A DNA stretch of 64,000 bases, taken from Salminus brasiliensis. Its lineage: Eukaryota; Chordata; Actinopteri; Characiformes; Bryconidae. The stretch spans positions 30,109,761 to 30,173,760 of the forward strand of contig NC_132878.1 in the NCBI RefSeq assembly GCF_030463535.1. The letters run 5' to 3'. Below the pieces are notes generated by a model, which saw only the letters and a program-made list of their open reading frames with translations, did no database searches and was not told the origin of the DNA. Shown one piece after another: positions 1 to 64,000 of this stretch (position 1 is the first letter of the stretch; each line of letters begins with the position of its first letter). Made by a program: the position numbers and the translations under genes.

Positions 1-3000
1 CAAACATTAGCTAATTGTGTGTGGTCATGATGCAATACATCAAGTGTCAATCAAAGAGTGATCTTTATTGTAAATCATAAGCTGAGAAGTATTTCCTTTT
101 ATAATTGTACACACATTTCTAAACATACAACCTTTTAACTATAATCTGTATGCATATTTAACTATGTTCCCTGGACCAGGACTCTTGTTGAGTCGTCGTC
201 TTCTCAACATAAGTTAATAATGGATATGGAAAGGACAAGAACTCTGAAACTAGAACTAAAGAACAAGCAAAGGAATCTCACTATAATAGTAGACAAGAGT
301 AGATATATTTGGTTTCCTCGTGCAAAATGACTAGATAAACATGTGTGTGTGGAGAAATTTAAGACTTAGTGTTTACTGAAAAATCCTTTCACTTGTTAAG
401 ACTAGAGTTCTTAGCAAACATGAAAATATGACCTGACCCCTAACAATAGATCAGCAAGTCCTCTCCAAAACTGACCTTTTAGATTTTACAAAGCATGTTT
501 TCTTTATTGTCTTCTCTTATCTTTTTTATGGAAATATTTTTAAAAGGTCACAGTGAACTGATCCAAGTGATGCTTCTGTTCTTCATATTTCTCATATTAT
601 TCATTTTCTTTCTTGTTTCAGTCACAGTTCAGCAACGTAGAGCTTGTTAAATATGTCATCGCAAAATGTCAGCACTTTCATACAGAGTCCAAATGGATCA
701 GAGGTGCAGACTGAGCTGTGGCAAAGCTCAGTGTGGGAAATTTACATCATAGATTTCACATTTGCTGTATTGTACTCCTTTAGCATATCCTAAAATCACA
801 CTATTAAACTTAAACAATAGTAATTTTTTATTATCCATTTATCTCCATTTATTGATGCATATTTCATATGCCTGTCCAATTGTTTTACACAGTTTACAGA
901 GATTTGATCATGGATTTATTGTTCATGGAGTTATTATTTCCAGCGGAAAGATTTGTTGAAGCTACTTTTTCATGCTCAGATGCAGCCAAACATTTTAAAA
1001 TAGGAAATTGCATTAATGAGTGTGATTAGAACTCTCTAATGTAAAATAGACACAATGTTTGGACTGATTTGTGTTTGTGGAACTACAGTGCCACACATTT
1101 GAGATCCAACAAAGATTCAGGAAAACACGATGCTTAATTCTAATTAAATTTGTTTTCCCAAGCATATCATTACTCTTGCCCAAAAACCTTGTATCTGCCA
1201 TTTTGGTGTTTTTGACATCATTAGAATCTGACAGTTGTTCTTTGCAGTGTGTCATTTTATCATTATTCGGCCAATGGGAAAGTAAAAAAATAACAAAAAT
1301 AAATAAGATCTTTTTACATTGACCTTCACTGAAGGTTTAGCAGATTTTTTCATTTGCTTGTGAACTTGGCATTGCGACATAAGAGGCATTTTTGTGGCAG
1401 TGATGATACATGTAATGGGCCTACTTCTGTGTGTCACAACTAAGAGTAATTATAGTTCATCTATGTTACCAAAAGATTACAGTATGCCTTGTGCTTTCTC
1501 AGTAATGTGACAAACAATCATGTGGCAAGTGGTTAGTAAAAGAGGTTCAATACAAAACCAATCCTAAACTAAAAAGTATTTACAGTGGTGATTCAGCATT
1601 GGTGCTGCAATTAAGTCCAAGACTAGGCTTAATTCATGGGAGAGAAAGACTAATAACATTTACTAGAACTTTCAGTTTTATCATAGTGTCCTGATGTACA
1701 TGCCAAATGTTTTCACATCATTTATCAAAAACCTGATTGACACATTCATCTAACTAGATCTGAATGTGAAGTGATGCTCCTGTTCTTATCTTTCTCGTTT
1801 TTCACCACTAGAGGGCAACAAAACTGTGAAGCTTGATACAATTACAGTTGCAAAAGGTCAGCACTTTCACACAGAGTCTAAATGGAGCAGAAGTGCAGAC
1901 CGAGCTGAGAGTGTGAGATGTAGGCAGATGTCCAGAACCAGCGAAGGCCTGTAGTATCAATGGTCTTTAATTGAGGCTCAACTGAGACTGCAATTCAGTG
2001 GAAGTTTGAGTTATGTCTAGTCTGTCCTGAAAGTCACTCCAGAACAACTTCCCCATTGTTCTACATGTAGTTGATCAGCCAAAACAGATGTGTCTCAGTA
2101 TTTTACTTGAATTAAAACAATAGTAGTTTATATGTCTCAAATTATTATTGTAAATTCCATATGACTGTCCTGCTATTTGACATAGAAGACTTTACAGACA
2201 TTAGACTTTTTGACATAATTAGAATCAGACAGCTGTTCTTTAAATTGTCATTTTATCCTGAATGGCCCATTAGAAATGCTTCAGAAGGACTTTGAACAAA
2301 TTCTTCTTACACTGACTTTTGTTGAAGGTAAAGAGGGGTTTCATTACCCAGTAAACTTGCCATTGGTGAATAGAGGGCATTTGTGTGACAGCAGCACTAC
2401 ATGTCATGGGCCTACGTCTGTGTGTCAGCAGCTAAGAGTAATTAAATAGCTCCTGGTAAACTACTAATAGATAACAGTGTGACTTATGCTTTCTCAATAA
2501 TTGGACAAATAACTGTAGGGCCATTAGTTAAAAGGGGTTCAATTCTTAAACAATCCTGAACTAAAAAGTATTTGCAATGCAGATTCAGCACTGACAGTGC
2601 AATGAAGTCCAAGACTGGACTTAATACATGGGAGAACAGTACTTACAATATTTACTAGAAATGCTCTGTTACTCAAAGTCATCTTTTAAAAACTTTAATT
2701 AATTAAAATGTCATTGATTTATTAAAATTAATGAAAATCTAAGTATTACCAAAACTCAAATATTCAGCCTATACTGAAGTACTTTACAAAAAGAATAAAA
2801 AGGACTTATCAACCAACTGTATCTCACATAACCGTGATCCTGAGTGTTAACATAGAGAGTCCTTATATACTATTTCAAGTGTTTTTTACGTTATGGTGTC
2901 ACTTTAGTTGGAGTGGTCCTCAAAAAATGAAATAAAGGTCAGGATTAGGACCAGGGTTAAAGTTAGGTTTTGCTTAATTGAAGTAACATATTAAGTCACT

Positions 3001-3965
3001 TTCAAGTAACATGTCAACATTAAATTTACTTAATGCCACAAAAGCTACAAAAGACATATTTTATCACATTATCATTCATAAACCAAGGTAAACACAAGGC
3101 CAATGCTCATGCCTCTACTTGTGTGTGCATGTGTGTCTATGTGAATACAGAGAGACGCAAGGTTGGTTAGGATTTCTTGAAATGTTATCAGATGCCAGAT
3201 CACGATTTCATGTTTGATTACATTTCAAGTGTAAAGAAGGGGCATTATTTTTCAGTATGTAACAGATTCAACATTCATAATGCTTCACTTAATTGCATTA
3301 TAAAGATATTGCTTGTGCTTAAGCATTTTGGGTAGTCTCTACAGTGACCCTGACCATTAAAAGAGGATAAGAAGAGGTATGAATGAATGCATTTGACACA
3401 GTGCACACAGGTGGGGTATACTCTTCTCTTTCCTGTTAGCTACATTAGCCTCATAAAAATATAGAGACACGCCTGTCTTGAATGATCAACTACATGTGGA
3501 AAATGTGGAAGTTGTTTAGGGGTGGCTTTCAGGGCAGACTAGACAAAACCAAAACTTCCACTAGACTGCAGTGTCAGTTGATCCTTGAATCAGGATCATT
3601 GTTGCTGTAGGCCTTAGCTGACATTGGAAAACTGGGCCTACATCTCACAGTCTTCTAAATGTGAGAAAGGTTTAAAGAAAAGTTTTGGTTGAGCTCTTTG
3701 TTTTAGTTGATTCCCTTGTTGCATGACCTAACTTGCTGCAACACTAATCATCAATTAACTGTTAAGGATAAACAGGCTGATGCAATATTGTGCCCAAGGA
3801 GTTAGTCTTAGGTTTCAGATGGACAAAATTAGATGAGAGTGTGAAGCAATAAGCTGTTGTGTCTTAACACCTTTGATTAGTCCGATACCTGTGAGAGGTG
3901 TTCCATCATTTAAGGTGAGAGGTGATAACTGGTCTCTAAGGCATTACTTTAGAAGCTTGTAAAGA
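1..3965 (+). repeat. Tandem array unit 0 (short variant, about 3.97 kb)
   Basis: This is the first visible copy of the long tandem repeat. It starts with the same bases (caaacattagctaattg) that recur at 3966, 8929, 13880 and 18868. It runs parallel to the following units but lacks about 1 kb: sequence equivalent to position 480 jumps straight to the segment that begins at 5445 in the next unit, so the internal duplication is absent. No open reading frame longer than 83 codons is present, and the short frames recur only because the DNA repeats. The left edge is the window edge, so the array probably extends further left. Confidence 0.9.
1805..1819 (+). promoter_or_regulatory. CTCF-like motif, unit 0
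   Basis: The sequence CCACTAGAGGGCAAC fits the vertebrate CTCF core CCASYAGRKGGCRS at 13 of 14 positions. In every copy it is preceded by a pyrimidine-rich stretch (ttctttctcgtttt type). The base match is seen directly; binding is inference. The pyrimidine tract followed by CAG-like bases could alternatively be a splice-acceptor-like relic. Confidence 0.5.
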
Positions 3966-4036
3966 CAAACATTAGCTAATTGTGTGTGGTCATGATGCAA
4001 TACATCAAGTGTCAGTCAAAGAGTGATCTTTATTGT

Positions 4037-5105
4037 AAATCATAAACTGAGAAGTATTTTCTTTTATAATTGTACACACATTTCTAAACGTACAACCTTT
4101 TAACTATAATCTGTATGCATATTTAACTATGTTCCCTGGACCAGGACTCATGTTGAGGGCTCTATATTCAAGCCTTCGAATTCTCTTCTCAACATAAGTT
4201 AATAATGGATATGGAAAGGACAAGAAGTCTGAAACTAGAACTAAAGAACAAGCAAAGGAATCTCACTATAATAGTAGACAAGAGTAGATATATTTGGTTT
4301 CCTCATGCAAAATGATTAGATAAACATGTGTGTGTGGAGAAATTTAAGATTTGGAGTTTACTGAAAAATCCTTTCACTTGTTAAGACTAGAGTTCTTAGC
4401 AAACATGAAAATATCACCTGACCCCTAACAATAGATAAGCAAATCCTCTCCAAAACTGACCTATTTTACTTGCATCTCTCTGTATTCACTCTCTCTCTCA
4501 CACTCACACCTTGTGGCCTTGTGTGGAGCTTGTTTTAAATGGATAACTTGTTTTAGGGATGGTTTACAGTATGAGATTAAAAATCTGTAATATAATCGGA
4601 AAGTCGTTTGTAAAATCATAAACTGAGAAGTATTTTCTTTTTTAATTGTACACACATTTCTAAATGTATAACCTTTTAACTATAATCTGAATGCATATTT
4701 GACTTAATTCCCTGGACCAGGACCCATGTTGAGGGCTCTATATTCAAGTCTTTAAATTCTCTTCTCAACATAAGTTAATAATGGATATGGAAAGGACAAG
4801 AAGTCTGAAACTTGAGAACAAGCAAAGGAATCTCACTATAATAGTAGATAAGAGTAGATATATTTGTTTTCCTCATGCAAAATGACTAGATTACCATGTG
4901 TGTGGAGAAAGATTTTGTGTTTACTGAAAAGTCCTTTCTCTTGTAAAGACTAGAGTTCTTAGCAAACATGAAAATATCACCTGACCCCTAACAATAGATC
5001 AGCAAATCCTCTCCAAAACTTACCTATTTTACTTACATCTCTCTGTATTCACTCTCTCACACACTCACACACACACACCTTGTGGCCTTGTGTGGACCTT
5101 GGGTG
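4037..5105 (+). repeat. Internal duplication inside the 4.96-kb unit (two about 500-bp copies, offset 576 bp)
   Basis: Within each full unit a block beginning aaatcataaactgagaag (4037) recurs at 4613. Both copies run through the same landmarks (ccctggaccagg, ggctctatattcaag, gaatctcactataatag) and end in similar CT/CA-rich tracts (ctgtattcactctctc, ccttgtggccttgtgtgg). The second copy is shorter and more diverged. Equivalent pairs occur in units 2, 3 and 4; unit 0 has only one copy. Confidence 0.85.
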
Positions 5106-6767
5106 TCAGCAATGCAAGTGAGTCCAGCTGGCCCAAACAAAGACTGTTTAAACTTTAAAATGTGACAAAAACACTGTACATCAGGATCTTCTCATTCAGA
5201 TAAATATTATAAATAAATATTTGAAGCTCTCTTTTTAGACACTCTGTGTTAACACTGAGAGGTACAGTTATGTGAAGTACAGTTATCTTAGTGTTAACAT
5301 AGTGTCCTAATATACATGTCAAGTGTTTTGATGTCATTTATGAAAAATTATTCACACTGACATGTCCCATTGCTAGTCTTTATCCCATCCAGCTTGAACA
5401 AGATTCCATAATACAAGAAATATAATGCTGAGAAATGTTCATAAAGATTTTACAAAGCATGTTTTCTTTATTGTCTCCTCTTATCTTTTTTATGGAAATA
5501 TTTTTAAAAGGTCACAGTGAACTGATCCAAGTGATGCTTCTGTTCTTCATATTTCTCATATTATTCATTTTCTTTCTTGTTTCAGTCACAGTTCAGCAAC
5601 GTAGAGCTTGTTAAATATATCATCGCAAAATGTCAGCACTTTCATACAGAGTCCAAATGGATCAGAGGTGCAGACTGAGCCGTGGGAAAGCTCAGTGTGG
5701 GAAATTTACATCATAGATTTCACATTTGCTGTATTGTACTCCTTTAGCATATCCTAAAATCACACTATTAAACTTAAACAATAGTAGTTTTTATTATCCA
5801 TTTATCTCCATTTATTGATGCATATTTCATATGCCTGTCCAATTGTTTTACACAGTTTACAGAGATTTGATCATGGATTTATTGTTCATGGAGTTATTAT
5901 TTCCAGCGGAAAGATTTGTTGAAGCTACTTTTTGATGCTCAGATGCAGTCAAACATTTTAAAATAGGAAATTGCATTAATGAGTGTGATTAGAACTCTCT
6001 AATGTAAAATAGACACAATGTTTGGACTGATTTGTGTTTGTGGAACTACAGTGCCACACATTTGAGATCCAACAAAGATTCAGGAAAACACGATGCTTAA
6101 TTCTAATTAAACTTGTTTTCCCAAGCATATCATTACTCTTGCCCAAAAACCTTGTATCTGCCATTTTGGTGTTTTTGACATCATTAGAATCTGACAGTTG
6201 TTCTTTGCAGTGTGTCATTTTATCATTATTTGGCCAATGGGAAAGTAAAAAAATAACAAAAATAAATAAGATCTTTTTACATTGACCTTCACTGAAGGTT
6301 TAGCAGATTTTTTCATTTGCTTGTGAACTTGGCATTGCGACATAAGAGGCATTTTTGTGGCAGTGATGATACATGTAATGGGCCTACTTCTGTGTGTCAC
6401 AACTAAGAGTAATTATAGTTCATCTATGTTACCAAAAGATTACAGTATGCCTTGTGCTTTCTCAGTAATGTGACAAACAATCATGTGGCAAGTGGTTAGT
6501 AAAAGAGGTTCAATACAAAACCAATCCTAAACTAAAAAGTATTTACAGTGGTGATTCAGCATTGGTGCTGCAATTAAGTCCAAGACTAGGCTTAATTCAT
6601 GGGAGAGAAAGACTAATAACATTTACTAGAACTTTCAGTTTTATCATAGTGTCCTGATGTACATGCCAAATGTTTTCACATCATTTATCAAAAACCTGAT
6701 TGACACATTCATCTAACTAGATCTGAATGTGAAGTGATGCTCCTGTTCTTATCTTTCTCGTTTTTCA

Positions 6768-6782
6768 CCACTAGAGGGCAAC
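6768..6782 (+). promoter_or_regulatory. CTCF-like motif, unit 1
   Basis: The 15 bases are identical to those in unit 0, at the equivalent position in the unit. Confidence 0.5.
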
Positions 6783-8928
6783 AAAACTGTGAAGCTTGAT
6801 ACATTTACCATTGCAAAAGGTCAGCACTTTCACACAGAGTCTAAATGGAGCAGAAGTGCAGACCGAGCTGAGAGTGTGAGATGTAGGCAGATGTCCAGAA
6901 CCAGCGAAGGCCTGTAGTATCAATGGTCTTTAATTGAGGCTCAACTGAGACTGCAATTCAGTGGAAGTTTGAGTTATGTCTAGTCTGTCCTGAAAGTCAC
7001 TCCAGAACAACTTCCCCATTGTTCTACATGTAGTTGATCAGCCAAAACAGATGTGTCTCAGTATTTTACTTGAATTAAAACAATAGTAGTTTATATGTCT
7101 CAAATTATTATTGTAAATTCCATATGACTGTCCTGCTATTTGACATAGAAGACTTTACAGACATTAGACTTTTTGACATAATTAGAATCAGACAGCTGTT
7201 CTTTAAATTGTCATTTTATCCTGAATGGCCCATTAGAAATGCTTCAGAAGGACTTTGAACAAATTCTTCTTACACTGACTTTTGTTGAAGGTAAAGAGGG
7301 GTTTCATTACCCAGTAAACTTGCCATTGGTGAATAGAGGGCATTTGTGTGACAGCAGCACTACATGTCATGGGCCTACGTCTGTGTGTCAGCAGCTAAGA
7401 GTAATTAAATAGCTCCTGGTAAACTACTAATAGATAACAGTGTGACTTATGCTTTCTCAATAATTGGACAAATAACTGTAGGGCCATTAGTTAAAAGGGG
7501 TTCAATTCTTAAACAATCCTGAACTAAAAAGTATTTGCAATGCAGATTCAGCACTGACAGTGCAATGAAGTCCAAGACTGGACTTAATACATGGGAGAAC
7601 AGTACTTACAATATTTACTAGAAATGCTCTGTTACTCAAAGTCATCTTTTAAAAACTTTAATTAATTAAAATGTCATTGATTTATTAAAATTAATGAAAA
7701 TCTAAGTATTACCAAAACTCAAATATTCAGCCTATACTGAAGTACTTTACAAAAAGAATAAAAAGGACTTATCAACCAACTGTATCTCACATAACCGTGA
7801 TCCTGAGTGTTAACATAGAGAGTCCTTATATACTATTTCAAGTGTTTTTTACGTTATGGTGTCACTTTAGTTGGAGTGGTCCTCAAAAAATGAAATAAAG
7901 GTCAGGATTAGGACCAGGGTTAAAGTTAGGTTTTGCTTAATTGAAGTAACATATTAAGTCACTTTCAAGTAACATGTCAACATTAAATTTACTTAATGCC
8001 ACAAAAGCTACAAAAGACATATTTTATCACATTATCATTCATAAACCAAGGTAAACACAAGGCCAATGCTCATGCCTCTACTTGTGTGTGCATGTGTGTC
8101 TATGTGAATACAGAGAGACGCAAGGTTGGTTAGGATTTCTTGAAATGTTATCAGATGCCAGATCACGATTTCATGTTTGATTACATTTCAAGTGTAAAGA
8201 AGGGGCATTATTTTTCAGTATGTAACAGATTCAACATTCATAATGCTTCACTTAATTGCATTATAAAGATATTGCTTGTGCTTAAGCATTTTGGGTAGTC
8301 TCTACAGTGACCCTGACCATTAAAAGAGGATAAGAAGAGGTATGAATGAATGCATTTGACACAGTGCACACAGGTGGGGTATACTCTTCTCTTTCCTGTT
8401 AGCTACATTAGCCTCATAAAAATATAGAGACACGCCTGTCTTGAATGATCAACTACATGTGGAAAATGTGGAAGTTGTTTAGGGGTGGCTTTCAGGGCAG
8501 ACTAGACAAAACCAAAACTTCCACTAGACTGCAGTGTCAGTTGATCCTTGAATCAGGATCATTGTTGCTGTAGGCCTTAGCTGACATTGGAAAACTGGGC
8601 CTACATCTCACAGTCTTCTAAATGTGAGAAAGGTTTAAAGAAAAGTTTTGGTTGAGCTCTTTGTTTTAGTTGATTCCCTTGTTGCATGACCTAATTTGCT
8701 GCAACACTAATCATCAATTAACTGTTAAGGATAAACAGGCTGATGCAATATTGTGCCCAAGGAGTTAGTCTTAGGTTTCAGATGGACAAAATTAGATGAG
8801 AGTGTGAAGCAATAAGCTGTTGTGTCTTAACACCTTTGATTAGTCCGATACCTGTGAGAGGTGTTCCATCATTTAAGGTGAGAGGTGATAACTGGTCTCT
8901 AAGGCATTACTTTAGAAGCTTGTAAAGA

Positions 8929-11900
8929 CAAACATTAGCTAATTGTGTGTGGTCATGATGCAATACATCAAGTGTCAGTCAAAGAGTGATCTTTATTGTA
9001 AATCATAAACTGAGAAGTATTTTCTTTTATAATTGTACACACATTTCTAAACGTACAACCTTTTAACTATAATCTGTATGCATATTTAACTATGTTCCCT
9101 GGACCAGGACTCATGTTGAGGGCTCTATATTCAAGCCTTCGAATTCTCTTCTCAACATAAGTTAATAATGGATATGGAAAGGACAAGAAGTCTGAAACTA
9201 GAACTAAAGAACAAGCAAAGGAATCTCACTATAATAGTAGACAAGAGTAGATATATTTGGTTTCCTCATGCAAAATGATTAGATAAACATGTGTGTGTGG
9301 AGAAATTTAAGATTTGGAGTTTACTGAAAAAGATTAGAGTTCTTAGCAAACATGAAAATATCACCTGACCCCTAACAATAGATAAGCAAATCCTCTCCAA
9401 AACTGACCTATTTTACTTGCATCTCTCTGTATTCACTCTCTCTCTCACACTCACACCTTGTGGCCTTGTGTGGAGCTTGTTTTAAATGGATAACTTGTTT
9501 TAGGGATGGTTTACAGTATGAGATTAAAAATCTGTAATATAATCGGAAAGTCGTTTGTAAAATCATAAACTGAGAAGTATTTTCTTTTTTAATTGTACAC
9601 ACATTTCTAAATGTATAACCTTTTAACTATAATCTGAATGCATATTTGACTTAATTCCCTGGACCAGGACCCATGTTGAGGGCTCTATATTCAAGTCTTT
9701 AAATTCTCTTCTCAACATAAGTTAATAATGGATATGGAAAGGACAAGAAGTCTGAAACTTGAGAACAAGCAAAGGAATCTCACTATAATAGTAGATAAGA
9801 GTAGATATATTTGTTTTCCTCATGCAAAATGACTAGATTACCATGTGTGTGGAGAAAGATTTTGTGTTTACTGAAAAGTCCTTTCTCTTGTAAAGACTAG
9901 AGTTCTTAGCAAACATGAAAATATCACCTGACCCCTAACAATAGATCAGCAAATCCTCTCCAAAACTTACCTATTTTACTTACATCTCTCTGTATTCACT
10001 CTCTCACACACTCACACACACACACCTTGTGGCCTTGTGTGGACCTTGGGTGTCAGCAATGCAAGTGAGTCCAGCTGGCCCAAACAAAGACTGTTTAAAC
10101 TTTAAAATGTGACAAAAACACTGTACATCAGGATCTTCTCATTCAGATAAATCTCACATATTTGAAGCTCTCTTTTTAGACACTCTGTGTTAACACTGAG
10201 AGGTACAGTTATGTGAAGTACAGTTATCTTAGTGTTAACATAGTGTCCTAATATACATGTCAAGTGTTTTGATGTCATTTATGAAAAATTATTCACACTG
10301 ACATGTCCCATTGCTAGTCTTTATCCCATCCAGCTTGAACAAGATTCCATAATACAAGAAATATAATGCTGAGAAATGTTCATAAAGATTTTACAAAGCA
10401 TGTTTTCTTTATTGTCTCCTCTTATCTTTTTTATGGAAATATTTTTAAAAGGTCACAGTGAACTGATCCAAGTGATGCTTCTGTTCTTCATATTTCTCAT
10501 ATTATTCATTTTCTTTCTTGTTTCAGTCACAGTTCAGCAACGTAGAGCTTGTTAAATATATCATCGCAAAATGTCAGCACTTTCATACAGAGTCCAAATG
10601 GATCAGAGGTGCAGACTGAGCCGTGGGAAAGCTCAGAGTGGGAAATTTACATCATAGATTTCACATTTGCTGTATTGTACTCCTTTAGCATATCCTAAAA
10701 TCACACTATTAAACTTAAACAATAGTAGTTTTTATTATCCATTTATCTCCATTTATTGATGCATATTTCATATGCCTGTCCAATTGTTTTACACAGTTTA
10801 CAGAGATTTGATCATGGATTTATTGTTCATGGAGTTATTATTTCCAGCGGAAAGATTTGTTGAAGCTACTTTTTGATGCTCAGATGCAGTCAAACATTTT
10901 AAAATAGGAAATTGCATTAATGAGTGTGATTAGAACTCTCTAATGTAAAATAGACACAATGTTTGGACTGATTTGTGTTTGTGGAACTACAGTGCCACAC
11001 ATTTGAGATCCAACAAAGATTCAGGAAAACACGATGCTTAATTCTAATTAAACTTGTTTTCCCAAGCATATCATTACTCTTGCCCAAAAACCTTGTATCT
11101 GCCATTTTGGTGTTTTTGACATCATTAGAATCTGACAGTTGTTCTTTGCAGTGTGTCATTTTATCATTATTCGGCCAATGGGAAAGTAAAAAAATAACAA
11201 AAATAAATAAGATCTTTTTACATTGACCTTCACTGAAGGTTTAGCAGATTTATTCATTTGCTTGTGAACTTGGCATTGCGACATAAGAGGCATTTTTGTG
11301 GCAGTGATGATACATGTAATGGGCCTACTTCTGTGTGTCACAACTAAGAGTAATTATAGTTCATCTATGTTACCAAAAGATTACAGTATGCCTTGTGCTT
11401 TCTCAGTAATGTGACAAACAATCATGTGGCAAGTGGTTAGTAAAAGAGGTTCAATACAAAACCAATCCTAAACTAAAAAGTATTTACAGTGGTGATTCAG
11501 CATTGGTGCTGCAATTAAGTCCAAGACTAGGCTTAATTCATGGGAGAGAAAGACTAATAACATTTACTAGAACTTTCAGTTTTATCATAGTGTCCTGATG
11601 TACATGCCAAATGTTTTCACATCATTTATCAAAAACCTGATTGACACATTCATCTAACTAGATCTGAATGTGAAGTGATGCTCCTGTTCTTATCTTTCTC
11701 GTTTTTCACCACTAGAGGGCAACAAAACTGTGAAGCTTGATACATTTACCATTGCAAAAGGTCAGCACTTTCACACAGAGTCTAAATGGAGCAGAAGTGC
11801 AGACCGAGCTGAGAGTGTGAGATGTAGGCAGATGTCCAGAACCAGCGAAGGCCTGTAGTATCAATGGTCTTTAATTGAGGCTCAACTGAGACTGCAATTC

Positions 11901-13879
11901 AGTGGAAGTTTGAGTTATGTCTAGTCTGTCCTGAAAGTCACTCCAGAACAACTTCCCCATTGTTCTACATGTAGTTGATCAGCCAAAACAGATGTGTCTC
12001 AGTATTTTACTTGAATTAAAACAATAGTAGTTTATATGTCTCAAATTATTATTGTAAATTCCATATGACTGTCCTGCTATTTGACATAGAAGACTTTACA
12101 GACATTAGACTTTTTGACATAATTAGAATCAGACAGCTGTTCTTTAAATTGTCATTTTATCCTGAATGGCCCATTAGAAATGCTTCAGAAGGACTTTGAA
12201 CAAATTCTTCTTACACTGACTTTTGTTGAAGGTAAAGAGGGGTTTCATTACCCAGTAAACTTGCCATTGGTGAATAGAGGGCATTTGTGTGACAGCAGCA
12301 CTACATGTCATGGGCCTACGTCTGTGTGTCAGCAGCTAAGAGTAATTAAATAGCTCCTGGTAAACTACTAATAGATAACAGTGTGACTTATGCTTTCTCA
12401 ATAATTGGACAAATAACTGTAGGGCCATTAGTTAAAAGGGGTTCAATTCTTAAACAATCCTGAACTAAAAAGTATTTGCAATGCAGATTCAGCACTGACA
12501 GTGCAATGAAGTCCAAGACTGGACTTAATACATGGGAGAACAGTACTTACAATATTTACTAGAAATGCTCTGTTACTCAAAGTCATCTTTTAAAAACTTT
12601 AATTAATTAAAATGTCATTGATTTATTAAAATTAATGAAAATCTAAGTATTACCAAAACTCAAATATTCAGCCTATACTGAAGTACTTTACAAAAAGAAT
12701 AAAAAGGACTTATCAACCAACTGTATCTCACATAACCGTGATCCTGAGTGTTAACATAGAGAGTCCTTATATACTATTTCAAGTGTTTTTTACGTTATGG
12801 TGTCACTTTAGTTGGAGTGGTCCTCAAAAAATGAAATAAAGGTCAGGATTAGGACCAGGGTTAAAGTTAGGTTTTGCTTAATTGAAGTAACATATTAAGT
12901 CACTTTCAAGTAACATGTCAACATTAAATTTACTTAATGCCACAAAAGCTACAAAAGACATATTTTATCACATTATCATTCATAAACCAAGGTAAACACA
13001 AGGCCAATGCTCATGCCTCTACTTGTGTGTGCATGTGTGTCTATGTGAATACAGAGAGACGCAAGGTTGGTTAGGATTTCTTGAAATGTTATCAGATGCC
13101 AGATCACGATTTCATGTTTGATTACATTTCAAGTGTAAAGAAGGGGCATTATTTTTCAGCATGTAACAGATTCAACATTCATAATGCTTCACTTAATTGC
13201 ATTATAAAGATATTGCTTGTGCTTAAGCATTTTGGGTAGTCTCTACAGTGACCCTGACCATTAAAAGAGGATAAGAAGAGGTATGAATGAATGCATTTGA
13301 CACAGTGCACACAGGTGGGGTATACTCTTCTCTTTCCTGTTAGCTACATTAGCCTCATAACTTCAATGCAAAATATAGAGACACGCCTGTCTTGAATGAT
13401 CAACTACATGTGGAAAATGTGGAAGTTGTTTAGGGGTGGCTTTCAGGGCAGACTAGACAAAACCAAAACTTCCACTAGACTGCAGTGTCAGTTGATCCTT
13501 GAATCAGGATCATTGTTGCTGTAGGCCTTAGCTGACATTGGAAAACTGGGCCTACATCTCACAGTCTTCTAAATGTGAGAAAGGTTTAAAGAAAAGTTTT
13601 GGTTGAGCTCTTTGTTTTAGTTGATTCCCTTGTTGCATGACCTAACTTGCTGCAACACTAATCATCAATTAACTGTTAAGGATAAACAGGCTGATGCAAT
13701 ATTGTGCCCAAGGAGTTAGTCTTAGGTTTCAGATGGACAAAATTAGATGAGAGTGTGAAGCAATAAGCTGTTGTGTCTTAACACCTTTGATTAGTCCGAT
13801 ACCTGTGAGAGGTGTTCCATCATTTAAGGTGAGAGGTGATAACTGGTCTCTAAGGCATTACTTTAGAAGCTTGTAAAGA
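8929..13879 (+). repeat. Tandem array unit 2 (full, 4,951 bp)
   Basis: This full unit is collinear with unit 1. Private differences include the loss of about 20 bases near 9330, in the run following tttactgaaaaa. At about 10,150 it carries the short variant gataaatctcacatatttg that it shares with unit 4. Near its end (about 13,360) it has an extra cttcaatgca that is shared with unit 3. Confidence 0.92.
11709..11723 (+). promoter_or_regulatory. CTCF-like motif, unit 2
   Basis: Identical 15 bases at the equivalent position of unit 2. Confidence 0.5.
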
Positions 13880-16800
13880 CAAACATTAGCTAATTGTGTG
13901 TGGTCATGATGCAATACATCAAGTGTCAGTCAAAGAGTGATCTTTATTGTAAATCATAAACTGAGAAGTATTTTCTTTTATAATTGTACACACATTTCTA
14001 AACGTACAACCTTTTAACTATAATCTGTATGCATATTTAACTATGTTCCCTGGACCAGGACTCATGTTGAGGGCTCTATATTCAAGCCTTCGAATTCTCT
14101 TCTCAACATAAGTTAATAATGGATATGGAAAGGACAAGAAGTCTGAAACTAGAACTAAAGAACAAGCAAAGGAATCTCACTATAATAGTAGACAAGAGTA
14201 GATATATTTGGTTTCCTCATGCAAAATGATTAGATAAACATGTGTGTGTGGAGAAATTTAAGATTTGGAGTTTACTGAAAAATCCTTTCACTTGTTAAGA
14301 CTAGAGTTCTTAGCAAACATGAAAATATCACCTGACCCCTAACAATAGATAAGCAAATCCTCTCCAAAACTGACCTATTTTACTTGCATCTCTCTGTATT
14401 CACTCTCTCTCTCACACTCACACCTTGTGGCCTTGTGTGGAGCTTGTTTTAAATGGATAACTTGTTTTAGGGATGGTTTACAGTATGAGATTAAAAATCT
14501 GTAATATAATCGGAAAGTCGTTTGTAAAATCATAAACTGAGAAGTATTTTCTTTTTTAATTGTACACACATTTCTAAATGTATAACCTTTTAACTATAAT
14601 CTGAATGCATATTTGACTTAATTCCCTGGACCAGGACCCATGTTGAGGGCTCTATATTCAAGTCTTTAAATTCTCTTCTCAACATAAGTTAATAATGGAT
14701 ATGGAAAGGACAAGAAGTCTGAAACTTGAGAACAAGCAAAGGAATCTCACTATAATAGTAGATAAGAGTAGATATATTTGTTTTCCTCATGCAAAATGAC
14801 TAGATTACCATGTGTGTGGAGAAAGATTTTGTGTTTACTGAAAAGTCCTTTCTCTTGTAAAGACTAGAGTTCTTAGCAAACATGAAAATATCACCTGACC
14901 CCTAACAATAGATCAGCAAATCCTCTCCAAAACTTACCTATTTTACTTACATCTCTCTGTATTCACTCTCTCACACACTCACACACACACACCTTGTGGC
15001 CTTGTGTGGACCTTGGGTGTCAGCAATGCAAGTGAGTCCAGCTGGCCCAAACAAAGACTGTTTAAACTTTAAAATGTGACAAAAACACTGTACATCAGGA
15101 TCTTCTCATTCAGATAAATATTATAAATAAATATTTGAAGCTCTCTTTTTAGACACTCTGTGTTAACACTGAGAGGTACAGTTATGTGAAGTACAGTTAT
15201 CTTAGTGTTAACATAGTGTCCTAATATACATGTCAAGTGTTTTGATGTCATTTATGAAAAATTATTCACACTGACATGTCCCATTGCTAGTCTTTATCCC
15301 ATCCAGCTTGAACAAGATTCCATAATACAAGAAATATAATGCTGAGAAATGTTCATAAAGATTTTACAAAGCATGTTTTCTTTATTGTCTCCTCTTATCT
15401 TTTTTATGGAAATATTTTTAAAAGGTCACAGTGAACTGATCCAAGTGATGCTTCTGTTCTTCATATTTCTCATATTATTCATTTTCTTTCTTGTTTCAGT
15501 CACAGTTCAGCAACGTAGAGCTTGTTAAATATATCATCGCAAAATGTCAGCACTTTCATACAGAGTCCAAATGGATCAGAGGTGCAGACTGAGCCGTGGG
15601 AAAGCTCAGAGTGGGAAATTTACATCATAGATTTCACATTTGCTGTATTGTACTCCTTTAGCATATCCTAAAATCACACTATTAAACTTAAACAATAGTA
15701 GTTTTTATTATCCATTTATCTCCATTTATTGATGCATATTTCATATGCCTGTCCAATTGTTTTACACAGTTTACAGAGATTTGATCATGGATTTATTGTT
15801 CATGGAGTTATTATTTCCAGCGGAAAGATTTGTTGAAGCTACTTTTTGATGCTCAGATGCAACCAAACATTTTAAAATAGGAAATTGCATTAATGAGTGT
15901 GATTAGAACTCTCTAATGTAAAATAGACACAATGTTTGGACTGATTTGTGTTTGTGGAACTACAGTGCCACACATTTGAGATCCAACAAAGATTCAGGAA
16001 AACACGATGCTTAATTCTAATTAAATTTGTTTTCCCAAGCATATCATTACTCTTGCCCAAAAACCTTGTATCTGCCATTTTGATGTTTTTGACATCATTA
16101 GAATCTGACAGTTGTTCTTTGCAGTGTGTCATTTTATCATTATTTGGCCAATGGGAAAGTAAAAAAATAACAAAAATAAATAAGATCTTTTTACATTGAC
16201 CTTCACTGAAGGTTTAGCAGATTTTTTCATTTGCTTGTGAACTTGGCATTGCGACATAAGAGGCATTTTTGTGGCAGTGATGATACATGTAATGGGCCTA
16301 CTTCTGTGTGTCACAACTAAGAGTAATTATAGTTCATCTATGTTACCAAAAGATTACAGTATGCCTTGTGCTTTCTCAGTAATGTGACAAACAATCATGT
16401 GGCAAGTGGTTAGTAAAAGAGGTTCAATACAAAACCAATCCTAAACTAAAAAGTATTTACAGTGGTGATTCAGCATTGGTGCTGCAATTAAGTCCAAGAC
16501 TAGGCTTAATTCATGGGAGAGAAAGACTAATAACATTTACTAGAACTTTCAGTTTTATCATAGTGTCCTGATGTACATGCCAAATGTTTTCACATCATTT
16601 ATCAAAAACCTGATTGACACATTCATCTAACTAGATCTGAATGTGAAGTGATGCTCCTGTTCTTATCTTTCTCGTTTTTCACCACTAGAGGGCAACAAAA
16701 CTGTGAAGCTTGATACATTTACCATTGCAAAAGGTCAGCACTTTCACACAGAGTCTAAATGGAGCAGAAGTGCAGACCGAGCTGAGAGTGTGAGATGTAG

Positions 16801-18867
16801 GCAGATGTCCAGAACCAGCGAAGGCCTGTAGTATCAATGGTCTTTAATTGAGGCTCAACTGAGACTGCAATTCAGTGGAAGTTTGAGTTATGTCTAGTCT
16901 GTCCTGAAAGTCACTCCAGAACAACTTCCCCATTGTTCTACATGTAGTTGATCAGCCAAAACAGATGTGTCTCAGTATTTTACTTGAATTAAAACAATAG
17001 TAGTTTATATGTCTCAAATTATTATTGTAAATTTCATATGACTGTCCTGCTATTTGACATAGAAGACTTTACAGACATTAGACTTTTTTACATAATTAGA
17101 ATCAGACAGCTGTTCTTTAAATTGTCATTTTATCCTGAATGGCCCATTAGAAATGCTTCAGAAGGACTTTGAACAAATTCTTCTTACACTGACTTTTGTT
17201 GAAGGTAAAGAGGGGTTTCATTACCCAGTAAACTTGCCATTGGTGAATAGAGGGCATTTGTGTGACAGCAGCACTACATGTCATGGGCCTACGTCTGTGT
17301 GTCAGCAGCTAAGAGTAATTAAATAGCTCCTGGTAAACTACTAATAGATAACAGTGTGACTTATGCTTTCTCAATAATTGGACAAATAACTGTAAGGCCA
17401 TTAGTTAAAAGGGGTTCAATTCTTAAACAATCCTGAACTAAAAAGTATTTGCAATGCAGATTCAGCACTGACAGTGCAATGAAGTCCAAGACTGGACTTA
17501 ATACATGGGAGAACAGTACTTACAATATTTACTAGAAATGCTCTGTTACTCAAAGTCATCTTTTAAAAACTTAAATTAATTAAAATGTCATTGATTTATT
17601 AAAATTAATGAAAATCTAAGTATTACCAAAACTCAAATATTCAGCCTATACTGAAGTACTTTACAAAAAGAATAAAAAGGACTTATCAACCAACTGTATC
17701 TCACATAACCGTGATCCTGAGTGTTAACATAGAGAGTCCTTATATACTATTTCAAGTGTTTTTTACGTTATGGTGTCACTTTAGTTGGAGTGGTCCTCAA
17801 AAAATTGAAATAAAGGTCAGGATTAGGACCAGGGTTAAAGTTAGGTTTTGCTTAATTGAAGTAATATATTAAGTCACTTTCAAGTAACATTTCAACATTA
17901 AATTTACTTAATGCCACAAAAGCTACAAAAGACATATTTTATCACATTTTCATTCATAAACCAAGGTAAACACAAGGCCAATGCTCATGCCTCTACTTGT
18001 GTGTGCATGTGTGTCTATGTGAATACAGAGAGACGCAAGGGAAATGAGTCAGGGTTGGTTAGGATTTCTTGAAATGTTATCAGATGCCAGATCACGATTT
18101 CATGTTTGATTACATTTCAAGTGTAAAGAAGGGGCATTATTTTTCAGTATGTAACAGATTCAACATTCATAATGCTTCACTTAATTGCATTATAAAGATA
18201 TTGCTTGTGCTTAAGCATTTTGGGTAGTCTCTACAGTGACCCTGACCATTAAAAGAGGATAAGAAGAGGTATGAATGAATGCATTTGACACAGTGCACAC
18301 AGGTGGGGTATACTCTTCTCTTTCCTGTTAGCTACATTAGCCTCATAACTTCAATGCAAAATATAGAGACACGCCTGTCTTGAATGATCAACTACATGTG
18401 GAAAATGTGGAAGTTGTTTAGGGGTGGCTTTCAGGGCAGACTAGACAAAACCAAAACTTCCACTAGACTGCAGTGTCAGTTGATCCTTGAATCAGGATCA
18501 TTGTTGCTGTAGGCCTTAGCTGACATTGGAAAACTGGGCCTACATCTCACAGTCTTCTAAATGTGAGAAAGGTTTAAAGAAAAGTTTTGGTTGAGCTCTT
18601 TGTTTTAGTTGATTCCCTTGTTGCATGACCTAACTTGCTGCAACACTAATCATCAATTAACTGTTAAGGATAAACAGGCTGATGCAATATTGTGCCCAAG
18701 GAGTTAGTCTTAGGTTTCAGATGGACAAAATTAGATGAGAGTGTGAAGCAATAAGCTGTTGTGTCTTAACACCTTTGATTAGTCCGATACCTGTGAGAGG
18801 TGTTCCATCATTTAAGGTGAGAGGTGATAACTGGTCTCTAAGGCATTACTTTAGAAGCTTGTAAAGA
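13880..18867 (+). repeat. Tandem array unit 3 (full, 4,988 bp)
   Basis: This full unit is collinear with units 1 and 2. It has the AT-rich variant at about 15,115 that is shared with unit 1, a private 12-base insertion near 18,040 (gaaatgagtcag) and the cttcaatgca insertion near 18,350 that is shared with unit 2. This mosaic of shared variants suggests exchange between units rather than a simple order of duplication. Confidence 0.92.
16682..16696 (+). promoter_or_regulatory. CTCF-like motif, unit 3
   Basis: Identical 15 bases at the equivalent position of unit 3. Confidence 0.5.
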
Positions 18868-21800
18868 CAAACATTAGCTAATTGTGTGTGGTCATGATGC
18901 AATACATCAAGTGTCAGTCAAAGAGTGATCTTTATTGTAAATCATAAACTGAGAAGTATTTTCTTTTATAATTGTACACACATTTCTAAACGTACAACCT
19001 TTTAACTATAATCTGTATGCATATTTAACTATGTTCCCTGGACCAGGACTCATGTTGAGGGCTCTATATTCAAGCCTTCGAATTCTCTTCTCAACATAAG
19101 TTAATAATGGATATGGAAAGGACAAGAAGTCTGAAACTAGAACTAAAGAACAAGCAAAGGAATCTCACTATAATAGTAGACAAGAGTAGATATATTTGGT
19201 TTCCTCATGCAAAATGATTAGATAAACATGTGTGTGTGGAGAAATTTAAGATTTGGAGTTTACTGAAAAATCCTTTCACTTGTTAAGACTAGAGTTCTTA
19301 GCAAACATGAAAATATCACCTGACCCCTAACAATAGATAAGCAAATCCTCTCCAAAACTGACCTATTTTACTTGCATCTCTCTGTATTCACTCTCTCTCT
19401 CACACTCACACCTTGTGGCCTTGTGTGGAGCTTGTTTTAAATGGATAACTTGTTTTAGGGATGGTTTACAGTATGAGATTAAAAATCTGTAATATAATCG
19501 GAAAGTCGTTTGTAAAATCATAAACTGAGAAGTATTTTCTTTTTTAATTGTACACACATTTCTAAATGTATAACCTTTTAACTATAATCTGAATGCATAT
19601 TTGACTTAATTCCCTGGACCAGGACCCATGTTGAGGGCTCTATATTCAAGTCTTTAAATTCTCTTCTCAACATAAGTTAATAATGGATATGGAAAGGACA
19701 AGAAGTCTGAAACCTGAGAACAAGCAAAGGAATCTCACTATAATAGTAGATAAGAGTAGATATATTTGTTTTCCTCATGCAAAATGACTAGATTACCATG
19801 TGTGTGGAGAAAGATTTTGTGTTTACTGAAAAGTCCTTTCTCTTGTAAAGACTAGAGTTCTTAGCAAACATGAAAATATCACCTGACCCCTAACAATAGA
19901 TCAGCAAATCCTCTCCAAAACTTACCTATTTTACTTACATCTCTCTGTATTCACTCTCTCACACACTCACACACACACACCTTGTGGCCTTGTGTGGACC
20001 TTGGGTGTCAGCAATGCAAGTGAGTCCAGCTGGCCCAAACAAAGACTGTTTAAACTTTAAAATGTGACAAAAACACTGTACATCAGGATCTTCTCATTCA
20101 GATAAATCTCACATATTTGAAGCTCTCTTTTTAGACACTCTGTGTTAACACTGAGAGGTACAGTTATGTGAAGTACAGTTATCTTAGTGTTAACATAGTG
20201 TCCTAATATACATGTCAAGTGTTTTGATGTCATTTATGAAAAATTATTCACACTGACATGTCCCATTGCTAGTCTTTATCCCATCCAGCTTGAACAAGAT
20301 TCCATAATACAAGAAATATAATGCTGAGAAATGTTCATAAAGATTTTACAAAGCATGTTTTCTTTATTGTCTCCTCTTATCTTTTTTATGGAAATATTTT
20401 TAAAAGGTCACAGTGAACTGATCCAAGTGATGCTTCTGTTCTTCATATTTCTCATATTATTCATTTTCTTTCTTGTTTCAGTCACAGTTCAGCAACGTAG
20501 AGCTTGTTAAATATATCATCGCAAAATGTCAGCACTTTCATACAGAGTCCAAATGGATCAGAGGTGCAGACTGAGCCGTGGGAAAGCTCAGAGTGGGAAA
20601 TTTACATCATAGATTTCACATTTGCTGTATTGTACTCCTTTAGCATATCCTAAAATCACACTATTAAACTTAAACAATAGTAGTTTTTATTATCCATTTA
20701 TCTCCATTTATTGATGCATATTTCATATGCCTGTCCAATTGTTTTACACAGTTTACAGAGATTTGATCATGGATTTATTGTTCATGGAGTTATTATTTCC
20801 AGCGGAAAGATTTGTTGAAGCTACTTTTTGATGCTCAGATGCAACCAAACATTTTAAAATAGGAAATTGCATTAATGAGTGTGATTAGAACTCTCTAATG
20901 TAAAATAGACACAATGTTTGGACTGATTTGTGTTTGTGGAACTACAGTGCCACACATTTGAGATCCAACAAAGATTCAGGAAAACACGATGCTTAATTCT
21001 AATTAAACTTGTTTTCCCAAGCATATCATTACTCTTGCCCAAAAACCTTGTATCTGCCATTTTAGTGTTTTTGACATCATTAGAATCTGACAGTTGTTCT
21101 TTGCAGTGTGTCATTTTATCATTATTTGGCCAATGGGAAAGTAAAAAAATAACAAAAATAAATAAGATCTTTTTACATTGACCTTCACTGAAGGTTTAGC
21201 AGATTTTTTCATTTGCTTGTGAACTTGGCATTGCGACATAAGAGGCATTTTTGTGGCAGTGATGATACATGTAATGGGCCTACTTCTGTGTGTCACAACT
21301 AAGAGTAATTATAGTTCATCTATGTTACCAAAAGATTACAGTATGCCTTGTGCTTTCTCAGTAATGTGACAAACAATCATGTGGCAAGTGGTTAGTAAAA
21401 GAGGTTCAATACAAAACCAATCCTAAACTAAAAAGTATTTGAAGTGGTGATTCAGCATTGGTGCTGCAATTAAGTCCAAGACTAGGCTTAATTCATGGGA
21501 GAGAAAGACTAATAACATTTACTAGAACTTTCAGTGTTATCATAGTGTCCTGATGTACATGCCAAATGTTTTCACATCATTTATCAAAAACCTGACTGAC
21601 ACATTCATCTTACTAAATCTGAATGTGAAGTGATGCTCCTGTTCTTATTTCAATCTTTCTCGTTTTCCACCACTAGAGGGCAACAAAACTGTGAAACTTG
21701 ATACATTTACCATTGCAAAAGGTCAGCACTTTCACACAGAGTCTAAATGGAGCAGAAGTGCAGACCGAGCTGAGAGTGTGAGATGTAGGCAGATGTCCAG

Positions 21801-22134
21801 AACCAGCGAAGGCCTGTAGTATCAATGGTCTTTAATTGAGGCTCAACTGAGACTGCAATTCAGTGGAAGTTTGAGTTATGTCTAGTCTGTCCTGAAAGTC
21901 ACTCCAGAACAACTTTCCCATTGTTCTACATGTAGTTGATCAGCCAAAACAGATGTGTCTCAGTATTTTACTTGAAAATTAAACTTGAATTAAAACAATA
22001 GTAGTTTATATGTCTCAAATTATTATTGTAAATTTCACATGAGTGTCCTGCTATTTGACATAGAAGACTTTACAGACATTAGACTTTTTGACATAATTAG
22101 AATCGGACAGCTGTTCTTTAAATTGTCATTTTAT
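18868..22134 (+). repeat. Tandem array unit 4 (3' truncated, about 3.27 kb)
   Basis: This is the last unit of the regular array. Similarity to units 1-3 continues to about 22,134, where the sequence switches from the expected tcctgaatggcccattag to tcatggatgataatctg. Differences from other units increase toward its 3' end (for example near 21,600-21,660 and 21,975). That fits the edge of a homogenised array, where exchange is less frequent. Confidence 0.88.
21670..21684 (+). promoter_or_regulatory. CTCF-like motif, unit 4
   Basis: The motif is unchanged here although flanking bases have diverged (ttccac for ttcac just upstream, aaacttg for aagcttg downstream). Confidence 0.5.
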
Positions 22135-22595
22135 CATGGATGATAATCTGATATTTTAGTGACACATATTTGAGTAAGGAGTGGTCTCTTGTAAATGATA
22201 AATAAACTCTTATTATATCAGTGTCAATAGCATGTAGGTGCAGTAGCAGCAGTGAAGCATCTAAATACATTATAAATATTTGTTTTGTTGATGCATTATT
22301 GACATTAGGTACATTTAATGTTGACATGTTACTTGAAGATGACTTAATATGTTACTTCCATTAAGCAAAACCTAAATTTAACCCTGGTCCTAATCCTGAC
22401 CTCGATCCAAAACCTAATCATATTCCTAACTCTAACCATTATCCAAAACCTATACCTAACCCCCACTCTGCCCTTTGATCTGAATCTAGTCCAGTTAAGC
22501 TCCAGTTCCAGACCGGTGGAAGCAGCAGGTCTTTAACAGCTGGTTGCGGATGTTGAGGTGGTCTGTATTAGACCTGTTAGATGATCAGTGATCTC
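22135..22595. repeat. Junction segment with an inverted array fragment and degenerate CCTAA-like tract
   Basis: This stretch links the regular array to the rearranged part. Roughly 22,300-22,420 is the reverse complement of the unit region near 2,935-3,030 (ccaggg, ttaggttttgcttaa). Positions 22,370-22,470 hold a degenerate run of cctaa/taacc words on the + strand. The rest (22,138-22,300) resembles 30,774-30,815. No gene is seen. Confidence 0.6.
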
Positions 22596-22668
22596 TCAGG
22601 TGAACACCTAAAGATCTGAACTCCAAATAAAGTGAAAAACAGCTGAATTCAGTAAAAGTCTGTAAGAA

Positions 22669-22777
22669 GGCCCATTACACGTATCGCCCAGTGCCAAGTT
22701 TCCAAGAAAAGGAAAAAAACAGCTTTTCTTGAGAAACTTGGCATTGGAAGATATGATGCATTTGCATGTAATGGGCC
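22669..22777. repeat. Fold-back inverted repeat (hairpin), copy A
   Basis: The left arm begins ggcccattaca and contains cagtgccaagtttc and aagaaaa. The right arm mirrors it as ttttctt, gaaacttggcattgg and tgtaatgggcc. The arms are about 50 bases around a loop of roughly 10 A-rich bases, with a small asymmetry near the ends. The right arm alone recurs many times in the array family (for example near 1,350-1,420), so this copy may be a fold-back of two monomer ends or a small MITE-like element. Confidence 0.65.
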
Positions 22778-23441
22778 TATTTCTGTGTGTCAGCAGCTAA
22801 GAGTAATTAAAGTTCATCTGTCATACCAAAAGACTACACTGAAAACTTCAGTTGTTTGATTAAAGCAGTGTATTAAAATCAATGAACATCCTAAAAACAC
22901 ACTATTAGCAAACCTTTGTAGCAGAACCAATTAAATTCCATAAGAACAACACTGAGTTCTCTCCCAGAACCCATTGTCTTAACAGAAAAGCTTATTTGGT
23001 GTTGTGGTTAGAAGGTCACAGTTTGTTTGCTTTTTACTAAAAAGGATGTATCAACTAACTGAGTTAGCATATTGTCCTAATAAACATGTCAAGTGTTTTA
23101 ATGTCATTTATGAAAAATGAGTCACACTCAAATTACACATTATCACATTAGTCACATTACTAATCTTTATCCTGTCCAGCTTTTTTGTTGCCACCAAGGT
23201 CAACAAGGCCGACAACCATATATGTGTGTTTATTATAAATGTGTGTTTGTGTGTGTGTGTTAATATAGAGAGGTGCAAGCAATAATTGGTCAAGTTTGGA
23301 GAGCAATAATGACCTAGATTTTCCTTTGTAGTTATCTCCCCTTGCCTTTTTAGAGAAATATGAAGAAAGACCACCTTCATCTGTCTAGATCTAAATGTGA
23401 AGTGAAGCCCCTGTTCTTTTTTCTTTCTTTCTCGTTTTACA

Positions 23442-23456
23442 CCACTAGAGGGCAAC
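23442..23456 (+). promoter_or_regulatory. CTCF-like motif, duplication copy A (first)
   Basis: CCACTAGAGGGCAAC, preceded by a long pyrimidine tract, in a segment only distantly related to the array units. Confidence 0.45.
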
Positions 23457-23954
23457 AAAGCTGTGCAACAAAACTGTACATTTCTTTGCAAAAGGTCAGA
23501 ACCATTGAACCATTGCGGTTTGTCCAGTTACACAATATGAAGGGTTTTTAAATGAGTTATAAGGGTTGATGCTTGACACATCTGCTCAGGTCTGCTCAGA
23601 TGCTTGAGCACGTCTGCTGTTTGTGTCTGCTCAGGTATTCTGTTTGCTTGTGCACTACATATCATCTGCGGCTCAAGTGTAAAACTGAATGAGCAAAGTT
23701 CAGACAACAGACATATTTGGAGTATTAACTCAATTTGGGAGAAAAATATATGTTTAATTTGTATTAAACCACTTGCAATAGTTCAATTAGTTTGATTAGT
23801 TTGAAAAAAATGTTCTACTTGTTACATAATACATTTCACAGTCAGACTTTTGCCTTTATGGAAATATAAAAGGTCTCAGTCAACTGACCTGATTGACCAC
23901 ATTTTATTTGACTAGATCTGAATGTGAAGTGTTCTTGTTCTTTCTGCTTTTGCA

Positions 23955-23969
23955 CCACTAGAGGGCAGC
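23955..23969 (+). promoter_or_regulatory. CTCF-like motif, duplication copy A (second)
   Basis: CCACTAGAGGGCAGC fits the CTCF core at all 14 positions. It lies 513 bases after the first site of copy A. Confidence 0.5.
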
Positions 23970-24840
23970 AAAACTAAGCAGTTTGCTGTATTTATCACTA
24001 CAGGTCAGCACTTTCATACAGATTGAGCAGAGGTTGTGAAGCTTAGTGTGGGAACTTTACACTTACATTATTGTGCTTCTTTCAGTATATCCCGGCATTC
24101 CTGATTCCAGTATGTCTATACATTTCATATCACTTTCCAACGCTTTTAACAGGTTCTGGTTCTGTCTGCTTAAGAAATATTCATTTTCATGTGTTCATGT
24201 CACAGATTGTCAGAGTGTGCAAGTTCATACAAATTTCCCTGTCACCCAGTGACATACTTTGCTGAAAATTTTCTTCAGTTGCAACTGAAAATGCAGAAAT
24301 GGCGGCAGTTATTTTTTAGAATTTTTTCGAAAAATATTTGCAAGAATCAAGGGTAACGCTTATGAGGCCATATCACACCCATAGACCATTATGTCTTGAG
24401 GCTTTTGTGTAAACTGTTTTCAGTTGGTTTATGATATAAATTTATAGATAGATAGATTTATAATACAATGTTTGTTATGTAATATCACATATTAGTGTCC
24501 CATAAAGCAGAATTATGAAAATTAAGACAATAAAAACCAAGCACAAAATAGCATGCCAAACCATGCAAAGTCTGCTTTATTTCCCTGCATTGTGTTATAA
24601 TCCAGTATCCACATACATTTCACATTTTCTATGTTGTGCTCCTTTAGCATATCCTGACATCACACTCTTTAAAATAAAACAATAGTATTTTTATATCTTC
24701 AATTATTATGTATTATGTATTTCATATACACAGATTTGTTCATGGAGTTATTATCTGTTGAAGTTGCTTTTTGATGCTCAGATGCAGCCAAGCGTTTTAC
24801 ATTAGTCTAGTGATGGTTTATGAAGTGTGGTTAAAACTCT

Positions 24841-25319
24841 ATCATGAACAGGCCAATAGAAATGCTCCAGAAGGACTTTGAACAAATTCTTCTTACACTG
24901 ACTTTTGTTGAAGGTAAAGAGGGGTTTCCTTACCCGGTAAACTTGCCATTGGTGAATAGAAGGCATTTGTGTGACAGCAACACTACATGTCATGGGCCTA
25001 CGTCTGTGTGTCAGCAGCTAAGAGTAATTAAATAGCTCCTGGTAAACTACTAATAGATAACAGTGTGACTTATGCTTTCTCAATAATTGGACAAATAACT
25101 GTAAGGCCATTAGTTAAAAGGGGTTCAATTCTTAAACAATCTTGAACTAAAAAGTATTTGCAATGCAGATTCAGCACTGACAGTGCAATGAAGTCCAAGA
25201 CTGGACTTAATACATGGGAGAACAGCACTTACAATATTTACTAGAAATTCTCTGTTACTCGAAGTCATCTTATTAATTAAAATACATTAATTAAAATGTC
25301 ATTGATTTATTAAAATTAA
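24841..25319 (+). repeat. Array-family fragment (equivalent to unit positions about 2,265-2,720)
   Basis: The sequence from atcatgaacaggccaatag onward follows the unit segment around tccagaaggactttgaac, gtaaacttgccattgg and catgggcctacgtctg. It breaks at about 25,319, where it joins, by deletion, the segment equivalent to unit position 3,466. No gene is present. Confidence 0.75.
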
Positions 25320-27150
25320 CACGCCTGTCTTGAATGATCAACTACATGTGGAAAATGGGGAAGTTGTTTAGGGGTGGCTTTCAGGGCAGACTAGACAAAA
25401 CCAAAACTTCCACTAGACTGCAGTGTCAGTTGAGACTCGAATCAGGATCATTGTTGCTGTAGGCCTTAGCTGACATTGGAAAACTGGGCCTACATCTTAC
25501 AGTCTTCTAAATGTGAGAAAGGTTTAAAGAAAAGTTTTGGTTGAGCTCTTTGTTTTAGTTGATTCCCTTGTTGCATGACCTAATTTGCTGCAACACTAAT
25601 CATCAATTAACTGTTAAGGATAAACAGGCTGATGCAATATTGTGCCCAAGGAGTTAGTCTTAGGTTTCAGATGGACAAAATTAGATGAGAGTGTGAAATA
25701 ATTAGCTGTTGTGTCTTAACACCTTTGATTAGTCCGATACCTGTGAGAGGTGTTCCATCATTTAAGGTGAGAGGTGATAACTGGTCTCTAAGGCATAACT
25801 TTAGAAGCTTGTAAAGACAAACATTAGCTAATTGTGTGTGGTCATGATGCAATACATCAAGTGTCAATCAAAGAGTGATCTTTATTGTAAATCATAAACT
25901 GAGAAGTATTTTCTTTTATAATTGTACACACATTTCTAAACGTACAACCTTTTAACTATAATCTGTATGCATATTTAACTATGTTCCCTGGACCAGGACT
26001 CATGTTGAGGGCTCTATATTCAAGTCTTCGAATTCTCTTCTTAACATAAGTTAATAATGGATATGGAAAGGACAAGAAGTCTGAAACTAGAACTAAAGAA
26101 CAAGCAAAGGAATCTCACTATAATAGTAGATAAGAGTAGATATATTTGGTTTCCTCATGAAAAATGACTAGATAACCATGTGTGTGTGCAGAAATTTAAG
26201 ATTTAGTGTTTACTGAAAAATCCTTTCACTTGTTAAGACTAGAGTTCTTAGCAAACATGAAAATATCACCTGACCCCAATAGATCAGCAAATCCTCTCCA
26301 AAACTGACCTATTTTACTTACATCTCTCTGTATTCACGATCTCTCACACTCATACCTTGTGGCCTTGTGTGGAGCTTGGTGTCCAGTTGTCCACCATGGA
26401 AGTGAGTCCAGTTAGCCCAAAGAAAGACTGTTTAAACTTTAAATGTGACAAAACCACTGTACATCAGGATCTTCTCATTCAGATAAGTCTCACATGTTGG
26501 AAGCGTTTTAGACACTCTGTGTTAACACTGAGAGGTACAGTTATGTGACATACAGTTGATTGATATGTCCCTTTTAACATCCTGCCTCCAAAGTACTCAG
26601 TTAGGAGTTAAATATTTCAGTTTTTTGACTATGTTGAATATTTTTAAGTAAACACTTGACCTGTGACCTTCGAACCACCACACCAAATAAGTTTGCTTTT
26701 CCATCAAAACAGCAGATTCTGGGAGAGAAGTCAGTGGTGTTCTCATGGTTCTCTCAATTGTTCTTTTATGGGGGTCTACTAAAAGTGTGATTGACAAAAA
26801 AATGGTTTTAGGAACTTTATTGATTTTTAATAAACTGAGATTATTTTAATCAAACAATTTAAGGTTTCAGGAGATACATTTCTAGTAAATGATGTTAGCC
26901 CTTCTCTCCCACAGATTAAGCCGGGTCTTAATTGCAGTGCCAATGCTGAATCGCCACTGCAAATACTTTTTAGTTAAGGATTTGTTTAGTATTGAAGCCT
27001 TTTTACTAACTTCTGGCCATTTCATTGTTTGTCACATTACTGAGCAAGCACAAGGCATACTGTAATCTTTTGGTAAGACAGATGAACTTTAATTACTCTT
27101 AGCTGCTGACACACAGAAGTAGGCCCATTACATGCTTGTTAAGAGAAACA
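25320..27150 (+). repeat. Left arm of a large imperfect palindrome
   Basis: From acgcctgtcttgaatgatc to about 27,150 this arm is the reverse complement of 28,490-30,350, with indels. Matching landmarks are taggcccattacatg near 27,120 (gtaatgggcctac near 28,535), the tgacttctctcccagaa region, gatcttctcattcag near 26,470 (ctgaatgagaagatc near 29,182) and ggtgttccatcatttaagg near 25,750. The arm runs in array orientation to about 26,590, then into a second repeat block. No gene is present. Confidence 0.8.
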
Positions 27151-28489
27151 TTAGCTAATTGTGTGTGGTCATGATGCAATACATCAAGTGTCAATCAAAG
27201 AGTGATCTTTGACATGATCTTTATAAGTTTAATTTTTATGCATATTTTACTTTAATCTTTGAACCAGGACCCATATTCAATTGGAGATTTATGAGTGAGA
27301 GTGATGATGTGCTTAAGAAATTATTAGAGTTTATTATTAGCTTATCTGAGTTCAGTTCATGTCCCTGAATTCTTGTTTGATCTCAAATGTAGTTTGTCCA
27401 AACATTATGTTTTTTTTTTACGGGTTTCTAATCACATTCTGTAAATCATCCCTAAAACAATTTAGTCATTTAAAACATTTGGCTGGATTTTTTCAGCATT
27501 AAAAAGCAACTAAACAATGAAGAACATGCCACTGAACAGCCACTCTACCTGTTAAGGTATCTTAACACTAAAATGATTTTGGAAAAAGTTAGAATGCTTC
27601 TTTTCACTTCAGAATTAATCTTGGCTGTTGTTATTACCACTTCTTAACCTCTATTATGCCTTATTGTGTGATAGGTCTTGAAGTGTTTAACAATATCCCA
27701 GTACAGTTGAACTGTAATGTTTAATAAATGTATTTTACACAATGCATATTGGTTAAATTTGCACCATATCTTCCATTCTTGGCTGTTGGCCATCAAATCG
27801 TCAAGAAAAATGATCTAGTTTCAGTAAAATAACTTCAGTTTGCTTTCAATCATGAGCAAGCATGATGTTTTCTTATTTTGAATGTTCCAATTCTGTCTGA
27901 ATTCAACAGATTTTCAAGCTAACTGCTGGTGGACTCTTTTCAATATGGCAAAGATGCCAAACTATTTTGGTATGGGGGAGAAAGTCAAACGATTGTGGTG
28001 GGCCAAGGGCCAACAAGAAAAAAATTATCAATATCTACTAGTAAGGAAAAAGGGGAACATTTATGAAAATGCATTTTCAAGCATTACATTAAACTTTGTC
28101 TTACCGAACTGTTCAGTAGTTGATTAAATTTCAGCCTTGCTGGCAGATCTTTGGTCCACATTTTGAGGATGCTACATCTTTGTAGAGTAGTTGTGTGTTA
28201 CCTTGATAATGAAACACTTTACTTTGCAATTGTCCAAAAACAGGTAATTGTTAAAATAAAAATGTAATGGATGCATAAACCCAATCATTTAGCATGGTGC
28301 AAACAGCACACCTAAGTCATTGCCCAAACTTCCTTCTGAAAACCCCTAACATTGTGTGAAGAATGGACAAATGGTCCAATGGTTAAGAATATTTGTCCTT
28401 TTCCATATCAGACATCTGACACTGTAAGACTGAAATCGATAAACAATGCAGTGACTTCCATTAAAGGCTAAGTAGGTTTGTTCCATCCC
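27151..28489. other. Palindrome spacer, no gene recognised
   Basis: The first 140 bases resemble the array unit start (attagctaattgtgtgtggtc and following). The rest is AT-rich unique-looking sequence. An 81-codon frame at 27,882-28,127 (+) has no recognisable motif and no homologous frame elsewhere in the window, so I do not call it a gene. Confidence 0.5.
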
Positions 28490-30770
28490 TTGTAAACTTG
28501 GCATTGGGAGATATCAGACATTGTCGATATATGTAATGGGCCTACTTCTGTGTGTCAGCAGCTAAGAGTAATTAAAGTTCATCTGTCTTACCAAAAGATT
28601 ACAGTATACTTTGTGCTTGCTTAGCAATGTAACAAAAAAACAAATGGCCAGAAGTTAGTACAAGGGGTTCAATACTAAACCAATCCTAAACTAAAAAGTA
28701 TTTACAGTGATTCAGCATTGGCACTGTAATTAAGTCCAAGACCCAGCTTAATCTGTGGGAGAGAAGAACTAACAAAATTTCCTGTTACTTGAATCTATCT
28801 CCTGAAACCATAAATTGTTTGAATAAAATATTCTCAGTTTATTAAAAATCAATAAAGTACTAAAACACTATTTTAGTCAATCACACTATTAGTAGACCCC
28901 CATAATAGAACCATTGAGAAAACCATGAGAACACCACTGACGTCTTTCCCAGAACCTGCTGTCTTTCATGGAAAAGCAAACTCATTTGGTGTGGTGGTTC
29001 GAAGGTCACAGGTCGAGTGTTTACTTTGTCAAAAATATTCAAAATTTTCACAAAACTCAAATATGTAATGCCTAACTGAGTACTTTGAAGGCAGGGTGTT
29101 AAAGGGACTTATCAACCAACTGTACCTCTCAGTGTTAACACAGAGTGTCTAAAAACAGACCTTCAAATATGTGGGATTTATCTGAATGAGAAGATCCTGA
29201 TGTACAGTGTTTTAGTCACATTTTAAAGTTTAAACAGTCTTCGTTTGGGCCAGCTGGACTCACTTGCATTGCTGACACCAAGGTCCACACAAAGCCACAA
29301 GGTGTGTGTGTGAGTGTGTGAGAGAGTGAATACAGAGAGATGTAAGTAAAATAGGTCAGTTTTGGAGAGGATTTGCTGATCTATTGTTGGGGGTCAGGTC
29401 ATATTTTCATGTTTGCTAAGAACTCTAGTCTTAAAAAGTGAAAGGACTTTTCAGTAAACACTAAATCTTAAATTTCTCCACACACACATGTTTATCTAGT
29501 CATTTTGCATGAGGAAACCAAATATATCTACTCTTGTCTACTATTATAGTGAGATTCCTTTGCTTGTTCTTTAGTTCTAGTTTCAGACTTCTTATCCTTT
29601 CCATATCCATTATTAACTTATGTTGAGAAGAGAATTTAAAGACTTGAATATAGAGCCCTCAACATGGGTCCTGGTCCAGGGAATATAGTCAAGTATGCAT
29701 ACAGATTATAGTTAAAAGGTTGTACGTTTAGAAATGTGTGTACAATTATAAAATAAAATACTTCTCAGTTTATGATTTACAATAAAGATCACTCTTTGAC
29801 TGACACTTGATGTATTGCATCATGACCACACACAATTAGCAAATGCTTGTCTTTACAAGCTATGCAAGTTATGCCTTAGAGACCAGTTATCACCTCTCAC
29901 CTTAAATGATGGAACACCTCTCACAGGTATCGGACTAATCAAAGGTGTTAAGACACAACAGCTTATTGCTTCACACTCTCATCTAATTTTATCCATCTGA
30001 AACCTAAGACTAACTCCTTGGGCACAATATTGCATCAGCCTGTTTATCCTTAACAGTTAATTGATGATTAGTGTTACAGCAAATTAGGTCATGCAACAAG
30101 GCAATCAACTAAAACAAAGAGCTCAACCATAACTTTTCTTTATACCTTTCTCACATGTAGAAGACTGTGAGATGTAGGCCCAGTTTTCCAATGTCAGCTA
30201 AGGCCTACAGCAACAATGATCTTCAATTGAGGCTCAACCGACACTGCAGTCTAGTGGACAATTAAGTTTTGTCTAATTTGAAAGCCACCCCTAAACAACT
30301 TTCCCATTTTCTACATGTAGCTGAGCAGTCAGAACAGGTGTGTCGTTGTATTTTGCACTGAAGATATGAGGCTAATGTAGGTAACAGGAAAGAGATGAGT
30401 ATACCCCACCTGTGTGCATTGTGTAAACATTACACATTAACTGTACTGAGATGTTATTGTGAGAGCATATCATTGAAAATTTAAACAAATCTAAATGCAA
30501 ATAAAAGAAGTGCTGTGTTCAAGCTTACAGGATTTTACATCTGTTGTATACTTAAAAAACTTGCCACTTCCCTACACTCCAGATCTAATCACACACAAAG
30601 TTGACGACATATCAATAAATCCTGGCCAAACCTAACAAATTTTTCCTTGCGTTTCTCTTTATTCACATAGACACACGTGCACTCACACACAGAGGCATGC
30701 ATATTGGCCTTGTGTTTACCTTGGTTCAAGTAATGCAAGTGATGCCAGCTGACCTGGATAAAGACTGTTT
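28490..30770 (-). repeat. Right arm of the large imperfect palindrome
   Basis: This array-family sequence lies in reverse orientation. Unit landmarks appear as complements, for example ggtcctggtccagg near 29,667, catgaccacacacaattagc near 29,820 and ctgtttatccttaacag near 30,040. It continues past the left-arm homology to about 30,770 with the complement of the unit region around 3,070-3,180, so the left arm has lost material at the 25,319 junction. Confidence 0.8.
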
Positions 30771-30889
30771 ATGACTGATAATCTGATATTTTAGTGACAC
30801 ATATTTGAGTAATCACTCAGGTGAACACCTAAAGATCTGAACTCCAAATAAAGTGAAAAACAGCTGAATTCAGTAAAAGTCTGTAAGAA

Positions 30890-30999
30890 GGCCCATTACA
30901 CGTATCGCCCAGTGCCAAGTTTCCAAGAAAAGGAAAAAAAATTGCTTTTCTTGAAAAACTTGGCATTGGGAGATATGAGGCATTTGCATGTAATGGGCC
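30890..30999. repeat. Fold-back inverted repeat (hairpin), copy B
   Basis: This is the same fold-back as at 22,669-22,777. The arms ggcccattaca and tgtaatgggcc enclose cagtgccaagtttc and aacttggcattggg, with an A-rich loop that differs slightly from copy A (attgcttttc for acagcttttc). Confidence 0.65.
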
Positions 31000-31682
31000 T
31001 ATTTCTGTGTGTCAGCAGCTAAGAGGAATTAAAGTTCATCTGTCATACCAAAAGATTACACTGAAAACTTCAGTTGTTTGATTAAAGCAGTGTATTAAAA
31101 TCAATGAACATCCTAAAAACATACTATTAGCAAACCTTTGTAGCAGAACCAATTAAATTCCATAAGAACACCACTGAGTTCTCTCCCAGAACCCATTGTC
31201 TTAACAGAAAAGCAAACTTATTTGGTGTTGTGGTTAGAAGGTCACAGTTTGTTTGCTTTTTACTAAAAAGGATGTATCAACTAACTGAGTTAGCATATTG
31301 TCCTGATAAACATGTCAAGTGTTTTAATGTCATTTATGAAAAATGAGTCACACTGAAATTACACATTATCACATTAGTCACATTACTAATCTTTATCCTG
31401 TCCAGCTTTTTTGTTGCCACCAAGGTCAACAAGGCTGACAACCATATATGTGTGTTTATTATAAATGTGTGTTTGTGTGTTTGTGTTAATATAGAGAGGT
31501 GCAAGCAATAATTGGTCAAGTTTGGAGAGCAATAATGACCTAGATTTTGCTAATCAGATTTCCTTTGTTGTTATCTCCCCTTGTCTTTTTTAGAGAAATA
31601 TGAAGAAAGACCACCTTCATCTGTCTAGATCTAAATGTGAAGTGAAGCCCCTGTTCTTTTTTCTGTTCTTTCTCGTTTTACA

Positions 31683-31697
31683 CCACTAGAGGGCAAC
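31683..31697 (+). promoter_or_regulatory. CTCF-like motif, duplication copy B (first)
   Basis: CCACTAGAGGGCAAC, in the position matching 23,442 in copy A. Confidence 0.45.
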
Positions 31698-32730
31698 AAA
31701 GCTGTACAACAAAACTGTACATTTCTTTGCAAAAGGTCAGCACTTTCACAGAGTCTAAGCATAAGTGCAGCCTGAGCTGTGGTAAAGCTGTAAAGACTGT
31801 GAGATGTAGGCCCAGTTTTACAATATCAGCCAAGGCCTACAGTAACAATGATATTGACCTGAGGCTTCCCCTGACACTGCAATATAGTGGAAGTTTGGGT
31901 TTTGTATAGTCTGTCCTGAAAGCCACCCCTGAAAAACTTCACCATTTTTTGACATGTAGTTGATCAGTCAAGACAGGCATGTCTCTATATTTTGCACTGG
32001 AGATATGAGGCTAGTTTAGATAACAAGAAGAGTATACCTTTTCTAGACCCTATCAGTTTGCATTGAGTAAAATACATTCAATAAACATTACACTTCAACT
32101 GTACTAAGATGTTATGAGAACATTTAGCAGATGTGTAGTTTAAAGCTGTGTTACTCATTTTATGTTTATTGATACCAGCATGTATTACAGTGTCTGATGA
32201 CACCTGACAACTATAGCACACACAGTAGCCTTAAAAGAAAAGGAAAAATGTTATTAACCATTGAACCATTGCGGTTTGTCCAGTCTTCACACAATATGAA
32301 GGGTTTTTTAAATGAGTTATAAGGGTTGATGCTTGACACGTCTGCTCAGGTCTACTCAGATGCTTGAGCACGTCTGCTGTTTGTGTCTGCTCAGGTATTC
32401 TGTTTGCTTGTGCACTACATATCATCTGCGGCTCAAGTGTAAAACTGAATGAGCAAAGTTCAGACAACAGACATATTTGGAGTATTAACTCAATTTGGGA
32501 GAAGCTGTAGAAAATATATGTTTAATTTGTATTAAACCACTTGCAATAGTTCAATTATGCAGTAGTTTGATTAGTTTAAAAAAAAATGTTCTACTTGTTA
32601 CATAATACATTTCACAGTCAGACTTTTGCCTTTATGGAAATATAAAAGGTCTCAGTCAACTGACCTGATTGACCACATTTTATTTGACTAGATCTGAATG
32701 TGAAGTGTTCTTGTTCTTTCTGCTTTTGCA

Positions 32731-32745
32731 CCACTAGAGGGCAGC
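32731..32745 (+). promoter_or_regulatory. CTCF-like motif, duplication copy B (second)
   Basis: CCACTAGAGGGCAGC, matching the site at 23,955, with a full fit to the CTCF core. Spacing from the first copy B site is 1,048 bases because copy B keeps the 500-base segment lost from copy A. Confidence 0.5.
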
Positions 32746-33620
32746 AAAACTAAGCAGTTTGCTGTATTTATCACTACAGGTCAGCACTTTCATACAGATT
32801 GAGCAGAGGTTGTGAAGCTTAGTGTGGGAACTTTACACTTACATTATTGTGCTTCTTTCAGTATATCCCAGCATTCCTGATTCCAGTATGTCTATACATT
32901 TCATATCACTTTCCAACTCTTTTAACAGGTTCTGGTTCTGTCTGCTTAAGAAATATTCATTTTCATGTGTTCATGTCACAGATTGTCAGAGCGTGCAAGT
33001 TTATACTATGTCCCTGTCACTCAGTGACATACCTTGCTGAAAATTTTCTTCAGTTGCAACTGAAAATGCAGAAATGGCAGCAGTTATTTTTTAGAATTTT
33101 TTCAAAAAATATTTGCAAGAATCAAGAGTAACGCTTATGAGGCCATATCACTCCCATAGACCATTATGTCTTGAGGCTTTTGTGTAAACTGTTTTCAGTT
33201 GGTTTATGATATAAATGATTTATAATACAATGTTTGTTACGTAATATCACATATTAGTGTCCCATAAAGCAGAATTATGAAAATTAAGACAAAAAAAACA
33301 AGCACAAAATAGCATGCCAAACCATGCAAAGTCTGCTTATTTCCCTGCATTGTGTTATAATCCAGTATCCACATACATTTCACATTTTCTATGTTGTGCT
33401 CCTTTAGCATATCCTGACATCACACTCTTTAAAATAAAACAATAGTATTTGTAATAATAATCTTCAATTATTATGTATTATGTATTTCATATACACAGAT
33501 TTGTTCATGGAGTTATTATCTGTTGAAGCTGCTTTTTGATGCTCAGATGCAGCCAAACGTTTTACATTAATTTAGTGATGGTTTATGAAGTGTGGTTACA
33601 ACTCTCTAATGCAAAATAGA

Positions 33621-36000
33621 CACAATGTTTGGACTGATGTGTGTGAACTACAGTGCCACACATTTGAGATCAAACAAGGATCAGGAAAATATGATGCTGA
33701 ACTCTTTGGTCTTTTTGAACTCTTTTCTGATCTTTTTGGCAGAATTAGAATCTGAAAGTTTTTTTATTTGGCCAATAGAAATCCACAAAACCAAAATAAA
33801 ATCCTTTTACATTGATATTTATTGAACGCTTAGCAGTTTTTTTATTTTTTCGTTTCTTGTAAACTTGGCATTGGGAGATATGAGGCATTTGCGTGGCAGT
33901 GATGGTGACATGTAATGGGCCTACTTCTGCAAATGTATTTTCAGTGGCAATTCAGCAATAGAAATTTCCTGAAAACTTAAATAGTTTGATTAAAATATCA
34001 TACACACACTTTTCCAAGTGTTAATGTAATTTATGAAAAATTTGTCACACTAAAATGTCACATTGACAGTCTTTATCCTGTCCAGCTGAAGTCACTTTTT
34101 GTTTGCCACTAGCAACCATGTTTATGAATGTGTGTGGTGTGTGTGCGCGTATGTGAATACAGAGAGGTGCAAGCAAGACAGAGGTCAGGTCAAAATTTCA
34201 TGTTTGATTAGATCTTGAGTATAAAGAAGTAAAAGGAAATTTCTTCTTGCAAACACAATTACCTACCCATTTTGTTTGAGGAAAACATATATTTTCTACT
34301 ATTACAGTGAGATTTATTAGCTTGTTCTTGAGTGCTTGCTTCAAACCTTTTGTCCCTTCCATAATCCATAATTCATTTATCTCAAGAATATGGGTCCTGG
34401 TCCAGGGAACATAGTCAAATATGCATACAGATTATAGTTAAAAGGTTGTACGTTTAGAAATGTGTGTACAATTATAAAAGAAAATACTTCTCAGTTTATG
34501 GTTTACAATAAAGATCACTCTTTGACTGACACTTGATGTATTGCATCATGACCACACACAATTAGCTAATGCTTGTCTTTACAAGCTTCTAAAGTCATGC
34601 CTTAGAGACCAGTTATCACCTCTCACCTTAAATGATGGAACACCTCTCACAGGTATCGGACTAATCAAAGGTGTTAAGACACAACAGCTAATTATTTCAC
34701 ACTCTCATCTAATTTTGTCCATCTGAAACCTAAGACTAACTCCTTGGGCACAATATTGCATCAGCCTGTTTATCCTTAACAGTTAATTGATGATTAGTGT
34801 TGCAGCAAATTAGGTCATGCAACAAGGGAATCAACTAAAACAAAGAGCTCAACCAAAACTTTTCTTTAAACCTCTCTCATATTTAGATAACTGTGAGATG
34901 TAGGCCCAGTTTTCCAATGTCAGCTAAGGCCTACAGCAACAATGATCCTTAATTGAGCCCACTAGTGTGCATTGTTAAAAATACATTCATTAAACATTAC
35001 ACTTTAACTGTACTAGGATATTGTTAAAAGGACATTTGTCATTTAACAGCTGTTTAAAACCTATTACACCCCAAGGCTTATTACACACTAAGGTACAATA
35101 ATTTAGAAGTGGTGATAGAAATTTGCAATAACACCTTAAGTCTGCAGCCCATAGTTTTTTTGAGAAGTTAAGCTGTGTTTATTATTATTGTTTATTATTT
35201 CCAGTCAGATGCCACCTGGCATTGCTAACTATATCACACACAGTAGCTTTACAGGAAAAGGAAAATGGTCTTAACCATTGTGCCATTGCTCTTTGTCCAG
35301 TCTATACACAATGTCACATTTTTTAAAAGGGTTGAGACTTGACACGGTTTGACTGTGTGACTATTTAGGTGTTCTGTTTGCACCATGCTAATTGATTGGC
35401 ATTATGCATCCATCACTTTTGAACTACATTAGCATTGTGTCTCCAGTGTAAAACTAAACAAACAAAAAAACGTTTATGACTAAATTTGGGATATGTTTTA
35501 AAAATTACATATTTTTTTTCAAACCACTTTAAATAAATAAATGATGCCGTAGTTTAAACAATATGAAATAATACATATTACATTCTGTCACAACCTTTGG
35601 TAAAAGAGGTCTATATAGATTAATGAACCTAGATTTTACAAGCATATTTTTCATTGTTATTATGTCCCCTAGTTTTTTTATGAAAAATTTAAATAAGGTC
35701 TCAGTGAACTGACCTGAATGACCACATTCATCTGAATAGATCTGAATGTGAAGTGAAGCTCCTGTTCTTTTTCTTTCTCATTTCACACCACTAGAGGGCA
35801 GCAAAATTGCACAGTTTGCTGCGTTTATCACTACAGGTCAGCACTTGCATCCAGATTGGTGAAGTGGAGCCTAGTTTGAGAGATTTACATCATACATTTC
35901 TCACTCACTTTATTGTGGTTCTTTTAGTATATCACAGCATTTCTGATCTCAGTATGTCTATATTTTGTATCACTGTTCAACTCTTTTAAAGGTGCACGTA
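33621..36000. repeat. Decayed array-family sequence, mixed orientation
   Basis: The start (gactgatgtgtgtgaactac) resembles the unit around 1,060-1,330. About 34,390-34,960 is reverse-oriented array sequence (landmarks ggtcctggtccaggg, catgaccacacacaattagc, ctgtttatccttaacag). Positions 35,690-36,000 resemble 23,860-24,140 on the + strand. Roughly 35,000-35,690 is AT-rich with only patchy similarity to 32,100-32,620. No gene is present. Confidence 0.65.
35788..35802 (+). promoter_or_regulatory. CTCF-like motif nearest to the receptor cluster
   Basis: CCACTAGAGGGCAGC, with a full fit to the core. It is the last of ten + strand copies and lies about 1.3 kb from the 3' end of the TAAR1-like gene. 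Confidence 0.5.
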
Positions 36001-36247
36001 TTTGTCACTGTACAGCGTACAGCGAAATGTGTCCTCCGCATTTAACCCATCTGGTAGTGAACACACACTCACACACACACATGTGTTAGGGGCAGTGAGT
36101 ACACACACACACCCAGAGCGGTGGGCAGCCAACTCCAGCGCCCGGGGAGCAGAGAGGGTAAAGGGCCCAACAGTGGCAGCTTGCCGAGCCCAGGAATCGA
36201 ACCCACAACCCTGTTATCGACAGCCCGGAGCTCTAACCGCTGAGCCT
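36000..36247 (-). mobile_element. tRNA-derived SINE (reverse orientation)
   Basis: Read on the - strand it begins with a pol III A-box-like sequence (aggctcagcgg, 36,237-36,247), followed by an exact B box GGTTCGATTCC (36,193-36,203). A GC-rich body (ggcagctgccactgttggg type, ctccccgggcgctgg) and a TG/CA-rich part follow. The first bases of the tRNA-like head are missing. A second member of the family is at 46,992-47,165. The high GC content stands out against the AT-rich surroundings. The short frames here on both strands are by-products of the SINE. Confidence 0.8.
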
Positions 36248-36853
36248 TAGCAGGATTTGCAGAGATTTGTTCATGGTTCTGTCTGTTTGAGAAATATTCA
36301 GGGGAAGGTTGTAAGCGCATTTTATTCACATTGACAAACTTGACAATTTGAGGATCAAAAGGCCTATTACAGACATGTGTAGATTTATACATATTCAAAA
36401 CTTTGTGTTCTGAGAAATTGGAATGTTATTCCGAGGATCAAAGCGACACAGAAAATAATATATATAGTTTTTTTTTTACATAAATATGCAAATTACCTAC
36501 AGCACATGTTATAATATTTTGAACCATGGTATACAGTAACAACTTGTTGTGAAGTATTACTTTTTAGAGAAAAACTTGCAAAATGCATAAAACATAAAAA
36601 AACCAATTTGAATGTTTAAAGAAAACATGCTTTAACATAAGGAAAAAACAAACAAAGTTAAATATAGTTTTGTTTAGTTTAGTTTACAGCGGAACATAAA
36701 ACCAATACAACATCCTATCCACTAAATCACATATATTTTGATCCTAAAGCAACAGTGTTTAAAAAAAGTTATCTTTAGTCATGTACTAAATAATGCCCTT
36801 GAAGCTTAAAGCAATAATAAAGCCGAATAACTTCACGATAACTTCATGATAAG

Positions 36854-36920
<67 letters not shown>

Positions 36921-37077
36921 AATAATATTCAATATATCAATATCTCTTTTTAGACTTAGACTGCAGAACTGACAACTCATCTAAAGTTTAGTGTAGTACA
37001 TGCTAACTCCAGTTTAGCCCAGGCTTAATCTGTGCTTACAAAAGCCCTTTACAAGCCCTGTAGCACCTCTCTACTGA
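36248..37077. repeat. 3' flank of the TAAR1-like gene with an (AT)n microsatellite
   Basis: This AT-rich sequence has no gene. It contains a pure AT dinucleotide run of about 57 bases at 36,858-36,914. It should hold the 3' UTR of the receptor gene that ends at 37,078. No convincing AATAAA on the - strand is seen within the first 400 bases. Confidence 0.6.
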
Positions 37078-38127
37078 TTATGAATACAGCTGTATTCTGC
37101 AACTATTTCTTTGAAAAACCTTTCCACTTATGATGATCTTTAAAGCTTTTCTGAACCAAGGATACAGAAATGCATAAATAAAGGGATTCAGAGTGGAGTT
37201 CAAATAGCCGAACCAAACCAGGGCATCAATTAATGATGACGGTATAGTAAAGTCAATGAAAGGGTCTATGATATTGCAGAGGAAAAAGGGGCTCCAGCAA
37301 ATAAGAAAAACTCCTACTACAACTGCAAGAGTCATTGTACCCTTGCGAGTACGATACCTGAACTGTCCTGGCCTGTTGCTGGCCATCCTCAGATGATTGG
37401 TAAGAAAGTCAATGGACCTTGCTTGACTTCTAGCAACAACATAGATTCTGGAGTAGATGCAGAACATGATGAAGCCAGGAATGAAAAAGGAGACCATAGA
37501 GGTGACTACAGCTGAGCTACGGCTAAAGAACACGTGGCAGCCACCCACACAGCGCACTTGTGAATTGTAGAAGGCCTCAGCACCTTTGAGGTTGAGTTCA
37601 CTAAAGACCATGGTATAGGCAAACACCGCAGAGATGAACCAGCTGGCAGAGACCATGCACAAGACGGTGGCAGAGCGTACGCGTGAGCGGTACGTCAGCG
37701 GGCTGCACACAGCACAAAAACGCTCCGTCGACACGCACATGAGGTGGAAGATGGAGGCTGTGCTCAGCATTATGTCCATGCCTGTGTGTAGCTTGCACAT
37801 GATGTCCGCAAGGTACCAGCAGCCATGCACGGAACGTATAGCACTCAGAGGCATGACAAATATGCCCAGCATGAAGTCACACATTGCCAGAGAAAGGATG
37901 AGGTGGTTGGTCGGTGAGTGAAGCTGCTTGAAGTGCGCTATGGAAACTATGACTAGTAGATTCCCTGTAACGGTAACCAGTATGGTAATTGCCATGGTGA
38001 TGAACATAAAAATCTGGACATTTAGAGGTCTCAGTATTCTCCGGCAGGATCCATTGATGGAGTTGTAACAAAAGGGTGTATCTGATAGATCATGTACGCT
38101 GAAGTCTGAGTAGTTTAGATAGTCCAT
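37078..38127 (-). CDS. taar1: Trace amine-associated receptor 1-like GPCR (349 aa)
   Basis: This is a seven-helix class A GPCR, expected at the plasma membrane as a receptor for primary and biogenic trace amines. The start is taken at the ATG at 38,125-38,127. The open frame continues 15 codons upstream but without an ATG, and a splice acceptor lies 11 bases before the start. Visible elements are two N-glycosylation sequons (N5, N25), Asn1.50 (N56), Asp2.50 (D84), the TM3-ECL2 cysteine pair (C103, C193), Asp3.32 (D118), Trp6.48 in CWSP (W278), Tyr7.43 (Y308) and the TAAR fingerprint NSTLNPFIYAFLYPWF (310-325). The second extracellular loop (ELNLKGAEAFY, then GGCHVFFS) resembles vertebrate TAAR1. 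The helix 3 motif is ERF (135-137) instead of DRY. There is no acidic residue at 5.42/5.43. The frame is intact. The TAAR1 assignment rests on remembered family features, not on a tree. Confidence 0.88.
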   Translation of the reverse strand: MDYLNYSDFSVHDLSDTPFCYNSINGSCRRILRPLNVQIFMFITMAITILVTVTGNLLVIVSIAHFKQLHSPTNHLILSLAMCDFMLGIFVMPLSAIRSVHGCWYLADIMCKLHTGMDIMLSTASIFHLMCVSTERFCAVCSPLTYRSRVRSATVLCMVSASWFISAVFAYTMVFSELNLKGAEAFYNSQVRCVGGCHVFFSRSSAVVTSMVSFFIPGFIMFCIYSRIYVVARSQARSIDFLTNHLRMASNRPGQFRYRTRKGTMTLAVVVGVFLICWSPFFLCNIIDPFIDFTIPSSLIDALVWFGYLNSTLNPFIYAFLYPWFRKALKIIISGKVFQRNSCRIQLYS

Positions 38128-38138
38128 TATTGTCTTTC

Positions 38139-38227
38139 CTGTGAGGGTGAAAAGACAGCACAAATCAACCACAAAACCACACCATGATGGTCAATTAGAC
38201 TTATAATCTAAAGAAAGAACTACTTAC
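38139..38227 (-). other. Predicted 5' UTR intron of the TAAR1-like gene (89 bp)
   Basis: On the - strand a near-ideal donor (AA/GTAAGTAG at 38,227-38,220) and an acceptor with a pyrimidine stretch (gtcttttcaccctcacAG at 38,140-38,139) enclose 89 bases. The acceptor is 11 bases upstream of the ATG. This explains why the open frame runs on upstream without a start codon. Inference from splice signals only. Confidence 0.55.
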
Positions 38228-38295
38228 TTTTACACCAATCTTCAAGCTTGTTAGTGTGCTCCCATGAAAAGGAAGTAGCGCATATTTAGTTTGCC
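38228..38295 (-). promoter_or_regulatory. Putative promoter and first exon of the TAAR1-like gene
   Basis: On the - strand a TATA-like ACTAAATATG (around 38,282-38,291) lies about 55 bases before the predicted donor. That leaves room for a non-coding exon of roughly 25-30 bases. Confidence 0.35.
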
Positions 38296-40021
38296 CAAAG
38301 TACTTCCTATTTTTGTTAGCAGGAATTTCTTCTGGGGATGGATAAATACTGCTGTCCATGGAGTTGAGTGGTATTCCATAAATGGCTTATGTCTGAAAAT
38401 GCCTTTTCCCAAGGGTACACTTCTACTCATCTAGAGTTCATGAGGGCCTTGAATAAAATGTTAAAATGCATGAGGCCCTATACATATGTATATATTTGGA
38501 TTGAATATAAACAAGTTCTAATATAATATAAAGATAAAATATGAACAAATGAATATAAACAAGTTAAAAATAATAAAAATGTACATTCAACTCCGTGTCC
38601 CCTTTCATGTCCTTCTCTCTTCCCAACTAAATCCAATACTGAATGGTGGTGCAAAGATATCACTATGAAAAAGTCTTTTACATCAGTTCTCTCTCATCAT
38701 GTTTGTGTACATGCAAATAATCACACGCCAGACCGGCGTGACATTATAATATGCAGCTTGTGTACAGTTCACCCGAATGAGTCTGATTCTTCCGAACAAT
38801 GCAAACATCTCTGCGGAACCCAGCAATCATTTGTGCAGGCCACTGCTGTGGGAACACGGCCAATGCAGAATCCCAGCCTACGCAAACACACACACAGAAT
38901 GAGACACAGATGTTTAATGTTGACACTCAAAAGGCCAGATACTGGATTCATCAGGTTGCATTTTACACTGCATGACCAAGCGCACTAACTCAATTATTTC
39001 AGTAAAGAAAACAATGTATATGTTTCAACAGCTCATGGTTTCATATTGCGTCACATTTCCTTTAATCAGCCTAGTAAATCAGTATTTAAAAAGACATCTT
39101 GGGAAAAAGCAAACAGGCTGATGGGAACAAATATACTCTTATCTTTATTTTATGCCTCCATTTCGAACCTGTATTATTTAAACACTGTCGCTACCTGCTG
39201 TATTTGATTGCAGGTATTTGCTCAAATGACAGCTATCAGCCTATAAATGTTTGCAACTTGCTCGGGTAGAAAATAAAACAATATATAGTGCACAAACACC
39301 ATTATGCTCAGTAAATTCTGTTTATTCTATAACAGAGAGAATCTTAATTAAAAAATTATTTCTGTCCCGTGACGTGCTGGAAGAAAATAAGGAAGTTTGA
39401 CCAGTGACCAACAAAGGCCCAAAATAGATGAAAACATCTACTACCATCTTTACGAACTAGGCCTTAGGTCAAAGTATGTCAAATGTTTATGAATTTATCA
39501 CAAACTGTGTATGAACACAATGCTGTTATAATTTTTTTTTTAACATCAGTTTCTCAGGGAATGTTAGGGAAACGTCCAGGGCAAGCCACAAACCAATCAA
39601 GTGCCGTGCTAGCCACAGAGGAGACAAAATAGGCGTTTGATTGGTTGGAATAAGTTACACTACAGCAGTAGACAATCACCCTCTGTCTTTCTCTATCTAT
39701 CTTTATATATATATATATGTTCGATCTGCTGTTTGACCAGAATGCCACAAGACATTCTTAGGTAATGTATTGCACAATTGTACTAAAATGTTGAACAAAA
39801 TTATATTATTGTTATCATTAGTTGTTACTTTTGTTTGCCTATTTTTCCCCACACCATAATATTGTATTTAAACAATAGGGTAACATGCAAAAGGTTTGTT
39901 ATTTTAGATGTCTTAAGTATTGTGAATGTGTATGAACTGTGTAGACAATATTCAAGTTTAAATGCAGCCAGATTATTCACATTTTGTCAAATGGATGGAG
40001 TAAACTGCCCTTAATTTAAAA
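38296..40021. other. Intergenic region between the first two receptor genes
   Basis: No gene is recognised. Because the two genes are divergent (- then +), both promoters fall in this interval. Positions 39,540-39,760 hold CCAAT-like words (accaatc, gattggttgg), a TATA-rich run (tttatatatatatatat, about 39,700-39,717) and a possible donor (ttag/gtaatg, about 39,757). These could be exon 1 of the + strand gene, but the evidence is weak. A 107-codon frame at 38,665-38,988 overlaps frames on the other strand and has no recognisable motif. Confidence 0.4.
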
Positions 40022-40073
40022 CAAGTTAATCAACAAACTGGTCCCTTCTTTCTGTCTTTAGGATTTTGTCAAA
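40022..40073 (+). other. Predicted splice acceptor and 5' UTR end of the + strand receptor
   Basis: A pyrimidine-rich tract (cccttctttctgtctttag) ends at AG 40,060-40,061. Twelve bases of untranslated exon (gattttgtcaaa) precede the ATG. The spacing resembles the acceptors of the neighbouring receptor genes. Confidence 0.5.
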
Positions 40074-41054
40074 ATGAATTCAAGCCTTCAGGGATTGGTT
40101 GAAGCAGTGACCCTGTGTTTTGAGGGTCTGAATGGATCGTGCTCGCGGATTGTTTACACCTCTGCCTTGCGTGTTCCCCTATACCTCCTCTTTACTGTGA
40201 TTGTTATTCTGATAGTCAGTGGAAACCTGTTGGTCATCTGCATCATACTCTTTTCCCCACACCTGCAAATGGCCACTAACTACCTTATTCTCTCCCTGTC
40301 TGTGGCTGGGCTGCTCCTAGGTGGGCTTGTGCTGCCTGCAAGCATGGTGCGATCTTTGGAGACTTGCTGGTACTTTGGTGAAGCCTTTTGTGACTTTCAT
40401 TCCACTGCTGACATTATTCTCTGTAATACCACAGTGTGGCACCTAACGTTCATCTCCATTGACCGTTACCTGGCTGTGTGCCACCCAATGCACTACCAGA
40501 ACCGACTGACCAAGAGGCTCTACATTGCCATGATAGCATCCAGTTGGGGTCTTTCCTCAGTTTTTGGCTTTGCCATCACACTTTCAAATCTAGAAGTTGT
40601 AATCAAAGAAAATTTTCAAAAGACTTGTGTTGGGGGATGTTTTGCTCTGCATGCCAAAGAAATTGGAGTGGAATATTCTATTGTTTTCTATTTCATACCA
40701 GTGTCTATAATAGTAAGTGTCTATAGTAGAGTTTTTTTTGTTGCACGAAAGCATTCCAAGCTTATTTACAGTTACACTCACAACCCTAAAGCCCTAAATC
40801 CTTCTAAAGATCTCAAGGCTACTAAGACATTAGGTATAGTCATTGGAAATTTTCTTTTCTGTTGGACCCCATTTTTCATGTGTAATATTATAGATCCTAT
40901 AGTGAACCACTCAATACCATCATTTCTGTATGAAGTGCTCATGTGGATTGCTTACTTAAACACTATGTTTAATCCTTTAATATATGCATTTTTTTACCGT
41001 TGGTTCAGAGAAACCACCAAGGTCTTGTTGAACAAACTATTTAAGCAATTTTAG
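40074..41054 (+). CDS. Divergent trace amine-associated receptor, Asp2.50 replaced by Gly (326 aa)
   Basis: This is a seven-helix TAAR-family GPCR, the only one on the + strand. The ATG at 40,074 follows a splice acceptor (ttctttctgtctttAG, AG at 40,060-40,061) by 12 bases. Family features are Asn1.50 (N51), Asp3.32 (D113), DRY (130-132), Trp6.48 in CWTP (W264), Tyr7.43 (Y294) and a near-perfect TAAR fingerprint, [16 protein letters not shown] (296-311), with Thr for Ser at its second position. The most unusual feature is helix 2, which reads LSLSVAGLLLGG so that the sodium-site Asp2.50 is Gly79. The C-terminal tail is very short (about 15 residues). The frame is intact over the full length, so a recent pseudogene is unlikely. 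The subfamily is unknown; a fish olfactory TAAR is most likely. Confidence 0.85.
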   Translation: MNSSLQGLVEAVTLCFEGLNGSCSRIVYTSALRVPLYLLFTVIVILIVSGNLLVICIILFSPHLQMATNYLILSLSVAGLLLGGLVLPASMVRSLETCWYFGEAFCDFHSTADIILCNTTVWHLTFISIDRYLAVCHPMHYQNRLTKRLYIAMIASSWGLSSVFGFAITLSNLEVVIKENFQKTCVGGCFALHAKEIGVEYSIVFYFIPVSIIVSVYSRVFFVARKHSKLIYSYTHNPKALNPSKDLKATKTLGIVIGNFLFCWTPFFMCNIIDPIVNHSIPSFLYEVLMWIAYLNTMFNPLIYAFFYRWFRETTKVLLNKLFKQF

Positions 41055-42217
41055 TTTGGGTTTTGGATACAGGTTCATGAGCTTGCATATGCATGCACTT
41101 TTCAAATTGACAGCTCTATTTTTCTCTATATACTAAAGCAATCTGTATGCCTCACATGTGTGACTGTAGACCAGTAGAGTTCTTACTTATCAAGTGGTTG
41201 TTAAATATCTTTATAAATATCTGACATTACAGGCACTCATTTTCTAGGACAAATTATACAGCTTGTGTGCAAAACATTAAGGACTTGAACCTCATAGATG
41301 ATTCTAACAGACAAAGCCATTCTGTAGCAAAAGTCTCTGTGTTTGTAAATAGATCATGAAGTCATTGAGTGGAAACTTCATTAGACACACATCCTGTATC
41401 CATGACAGAATGCTAATTGAACAACTGCACAAAAGAGAATGTTTTAGAGTCAGATCTTAAATCAGTCATTAAAGGTAAGCAATACATGAGCAGTTCTTGG
41501 CTCTTTGGAATATCACCTGGATAACCTTTGAATTTCTTGGATTATAGTTTTAGGCTTACTTTAAGGCCCACATGGCTTTGACTTTATAGCCTGCTGAAGC
41601 TCATGCTAGTCTATCTCACACAATCTATTTATAGTCCACTGCACCCCACATTTACAGTTACCCAACAAAAACAATTACTAAAAACACAACTAACTAAACC
41701 TGAAATAGATACCAATAGACACAAAACTTGTCTTATGAATGACTTACCTAACTCCCTGTTAAAAAATATAAAAAGATCCACAGCCACTGACCTTCACTAG
41801 AGCTTAGATCAGGCCCAGAAAAATCCAGCCAGACTGTTCTGTCCGTGCACGTTCTGTCTGTGCCTGATCCAGCCCGTCCCATAAACTGTCGTTATGAGCC
41901 AGATTTAAACCTAATATTTTTTTAGTAAGGCTGTTAAAATTGAGCCTTTTAACTACAATTCTGAGTTGTCTGAATAACCTAAATCTGTTCAGCATGATGT
42001 TAATGAACAGTGCAACACGGAAAAAACAGAGGCCTATTATTCATAAAAACTGTTGAATAAGATTTGATCTCCATATGAAAATGAAATGAAAGACTGACCA
42101 CTAGGCTCTCCTGCTACCTGTGTCAGCCCAGATGTTAATCCTCCTGCTATTGCTATTTGCCTACCGACTATGTAGAAGTTGTGTTATTTCCCAGATATTA
42201 AATCTCTTTTCTATAAA
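41055..42217. other. Intergenic, no gene recognised
   Basis: AT-rich sequence downstream of the + strand receptor. Around 41,815-41,890 a more GC-rich patch repeats words (ctgttctgtccgtgc, gttctgtctgtgcctg) and may be part of an old mobile element that I cannot name. The short frames are not supported. Confidence 0.4.
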
Positions 42218-42383
42218 AGCTAGCAGAGGCCACATGCATATTTACCAGGCCAAATAAGCTAATGCTAGTGGAAAAATACCAGCTGGAGCTAGCGGAGGCC
42301 ACATGCATATTTACCAGGCCAAATAGTCTAATGCTAGTGGAAGAATACCAGCAGGAGCTAGCAGAAGCCACATGCTTATTTAC
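42218..42383 (+). repeat. Minisatellite, 69-bp period, about 2.4 copies
   Basis: The sequence agctagcagaggccacatg begins at 42,218, recurs at 42,287 (agcggagg) and again at 42,356 (agcagaag). The third copy breaks off after tatttac. Copies differ by only a few bases. Confidence 0.85.
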
Positions 42384-44235
42384 TCTTAGAAATTTAAAAT
42401 GACCATCTCCCTCACTTGTTATACTAACATTATAAAACTCCTAAATCCACCGATAAACTAACGTTAGACATTTTGGCTGTAAAGCCTGTACTAAAACTAC
42501 TGTTGCTAGGAAATACAGTTTTGCACTGGCACTTTATTAATATAATCTGACACAGGACACATACACATACATCTTACATACATCTCTAATTTTTAGTAGT
42601 ACAGGCATTACAGCCAAAATGTCCAAAATCCACTGATTTTCTGTATTTGCCAAGTATAAAACATGGTGCCAGTGTCTGAAAGCTGTATATTTTCCTTCAT
42701 AATGCCATTTTCATATTCATATTTATGTGTCATGTGTCAGATAATATTAATAAAAAATTGGTCCTCCCAAGCTTTCTTCCTCTAGCTTTAAGGAAGTTTT
42801 CCTTTGCAACTGTCACCATTGGTTTTTATATTTATAATTATAATTATTTATAATTGTTGATCTATTCTTGTAAAGCTGCTTTGTGACAACATTAGTTAGA
42901 AAGTGAGAGAGGAAGCAATAGAGACAGTAACCCAAGGATGCAAATACTGAGGTCTATACAACAAGCAAAAGACTGCATAAAGACTTTCAGACCAAGTACA
43001 TTCATACAGCAGTATGCAGCAAGAGCTGTACTAAAGCATCCACTGCTCAAAAAGAGAGCAATGAACATTACCTTAACATGCTTGAGTGCATAGCTCAAGC
43101 TGCAAGATGGCCAAGGGCAGATTGGATGCCCCACCTAATCCCATTAATGAAAGCAATAGCCAGAGCAGTGTACATGAGCATGGGCAGCTAAGAGGTGAGC
43201 CACTATGACAGTGTTAAAGATACCATTTTCAAGAAGTTCACTCAGCTCTTTTAAAGCAATAAAGTACCAACAAATGGTTAGACAAGTGGTTATTGTTGAG
43301 CAATTCAAAAGGATGGTTATGTTGGTTCATACAGAACTTCTCTAGCCAATGCTGCAGAGTTGACAGGGCATGATTAAAAAAAAGGTTTGTACATCAGTAG
43401 GAAACTGTGTCACTCAAAGATTAAATATTCTACAGTTGGGAAAGAAGCACTAGGGGTTAAGTGAACCTAGGCTAGTCTGCTTGGTTTCTTAATTTGTCAT
43501 ATAAACTCACCCACTACTATAAAGGATAAAATAATGTATTAGTATAAAATAAAATAATTACCCTTATTTGTTATGCATATGACTCTAATCTATAGAATGA
43601 ACAAATGATTACAGTTCAGTAATCATATTTAGACATGTTGTGTTTAAACTTGTTCTGATCTGTGTTGTCAGCTAAAGGACTGTGTTTTTTCACTCAGCTC
43701 AGATTAAAGACTACTGTGAAATAGAGTTAGCAGGCATTCTGCGCCATTTTAAGATGATCTTAATACTATTAAGCCAACTGTAGTGAAACTGAGCTGGTCA
43801 GATCACCATTACTGTCAGCATCCGTTTAATTGGTGTTATTAATTTTCACACATACCTAAAGGTTACATCATGTATTTGTGGGACTGCACATGCATATGTT
43901 GTGTGTGTTTAACATGTATGTATATATTGTACAATTTCTCTCATTCATTTGAGCCTTTTTAATTTTTATTTTTATCTTTTTTGGACAGTTGAAAACAAAC
44001 CTAAAATAAATATGTATCTATATTACAGGCTATGTTCTACACGTATTTAATTTACTGTGAAAATCTTAACTACCAGTCCTGGAAGGCTACAAGACTTCAT
44101 AATTCTTAGCCGCTAGTGATCCCTTTAATTTAGGTTTAGATTTAGTGAGATGGGGAACACAGTAAAGAGCAGTTCTGAATTTTGCAATGGTTAGAAATCA
44201 ATAAGTTTACCAACACAACAGTAAAGCAAAGACAG
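42384..44235. other. Intergenic with a LINE 3' tail fragment
   Basis: Positions about 42,765-42,893 resemble the 3' end of fish L2-group LINEs (ccaagctttcttcctct, gaagttttcctttgcaac, gctgctttgtgacaac). The rest, including 42,894-43,190 (a purine-rich stretch with long open frames on neither strand), is not recognised. No gene is present. Confidence 0.5.
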
Positions 44236-44241
44236 TTTATT
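44236..44241 (-). terminator. Candidate polyadenylation signal AATAAA
   Basis: The hexamer AATAAA is on the - strand about 250 bases downstream of the stop codon of the receptor at 44,487-45,530. Confidence 0.35.
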
Positions 44242-44486
44242 TAAAAACAGCATGTATCCAATACATATTGCATGAAGTATGAGTTTCCAGTTTAAGTATG
44301 AATATTTTCAATTAAATTCAAATGTATTTATATTTAACTTTCACAATGAATGGTGTCACAAATGTAGTATGTTGATTTTCTGAAGGTAAAAAATCATACA
44401 CTGTGTACTAAGTTACACACTGGTTCTTTTTTATTGTAGTTACAGTAATTAAAGCCTTTTTTAATCACAGGGATTCAGCAGTAGCT

Positions 44487-45530
44487 TCATAACAATTTAG
44501 TGCGTGATGAATTAGCCTGAAAAATGCCACCAGAGAGAATAACTCTGAACGCATGTCTGAACCAGCTGTAGAAAAAGGCATACACTATAGGATTACATGT
44601 TGAATTGAAATACCCTATCCATAGAAACAAGTCGAACAGCAGTGGTGGCACTGAGTATCCAATGAATGGATCTATACAATTGCAAAAGAAAAATGGGACC
44701 CAGAATGATAGAAAAACACCCATGATGATGGCTAATGTTTTTGTGGCCTTCCTCTCTGACTTGCTCATGCTGGCTTTTTCCTCTGCTGTTTTTTTAACCT
44801 GGGTATTAGTATTGTGAATTGCTCGTGCTTGCCTTTGTGCAGTATGCAATATTTTCACATAAACACTGAGCATGACTAGGGCGGGGATGTAAAAGCAAAG
44901 CATTGAAAACACAACACCTCCAACCTTGGCTTGAAAGACCGTACAGGCACCCTCACAAGCAAAGGTGCTGTGGTAAAATTCTTCATTGCCCAGTACATTA
45001 AGCTCCAGAAATATCATTCCAAATCCCACTACAACAGAAATTGTCCAACAAACAATGATCATAAACACAGTGGTATTGGGAGTCATCTTACTATGGTAGA
45101 GAAGGGGGTGACACACTGCATAATATCGATCTAAAGAAATTATACACAGATTTAGAATAGAGGCAGTGCACACTGTAACGTCAAGGCTGCTGTGTATTTT
45201 ACAGAATAAGCTCCCCAAATACCAGCAAGTCTCCACAGAGCGGAACATGCTTGGAGGCATCACTACCCCTCCTACAAGCAGGTCAGCTACAGCCAGAGAG
45301 ACAATAAGGTAGTTAGTTGGTGTGTGCAGCTGCTTAAAATGAATGATGGTTATGATCACCAAAAGGTTTCCGATCACTGTAAGGAGAGATGAGGCACTAA
45401 AGAAGATATAGAGCACAACACGGATTTCCAGAGGATAGTTCAATTTCAGACAAGAGCCATTAAGAGAATCAAAACAAAATGGAGGTTTCTCCAAGATCCC
45501 GCTTTGGTTAAAGTTGATTATGGTGTCCAT
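44487..45530 (-). CDS. Trace amine-associated receptor, fish olfactory type (347 aa)
   Basis: This is an intact seven-helix TAAR. The ATG at 45,528-45,530 is chosen because the five codons further upstream begin only with GTG, and a splice acceptor lies 29 bases before the ATG. Visible are sequon N24, Asn1.50 (N55), Asp2.50 (D83), the cysteines C102 and C192, Asp3.32 (D117), DRY (134-136), Trp6.48 (W277, in FWVP, so Cys6.47 is Phe), Tyr7.43 (Y307) and the fingerprint [16 protein letters not shown] (309-324). Intracellular loop 3 is basic with KSERKATKT before TM6. Asp3.32 with no acidic residue at 5.42/5.43 suggests a monoamine ligand rather than a diamine. It shares long identical stretches with the receptors at 48,949 and 58,273 ([33 protein letters not shown]). 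The subfamily needs a tree. Confidence 0.9.
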   Translation of the reverse strand: MDTIINFNQSGILEKPPFCFDSLNGSCLKLNYPLEIRVVLYIFFSASSLLTVIGNLLVIITIIHFKQLHTPTNYLIVSLAVADLLVGGVVMPPSMFRSVETCWYLGSLFCKIHSSLDVTVCTASILNLCIISLDRYYAVCHPLLYHSKMTPNTTVFMIIVCWTISVVVGFGMIFLELNVLGNEEFYHSTFACEGACTVFQAKVGGVVFSMLCFYIPALVMLSVYVKILHTAQRQARAIHNTNTQVKKTAEEKASMSKSERKATKTLAIIMGVFLSFWVPFFFCNCIDPFIGYSVPPLLFDLFLWIGYFNSTCNPIVYAFFYSWFRHAFRVILSGGIFQANSSRTKLL

Positions 45531-45559
45531 GTACAGCACACACACACTGCCTTCCTATT

Positions 45560-45859
45560 CTAAAACACATAAATAAAAGGTTTAATGGACATTCAGATAT
45601 TAAGTGGAAAAATATTTTAACACAAGGCATGAATTAAACATTAATTCAATGAACTAATGAACTAAACAAGCTAAACTAGATTAGTTTGATAGCTCTTGGC
45701 ATGTTCATATTGGTCTAAGAATAAAACACATGATAACAGTGGACATGTTACCTTGTACACATTGTATCTATATTGTTGCATAATCCTTAAGTACTTTCAC
45801 AGTCTTATAATCAATTCTGCAGTGAAAAAATTAACATTACCATTAGCTCAGCATCATAC
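45560..45859 (-). other. Predicted 5' UTR intron (about 300 bp) of the receptor at 44,487
   Basis: The acceptor tatttatgtgttttAG (45,561-45,560) is clear. The donor GAAGAG/GTATGATG (GT at 45,859-45,858) is plausible. A weak TATA-like word (acaataaatt) lies about 50 bases further upstream near 45,910-45,918. The layout matches the other receptor genes, but the donor and promoter are less certain here. Confidence 0.4.
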
Positions 45860-45918
45860 CTCTTCCTGTAAAATGCAGTTGTGCCAGGGTGGAGAGAGGA
45901 ATGCCCCAATTTATTGTC

Positions 45919-46991
45919 AAGCTAAGCCTATAGCAACAACTGTCAAACCCATGTGGTCTCCCTAGTTACCTTCTCAGGAGGCAAGAAAATGTGTCTATGA
46001 AAAATAAACACACATGATGTACAGGTGCTACAGGCCGAAACATACACAGACAGACTTCAGAAGATACTCTTTGAGCCCCTATACCTTTTGGTATTTCTAA
46101 AGCTTTACATTTGCATCACCTTTGCTATTAATGACTGTGAGCAGGCCAGAGCCACAACAATTAATGTCTAAAAACTTGGTAAAGACCATGAGAGCTTAAA
46201 TAAAAATCTCTTAAGGTTAAACATTTGCATGGTGCACTTTTCTTTTTTTACTATAAAATACTATAAATACTATAAATACATAATACTATAAATACAAATT
46301 ACTAAAATGTACTAATTCAAAACATAGGTAGAACATTATTAATTATAATGAATTATATAAGTTATAAGCTCATGTGTATAAGATGCCTGAGAAACCTAAA
46401 GTCTGAAAAACTGCTCCACAGATCAGAACCTTGTCTTGTGTTTATACTGATCTGTCTGTCTGACTCTTCAGCTGCCCTTTACGCCACTCCACCTCCTCAA
46501 TGCCCCATTACCTCACCCCATGTGCCAAATACCCAGTATCTACGTCTGGCTAAAATAATATAGAGGAAGCACCCTGTAATGCTATGGACAAAAGAATATC
46601 ACAACAAGAAAAGATAATAAAAATAATGATTTGTTTTTTCAAAATAGAGATAATTAATATACACAACAGATTTCTTGTAGGTGTAACAGGCAATTCTGAG
46701 AGAGAATAACTCTTAATCAAATGTGAATTAGGAATAGATATAGCAGAAGTTGGGGCAGAAAAATAGATGGGGCAGGGTCTTAATGATGTTTGAATAGAAA
46801 GAAAAACGGGTGGCATTAAGAGCATTATTTGTTGTTTAAAATATGTTCAGTGAGAAGTGAGAGCCCAGCCTGTTTCCATGTTTTAACAAGAAGAAGCATG
46901 ACGAGATTATTTTGGGAAGTCAGGTCATTAATGAACGATGCTTTGTGATTTGTCAGTTCTTTCAAAAAATATATACCTGCATCTCAGGATT
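45919..46991. other. Intergenic, no gene recognised
   Basis: AT-rich sequence with a short imperfect repeat of actataaat words at 46,249-46,300. No coding frame is supported. Confidence 0.45.
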
Positions 46992-47165
46992 GGGGCAGTG
47001 GTGGCTCAGTGGTTAGAGCTTCGGGCTATTAATGACAGGCTTGTGGGTTTGATACCCGGGCTTGGCAAGCTGCCACTGTTGGTCCCTTGAGCAATGGCTG
47101 TCCACCGCTCTGGGCATGTGTGGCTTAAGCATGGATGGATTAAAGGCGGAAGCCAAATTCCATCT
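46992..47165 (+). mobile_element. tRNA-derived SINE, 5' part
   Basis: The pol III A box tggctcagtgg (47,002-47,012) and a B box with one change, GGTTTGATACC (47,046-47,056), are followed by the same body as the SINE at 36,000-36,247 (ggcaagctgccactgttgg, tgtccaccgctctggg). It diverges after about 47,130 into a short A/G-rich end (gatggattaaaggcgga). Confidence 0.8.
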
Positions 47166-47297
47166 GTGGCACTAAATGGCACAAATGGCGAATATGGTTG
47201 TCTTGTCTTATTAGTGATGTAGTTCAAATTTAATAGGATACTTAAATACTTTCCAGAGGAAGAAGAAATTTCCAATTTCTCATGTAAGCAAAGAACA
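47166..47297. other. Unassigned spacer
   Basis: Nothing recognised apart from the possible extreme 3' end of the SINE. Confidence 0.3.
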
Positions 47298-47640
47298 CTA
47301 GGTGGACAAAAATATTAGAACACCTGCTCATTTTCTTTTTTTTCTTTTTTAATTCAGGGCATTAAAAAGAGTTTATTCTGCTTTTGTTAGAGTAACTGTC
47401 TCTACTAGAGGCTTTCTACTAGGTTTTGGAGTATTGCTGTGATGTGATTGCATTCAGTGACAAGACCATTAGTGAAGTCACAATGTTGGATGATCACCAC
47501 CCCACCTAATCTCCAACTCATTCAAAAAGTATTGGATGGAGCGCCTTCATTCCAGAGAACACAGTTCCACTGATACAGGGCTCCCCTCCTCTGGCCCACA
47601 GCTACCATTGGGCATAGTGCCAATGTGTTCATGTTCGTAT
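47298..47640. mobile_element. Degenerate interspersed repeat, probably non-autonomous DNA transposon remnant
   Basis: The sequence ggacaaaaatattagaacacctgctc and the following text (taactgtctctactagag, ggatgatcaccacccc, gcgccttcattccagag; fragments only) resemble a repeat I recall as widespread in teleost genomes. It has no coding capacity. The class is uncertain. Confidence 0.4.
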
Positions 47641-48442
47641 GCACAATTTCTGAATGTGGTTTTTGTTTGCAAGCCTACAGTATACCCAATTGAGTCTTTA
47701 CAATATGTTGATTTCAATGGATCCAATGCAAGTTTAACTGAGCTAGTATGACCTCTGTTGTTATATATTTTTACATATGATACATATTATTAGTCTTTTG
47801 GCAGTAGTCAAGGTTATCTTGTTGCCTGTACCTAAGCATTGTACTCCTGTGCAGGCCAGTGTTAATGGACAAACCCGTTTTGGGTATAAATGACTGGGAT
47901 GCAATTTACCTACTCAAAAAAACTGATTATGTTTTTATGAATCACATATCACTCCCCTACAACTTGAGGATACTTATTTGTGCTAAAATATACACTCTAA
48001 AATGTATTTTGATGTACATTTAATTCATGATTATAAACCGCACTACAACATACACCAAAGCTCAATAAAGAAACAGTGTGCTGACCATGTTCTGGTGTTG
48101 TTTGAAACACCTAAATCTTTTATCTCTTTTTTACTCACTTTTTAGTTAATTTACTCACAATTTAGTTCACTATTCAATTAGTTCACAATTTAGTAATTGA
48201 CTATTTATATTGAACAGTGAATGAGTTAACAGGTGAACCATCCAAACACAGTTTACTTCTTTAGTTCTGGTCACAAACCTCACAATTCAGGACCTTCACA
48301 ATTCAGAATAGTTTTATGTCATTTGTTGATTGGACTAATGCACAGAATAATCTTAATTACATGTAATTTGTTGAAGTAGAAAGGATAAGACAGGATCAGA
48401 CATGTCAACAGCACTGGGTGGGAGCACTTTACAAAATGGTTC
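47641..48442. other. Intergenic, no gene recognised
   Basis: AT-rich, with short ttagttca repeats near 48,145-48,195. The 84-codon frame at 48,319-48,573 (-) has no recognisable motif. Confidence 0.4.
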
Positions 48443-48448
48443 TTTATT
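48443..48448 (-). terminator. Candidate polyadenylation signal AATAAA
   Basis: AATAAA is on the - strand about 500 bases beyond the stop codon of the receptor at 48,949-49,995. Confidence 0.3.
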
Positions 48449-48948
48449 TTTCCAATATCCATCCCACTCCATCGTAAACTCCATCCCACAAAGCCTGTTT
48501 CAAATACTACCTTTACAAAGCAGGGGCAGAGCACAGCATGTATGCTACAGTACATATATAGTGATTCATACACTTCACATCTACTTGGGACAATGGTAAA
48601 GAAGGCTTATACCTAAAAATTCATACCGTCACACACAACCATCAAGTTATTGTGAGTGGTCAATTGTTTTGAACATTTACAACAATGTTTATCTGGCTTT
48701 TAATTTACTGTTAATCATGCATTATATAATTCAAAAGTGACACATCTTGTTTAGATGTTCAAAATGTGCCATTAATAACCAAATGAAGTGGGAACAGCAG
48801 AGTGTCTTCTCTTATGTGTGAGCAAGGAGAGAGTACAGAGCGGTACACTCCACTTACATGCTTTGGAAAGCATTAATGCAAATAAGGAATGTATGACATA
48901 CATATAAGGTAAGCTGCTCAAACAACTGTTAATGCTACAACACACAAT

Positions 48949-49995
48949 CTAGTCTGCAGACAACTGAATTCTTGAAGAGTTTTGCTTAAATATTTTACCA
49001 AATAAAACATTTCTGAGTGCCTGTCTAAACCAACGGTAAAAAAATGCATAAATGATAGGATTACAAGCTGAATTTGAATAACCAATCCAGCTAAGCACAT
49101 CAAACAACTGTGGTGAACCAGTGTAACCAGAAATCGGGATTAAAATGCTGTAGAAAAAAAGTGGTGCATAAAACAGTAAGAAAACTCCCATGACTATTGT
49201 TAATGTCTTAGTGGCTTTTCTCTCAGACTTGCTGATGCTCGTAGTCATTTTGCTTTTTTTTCCCTTTTGAGCAGCCTGTGCATTGTGGATTAAACGCAAT
49301 TGCCTCTGTGCAACAAAATATATTTTCAGATATATGCAAAGCATGATAAATGCAGGACTGTAAAAATAGAACAGTGACGTTGTAAGGCCTGCCATGGGTG
49401 TTAGAGAAATCATACATAATCCTTTACAGGCTACATCATCCTGGTAAAAGATACTCTCTTCATTACTGGAAAGGGGGAACATCATTACCAGTGCTGGGAC
49501 AGTAGAAAAACTCCAACAAACCACAACCATAACAAGAGTAGCAATAGGGGTTATCTTACTGTGGTACAGCAGAGGGTGACATACAGCATAGTATCGATCA
49601 ACAGAGATAAATGCAAGATTCAGTAGGGATGCAGTACACAGTGTAATATCAAGGCTGCTGTGTATTTTACAGAATACAATCCCCAAATACCAGCATGTTT
49701 CCACAGAGCGTAGCATGCTAGGGGGCATTACAGTCCCTCCAACAAGCAGATCAGCTACAGCCAGAGAGAGAATGAGGTAGTTAGTTGGTGTGTGTAGCTT
49801 CTTGAAATGAAGAATAGCTACAATCACCATAAGGTTTCCAAATAATGTAAGAAGTACAATCCCACCAGTAATAAAATAAAACACAATTCTGAAGGTCAGT
49901 GGATAGATCAGTTTTTCACAAGAGTTAGGATGATGATCAAAACATAGAGAAGTGTTTCCTAAGCTCCCATTTTGGTATGTGCTCATGACCATCAT
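48949..49995 (-). CDS. Trace amine-associated receptor with Tyr at the 6.48 toggle position (348 aa)
   Basis: This is an intact TAAR. The frame is open from an ATG at 50,031, but a splice acceptor lies at 50,011-50,010, inside that extension. I therefore start at the ATG at 49,995, which aligns [11 protein letters not shown] with the [13 protein letters not shown] start of the receptor at 58,273. Features are sequons N9 and N14, Asp2.50 (D82), Asp3.32 (D116), DRY (133-135), Pro5.50 (P214), Tyr7.43 (Y306) and the fingerprint [16 protein letters not shown] (308-323). Helix 6 reads LLFYAPLFF in place of CWxPFF, so Trp6.48 is Tyr276 and Cys6.47 is Phe. The helix 4/ECL2 region ([16 protein letters not shown]) also departs from the family. 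It is the closest relative in the window to the receptor at 58,273, judging by the N-terminus and loops. Confidence 0.9.
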
Positions 49996-50009
49996 GCTTT
50001 TCTCTCTAG

Positions 50010-50261
50010 CTGTGAAAAAATATGATATCATGAATTTTATTTTTGTTTTTGTAACTAAATGTAATGCAATAAAAAAGAAAAATAATTATCAATCATTGTT
50101 CAATGATAACACATTACAAAATATTATAATTCACAAATGTTGAGGAAGAATAATTTATGCAGTTATAATTAAAAATTAGAGAAGACATAAACGTAATAAA
50201 AAATCACAGAGCGGAATTTATTATGCTTTTTGTCCATATTGTCCTTCAGGTACAACCTTAC
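50010..50261 (-). other. Predicted 5' UTR intron (252 bp)
   Basis: The donor GGCAGAG/GTAAGG (GT at 50,261-50,260) and the acceptor atattttttcacAG (50,011-50,010) are both strong. The length is almost the same as the equivalent intron of the receptor at 58,273 (253 bp). Confidence 0.6.
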
Positions 50262-50330
50262 CTCTGCCTGCACACAATGGCAAAGCCAGATCTGATAAAG
50301 AGAACATTTCATTTATATGCTTGCAGGTTT
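50262..50330 (-). promoter_or_regulatory. TATA-box promoter and short non-coding exon 1
   Basis: On the - strand GCATATAAAT (50,330-50,321) is a good TATA box about 60 bases before the donor, implying an exon of roughly 30-35 bases. The whole block (TATA, then the tgtgtgcaggcagagg donor context) is conserved in the truncated receptor relic at 53,551-53,620. That argues that it is functional or was until recently. Confidence 0.55.
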
Positions 50331-51139
50331 ATTAGGAACACCCTTTTGCTCCTTTGTTCTGATCCCTTGGTACTCTACACTAACAGCTAACACATAGAAT
50401 CAAAGCATGGTTAACATTATTATTTATTATTCATAACAAAGTTGACCAACTGACCAACTTGTGGTAAATATACATTTCTCAACTATTACTGAACCAAAAA
50501 ATTAAACACTGCTTAATATATTTGGGATTTGTTCTAAGAGAAGCATGTACAATTAGTTTGACATCTATCTACTAGAAACAGACAGCTGCCATTGCATTGT
50601 TAGAGAACCGCTAATCCAAGGACATGCTACATAAAGTCATGCCTAAAATTATACTTCATTGATTGAAAGGATTCTTCAATCATCAAACAGGATATCATGA
50701 CTGGAAGATGACATGACTTGTCAATGACAGTGATTTAAAAAAGGTTTTTGATACAGCTTTCAAGGTAGACTTATTCCTTTGTTTCTATGTGTTTAGAATA
50801 AACAGATACACATATTTTTTAAATGAAAGTTAAGCACTACATCATGTTTTGTGGCAGTTAAAAGATACATTATTAAAGTAAATGTTATATGGTAAATAAG
50901 CATCAAGATCAAAATAGATAGTTTTGTTTAATTTGTTGATCAGCTCTCTGTGCTCCTGCTCAGTACTGTGAAGCCGGCATTCGAGACATCACTGTCTCCA
51001 TGTTTAGATTGCTTTTCCACTTTCTAGCACTTTCTTGCACTTTTTTTTATCTGTTTAGCCTTCTACTGTGTTGTATGCTTACTAACTGCTTTTAGATTGT
51101 GTTTACAGTCTATTCCCACAGGTATATTAACAAACAAAT
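50331..51139. other. Intergenic, no gene recognised
   Basis: AT-rich sequence without a supported frame. Upstream regulatory sites are possible but none can be named. Confidence 0.4.
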
Positions 51140-53290
51140 CAACTGCAAGCGTTCTGTCCCTGCTTTATTATAGCTGTTGCCAGGCATTTTGAGTGTACAA
51201 AGTGTGGCATGTTTAGTCTAGACCCTTTTTCCACAGATAGAGATAAGGATAGTGTTTATAGTAAATGTGAGCTAGTTAGCTCTCAGGTGGAAAAAAATAG
51301 ACCAGTTAAAGGTGTGCATCATGAAGAAATCTAGAGCGGAAATGTCGGATGACCAAAGTGTTCCAAAGCCTTCCAAAAAAAAGGGTTCCAAGGTGTTCCA
51401 AATTTTTCCAAAAAAAAAAAAAAAAAAAATTCCTCAGCAAATTGTACAACCTGTACACTCGACACAATTCCCTCAAAAATACTAAAATAAATATTATAAT
51501 CAGACCTCTTTTGACAATAGTAAACTCATCCTATAGTTAAGCATAAAACCTTTAATCAAGAAACCAAATCTTGATCCTAGTGTATTGTCTAATCACAGAC
51601 CCATTTTTTTGCTTTGTCTGTGGATGTGCTGAACGGGTTTTAATTGTTGATCCCTCACTTTTCCAGCATATTCTCAAAACTATTCGCTGATGTTGTAAAC
51701 AGTGTATTTATCATCCCCTAGCTTAGGGCATGTTCCCAAAACCCTTAAATTAGCAGTAATAAAACCTTTAATAAAGAAACCAAATCTTGATTCTAGTGTA
51801 TTGTCTAAGTACAGACCCATCTCCAGCGTAACATTTATATCCAAGCTATTAGAAAAAGCTGTACCCAACAACTCTGCTTATACCTGAGGAGGAATGACAT
51901 GTATGAGAAATTCCAATCTGGATTCAGACCCCATCACAGCATGGAGACAGCCCTAGTGAACATTACAAACAATCTCCTTCTTGCCTCTGATCAAGGCTAC
52001 ATATCTTTATTAGCCCTACTCGACCTCAGTGCAGCCTTTCATACAATTGATGACGGTATTCTACTAGAAAGATAGGCGAACATGGTTGGAATCACAGGAA
52101 CAGCCCTATCATCATTCAAATCATATCTAACTGAACGCTATTAGTTCGTAAAGATAAAAGATTTATCTTCAAATTACAAAAAAGTAAGATATGGAATTTC
52201 GCAAGGCTCTATTTTAGGACCGCTGTTGTTTACATTATACATTTTACCACTAGGCTCAGTTATGAGCAGACATGATGTTAATTTCCATTGCTATGCAGAT
52301 GACACACAGCCTTATATATCAGCCAAACCTGACAATAAATTTAGATTAAAGAAAAGTGAGGACTGTTCAAAGGATATAAAATTCTGGATGCCACATAACT
52401 TCCTTCTTCTTAACAGTAACAAAACCGAGATTCTCCTTTTAGGTCCAAAAGACACTAAAAATAAACTATCAGACTTAATGTTAGACTTGGCCGATGCTTC
52501 TATTATTCCTGGTCTAGCAGCTAAAAATCTTGGCTTCATATTCGATTTAGATTTATCATTTAAGCAACATATAGCTAATATTAGTAAGACAGCCTTTATG
52601 CATCTTAGGAACATTGCCAAACTAAGAAACTCCTTATCTCTACACGTTGCAGAAAAGCTAGTACACGTTTTTATTACCTCAAGGCTAGATTACTGTAATG
52701 CACTTTTGTCAGGTTCTTCCAGCAGGAACCTTAATAAACCAGTTCCAACCAACTAGTTCAAAATGTTGCAGCCAGGGTCCTTACTAAACCTAGAAAATTT
52801 GACAGTTCTATCAGCACTGCACTGGCTCCTAGTTAAATTCCGTATTGATTACAAAACTCTTCTATTAACATATAAAGACCCTACATTGCCTTGGTCCTGA
52901 GTACCTGCAAGGTTATAATACATAATCTACATAATACATAATACAATAATCTATCAAGAATACATAGATCTCAGGGTGCTGAGTTCTTACTCATTCCCAA
53001 AATACCTTCCAGATAATGTTCGGGACTCGGGATAAAGGTTGTAGGCCCAGTGGTTCCCAGACACAGGGAATTGTAGTATACTGAGATACTGGAACTGTCG
53101 TCTCACTGCTTGCATACAATCACTCAGGTTTGTGTATGGTGGAGCAGATGGACACTAGTGTTTCAGGGTACTCCCATGTCTGTGTTACCTTCTGGCTCTC
53201 TCCTTTTAATTAGGCTGTTATAGCTGGACCTACCGGAGTCGCCAGACACACTCTGATAAGCCTAATAAATGCATTTGAACTCTAAGTTGA
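51140..53290 (+). mobile_element. L2/Rex1-group non-LTR retrotransposon (LINE) fragment, + strand
   Basis: An internally broken LINE. At about 51,180-51,300 one frame gives a Cys-rich ORF1-like piece (FECTKCGMFSLDPF). From 51,720 the reverse transcriptase appears: [19 protein letters not shown] (a short copy of this part also lies at 51,543-51,604), then a QSGFRPHHS-like stretch near 51,915, and the catalytic YADDTQPYI box in the frame 52,226-52,756. This is followed by NLGFIFDLDLSFKQHI and a LDYCNALLSG motif. Stop codons and frame changes make it non-functional. The 3' part (53,030-53,280) is shared with the reverse copy at 55,530-57,075. The right end abuts a TAAR relic. The exact left end is unclear. 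Confidence 0.75.
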
Positions 53291-53292
53291 AG

Positions 53293-53620
53293 CAACTCTC
53301 ACAGCCAATGGATAAATGACATGACTTTTGACTTTTGAGTTAGGATGATGATCATAACAAAGAGACATGTTCCCTAGGCTCCAATTTTGACTTACTATCA
53401 TGTCCATCATGTGTGACCTCTATCTGTAAAGAAACATAATAAAAAGAAGTAAAAGTAAATGTAATTATATTTGCCTGAAGCTGTCAGTTTATAGTATTTA
53501 TCTGTTAGTACATTTTGTTTTGCAATCATGCCTTTCCTGTACACCCTTACCTCTGCCTGCACACAAGAGGAAATTCAGCTCTGATTAAAAGAGAGCATTT
53601 TATTTATAGGCTAACAGGTA
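53293..53620 (-). pseudogene. Truncated TAAR gene: promoter, exon 1, intron and first about 40 codons only
   Basis: Read on the - strand, a TATA box (CTATAAATA, about 53,611-53,619), a donor GCAGAG/GTAAGG (GT at 53,550-53,549), an acceptor gtttctttacAG (53,425-53,424) and an ATG at 53,410 follow in the order seen in the receptor at 48,949. The encoded start reads [20 protein letters not shown], then HHPNS, and the frame continues to IYPLAVRV, matching both neighbouring receptors. A conserved N-terminal Cys (in NSC) is replaced by Lys. Homology ends at 53,293, just before TM1, where LINE sequence begins. No remainder of the gene is found on the other side of the LINE. The predicted intron is only 127 bp. 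Confidence 0.8.
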
Positions 53621-54212
53621 TAGTAGGATCACCTGTCTGTGCTGAAGCACACCTATAAGCTGTTCCTTTGATACTCTGGAAACTATGTATGTATCTTCTT
53701 ATGCATTCTTCCATCTTATCTGCTTCTTGCTGGTTAGGGTTGTAGTGAGTATGAGCCTACCTAAAAGGTTATTTCAGATGATAACATTTCCACAGGACTG
53801 ACAACAAGGCCAGAATTGAAACACTGCAGACAGAAATCTAGTAGCAGATCAAAAACATACATATTAACAATGTAAACCTCACATTTTCCTAAGATCTATT
53901 AGGTGACAATGACTGGCTAATATTTCTCAGTATTTACTGTAAGAGAAGAATAACAAAGTCATTGTTTCTTGGGGACTGACACCAAAAATGGCATTAGGGT
54001 CCAGCAATAGAACACAGCTTTCTTAGTTGATCATTGAAAAATAATTACAGTGTTGTCTCTCTTAAGAAGCTATAAATACTGGCAGTGCAAATGTGTGGTT
54101 CTAACAAAATTAGATTATAACATTTGATTTACTTTATGTAATATTAAAATGACAAAACTCATTGCCTAAATTCTATTTATACATTCCTATTAACCTGGTT
54201 AAACATTAGACT
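53621..54212. other. Upstream flank of the TAAR relic, no gene recognised
   Basis: AT-rich sequence ending at the LTR boundary. Nothing else is recognised. Confidence 0.4.
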
Positions 54213-55145
54213 TGTCATGACTGGCTAGGTCAGACAATGACGGGTGAACACATTTGCAGGGATGGTGCGATGCAAGAATGCTTTATTAAGCAACAAAACA
54301 GGGTTAAACAAGAAAAATGCAGCAATAATGAATAACCAAAACAAACTTGTGACAAATGAACTTGGGCAAAGCAAAACACACACCTGAGGCTGGTGGAAAC
54401 CTAGGGAGCTCAGCTTGAACGGGGAAACAGAAACGGGGAGGTATAACAAGAAAAAGACAACTGGCCGTGCCAGCGGAAATACAGGGGGTAATATAAACAG
54501 CGCTCGTCAGGCACAACAGAACATACTAGACGTGGAGCTTTTGGATCAGTCACCATACGCGAAAGGTAGAACAAACCAGAGCAAAAGTACTCTCCAGAGC
54601 GGTGATAGCTGAGTAGGACCCTTGGAACCATGAATGACTAACACGGACATCCTTGTGAAGAACTAACTAGACACTTGATTACGTGAACCAGATACAGACG
54701 CCAACTCACCAGGTTGGCTTAGAACGGTAACAGCCGAGTTGAACACAGAAAACATGAAGGACTCCTATGGACGTCCTCGTGAAACTCTAACAAGATCAGG
54801 CGCCAACACACCAGGTTGGCTCAGGATGGTAAATTCTCGGCAAAGGGGTGTTAGTGTTCGCTCCCTAAATATCCCAGCCTCAGGTGAAACGAATAAACAA
54901 AATCAATGAACATGAATCAAATACACGTGAATACGACCTAAAATGTGACATGAGACATGAACAGAATATCAACATAAAAGTCTATTATAAACGACGTGAA
55001 CTTGAATTGAAAGACCGTGAATCTTGACATGAACAGATCAACGTAAGTCTGTGACACATGACATAAACAGAACATCAACTTAAAAGTCCTTGAAGCCTGT
55101 GGACCGCGGCTTGGGACCACCCCCGGGTCCCAAGCATCTCTGCAA
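54213..55145 (-). mobile_element. Solo LTR, Ty3/gypsy-like
   Basis: On the - strand the 3' end reads AATAAA (polyadenylation signal), cttgcat, ctgcaaatgtgtt, then tgacctagccagtcatgaca at 54,213. It is related to the terminal sequence of the gypsy-like element at 59,765 (cttgcat, ctgcaagtgttaacc, tggcctaacccgcaatgaca). GC content is higher than in the flanks. It contains a degenerate internal duplication (caccaggttggct at about 54,710 and 54,810). No internal coding region follows on either side. The 5' boundary near 55,145 is approximate, and I could not find a clear target-site duplication. The short frames are not genes. Confidence 0.6.
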
Positions 55146-55529
55146 AACCCTGTTAGTATACTGATAACATAGTTTTTGTGTAAATGTGAATATTTAATTA
55201 TATGTATTTAAAAATAGAATTGTGAAGCCTGCCATGAATATACTTAACCATTCATCAAGTATTTTTGTAATAAAACTACTTTTTACACCTACTTGTCCAT
55301 TGTATCAGCTCTGTTTATCATTTGGGAGAACTTTATAGTTCTATAATTACAAATTGTAGTCCTTCTGTTTTGCTGCATACTTTATTACGTAAAGTGTCCT
55401 CTATGATCAGTGAAGTTCAAAAAAACAACACTGAAAGTGAAACAGTGATAGTGAAAGTGATAAGAATACATTTAATATTTTTTGTATCTTGATTTAATGA
55501 TCATAAGTCTTATCACTTCTGTTGTTTTT
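55146..55529. other. Spacer, no gene recognised
   Basis: AT-rich sequence between the solo LTR and the reverse LINE copy, with an agtgaaa/gtgata repeat near 55,425-55,460. Confidence 0.35.
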
Positions 55530-57075
55530 CTTTTTGTCAGTGCGGGCTGCTGGTCGGACTGGTAGGTGGCAGCTGGTCTGATGTAGGTAGAGGGGACTCC
55601 CAGCGCAAGTCTTTCAGCAGGTCGGGCTGGATGAGTGGGTGACTATATCCTTGGAGAAGATAAAGGACAGAGTTAGTTCTAAATGGACTTATAGAGAGCA
55701 GAGAATGTTAAGCAGTATCATAGTGTGTCTGACGACTTCGGCAGGCCTGACTATAACAGCCTAATTAAAAGGAGAGAGCCAGAAGGTAACACAGACACAG
55801 AAACACTCTGAAACGCTAGCGTCCATCTGCTCCACCATCCACAAACCTGAGTGATCGCGTGCAAGCAGCGAGATGACAGCTCCAGCATCTCAGTGTACTA
55901 CAATTCTCTGTGTCCGTTAACCCCTGAACCTACAACCTTTATCCAAGGGGAAACATTAATTACCAAAAGCTAAACTAAACCGATGAGTTTTCAGCCTAGA
56001 TTTAAAGATTGAGACTGTGTCTGAGTTAATCCAGAGTTTTTTTCCAGGGCTTTATAAGAAAAGGCTCTTCCCCCTGCTGAGGTTTTCTGAATTTTGGGAC
56101 CTACTAAGAAGCCAGCACCCTGAGATCTAAGTATTCTTGATAATTCATAATATGTAATAAGATCTCGCAGGTACTCAGGAGCAAATCTATGTAGGACTTT
56201 GTTTATTATAATAAGAATTTAGTCAATCTAGTCAATACAGAATTTAACTGGGAGCCAGTGCAGAGCTGATAGAACTGGACTGATATGGTCAAATTGTCTA
56301 GTTTTAGTAAGGACCCTGGCTGCAGCATTTTGAACTATTTCAAGTTTATTGAGGTTTCTGCTGGAACAACCAAAGTGCATTACAGTAATCTAGTCTTGAG
56401 GTAACAAAAGCATGTACTAGCTTTTCTGCATCTTGTAGAGATAAGGGATTTCTCTGTTTGGTAATGTTTTTAACATGTAGAAAGTCTGCTCAAATGACAG
56501 ATCTGAATCGAATATGATACCAAGATTTTTAGCTGCTGGCCCAGGAATAATGGAAATATCAGCCAAGTCTAACATTAAGTTTGATTTATTTCAGTTTATT
56601 TCTAGTGTTGTTTGGACCTAAAAGAAGAACCTCACTGTTACGAAGAAGGACTTTTTGTGACATCTAAGACATCGTATGAGTTTTATATCCTTTACACAGT
56701 CCTCTAATCTTCACTAGGGCTGTCTCCGTGCTATGATTGGGTCTGAATCCAAATTGGAATTTCTCATACATGTAATTCTTATTCAGGTATAAGCAGAGTT
56801 GTTGGGCCACAGCTTTTTCTAATATATTGGATATAAATGTTAAGTTCAAAATGGCTCTGTAACAGACAATACACTAGAATCAAGATTTGGTTTCTTGATT
56901 AAAAGTTTTATGACTGCTAAAGGTTAAAGGTTACCTACACCAGGTTTGTCATCCATTACCTCACCCCGGATTGCCACCCGGAATCACACTGCCTGGAAAA
57001 ATAGTTCTTCCCAGAGGATTAAACTGCTTACAATATCAGCGAATAGTTCTGAGAATATGCTGGAAAAGTGAGGTG
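55530..57075 (-). mobile_element. L2/Rex1-group LINE fragment, - strand
   Basis: This is the reverse counterpart of the LINE at 51,140-53,290. On the - strand it starts with the segment tccagcatattctcagaac (about 57,060), runs through the reverse transcriptase region (NLTFISNILEKAV, FQFGFRPNHSTETAL at 56,664-56,849) and ends with the shared 3' part (ggataaaggttgtagg, actcaggtttgtgg, ccttttaattaggctg). Frameshifts and stops break it. It extends further 3' than the + copy, to about 55,530. Confidence 0.75.
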
Positions 57076-57273
57076 TCTAAATCAGGTATTGATTCTGATT
57101 TATGCAACAAAAATCTGTCATCAGTTAATTTATAAGTAAGTACTGTAGATCTGGTGAATAGAAACAAAAAACAAAATATCAATATTAATGTTGATGGTTA
57201 AATAATTAAAATAGTAAATATAATGTACAACCATAAAACAGTATAGCTTTTAAGTACTACAAAGGCAGCTCCT

Positions 57274-57305
<32 letters not shown>

Positions 57306-57600
57306 TATACAGTTTTAGTTTATAGTATATCTTGCAAATATTTACCAATCTCAGCTTTTAAAACCTCTAACTGTAAGCCGGCCTTGGAGAGTCAACTTAA
57401 GCCATTTTCAGCGCAATAGCTTCTAACACTCCTTGAGGAAAATCCATTCTTCTTCATAATAATGTGACAGTCATGTAAGCATTTTACTTTCTTGTGAATT
57501 CACATAGGTAGCATGTGTAGCAAACATTCTGAAAAACAGTACTTCAAGGTGAAGTCATCTAGGCATGGGCATGCCAGTCTATATTGAGAGCCTGTCCTAC
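57076..57600 (+). repeat. Segmental repeat copy 1, with a (TTA)n microsatellite
   Basis: This block is collinear with 63,300-64,000: gtagatctggtgaat, then a TTA repeat (about 57,273-57,303), then a highly similar 270-base part (ctaactgtaa, ccggccttggagagtc, ccattttcagcgcaa, cataataatgtgacagtcat). No coding function is recognised. Confidence 0.8.
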
Positions 57601-58155
57601 ATGCCCTCTGCATATCATACTTGAATGACCTCCTAGCCTATGTTTCTGCACTCTACAACCTGCTTGTGCTATTTCAGGAAAGCTCCCTACCGACAGCAGT
57701 ATTTACATTTAGCTGTACCATTTGTCTGTATGCTATGAAGAGTTTACAGTCATTGTACATTAACTATTAAATGTCTTATCTACTACTATGTTATGTTATG
57801 AGGCTATAGATGAGCTTGTTTTGGTCTTCTTCTAATTACATTAGATATGACTTGGCTTTCAATGCAAAATTATGTTTTAAGTGATCTAAAATGTTGGGGG
57901 TTTTTTTGCAAGCAAAAACGAAAAAGGTACACATACTTTCAAAGAGTAATACAAATACCTAGAGACTGTTTAAAGCACTGTATGCATTATTACAGACTTT
58001 CTGTTTTTAACAAGATCTGTCCAGTAAACCTGATATACCTGATATACACATATGTATGTGCATATGTGTGTACATGCTTACAGCTTGTCAGAAAAATATA
58101 ATTTAAACTAAAGTTATCCATCAGTTAAAAACACATTTTCTACATATTTCTTGTT
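57601..58155. other. 3' flank of the receptor at 58,273, no gene recognised
   Basis: AT-rich sequence. An 84-codon frame at 57,847-58,101 (+) has no recognisable motif and lies antisense to the probable 3' UTR region. Confidence 0.4.
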
Positions 58156-58161
58156 TTTATT
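58156..58161 (-). terminator. Candidate polyadenylation signal AATAAA
   Basis: AATAAA is on the - strand about 110 bases beyond the stop codon of the receptor at 58,273-59,337. Confidence 0.4.
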
Positions 58162-58226
58162 AGGAAAGATTAATCTATGGAATATGATAAAAGCACATTC
58201 TATTAATAAACTTCAAATGAACAGTA

Positions 58227-58245
58227 GGGGGGGGGGGGGGGGGGG
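58227..58245 (+). repeat. Poly-G run (19 G)
   Basis: An uninterrupted run of G on the + strand, 28 bases beyond the stop codon of the - strand receptor. It would be a C run in that gene's 3' UTR. The length may be affected by assembly error. Confidence 0.8.
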
Positions 58246-58272
58246 CTACCACTAACAGCTATACTGAAATGA

Positions 58273-59337
58273 CTAAACAAGGCCAGATGTGTATTCTATT
58301 GAACACAACTCTTTTCCTGAAGAATTGTGTCTGAATATGTTACCATTTAGAATACACTTAAGAGCCTTTCTAAACCATGTGTAGAAGAATGCATACACAA
58401 TAGGATTGAATGCTGAATTTGTATAAGCAATCCAGCCAAAGAAATCAAACAGCTGTGGTGGGCCACTCAAACCAGTATATATGGCACCCATACTGTATAT
58501 TAGAAGTGGTGACCAACACACTAGAAAAGCTCCCATAACAATGGCTAATGTTTTTGTAGCTTTTCTCTCTGCCTTACTAATGTTTGACTGTTCTTGAGAT
58601 GTATTTATTTGAGAATGTGCATTGTATATTGATCGTGACTGCTTCTGTGCAACAAGATAGATTTTCAAATATATGGTTATTGTGACAATGGTTGGGATGT
58701 ACAAAGAAAATGCTGAAATGATCAAAGTTGTAATGGGTCCTAAAATCATCAAACACCCCCCCTCACACATAATATCACTGTAATCTTCAATTCCTTGAAT
58801 ACTGAGCTCCAGAAAAATCATCCCAAATCCCACAGCAGCAGATACACTCCAACAAACAAAGATCATAAACAGAGTAGTAAGAGGAGTCATTTTACTGTGG
58901 TACAGTAAAGGGTGACATATTGCATAATATCGATCAACAGATATAAATGTAAGATTTAAAACAGAAGTGCAGCACAGCATAATGTCAAGACTGGTGTGTA
59001 TTGCACAGTATAAACTCCCCAAATACCAGCAAGTCTCCACAGACCGCAACATGCTTGGCGGCATTAACAATCCTCCTACAAGCAGGTCAGCTACAGCCAG
59101 TGAGAGAATGAGGTAGTTAGTTGGTGTGTGTAGCTGCTTGAAATGAGCTATAGCTATGATTACCATAAGGTTTCCAAATAATGTAAGAAATACAGTAACA
59201 CCAATGACAAAATAAGTCACAACTCTCACAGCCAGTGGATAGACAATTTTCTGACAAGAGTTAGGATTATATTCATAACAAAGAGAAGTGTTTCTGAAAC
59301 TCCCATTTTGGATAAGGTAGTCCTTTAAATCCATCAT
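58273..59337 (-). CDS. Trace amine-associated receptor, fish olfactory type (354 aa)
   Basis: This is an intact seven-helix TAAR with all hallmark residues: sequons N11 and N16, Asn1.50 (N56), Asp2.50 (D84), C103 with C191, Asp3.32 (D118), DRY (135-137), Trp6.48 in CWSP (W275), Tyr7.43 (Y305) and the fingerprint [16 protein letters not shown] (307-322). The start at 59,335-59,337 is the first of two adjacent ATGs. A splice acceptor lies 17 bases upstream. The C-terminal tail is longer than in the neighbours (EYTSGLV end). The N-terminus ([23 protein letters not shown]) closely matches the receptor at 48,949 and the relic at 53,293, which indicates local tandem duplication. The ligand is probably an amine; no acidic residue is present at 5.42/5.43. 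Confidence 0.91.
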
Positions 59338-59354
59338 GTAATGCTGTCTCTTTT

Positions 59355-59607
59355 CTGGAAATTAAATAAAAATATATTCTAAAGATAAACTGTTAATGAA
59401 TTAAATTACATCCATATTAATATATTTTATTGCTATATACCACTTTTTTTTTATTTTAAAGGATTAGTAGGATAGTTCCTATATATTCTATTTTCCTATT
59501 TATAAAATGTTATGTTTTCTTATTCAAAGTCTGTAAAATCCGAAATCAGTAGTAAGATTAGAGAATCTTACTATAGATACATGATATCAAAAATGTAAAA
59601 ATGTCAC
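59355..59607 (-). other. Predicted 5' UTR intron (253 bp)
   Basis: Donor AAACAG/GTGACA (GT at 59,607-59,606) and acceptor ttatttaatttccAG (59,356-59,355). The donor is weaker than in the sister gene, but the length and position agree. Confidence 0.5.
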
Positions 59608-59682
59608 CTGTTTCAGGTCTAATCACTGCCTTCATGTGACATCAAAAGTCACATAGATGAGAGAGCAGCACTTATTTATACT
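59608..59682 (-). promoter_or_regulatory. TATA-box promoter and short non-coding exon 1
   Basis: On the - strand gTATAAATAAg (59,680-59,673 for the core) lies about 65 bases before the donor. The predicted exon is 35-40 bases (ending tagacctgaaacag). The sequence around the TATA box is not obviously the same as in the sister gene, but the spacing is. Confidence 0.5.
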
Positions 59683-59764
59683 CTTACAGATGTGTACTCC
59701 TTTCTACTAAATCACTCCTCCCTTCTGGGCCTAACAACCTTTGTGTATTACAAACACTGGAGAA

Positions 59765-61539
59765 TGTCATTGCGGGTTAGGCCAGACACACAGGGGTTAA
59801 CACTTGCAGAGATGAGTCTAATGCAAGTATATTTATTAACAGATCACAGGGGAACATAAAAGAGTGAGCGTAGCAAAAAAAAATCAGCTACAGGTTACAC
59901 AGACAAACCAGTCAATGTGCTTAACAATAACAAAAGGGCTTGTGTACTTAGCTGTGAGTTTGTGAGGGGGGATCCCTGTCCGGAGGTCCGTAGTCGTCAG
60001 CCAGACTCGATCACCTGGCTCGTAGGATGGGGTTTCCCCTCTCTTACGGTCCACTTAAACATTGTAAAAAAAAAAACATTGTTGACGCATCCATGAATCC
60101 ACCACAGGGACCCAAGTCTCCGTGGCTGTCCAGGGGGCCAGCGAGGGCTTGTACCCCACACAGCACTGATAGGGGGTCAGGCCAGTGGTCGTGCACCACA
60201 GTGAGTTCTGGACCAGACGCTGGTGTATTCGTGGCAGTACAGTTGTAAGAACACCCCCAGCTCTTGGTTAGCATGCTCGCACTGGCTGTTGGACTGCGCC
60301 CCCCAAACCTGTGACATGAACTGAGCCCCCCGATACTGATACTATGTTCTCCGGAATCCCGAAAGTCCAGAGGACATGGTCCACCAAGGCCTGAGCAGTC
60401 TGCATTGCCGACGTAGACCTTGTCTTGTCATGTCTTGGCATGAGGGGGGGGGGGGGGGGGGGGCACAGTGGTGCATGTGAGAGCTTGGGTGATCTCCATG
60501 TCCAGGTTCCACTGAATTGCCACAACAGTAAACCCCCGATGGTAGGATCGGTGCCGGTGTGGTCTATCCCTCATCCACCGACTGGTGGATGCGCGAGAGA
60601 GCATCCGCCTTAGCGTTAGTAGACCCTCACGACTCCTCATACCATGCTCCTCCGGGGCGAGGCAACTGATGCCCACCTCCATCGGCTCACTGGCTGATGG
60701 TGCAGTCGACGAAGCGGTAGCGGGTAGCCCTCCTGGCTTCATGAGCTTGGTGTTACACTGAGTAACCAGACTGGCCAGCCCCCTGGGATTGGCTACGGAT
60801 TCCCCAGCACCTCGGGGACTGGTGTTGGTAGGGTGACCTAAGAGCTGCCAGATGGCGAGCACAATGAGCTTGTCCAGCTCTAACAACTCGCCCTGGCATG
60901 CCAGCTCCCACTGCAGATGAAGGCTAAGCCCATTGCGGAACAGAGCCACCAAAGCTGGCTGGTTCTATCCACTGCCAGCAGCCAGAGTATGGAACTGAAG
61001 CACGTAGTGAGCCATCGATCGGGTGCCCTGTTCCATCTGCAGCAGGAGGTCGCCCTTAGTGTGCCCTTCTCAGGGTGTTGGAACACCGCCTTAAATTGTT
61101 TAAGGTAGTCCGAGAAGAGCTTGTCGCTCAACTCCACCCAGGTGGCAGTGGCCCAATCCAGAGCTTTACCAGCAAGACGGGATACTAGGAAGATACTAGG
61201 ATACAAGCACTGCAACAAAAACCCCCACAAGCTCTGGCTCGCTGTTATGCGTATCTGGCTTGCCCACAGGATACGAATCAGGGATGTGGGGACTTAGCTG
61301 GAAGAACTAGTGGGCTCCAACAAAGCCTGAACGCCACCCACTAGTTGGGTGACTTGTTGCTGCTGGTCTGCCTGTTGCTGCACCAGGTGACCAACTGTTT
61401 CAGACACACTCTGGAGAGTGAGCTGCTGCTGCCCCAAGAATTGCCCTTGGGCGCGAACAGCCTGATTCAAGGCTTCCATCTCTGCTGTTCGGAGGCTGTG
61501 GGCTGAGAATTCTGTCATGGCGGGTTAGGCCAGACACTG
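59765..61539 (-). mobile_element. Internally deleted Ty3/gypsy LTR retrotransposon
   Basis: On the - strand a remnant of the 5' LTR end (about 61,539-61,513, gtctggcctaacccgccatg) leads directly into a gag-like frame (61,518-61,294, start MTEFSAHSLRTAEMEAL, Gln-rich). Broken gag pieces follow (SDKLFSDYLKQFKAVFQHPEKG-like near 61,115, EPMEVGISCLAPEEH near 60,670). At a 20-base poly-G tract (60,444-60,463) it jumps to the integrase region (ALVDHVLWTFGIPENIVS near 60,360) and an integrase C-terminal piece (YEPGDRVWLTTTDLRTGIPP near 60,000). The protease, reverse transcriptase and RNase H are missing. The 3' LTR ends at 59,765. It is not active. Confidence 0.7.
60444..60463 (+). repeat. Poly-G run (20 G) at the deletion joint of the gypsy element
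   Basis: A pure G run on the + strand that separates gag-derived from integrase-derived sequence. Confidence 0.75.
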
Positions 61540-61552
61540 CAAATATAATATA

Positions 61553-62490
61553 CAGGGTGGGCCATATATTGAGAATTTCACAAGAAAAACAATGGTGTGC
61601 TTGGTTTTAACGTAACTTTATTCTTTCATGAGTTATTTACAAGTTTCTGATCACTTATAAAATGTGTTCAAAGTGCTGCCCATTTTCTTGGATTGTCAAT
61701 GCAACCCTCTTCTTGCACTCTTCACACACTGATAGCAAAACTGCAGAAGAAATGCTAGAACAGGCTTCCAGTATCCGTAGTTTCAGGTGCTGCACATTTC
61801 GTATCTTCACAGCATAGACCACTGCCTTCAGATGACCCCAAAGATAAAAGTCTAAGGGGGTCAGATCGGGAGACCTTGGGGGCCATTCAACTGGCCCACG
61901 ACGACCAATCCACTTTCCAGGAAACTGTTCATCTATGAATGCTTGGACCTGACACCCATAATGTGGTGGTGCACCATCTTGCTGGAAAAACTTAGGGAAC
62001 GTGCCAGCTTCAGTGCATAAAGAGGGAAACACATCATCATGTAGCAATTTCAAATATCCAGTGACCTTGAGGTTTCCATTCATGAAGAATGGCCCCACTA
62101 TCTTTGTACCCCATTTACCACACCATACCATAAATTTTTGTGTTCCAACAGTCTTGGAGGGATCTATTCAGTGTGGGTTAATGTCAGACCAATAGCGGTG
62201 GTTTTGTTTGTTAACTTCACCATTCACATAAAAGTTTGCCTCATCACTGAACAAAATGTTCTGTGTAAACTGAGGGTCCTGTTCCAATTTTTGTTTTGCC
62301 CATTCTGCAAATTCAGTGCACCGATCTGGGTCATCCTCATTGAGATGCTGCAGCAGCTGGAGTTTGTAAGGGTGCCATTTGTGAGTAGCTAATATCCGCC
62401 GAAGGGATGTTTGACTGATGCCACTCTCCAGTGACATGTGGCGAGTGCTACGCTGTGGGCTCTTGCTGAATGAAGCTAGGACAGCCACTG
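61553..62490 (-). mobile_element. Tc1/mariner-superfamily transposon, 5' truncated, transposase with one in-frame stop
   Basis: The 3' terminus begins at 61,553 after TA with cagggtgggccatatattg. The transposase reads on the - strand from about 62,488 to 61,655. It starts within the second helix-turn-helix (SPQRSTRHMSLESGISQTSL), then has first catalytic Asp in LFSDEANFYVNG, second Asp in FFQQDGAPPHYG and third Asp in SPDLTPLDFYLWG. Counting residues gives 41 between the second and third Asp, which fits the DD41D group. A TGA at 62,170-62,168 interrupts it; the frame resumes unchanged on the other side. The N-terminal domain and the other terminal repeat are missing, so it is not autonomous. 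Confidence 0.8.
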
Positions 62491-62959
62491 ATGAGAATAT
62501 GTTTTAAATAAATTACATATAATTTAATACAATTTATTAAGATAATTAATCTTTAAAATAAAACAAATAATTAAAAGTAAACATTTCCTCAATGTCATTA
62601 TACTATTCAAGAAAAATGCACATCTCATTAATGTACTTTACTGCTATTTATCTTTATGTCTAAAACAACCCATGCTAACTAGTTTTTTTTTTTTTAAATA
62701 ATAATTAAAGTGTCTTTAGTTATGACTGCATGTCAGCACATGTCCAGTTTGGATTGGTAAACAATATTTTCATCAAATTATTTGCATGGCTATATTAAGG
62801 CTATATGTGGTCTGAGAAAGGCCAGGCTTTCAGATGCTGATGAAGGTTGCTGTGCCTCACTACAAAGTGCCATCACAAACATTCTTTTCCAAGACTAAAA
62901 TTCCAAACCTGTACAACCAGGCAAAGCTGATGTTGGGAAAAAATGGCTTAAGGCACATG
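62491..62959. other. Spacer, no gene recognised
   Basis: AT-rich sequence. The missing N-terminal half and the second end of the transposon are not found here. Confidence 0.4.
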
Positions 62960-63292
62960 GTTTCCCACAACTACTGACTGACTGACAACTTTTCCTCCTC
63001 CTGTCTCTTTCACATATATTGAGATACCTGGTTCCGCCTGACCTGGCACTCCACTACCCTCTCGCCCGCCGTCCTGATCTGAGGCCTCGCATTGATTCAT
63101 CCTCATCTCACTGCATGACAATGTATCTGACTGTTTCTCTGCATGGACTTAATCATTCATTGTTGCCGATAGCTAGCTCAAAAGAGGATTGGACCCAGAT
63201 CTCCATAAATCTGCTTTGTGACAACATTTGTTGTAAAAAGTGCTATATAAATAAAAGTGAATTTAATTAAATTGAATTGAATTGAAATGAAC
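62960..63292 (+). mobile_element. L2-group LINE 3' end
   Basis: The text from cctcctgtctctttc through ctgctttgtgacaacatttg and aagtgctatataaataaa to an ATTGA-type tail (aattgaattgaattg, about 63,258-63,292) is typical of fish L2 3' ends. No coding part remains. Confidence 0.65.
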
Positions 63293-63299
63293 TTCCATT

Positions 63300-63510
63300 A
63301 AAACTTCCATTAATTGAATTTGTTCAGATTTAGCAACAATATTTTGTCTTCAGTCAATTGATAGGTAACTACTGCAGATCTGGTGAATTGAAACAAAAAC
63401 AAAACATTTATATTAATGTTGATAGTACAATCCTTAAATAATAGCAATAGTTATAATAATATTATACAACCAAAAAACAATAACGTTTTTATATAGTACA
63501 AAGGAAGATC

Positions 63511-63542
<32 letters not shown>

Positions 63543-64000
63543 GTAGTAGTAGTAGTAGTAGTAGCATGATAAATAACAAAATCTTTACATGTCAAAACAA
63601 CAAATCAAAACAACAAAAATAGTAGAAAGACTTTTGTTGTTTAATTGTGTAATTTTTATGTTTGTGTGTGTATTTTTATATTTAAATGTAATACAGTATA
63701 GACAGTTACAGTGTATAGTTTAATATATAGTATGTCTTGCAAGTGTGTACCAACCTCTATGGCTTTTGACATCTCTAACTGTAAACCGGCCTTGGAGAGT
63801 CTACATAAGCCATTTTCAGCGCAAAAGCTTCTAACACGCCTTGAGGAAAAATCCATTCTTTTTCATAATAATGTGACAGTCATGTAAGCATTTTACTTTC
63901 TTGTGAATTCACATAGGTAGCATGTGTAGCAAACATTTTGAAAAACAGTACTTCAAGGTGAAGTCATCTAGGCATGGGCATGCCAGCCTATATTGAGAGT
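63300..64000 (+). repeat. Segmental repeat copy 2, with (ATT)n and (TAG)n microsatellites
   Basis: Collinear with 57,076-57,600, but with a longer microsatellite (about 63,512-63,565, ATT then TAG repeats) and extra AT-rich sequence after it. The last 280 bases are very similar to copy 1. The window ends inside the repeat. Confidence 0.8.

What the first reader, a model, noticed from the sequence alone, without database searches (positions are those of the whole stretch)
1805..35802. Ten CTCF-like motifs, all in the same orientation, one per array unit and in the decayed copies
CCACTAGAGGGCA(A/G)C occurs at 1805, 6768, 11709, 16682, 21670, 23442, 23955, 31683, 32731 and 35788, always on the + strand. 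Flanking sequence in the decayed copies has changed a lot but the motif has not. It matches the known CTCF core CCASYAGRKGGCRS (14 of 14 in three copies, 13 of 14 in seven). A repeat that spreads oriented CTCF sites next to a monogenically expressed receptor cluster could act as an insulator or loop anchor. This is the observation in the window I would follow first.
Basis: partly seen in the sequence, partly recalled or inferred. Interest (0 to 1): 0.75.

Follow-up and report, generated by a model that had tools for sequence, protein, structure and literature searches.

The report
CTCF-motif repeat array inside TAAR cluster
A fish genome carries, inside a cluster of amine-receptor genes, a block of locally duplicated DNA with ten near-identical sequences that look like docking sites for the genome-folding protein CTCF, all facing the same way; duplication explains their number and direction, and whether they separate the two halves of the gene cluster can be tested.

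Summary
The ten motifs are real, where stated, all on +, and strong: the ten best CTCF-matrix hits in the window, p at most 3e-7 (matrix recalled from memory). CTCF grammar is widespread in this genome: 4603 matches to CCASYAGRKGGCRSYV against 19 for the reversed pattern. But ten is not ten events. They are four lineages of one local repeat, found only at this locus in 1.07 Gb, so number and orientation follow from duplication. The motif is better kept than its downstream flank, not clearly better than its upstream flank. A run of 11 same-strand CTCF-type words in a TRIM family 4 Mb away shows that duplication makes such runs elsewhere. New: the array lies inside the TAAR cluster, in a 40-kb gap between TAAR12/13-like genes and a TAAR1-like gene, and points at the latter. 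Best reading: genuine candidate CTCF sites multiplied by a macrosatellite-like repeat, probably bound, possibly a directional boundary like DXZ4. Insulation is unproven. New member of a known kind; interest 0.5.

The parts
1805..1819 (+). CTCF-like motif, lineage A, unit 1
   Evidence: p 5.9e-8
6768..6782 (+). CTCF-like motif, lineage A, unit 2
   Evidence: p 5.9e-8
11709..11723 (+). CTCF-like motif, lineage A, unit 3
   Evidence: p 5.9e-8
16682..16696 (+). CTCF-like motif, lineage A, unit 4
   Evidence: p 5.9e-8
21670..21684 (+). CTCF-like motif, lineage A, partial unit 5
   Evidence: p 5.3e-8
23442..23456 (+). CTCF-like motif, lineage B copy 1
   Evidence: p 2.9e-7
23955..23969 (+). CTCF-like motif, lineage C copy 1
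   Evidence: p 3e-8
31683..31697 (+). CTCF-like motif, lineage B copy 2
   Evidence: p 2.9e-7
32731..32745 (+). CTCF-like motif, lineage C copy 2
   Evidence: p 3e-8
35788..35802 (+). CTCF-like motif, lineage D
   Evidence: p 4.7e-8
487..809 (+). homologous copy without motif (lineage E, unit 1)
5451..5773 (+). homologous copy without motif (lineage E, unit 2)
10392..10713 (+). homologous copy without motif (lineage E, unit 3)
15365..15686 (+). homologous copy without motif (lineage E, unit 4)
20347..20668 (+). homologous copy without motif (lineage E, unit 5)
481..22142 (+). tandem array: four full units of 4.94-4.98 kb (481-5443, 5444-10385, 10386-15358, 15359-20340) and a partial fifth
   Evidence: self-comparison; full units 99.5-99.8% identical
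1..36000 (.). whole repeat complex, which continues about 2.7 kb left of the window
   Evidence: the 10 and the 22 genome matches of the two flank queries all lie in this locus
28531..30343 (-). inverted copy of 25319-27133; it holds no copy of the motif
37078..38127 (-). TAAR1-like receptor gene, right neighbour of the array
   Evidence: TAAR1 390 bits, TAAR13c 320 bits
40074..59337 (.). four more intact TAAR ORFs of the right block (40074, 44487, 48949, 58273)
   Evidence: 7tm_1, TAAR fingerprint

Best explanation
A noncoding repeat element held one good CTCF recognition site. Local duplication, first old and then recent, built a complex of about 39 kb with 15 long copies, ten of which carry the site, all in one orientation. 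Each of the ten most likely can bind CTCF (inferred from sequence). The complex fills the 40-kb gap between a left TAAR block (TAAR12/13-like and more distant genes) and a right block that begins with a TAAR1-like gene. All sites read rightwards, so under the loop-extrusion rule the array would stall cohesin arriving from the right and serve as left anchor and boundary of the right block. Shown: sites, lineages, orientation, confinement to one locus, gene context. Inferred: binding, stalling, insulation. Number and orientation are by-products of duplication and are not in themselves evidence of selection.
For: Ten best matrix hits of the window, p 3e-8 to 2.9e-7 (up to 4.4e-7 with the regional base composition). 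CTCF consensus 4603 against 19 in this genome. Four lineages whose flanks are 70-85% identical keep 14 of 15 motif columns. Only sites with p<1e-6 between -56 kb and +82 kb. Two TAAR blocks either side. Precedents: Dxz4 (PMC5899087, passages), tandem CTCF sites in protocadherin clusters (PMC7087399, abstract).
Against: Five of 15 copies lost the motif. The upstream flank is nearly as conserved. Another oriented run lies in a tandem TRIM family, as expected of passive carriage. The convergent partners at 89929 and 99216 are identical in their 19 bases and flank transposable-element-like ORFs. The TAAR left/right split has weak support, 74/56. No binding or contact data; the matrix is recalled.
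Confidence: 0.4

Rival explanations
1. Passive passengers: the repeat multiplied by unequal crossing-over in a fast-duplicating gene cluster and carried a CTCF-like word along. CTCF may bind some copies, without consequence for the receptors.
For: Copy number and orientation are shared by other words of the repeat (98 of 4941 15-mers). 5 of 15 copies lost the motif. Conservation over the upstream flank is not significant when gaps are left out. A similar run in a TRIM family.
Against: The most invariant 15-column stretch of the alignment, 15 of 15, overlaps the motif. Matrix scores stay high in all four motif lineages.
Confidence: 0.45
2. Dispersed transposable element bearing a CTCF motif, as in zebrafish SINE3-1a or HATN9_DR.
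For: CTCF sites in fish and lamprey repeats are published (PMC9341505, passages; PMC5504073, section 11).
Against: 373 bp around copy D and 396 bp around unit 2 match only this locus (the tool calls such counts lower bounds). Only 7 of 132 outside copies of the 15-mer share the next three bases, AAA, against 10 of 10 inside.
Confidence: 0.04
3. Another function of the conserved core, such as a receptor enhancer, with the CTCF likeness secondary.
For: A block upstream of the motif is nearly as conserved as the motif. Teleost TAAR enhancers are unknown; those of the mouse were not found in zebrafish (PMC8213717, passages).
Against: No match to the two simple Ebf-type patterns tried in 64 kb (a crude test). 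The CTCF match is far above the window's background.
Confidence: 0.08

Closest known systems
DXZ4/Dxz4 macrosatellite of the mammalian X chromosome
   Same: Kilobase-scale tandem unit confined to one locus; CTCF motif in the unit; motifs in tandem orientation in mouse, 14 copies (PMC5899087, passages).
   Different: GC-rich, 61-65%, with many CpG (PMC3218863, passages) against 35% GC here; 10-100 copies in human; CTCF binding and orientation-dependent contacts were measured there, not here.
Tandem CTCF sites of the clustered protocadherin genes
   Same: A row of CTCF sites in a cluster of receptor-type genes with stochastic choice (PMC7087399, abstract).
   Different: There insulation was shown by deletion; here the sites sit in one intergenic repeat between gene blocks.
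CTCF-bearing repeats of fish and lamprey (SINE3-1a, HATN9_DR, hAT-Tip100 #274)
   Same: A repeat carries the CTCF motif; the lamprey hAT peaks held motifs without CpG, as here.
   Different: Those are dispersed families; this one is confined to one locus.
Oriented CTCF-type run in a TRIM family of the same genome (C1:26.07-26.23 Mb)
   Same: 11 identical CTCF-type words on one strand in what looks like a tandem family.
   Different: The one site looked at lies between ORFs with PRY/SPRY and TRIM coiled-coil matches, so within a gene family; here the repeat shows no protein-family match in the one array ORF of at least 100 aa.

Membership tests
CTCF binding site | strong match to the CTCF matrix | tested here: met
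   10 of 10, p at most 2.9e-7 (matrix recalled)
CTCF binding site | occupancy in vivo | not testable with these tools
   no ChIP or ATAC data at hand
CTCF binding site | motif kept better than its flanks | tested here: inconclusive
   better than downstream, not clearly better than upstream; 5 of 15 copies lost it
DXZ4-type CTCF macrosatellite (works like) | kilobase-scale tandem units confined to one locus | tested here: met
DXZ4-type CTCF macrosatellite (works like) | one CTCF motif per unit, all in one orientation | tested here: met
   5 of 5 units and 5 older copies, all +
DXZ4-type CTCF macrosatellite (works like) | GC- and CpG-rich unit | tested here: not met
   34.5-35.6% GC in six 6-kb windows
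DXZ4-type CTCF macrosatellite (works like) | CTCF binding and orientation-dependent contacts | not testable with these tools
   needs ChIP and Hi-C
CTCF-bearing transposable element | dispersed copies elsewhere in the genome | tested here: not met

The most novel reading that the evidence does not exclude
A lineage-specific macrosatellite grew at the border between the TAAR12/13-like block and the TAAR1-led block and became a directional CTCF boundary that shields the TAAR1-like gene and its neighbours from the olfactory enhancers of the other block: a receptor-cluster counterpart of DXZ4, and a physical candidate for the proposed insulation of TAAR1.
Probability: 0.22. Interest if true: 0.75.

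Novelty: new member of a known kind. Interest (0 to 1): 0.5.

Why it matters
TAAR1 is reported as not expressed in the nose in any species examined, unlike other TAARs (PMC8032801, passages), and one paper suggests in passing that its domain is insulated from the olfactory TAAR enhancers (PMC8890504, passage). The mouse enhancers were not found in zebrafish (PMC8213717, passages). A bank of oriented CTCF motifs beside a TAAR1-like gene gives that suggestion a concrete, deletable piece of DNA, and would show how tandem duplication can build a boundary inside a receptor cluster. A search for TAAR1, CTCF, insulated and olfactory together found no paper in the held library, which lacks most subscription journals.

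Tried and rejected
Dispersed-element origin: rejected. Two of the four outside sites compared (L002, L004) resemble the array slightly beyond the 15-mer; this looks like chance, since 7 of 132 outside copies are followed by AAA. The weaker words CCACTAGACTGCAGT and TCACTACAGGTCAGC (3 mismatches) were not counted as motifs: the first lies, by eye, in a different part of the repeat, the second 40 bp downstream of the motif in lineages C and D. Ebf-type patterns: none. Rfam: nothing at gathering score. The exact word in papers: 4 papers, unrelated by title and start of abstract. One gapped pattern in viral contigs, and a second in prokaryote and viral contigs: nothing, as expected for fish DNA. 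PMC3491370 and PMC8213819: my search terms had no hits in them. TAAR tree: left/right split needs one change, but support is 74/56 and long branches are flagged, so 'class border' is inference. A planned control pattern (CCACTAGAGGGCARCTTT) did not complete and was dropped.
Full report
What is there. The ten CCACTAGAGGGCARC words are at the stated coordinates, all on +, with 14 of 14 or 13 of 14 matches to CCASYAGRKGGCRS. Scored with the CTCF matrix MA0139.1, recalled from memory and not from a call, they are the ten best hits of the window on either strand, p 3e-8 to 2.9e-7; the next hit has p 4.5e-6. The consensus means something in this genome: CCASYAGRKGGCRSYV occurs 2311 + 2292 times in 1.066 Gb, against 7 + 12 for the reversed pattern. 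The exact word CCACTAGAGGGCARC occurs 72 + 70 times against 0 + 4, and 10 of those 142 lie in this stretch.

What carries them. Self-comparison shows a complex of diverged direct and inverted copies over about window 1-36000, continuing about 2.7 kb to the left. Its youngest part is a tandem array of four full units and a partial fifth; the full units are 99.5-99.8% identical, with 30 variable columns of 4990. The other five motifs are in older copies: two B copies (their segments 95.8% identical), two C copies (95.0%) and one D copy. So the ten motifs represent four lineages. A motif-masked profile finds 15 long copies: the ten, plus one more in each array unit (lineage E) that lacks the motif. 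In the alignment, E agrees with the other lineages at 6-7 of 13 aligned motif letters, and the best matrix score there is 0.2 bits. Which state is ancestral was not tested. Some pieces of the repeat are inverted, but no exact motif is on -.

Is the motif kept specially? Taking one copy for each of the four motif lineages, 14 of 15 motif columns are invariant. In the 60 columns upstream it is 35 of 44 ungapped columns, downstream 26 of 55. Fisher one-sided p: 0.21 against upstream, 0.001 against downstream, 0.012 against both; if gap columns count as changed, 0.008, 0.0004 and 0.001. With 100 columns a side: 0.14, 0.0005 and 0.008 without gap columns. The most invariant 15-column stretch (15 of 15) overlaps the motif, but stretches with 14 of 15 also lie in an upstream and a downstream block. 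If binding alone were selected, positions that CTCF tolerates should vary like the flanks; 2 of 11 tolerant and 0 of 8 intolerant positions vary, which fits either view. Identity among the array units says little, since they hardly differ. Choosing copies by the motif and then noting that the motif is conserved is circular; with lineage E included, 6 of 13 ungapped motif columns are invariant.

Number and orientation. In unit 2, 98 of 4941 15-mers have ten or more copies at up to one mismatch, all on +, in 27 intervals, one of which is the motif. Four lineages on one strand has probability 0.125. These properties belong to the repeat. The same genome offers a parallel: of 18 copies of CCACCAGAGGGCAGCG, all 11 on + lie within C1:26.07-26.23 Mb. 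The first lies between an ORF with PRY and SPRY domains and ORFs matching the TRIM coiled coil; the other ten were not looked at.

Not a dispersed mobile element. 373 bp around copy D match ten places in the genome, the ten motif copies. 396 bp around the unit-2 motif match 22 places, all within C1:30109258-30145615. The tool warns that such counts are lower bounds. Outside the locus, 7 of 132 copies of the 15-mer are followed by AAA, against 10 of 10 inside.

Where it lies. Over 264 kb (70 kb left, window, 130 kb right) I took 28 intact receptor ORFs of at least 280 aa at places that match the window's TAARs: 12 left of the array and 16 right. Of these, 23 carry the TAAR fingerprint as I recall it, 4 only a looser 7TM pattern, and 1 neither; broken TAAR pieces were left out. 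The array fills the gap between -2799 (3' end of a + strand gene) and 37078 (3' end of a - strand gene). Against solved structures, the left neighbour fits TAAR13a best (341 bits; TAAR1 320; no TAAR12 appeared in the listing), the gene at -14704 is clearly TAAR13-like (TAAR13e 556, TAAR1 324), the far-left gene at -66247 fits weakly (TAAR13e 219), and the right neighbour is TAAR1-like (390; TAAR13c 320). The gene at 48949 also fits TAAR1 best (308 bits), so the label TAAR1 for the right neighbour is likely, not certain. The tree puts left and right genes on two sides of one branch with weak support, 74/56. 'Border between TAAR classes' is therefore an inference.

How it could work. At p<1e-6 the 264 kb hold 18 sites: the ten of the array and -63468 +, -56045 +, 81841 +, 89929 -, 99216 -, 108476 +, 157873 -, 159702 +. 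The array sites are the only ones from -56 kb to +82 kb. By the convergent rule (PMC5899087, passages; which strand counts as forward is recalled), + sites on the left pair with - sites on the right, so the array would anchor loops over the right block, which starts with the TAAR1-like gene. Two candidate partners, 89929 and 99216, are identical in their 19 bases and flank ORFs of transposable-element type, so they may have no role. Precedents: Dxz4's one-way CTCF bank directs contacts (PMC5899087, passages), and tandem CTCF sites insulate in protocadherin clusters (PMC7087399, abstract). Binding, stalling and insulation are not shown here.

Relation to what is known. If it works, it works like DXZ4, but it is not DXZ4: it is AT-rich (35% GC), small, and in a fish receptor cluster. 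CTCF sites in fish repeats are known (zebrafish SINE3-1a with 1016 and HATN9_DR with 647 bound sites inferred from ATAC footprints, PMC9341505, passages; lamprey hAT-Tip100, PMC5504073, section 11), but in dispersed families. The CTCF motif is reported as alike in lamprey, chicken and mammals (PMC5504073, passages). That TAAR1 is not nasal, and that its domain may be insulated, is in print (PMC8032801 and PMC8890504, passages); I found no paper joining TAAR1, CTCF, insulated and olfactory.

Verdict. The most likely truth is a set of genuine candidate CTCF sites multiplied by local duplication, with a fair but untested chance of acting as a directional boundary inside the TAAR cluster.

Noticed in passing
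1197, 6160, 11101, 16074 (+): A YY1-type word GCCATNTTG (recalled consensus) occurs once in four of the five array units, about 0.6 kb before the CTCF motif; the fifth unit has a changed last base. 3 further matches in the window, all on -.
   Followed up: partly
window's genome, C1:26073637-26227111 (L049 is the first site): 11 identical CTCF-type words CCACCAGAGGGCAGCG, all on +, in 153 kb; the first lies between PRY/SPRY and TRIM coiled-coil ORFs, so in what looks like a tandem TRIM family.
   Followed up: partly
89929-99234 in window coordinates (right of the window): Two identical CTCF-type hits on - either side of transposable-element-like ORFs, perhaps a CTCF motif in a pair of LTRs.
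   Followed up: no
36030-36246: A SINE-like stretch with tRNA-like words (by eye) just right of the last motif; similar stretches lie in the left flank.
   Followed up: no
22682-22753: Short hairpin: 21-nt arms, 86% complementary, 30 nt apart, in the older part of the repeat.
   Followed up: no
61655-62488 (-): Two neighbouring ORFs that read like pieces of a transposase by eye; no Pfam match at E 0.001.
   Followed up: no
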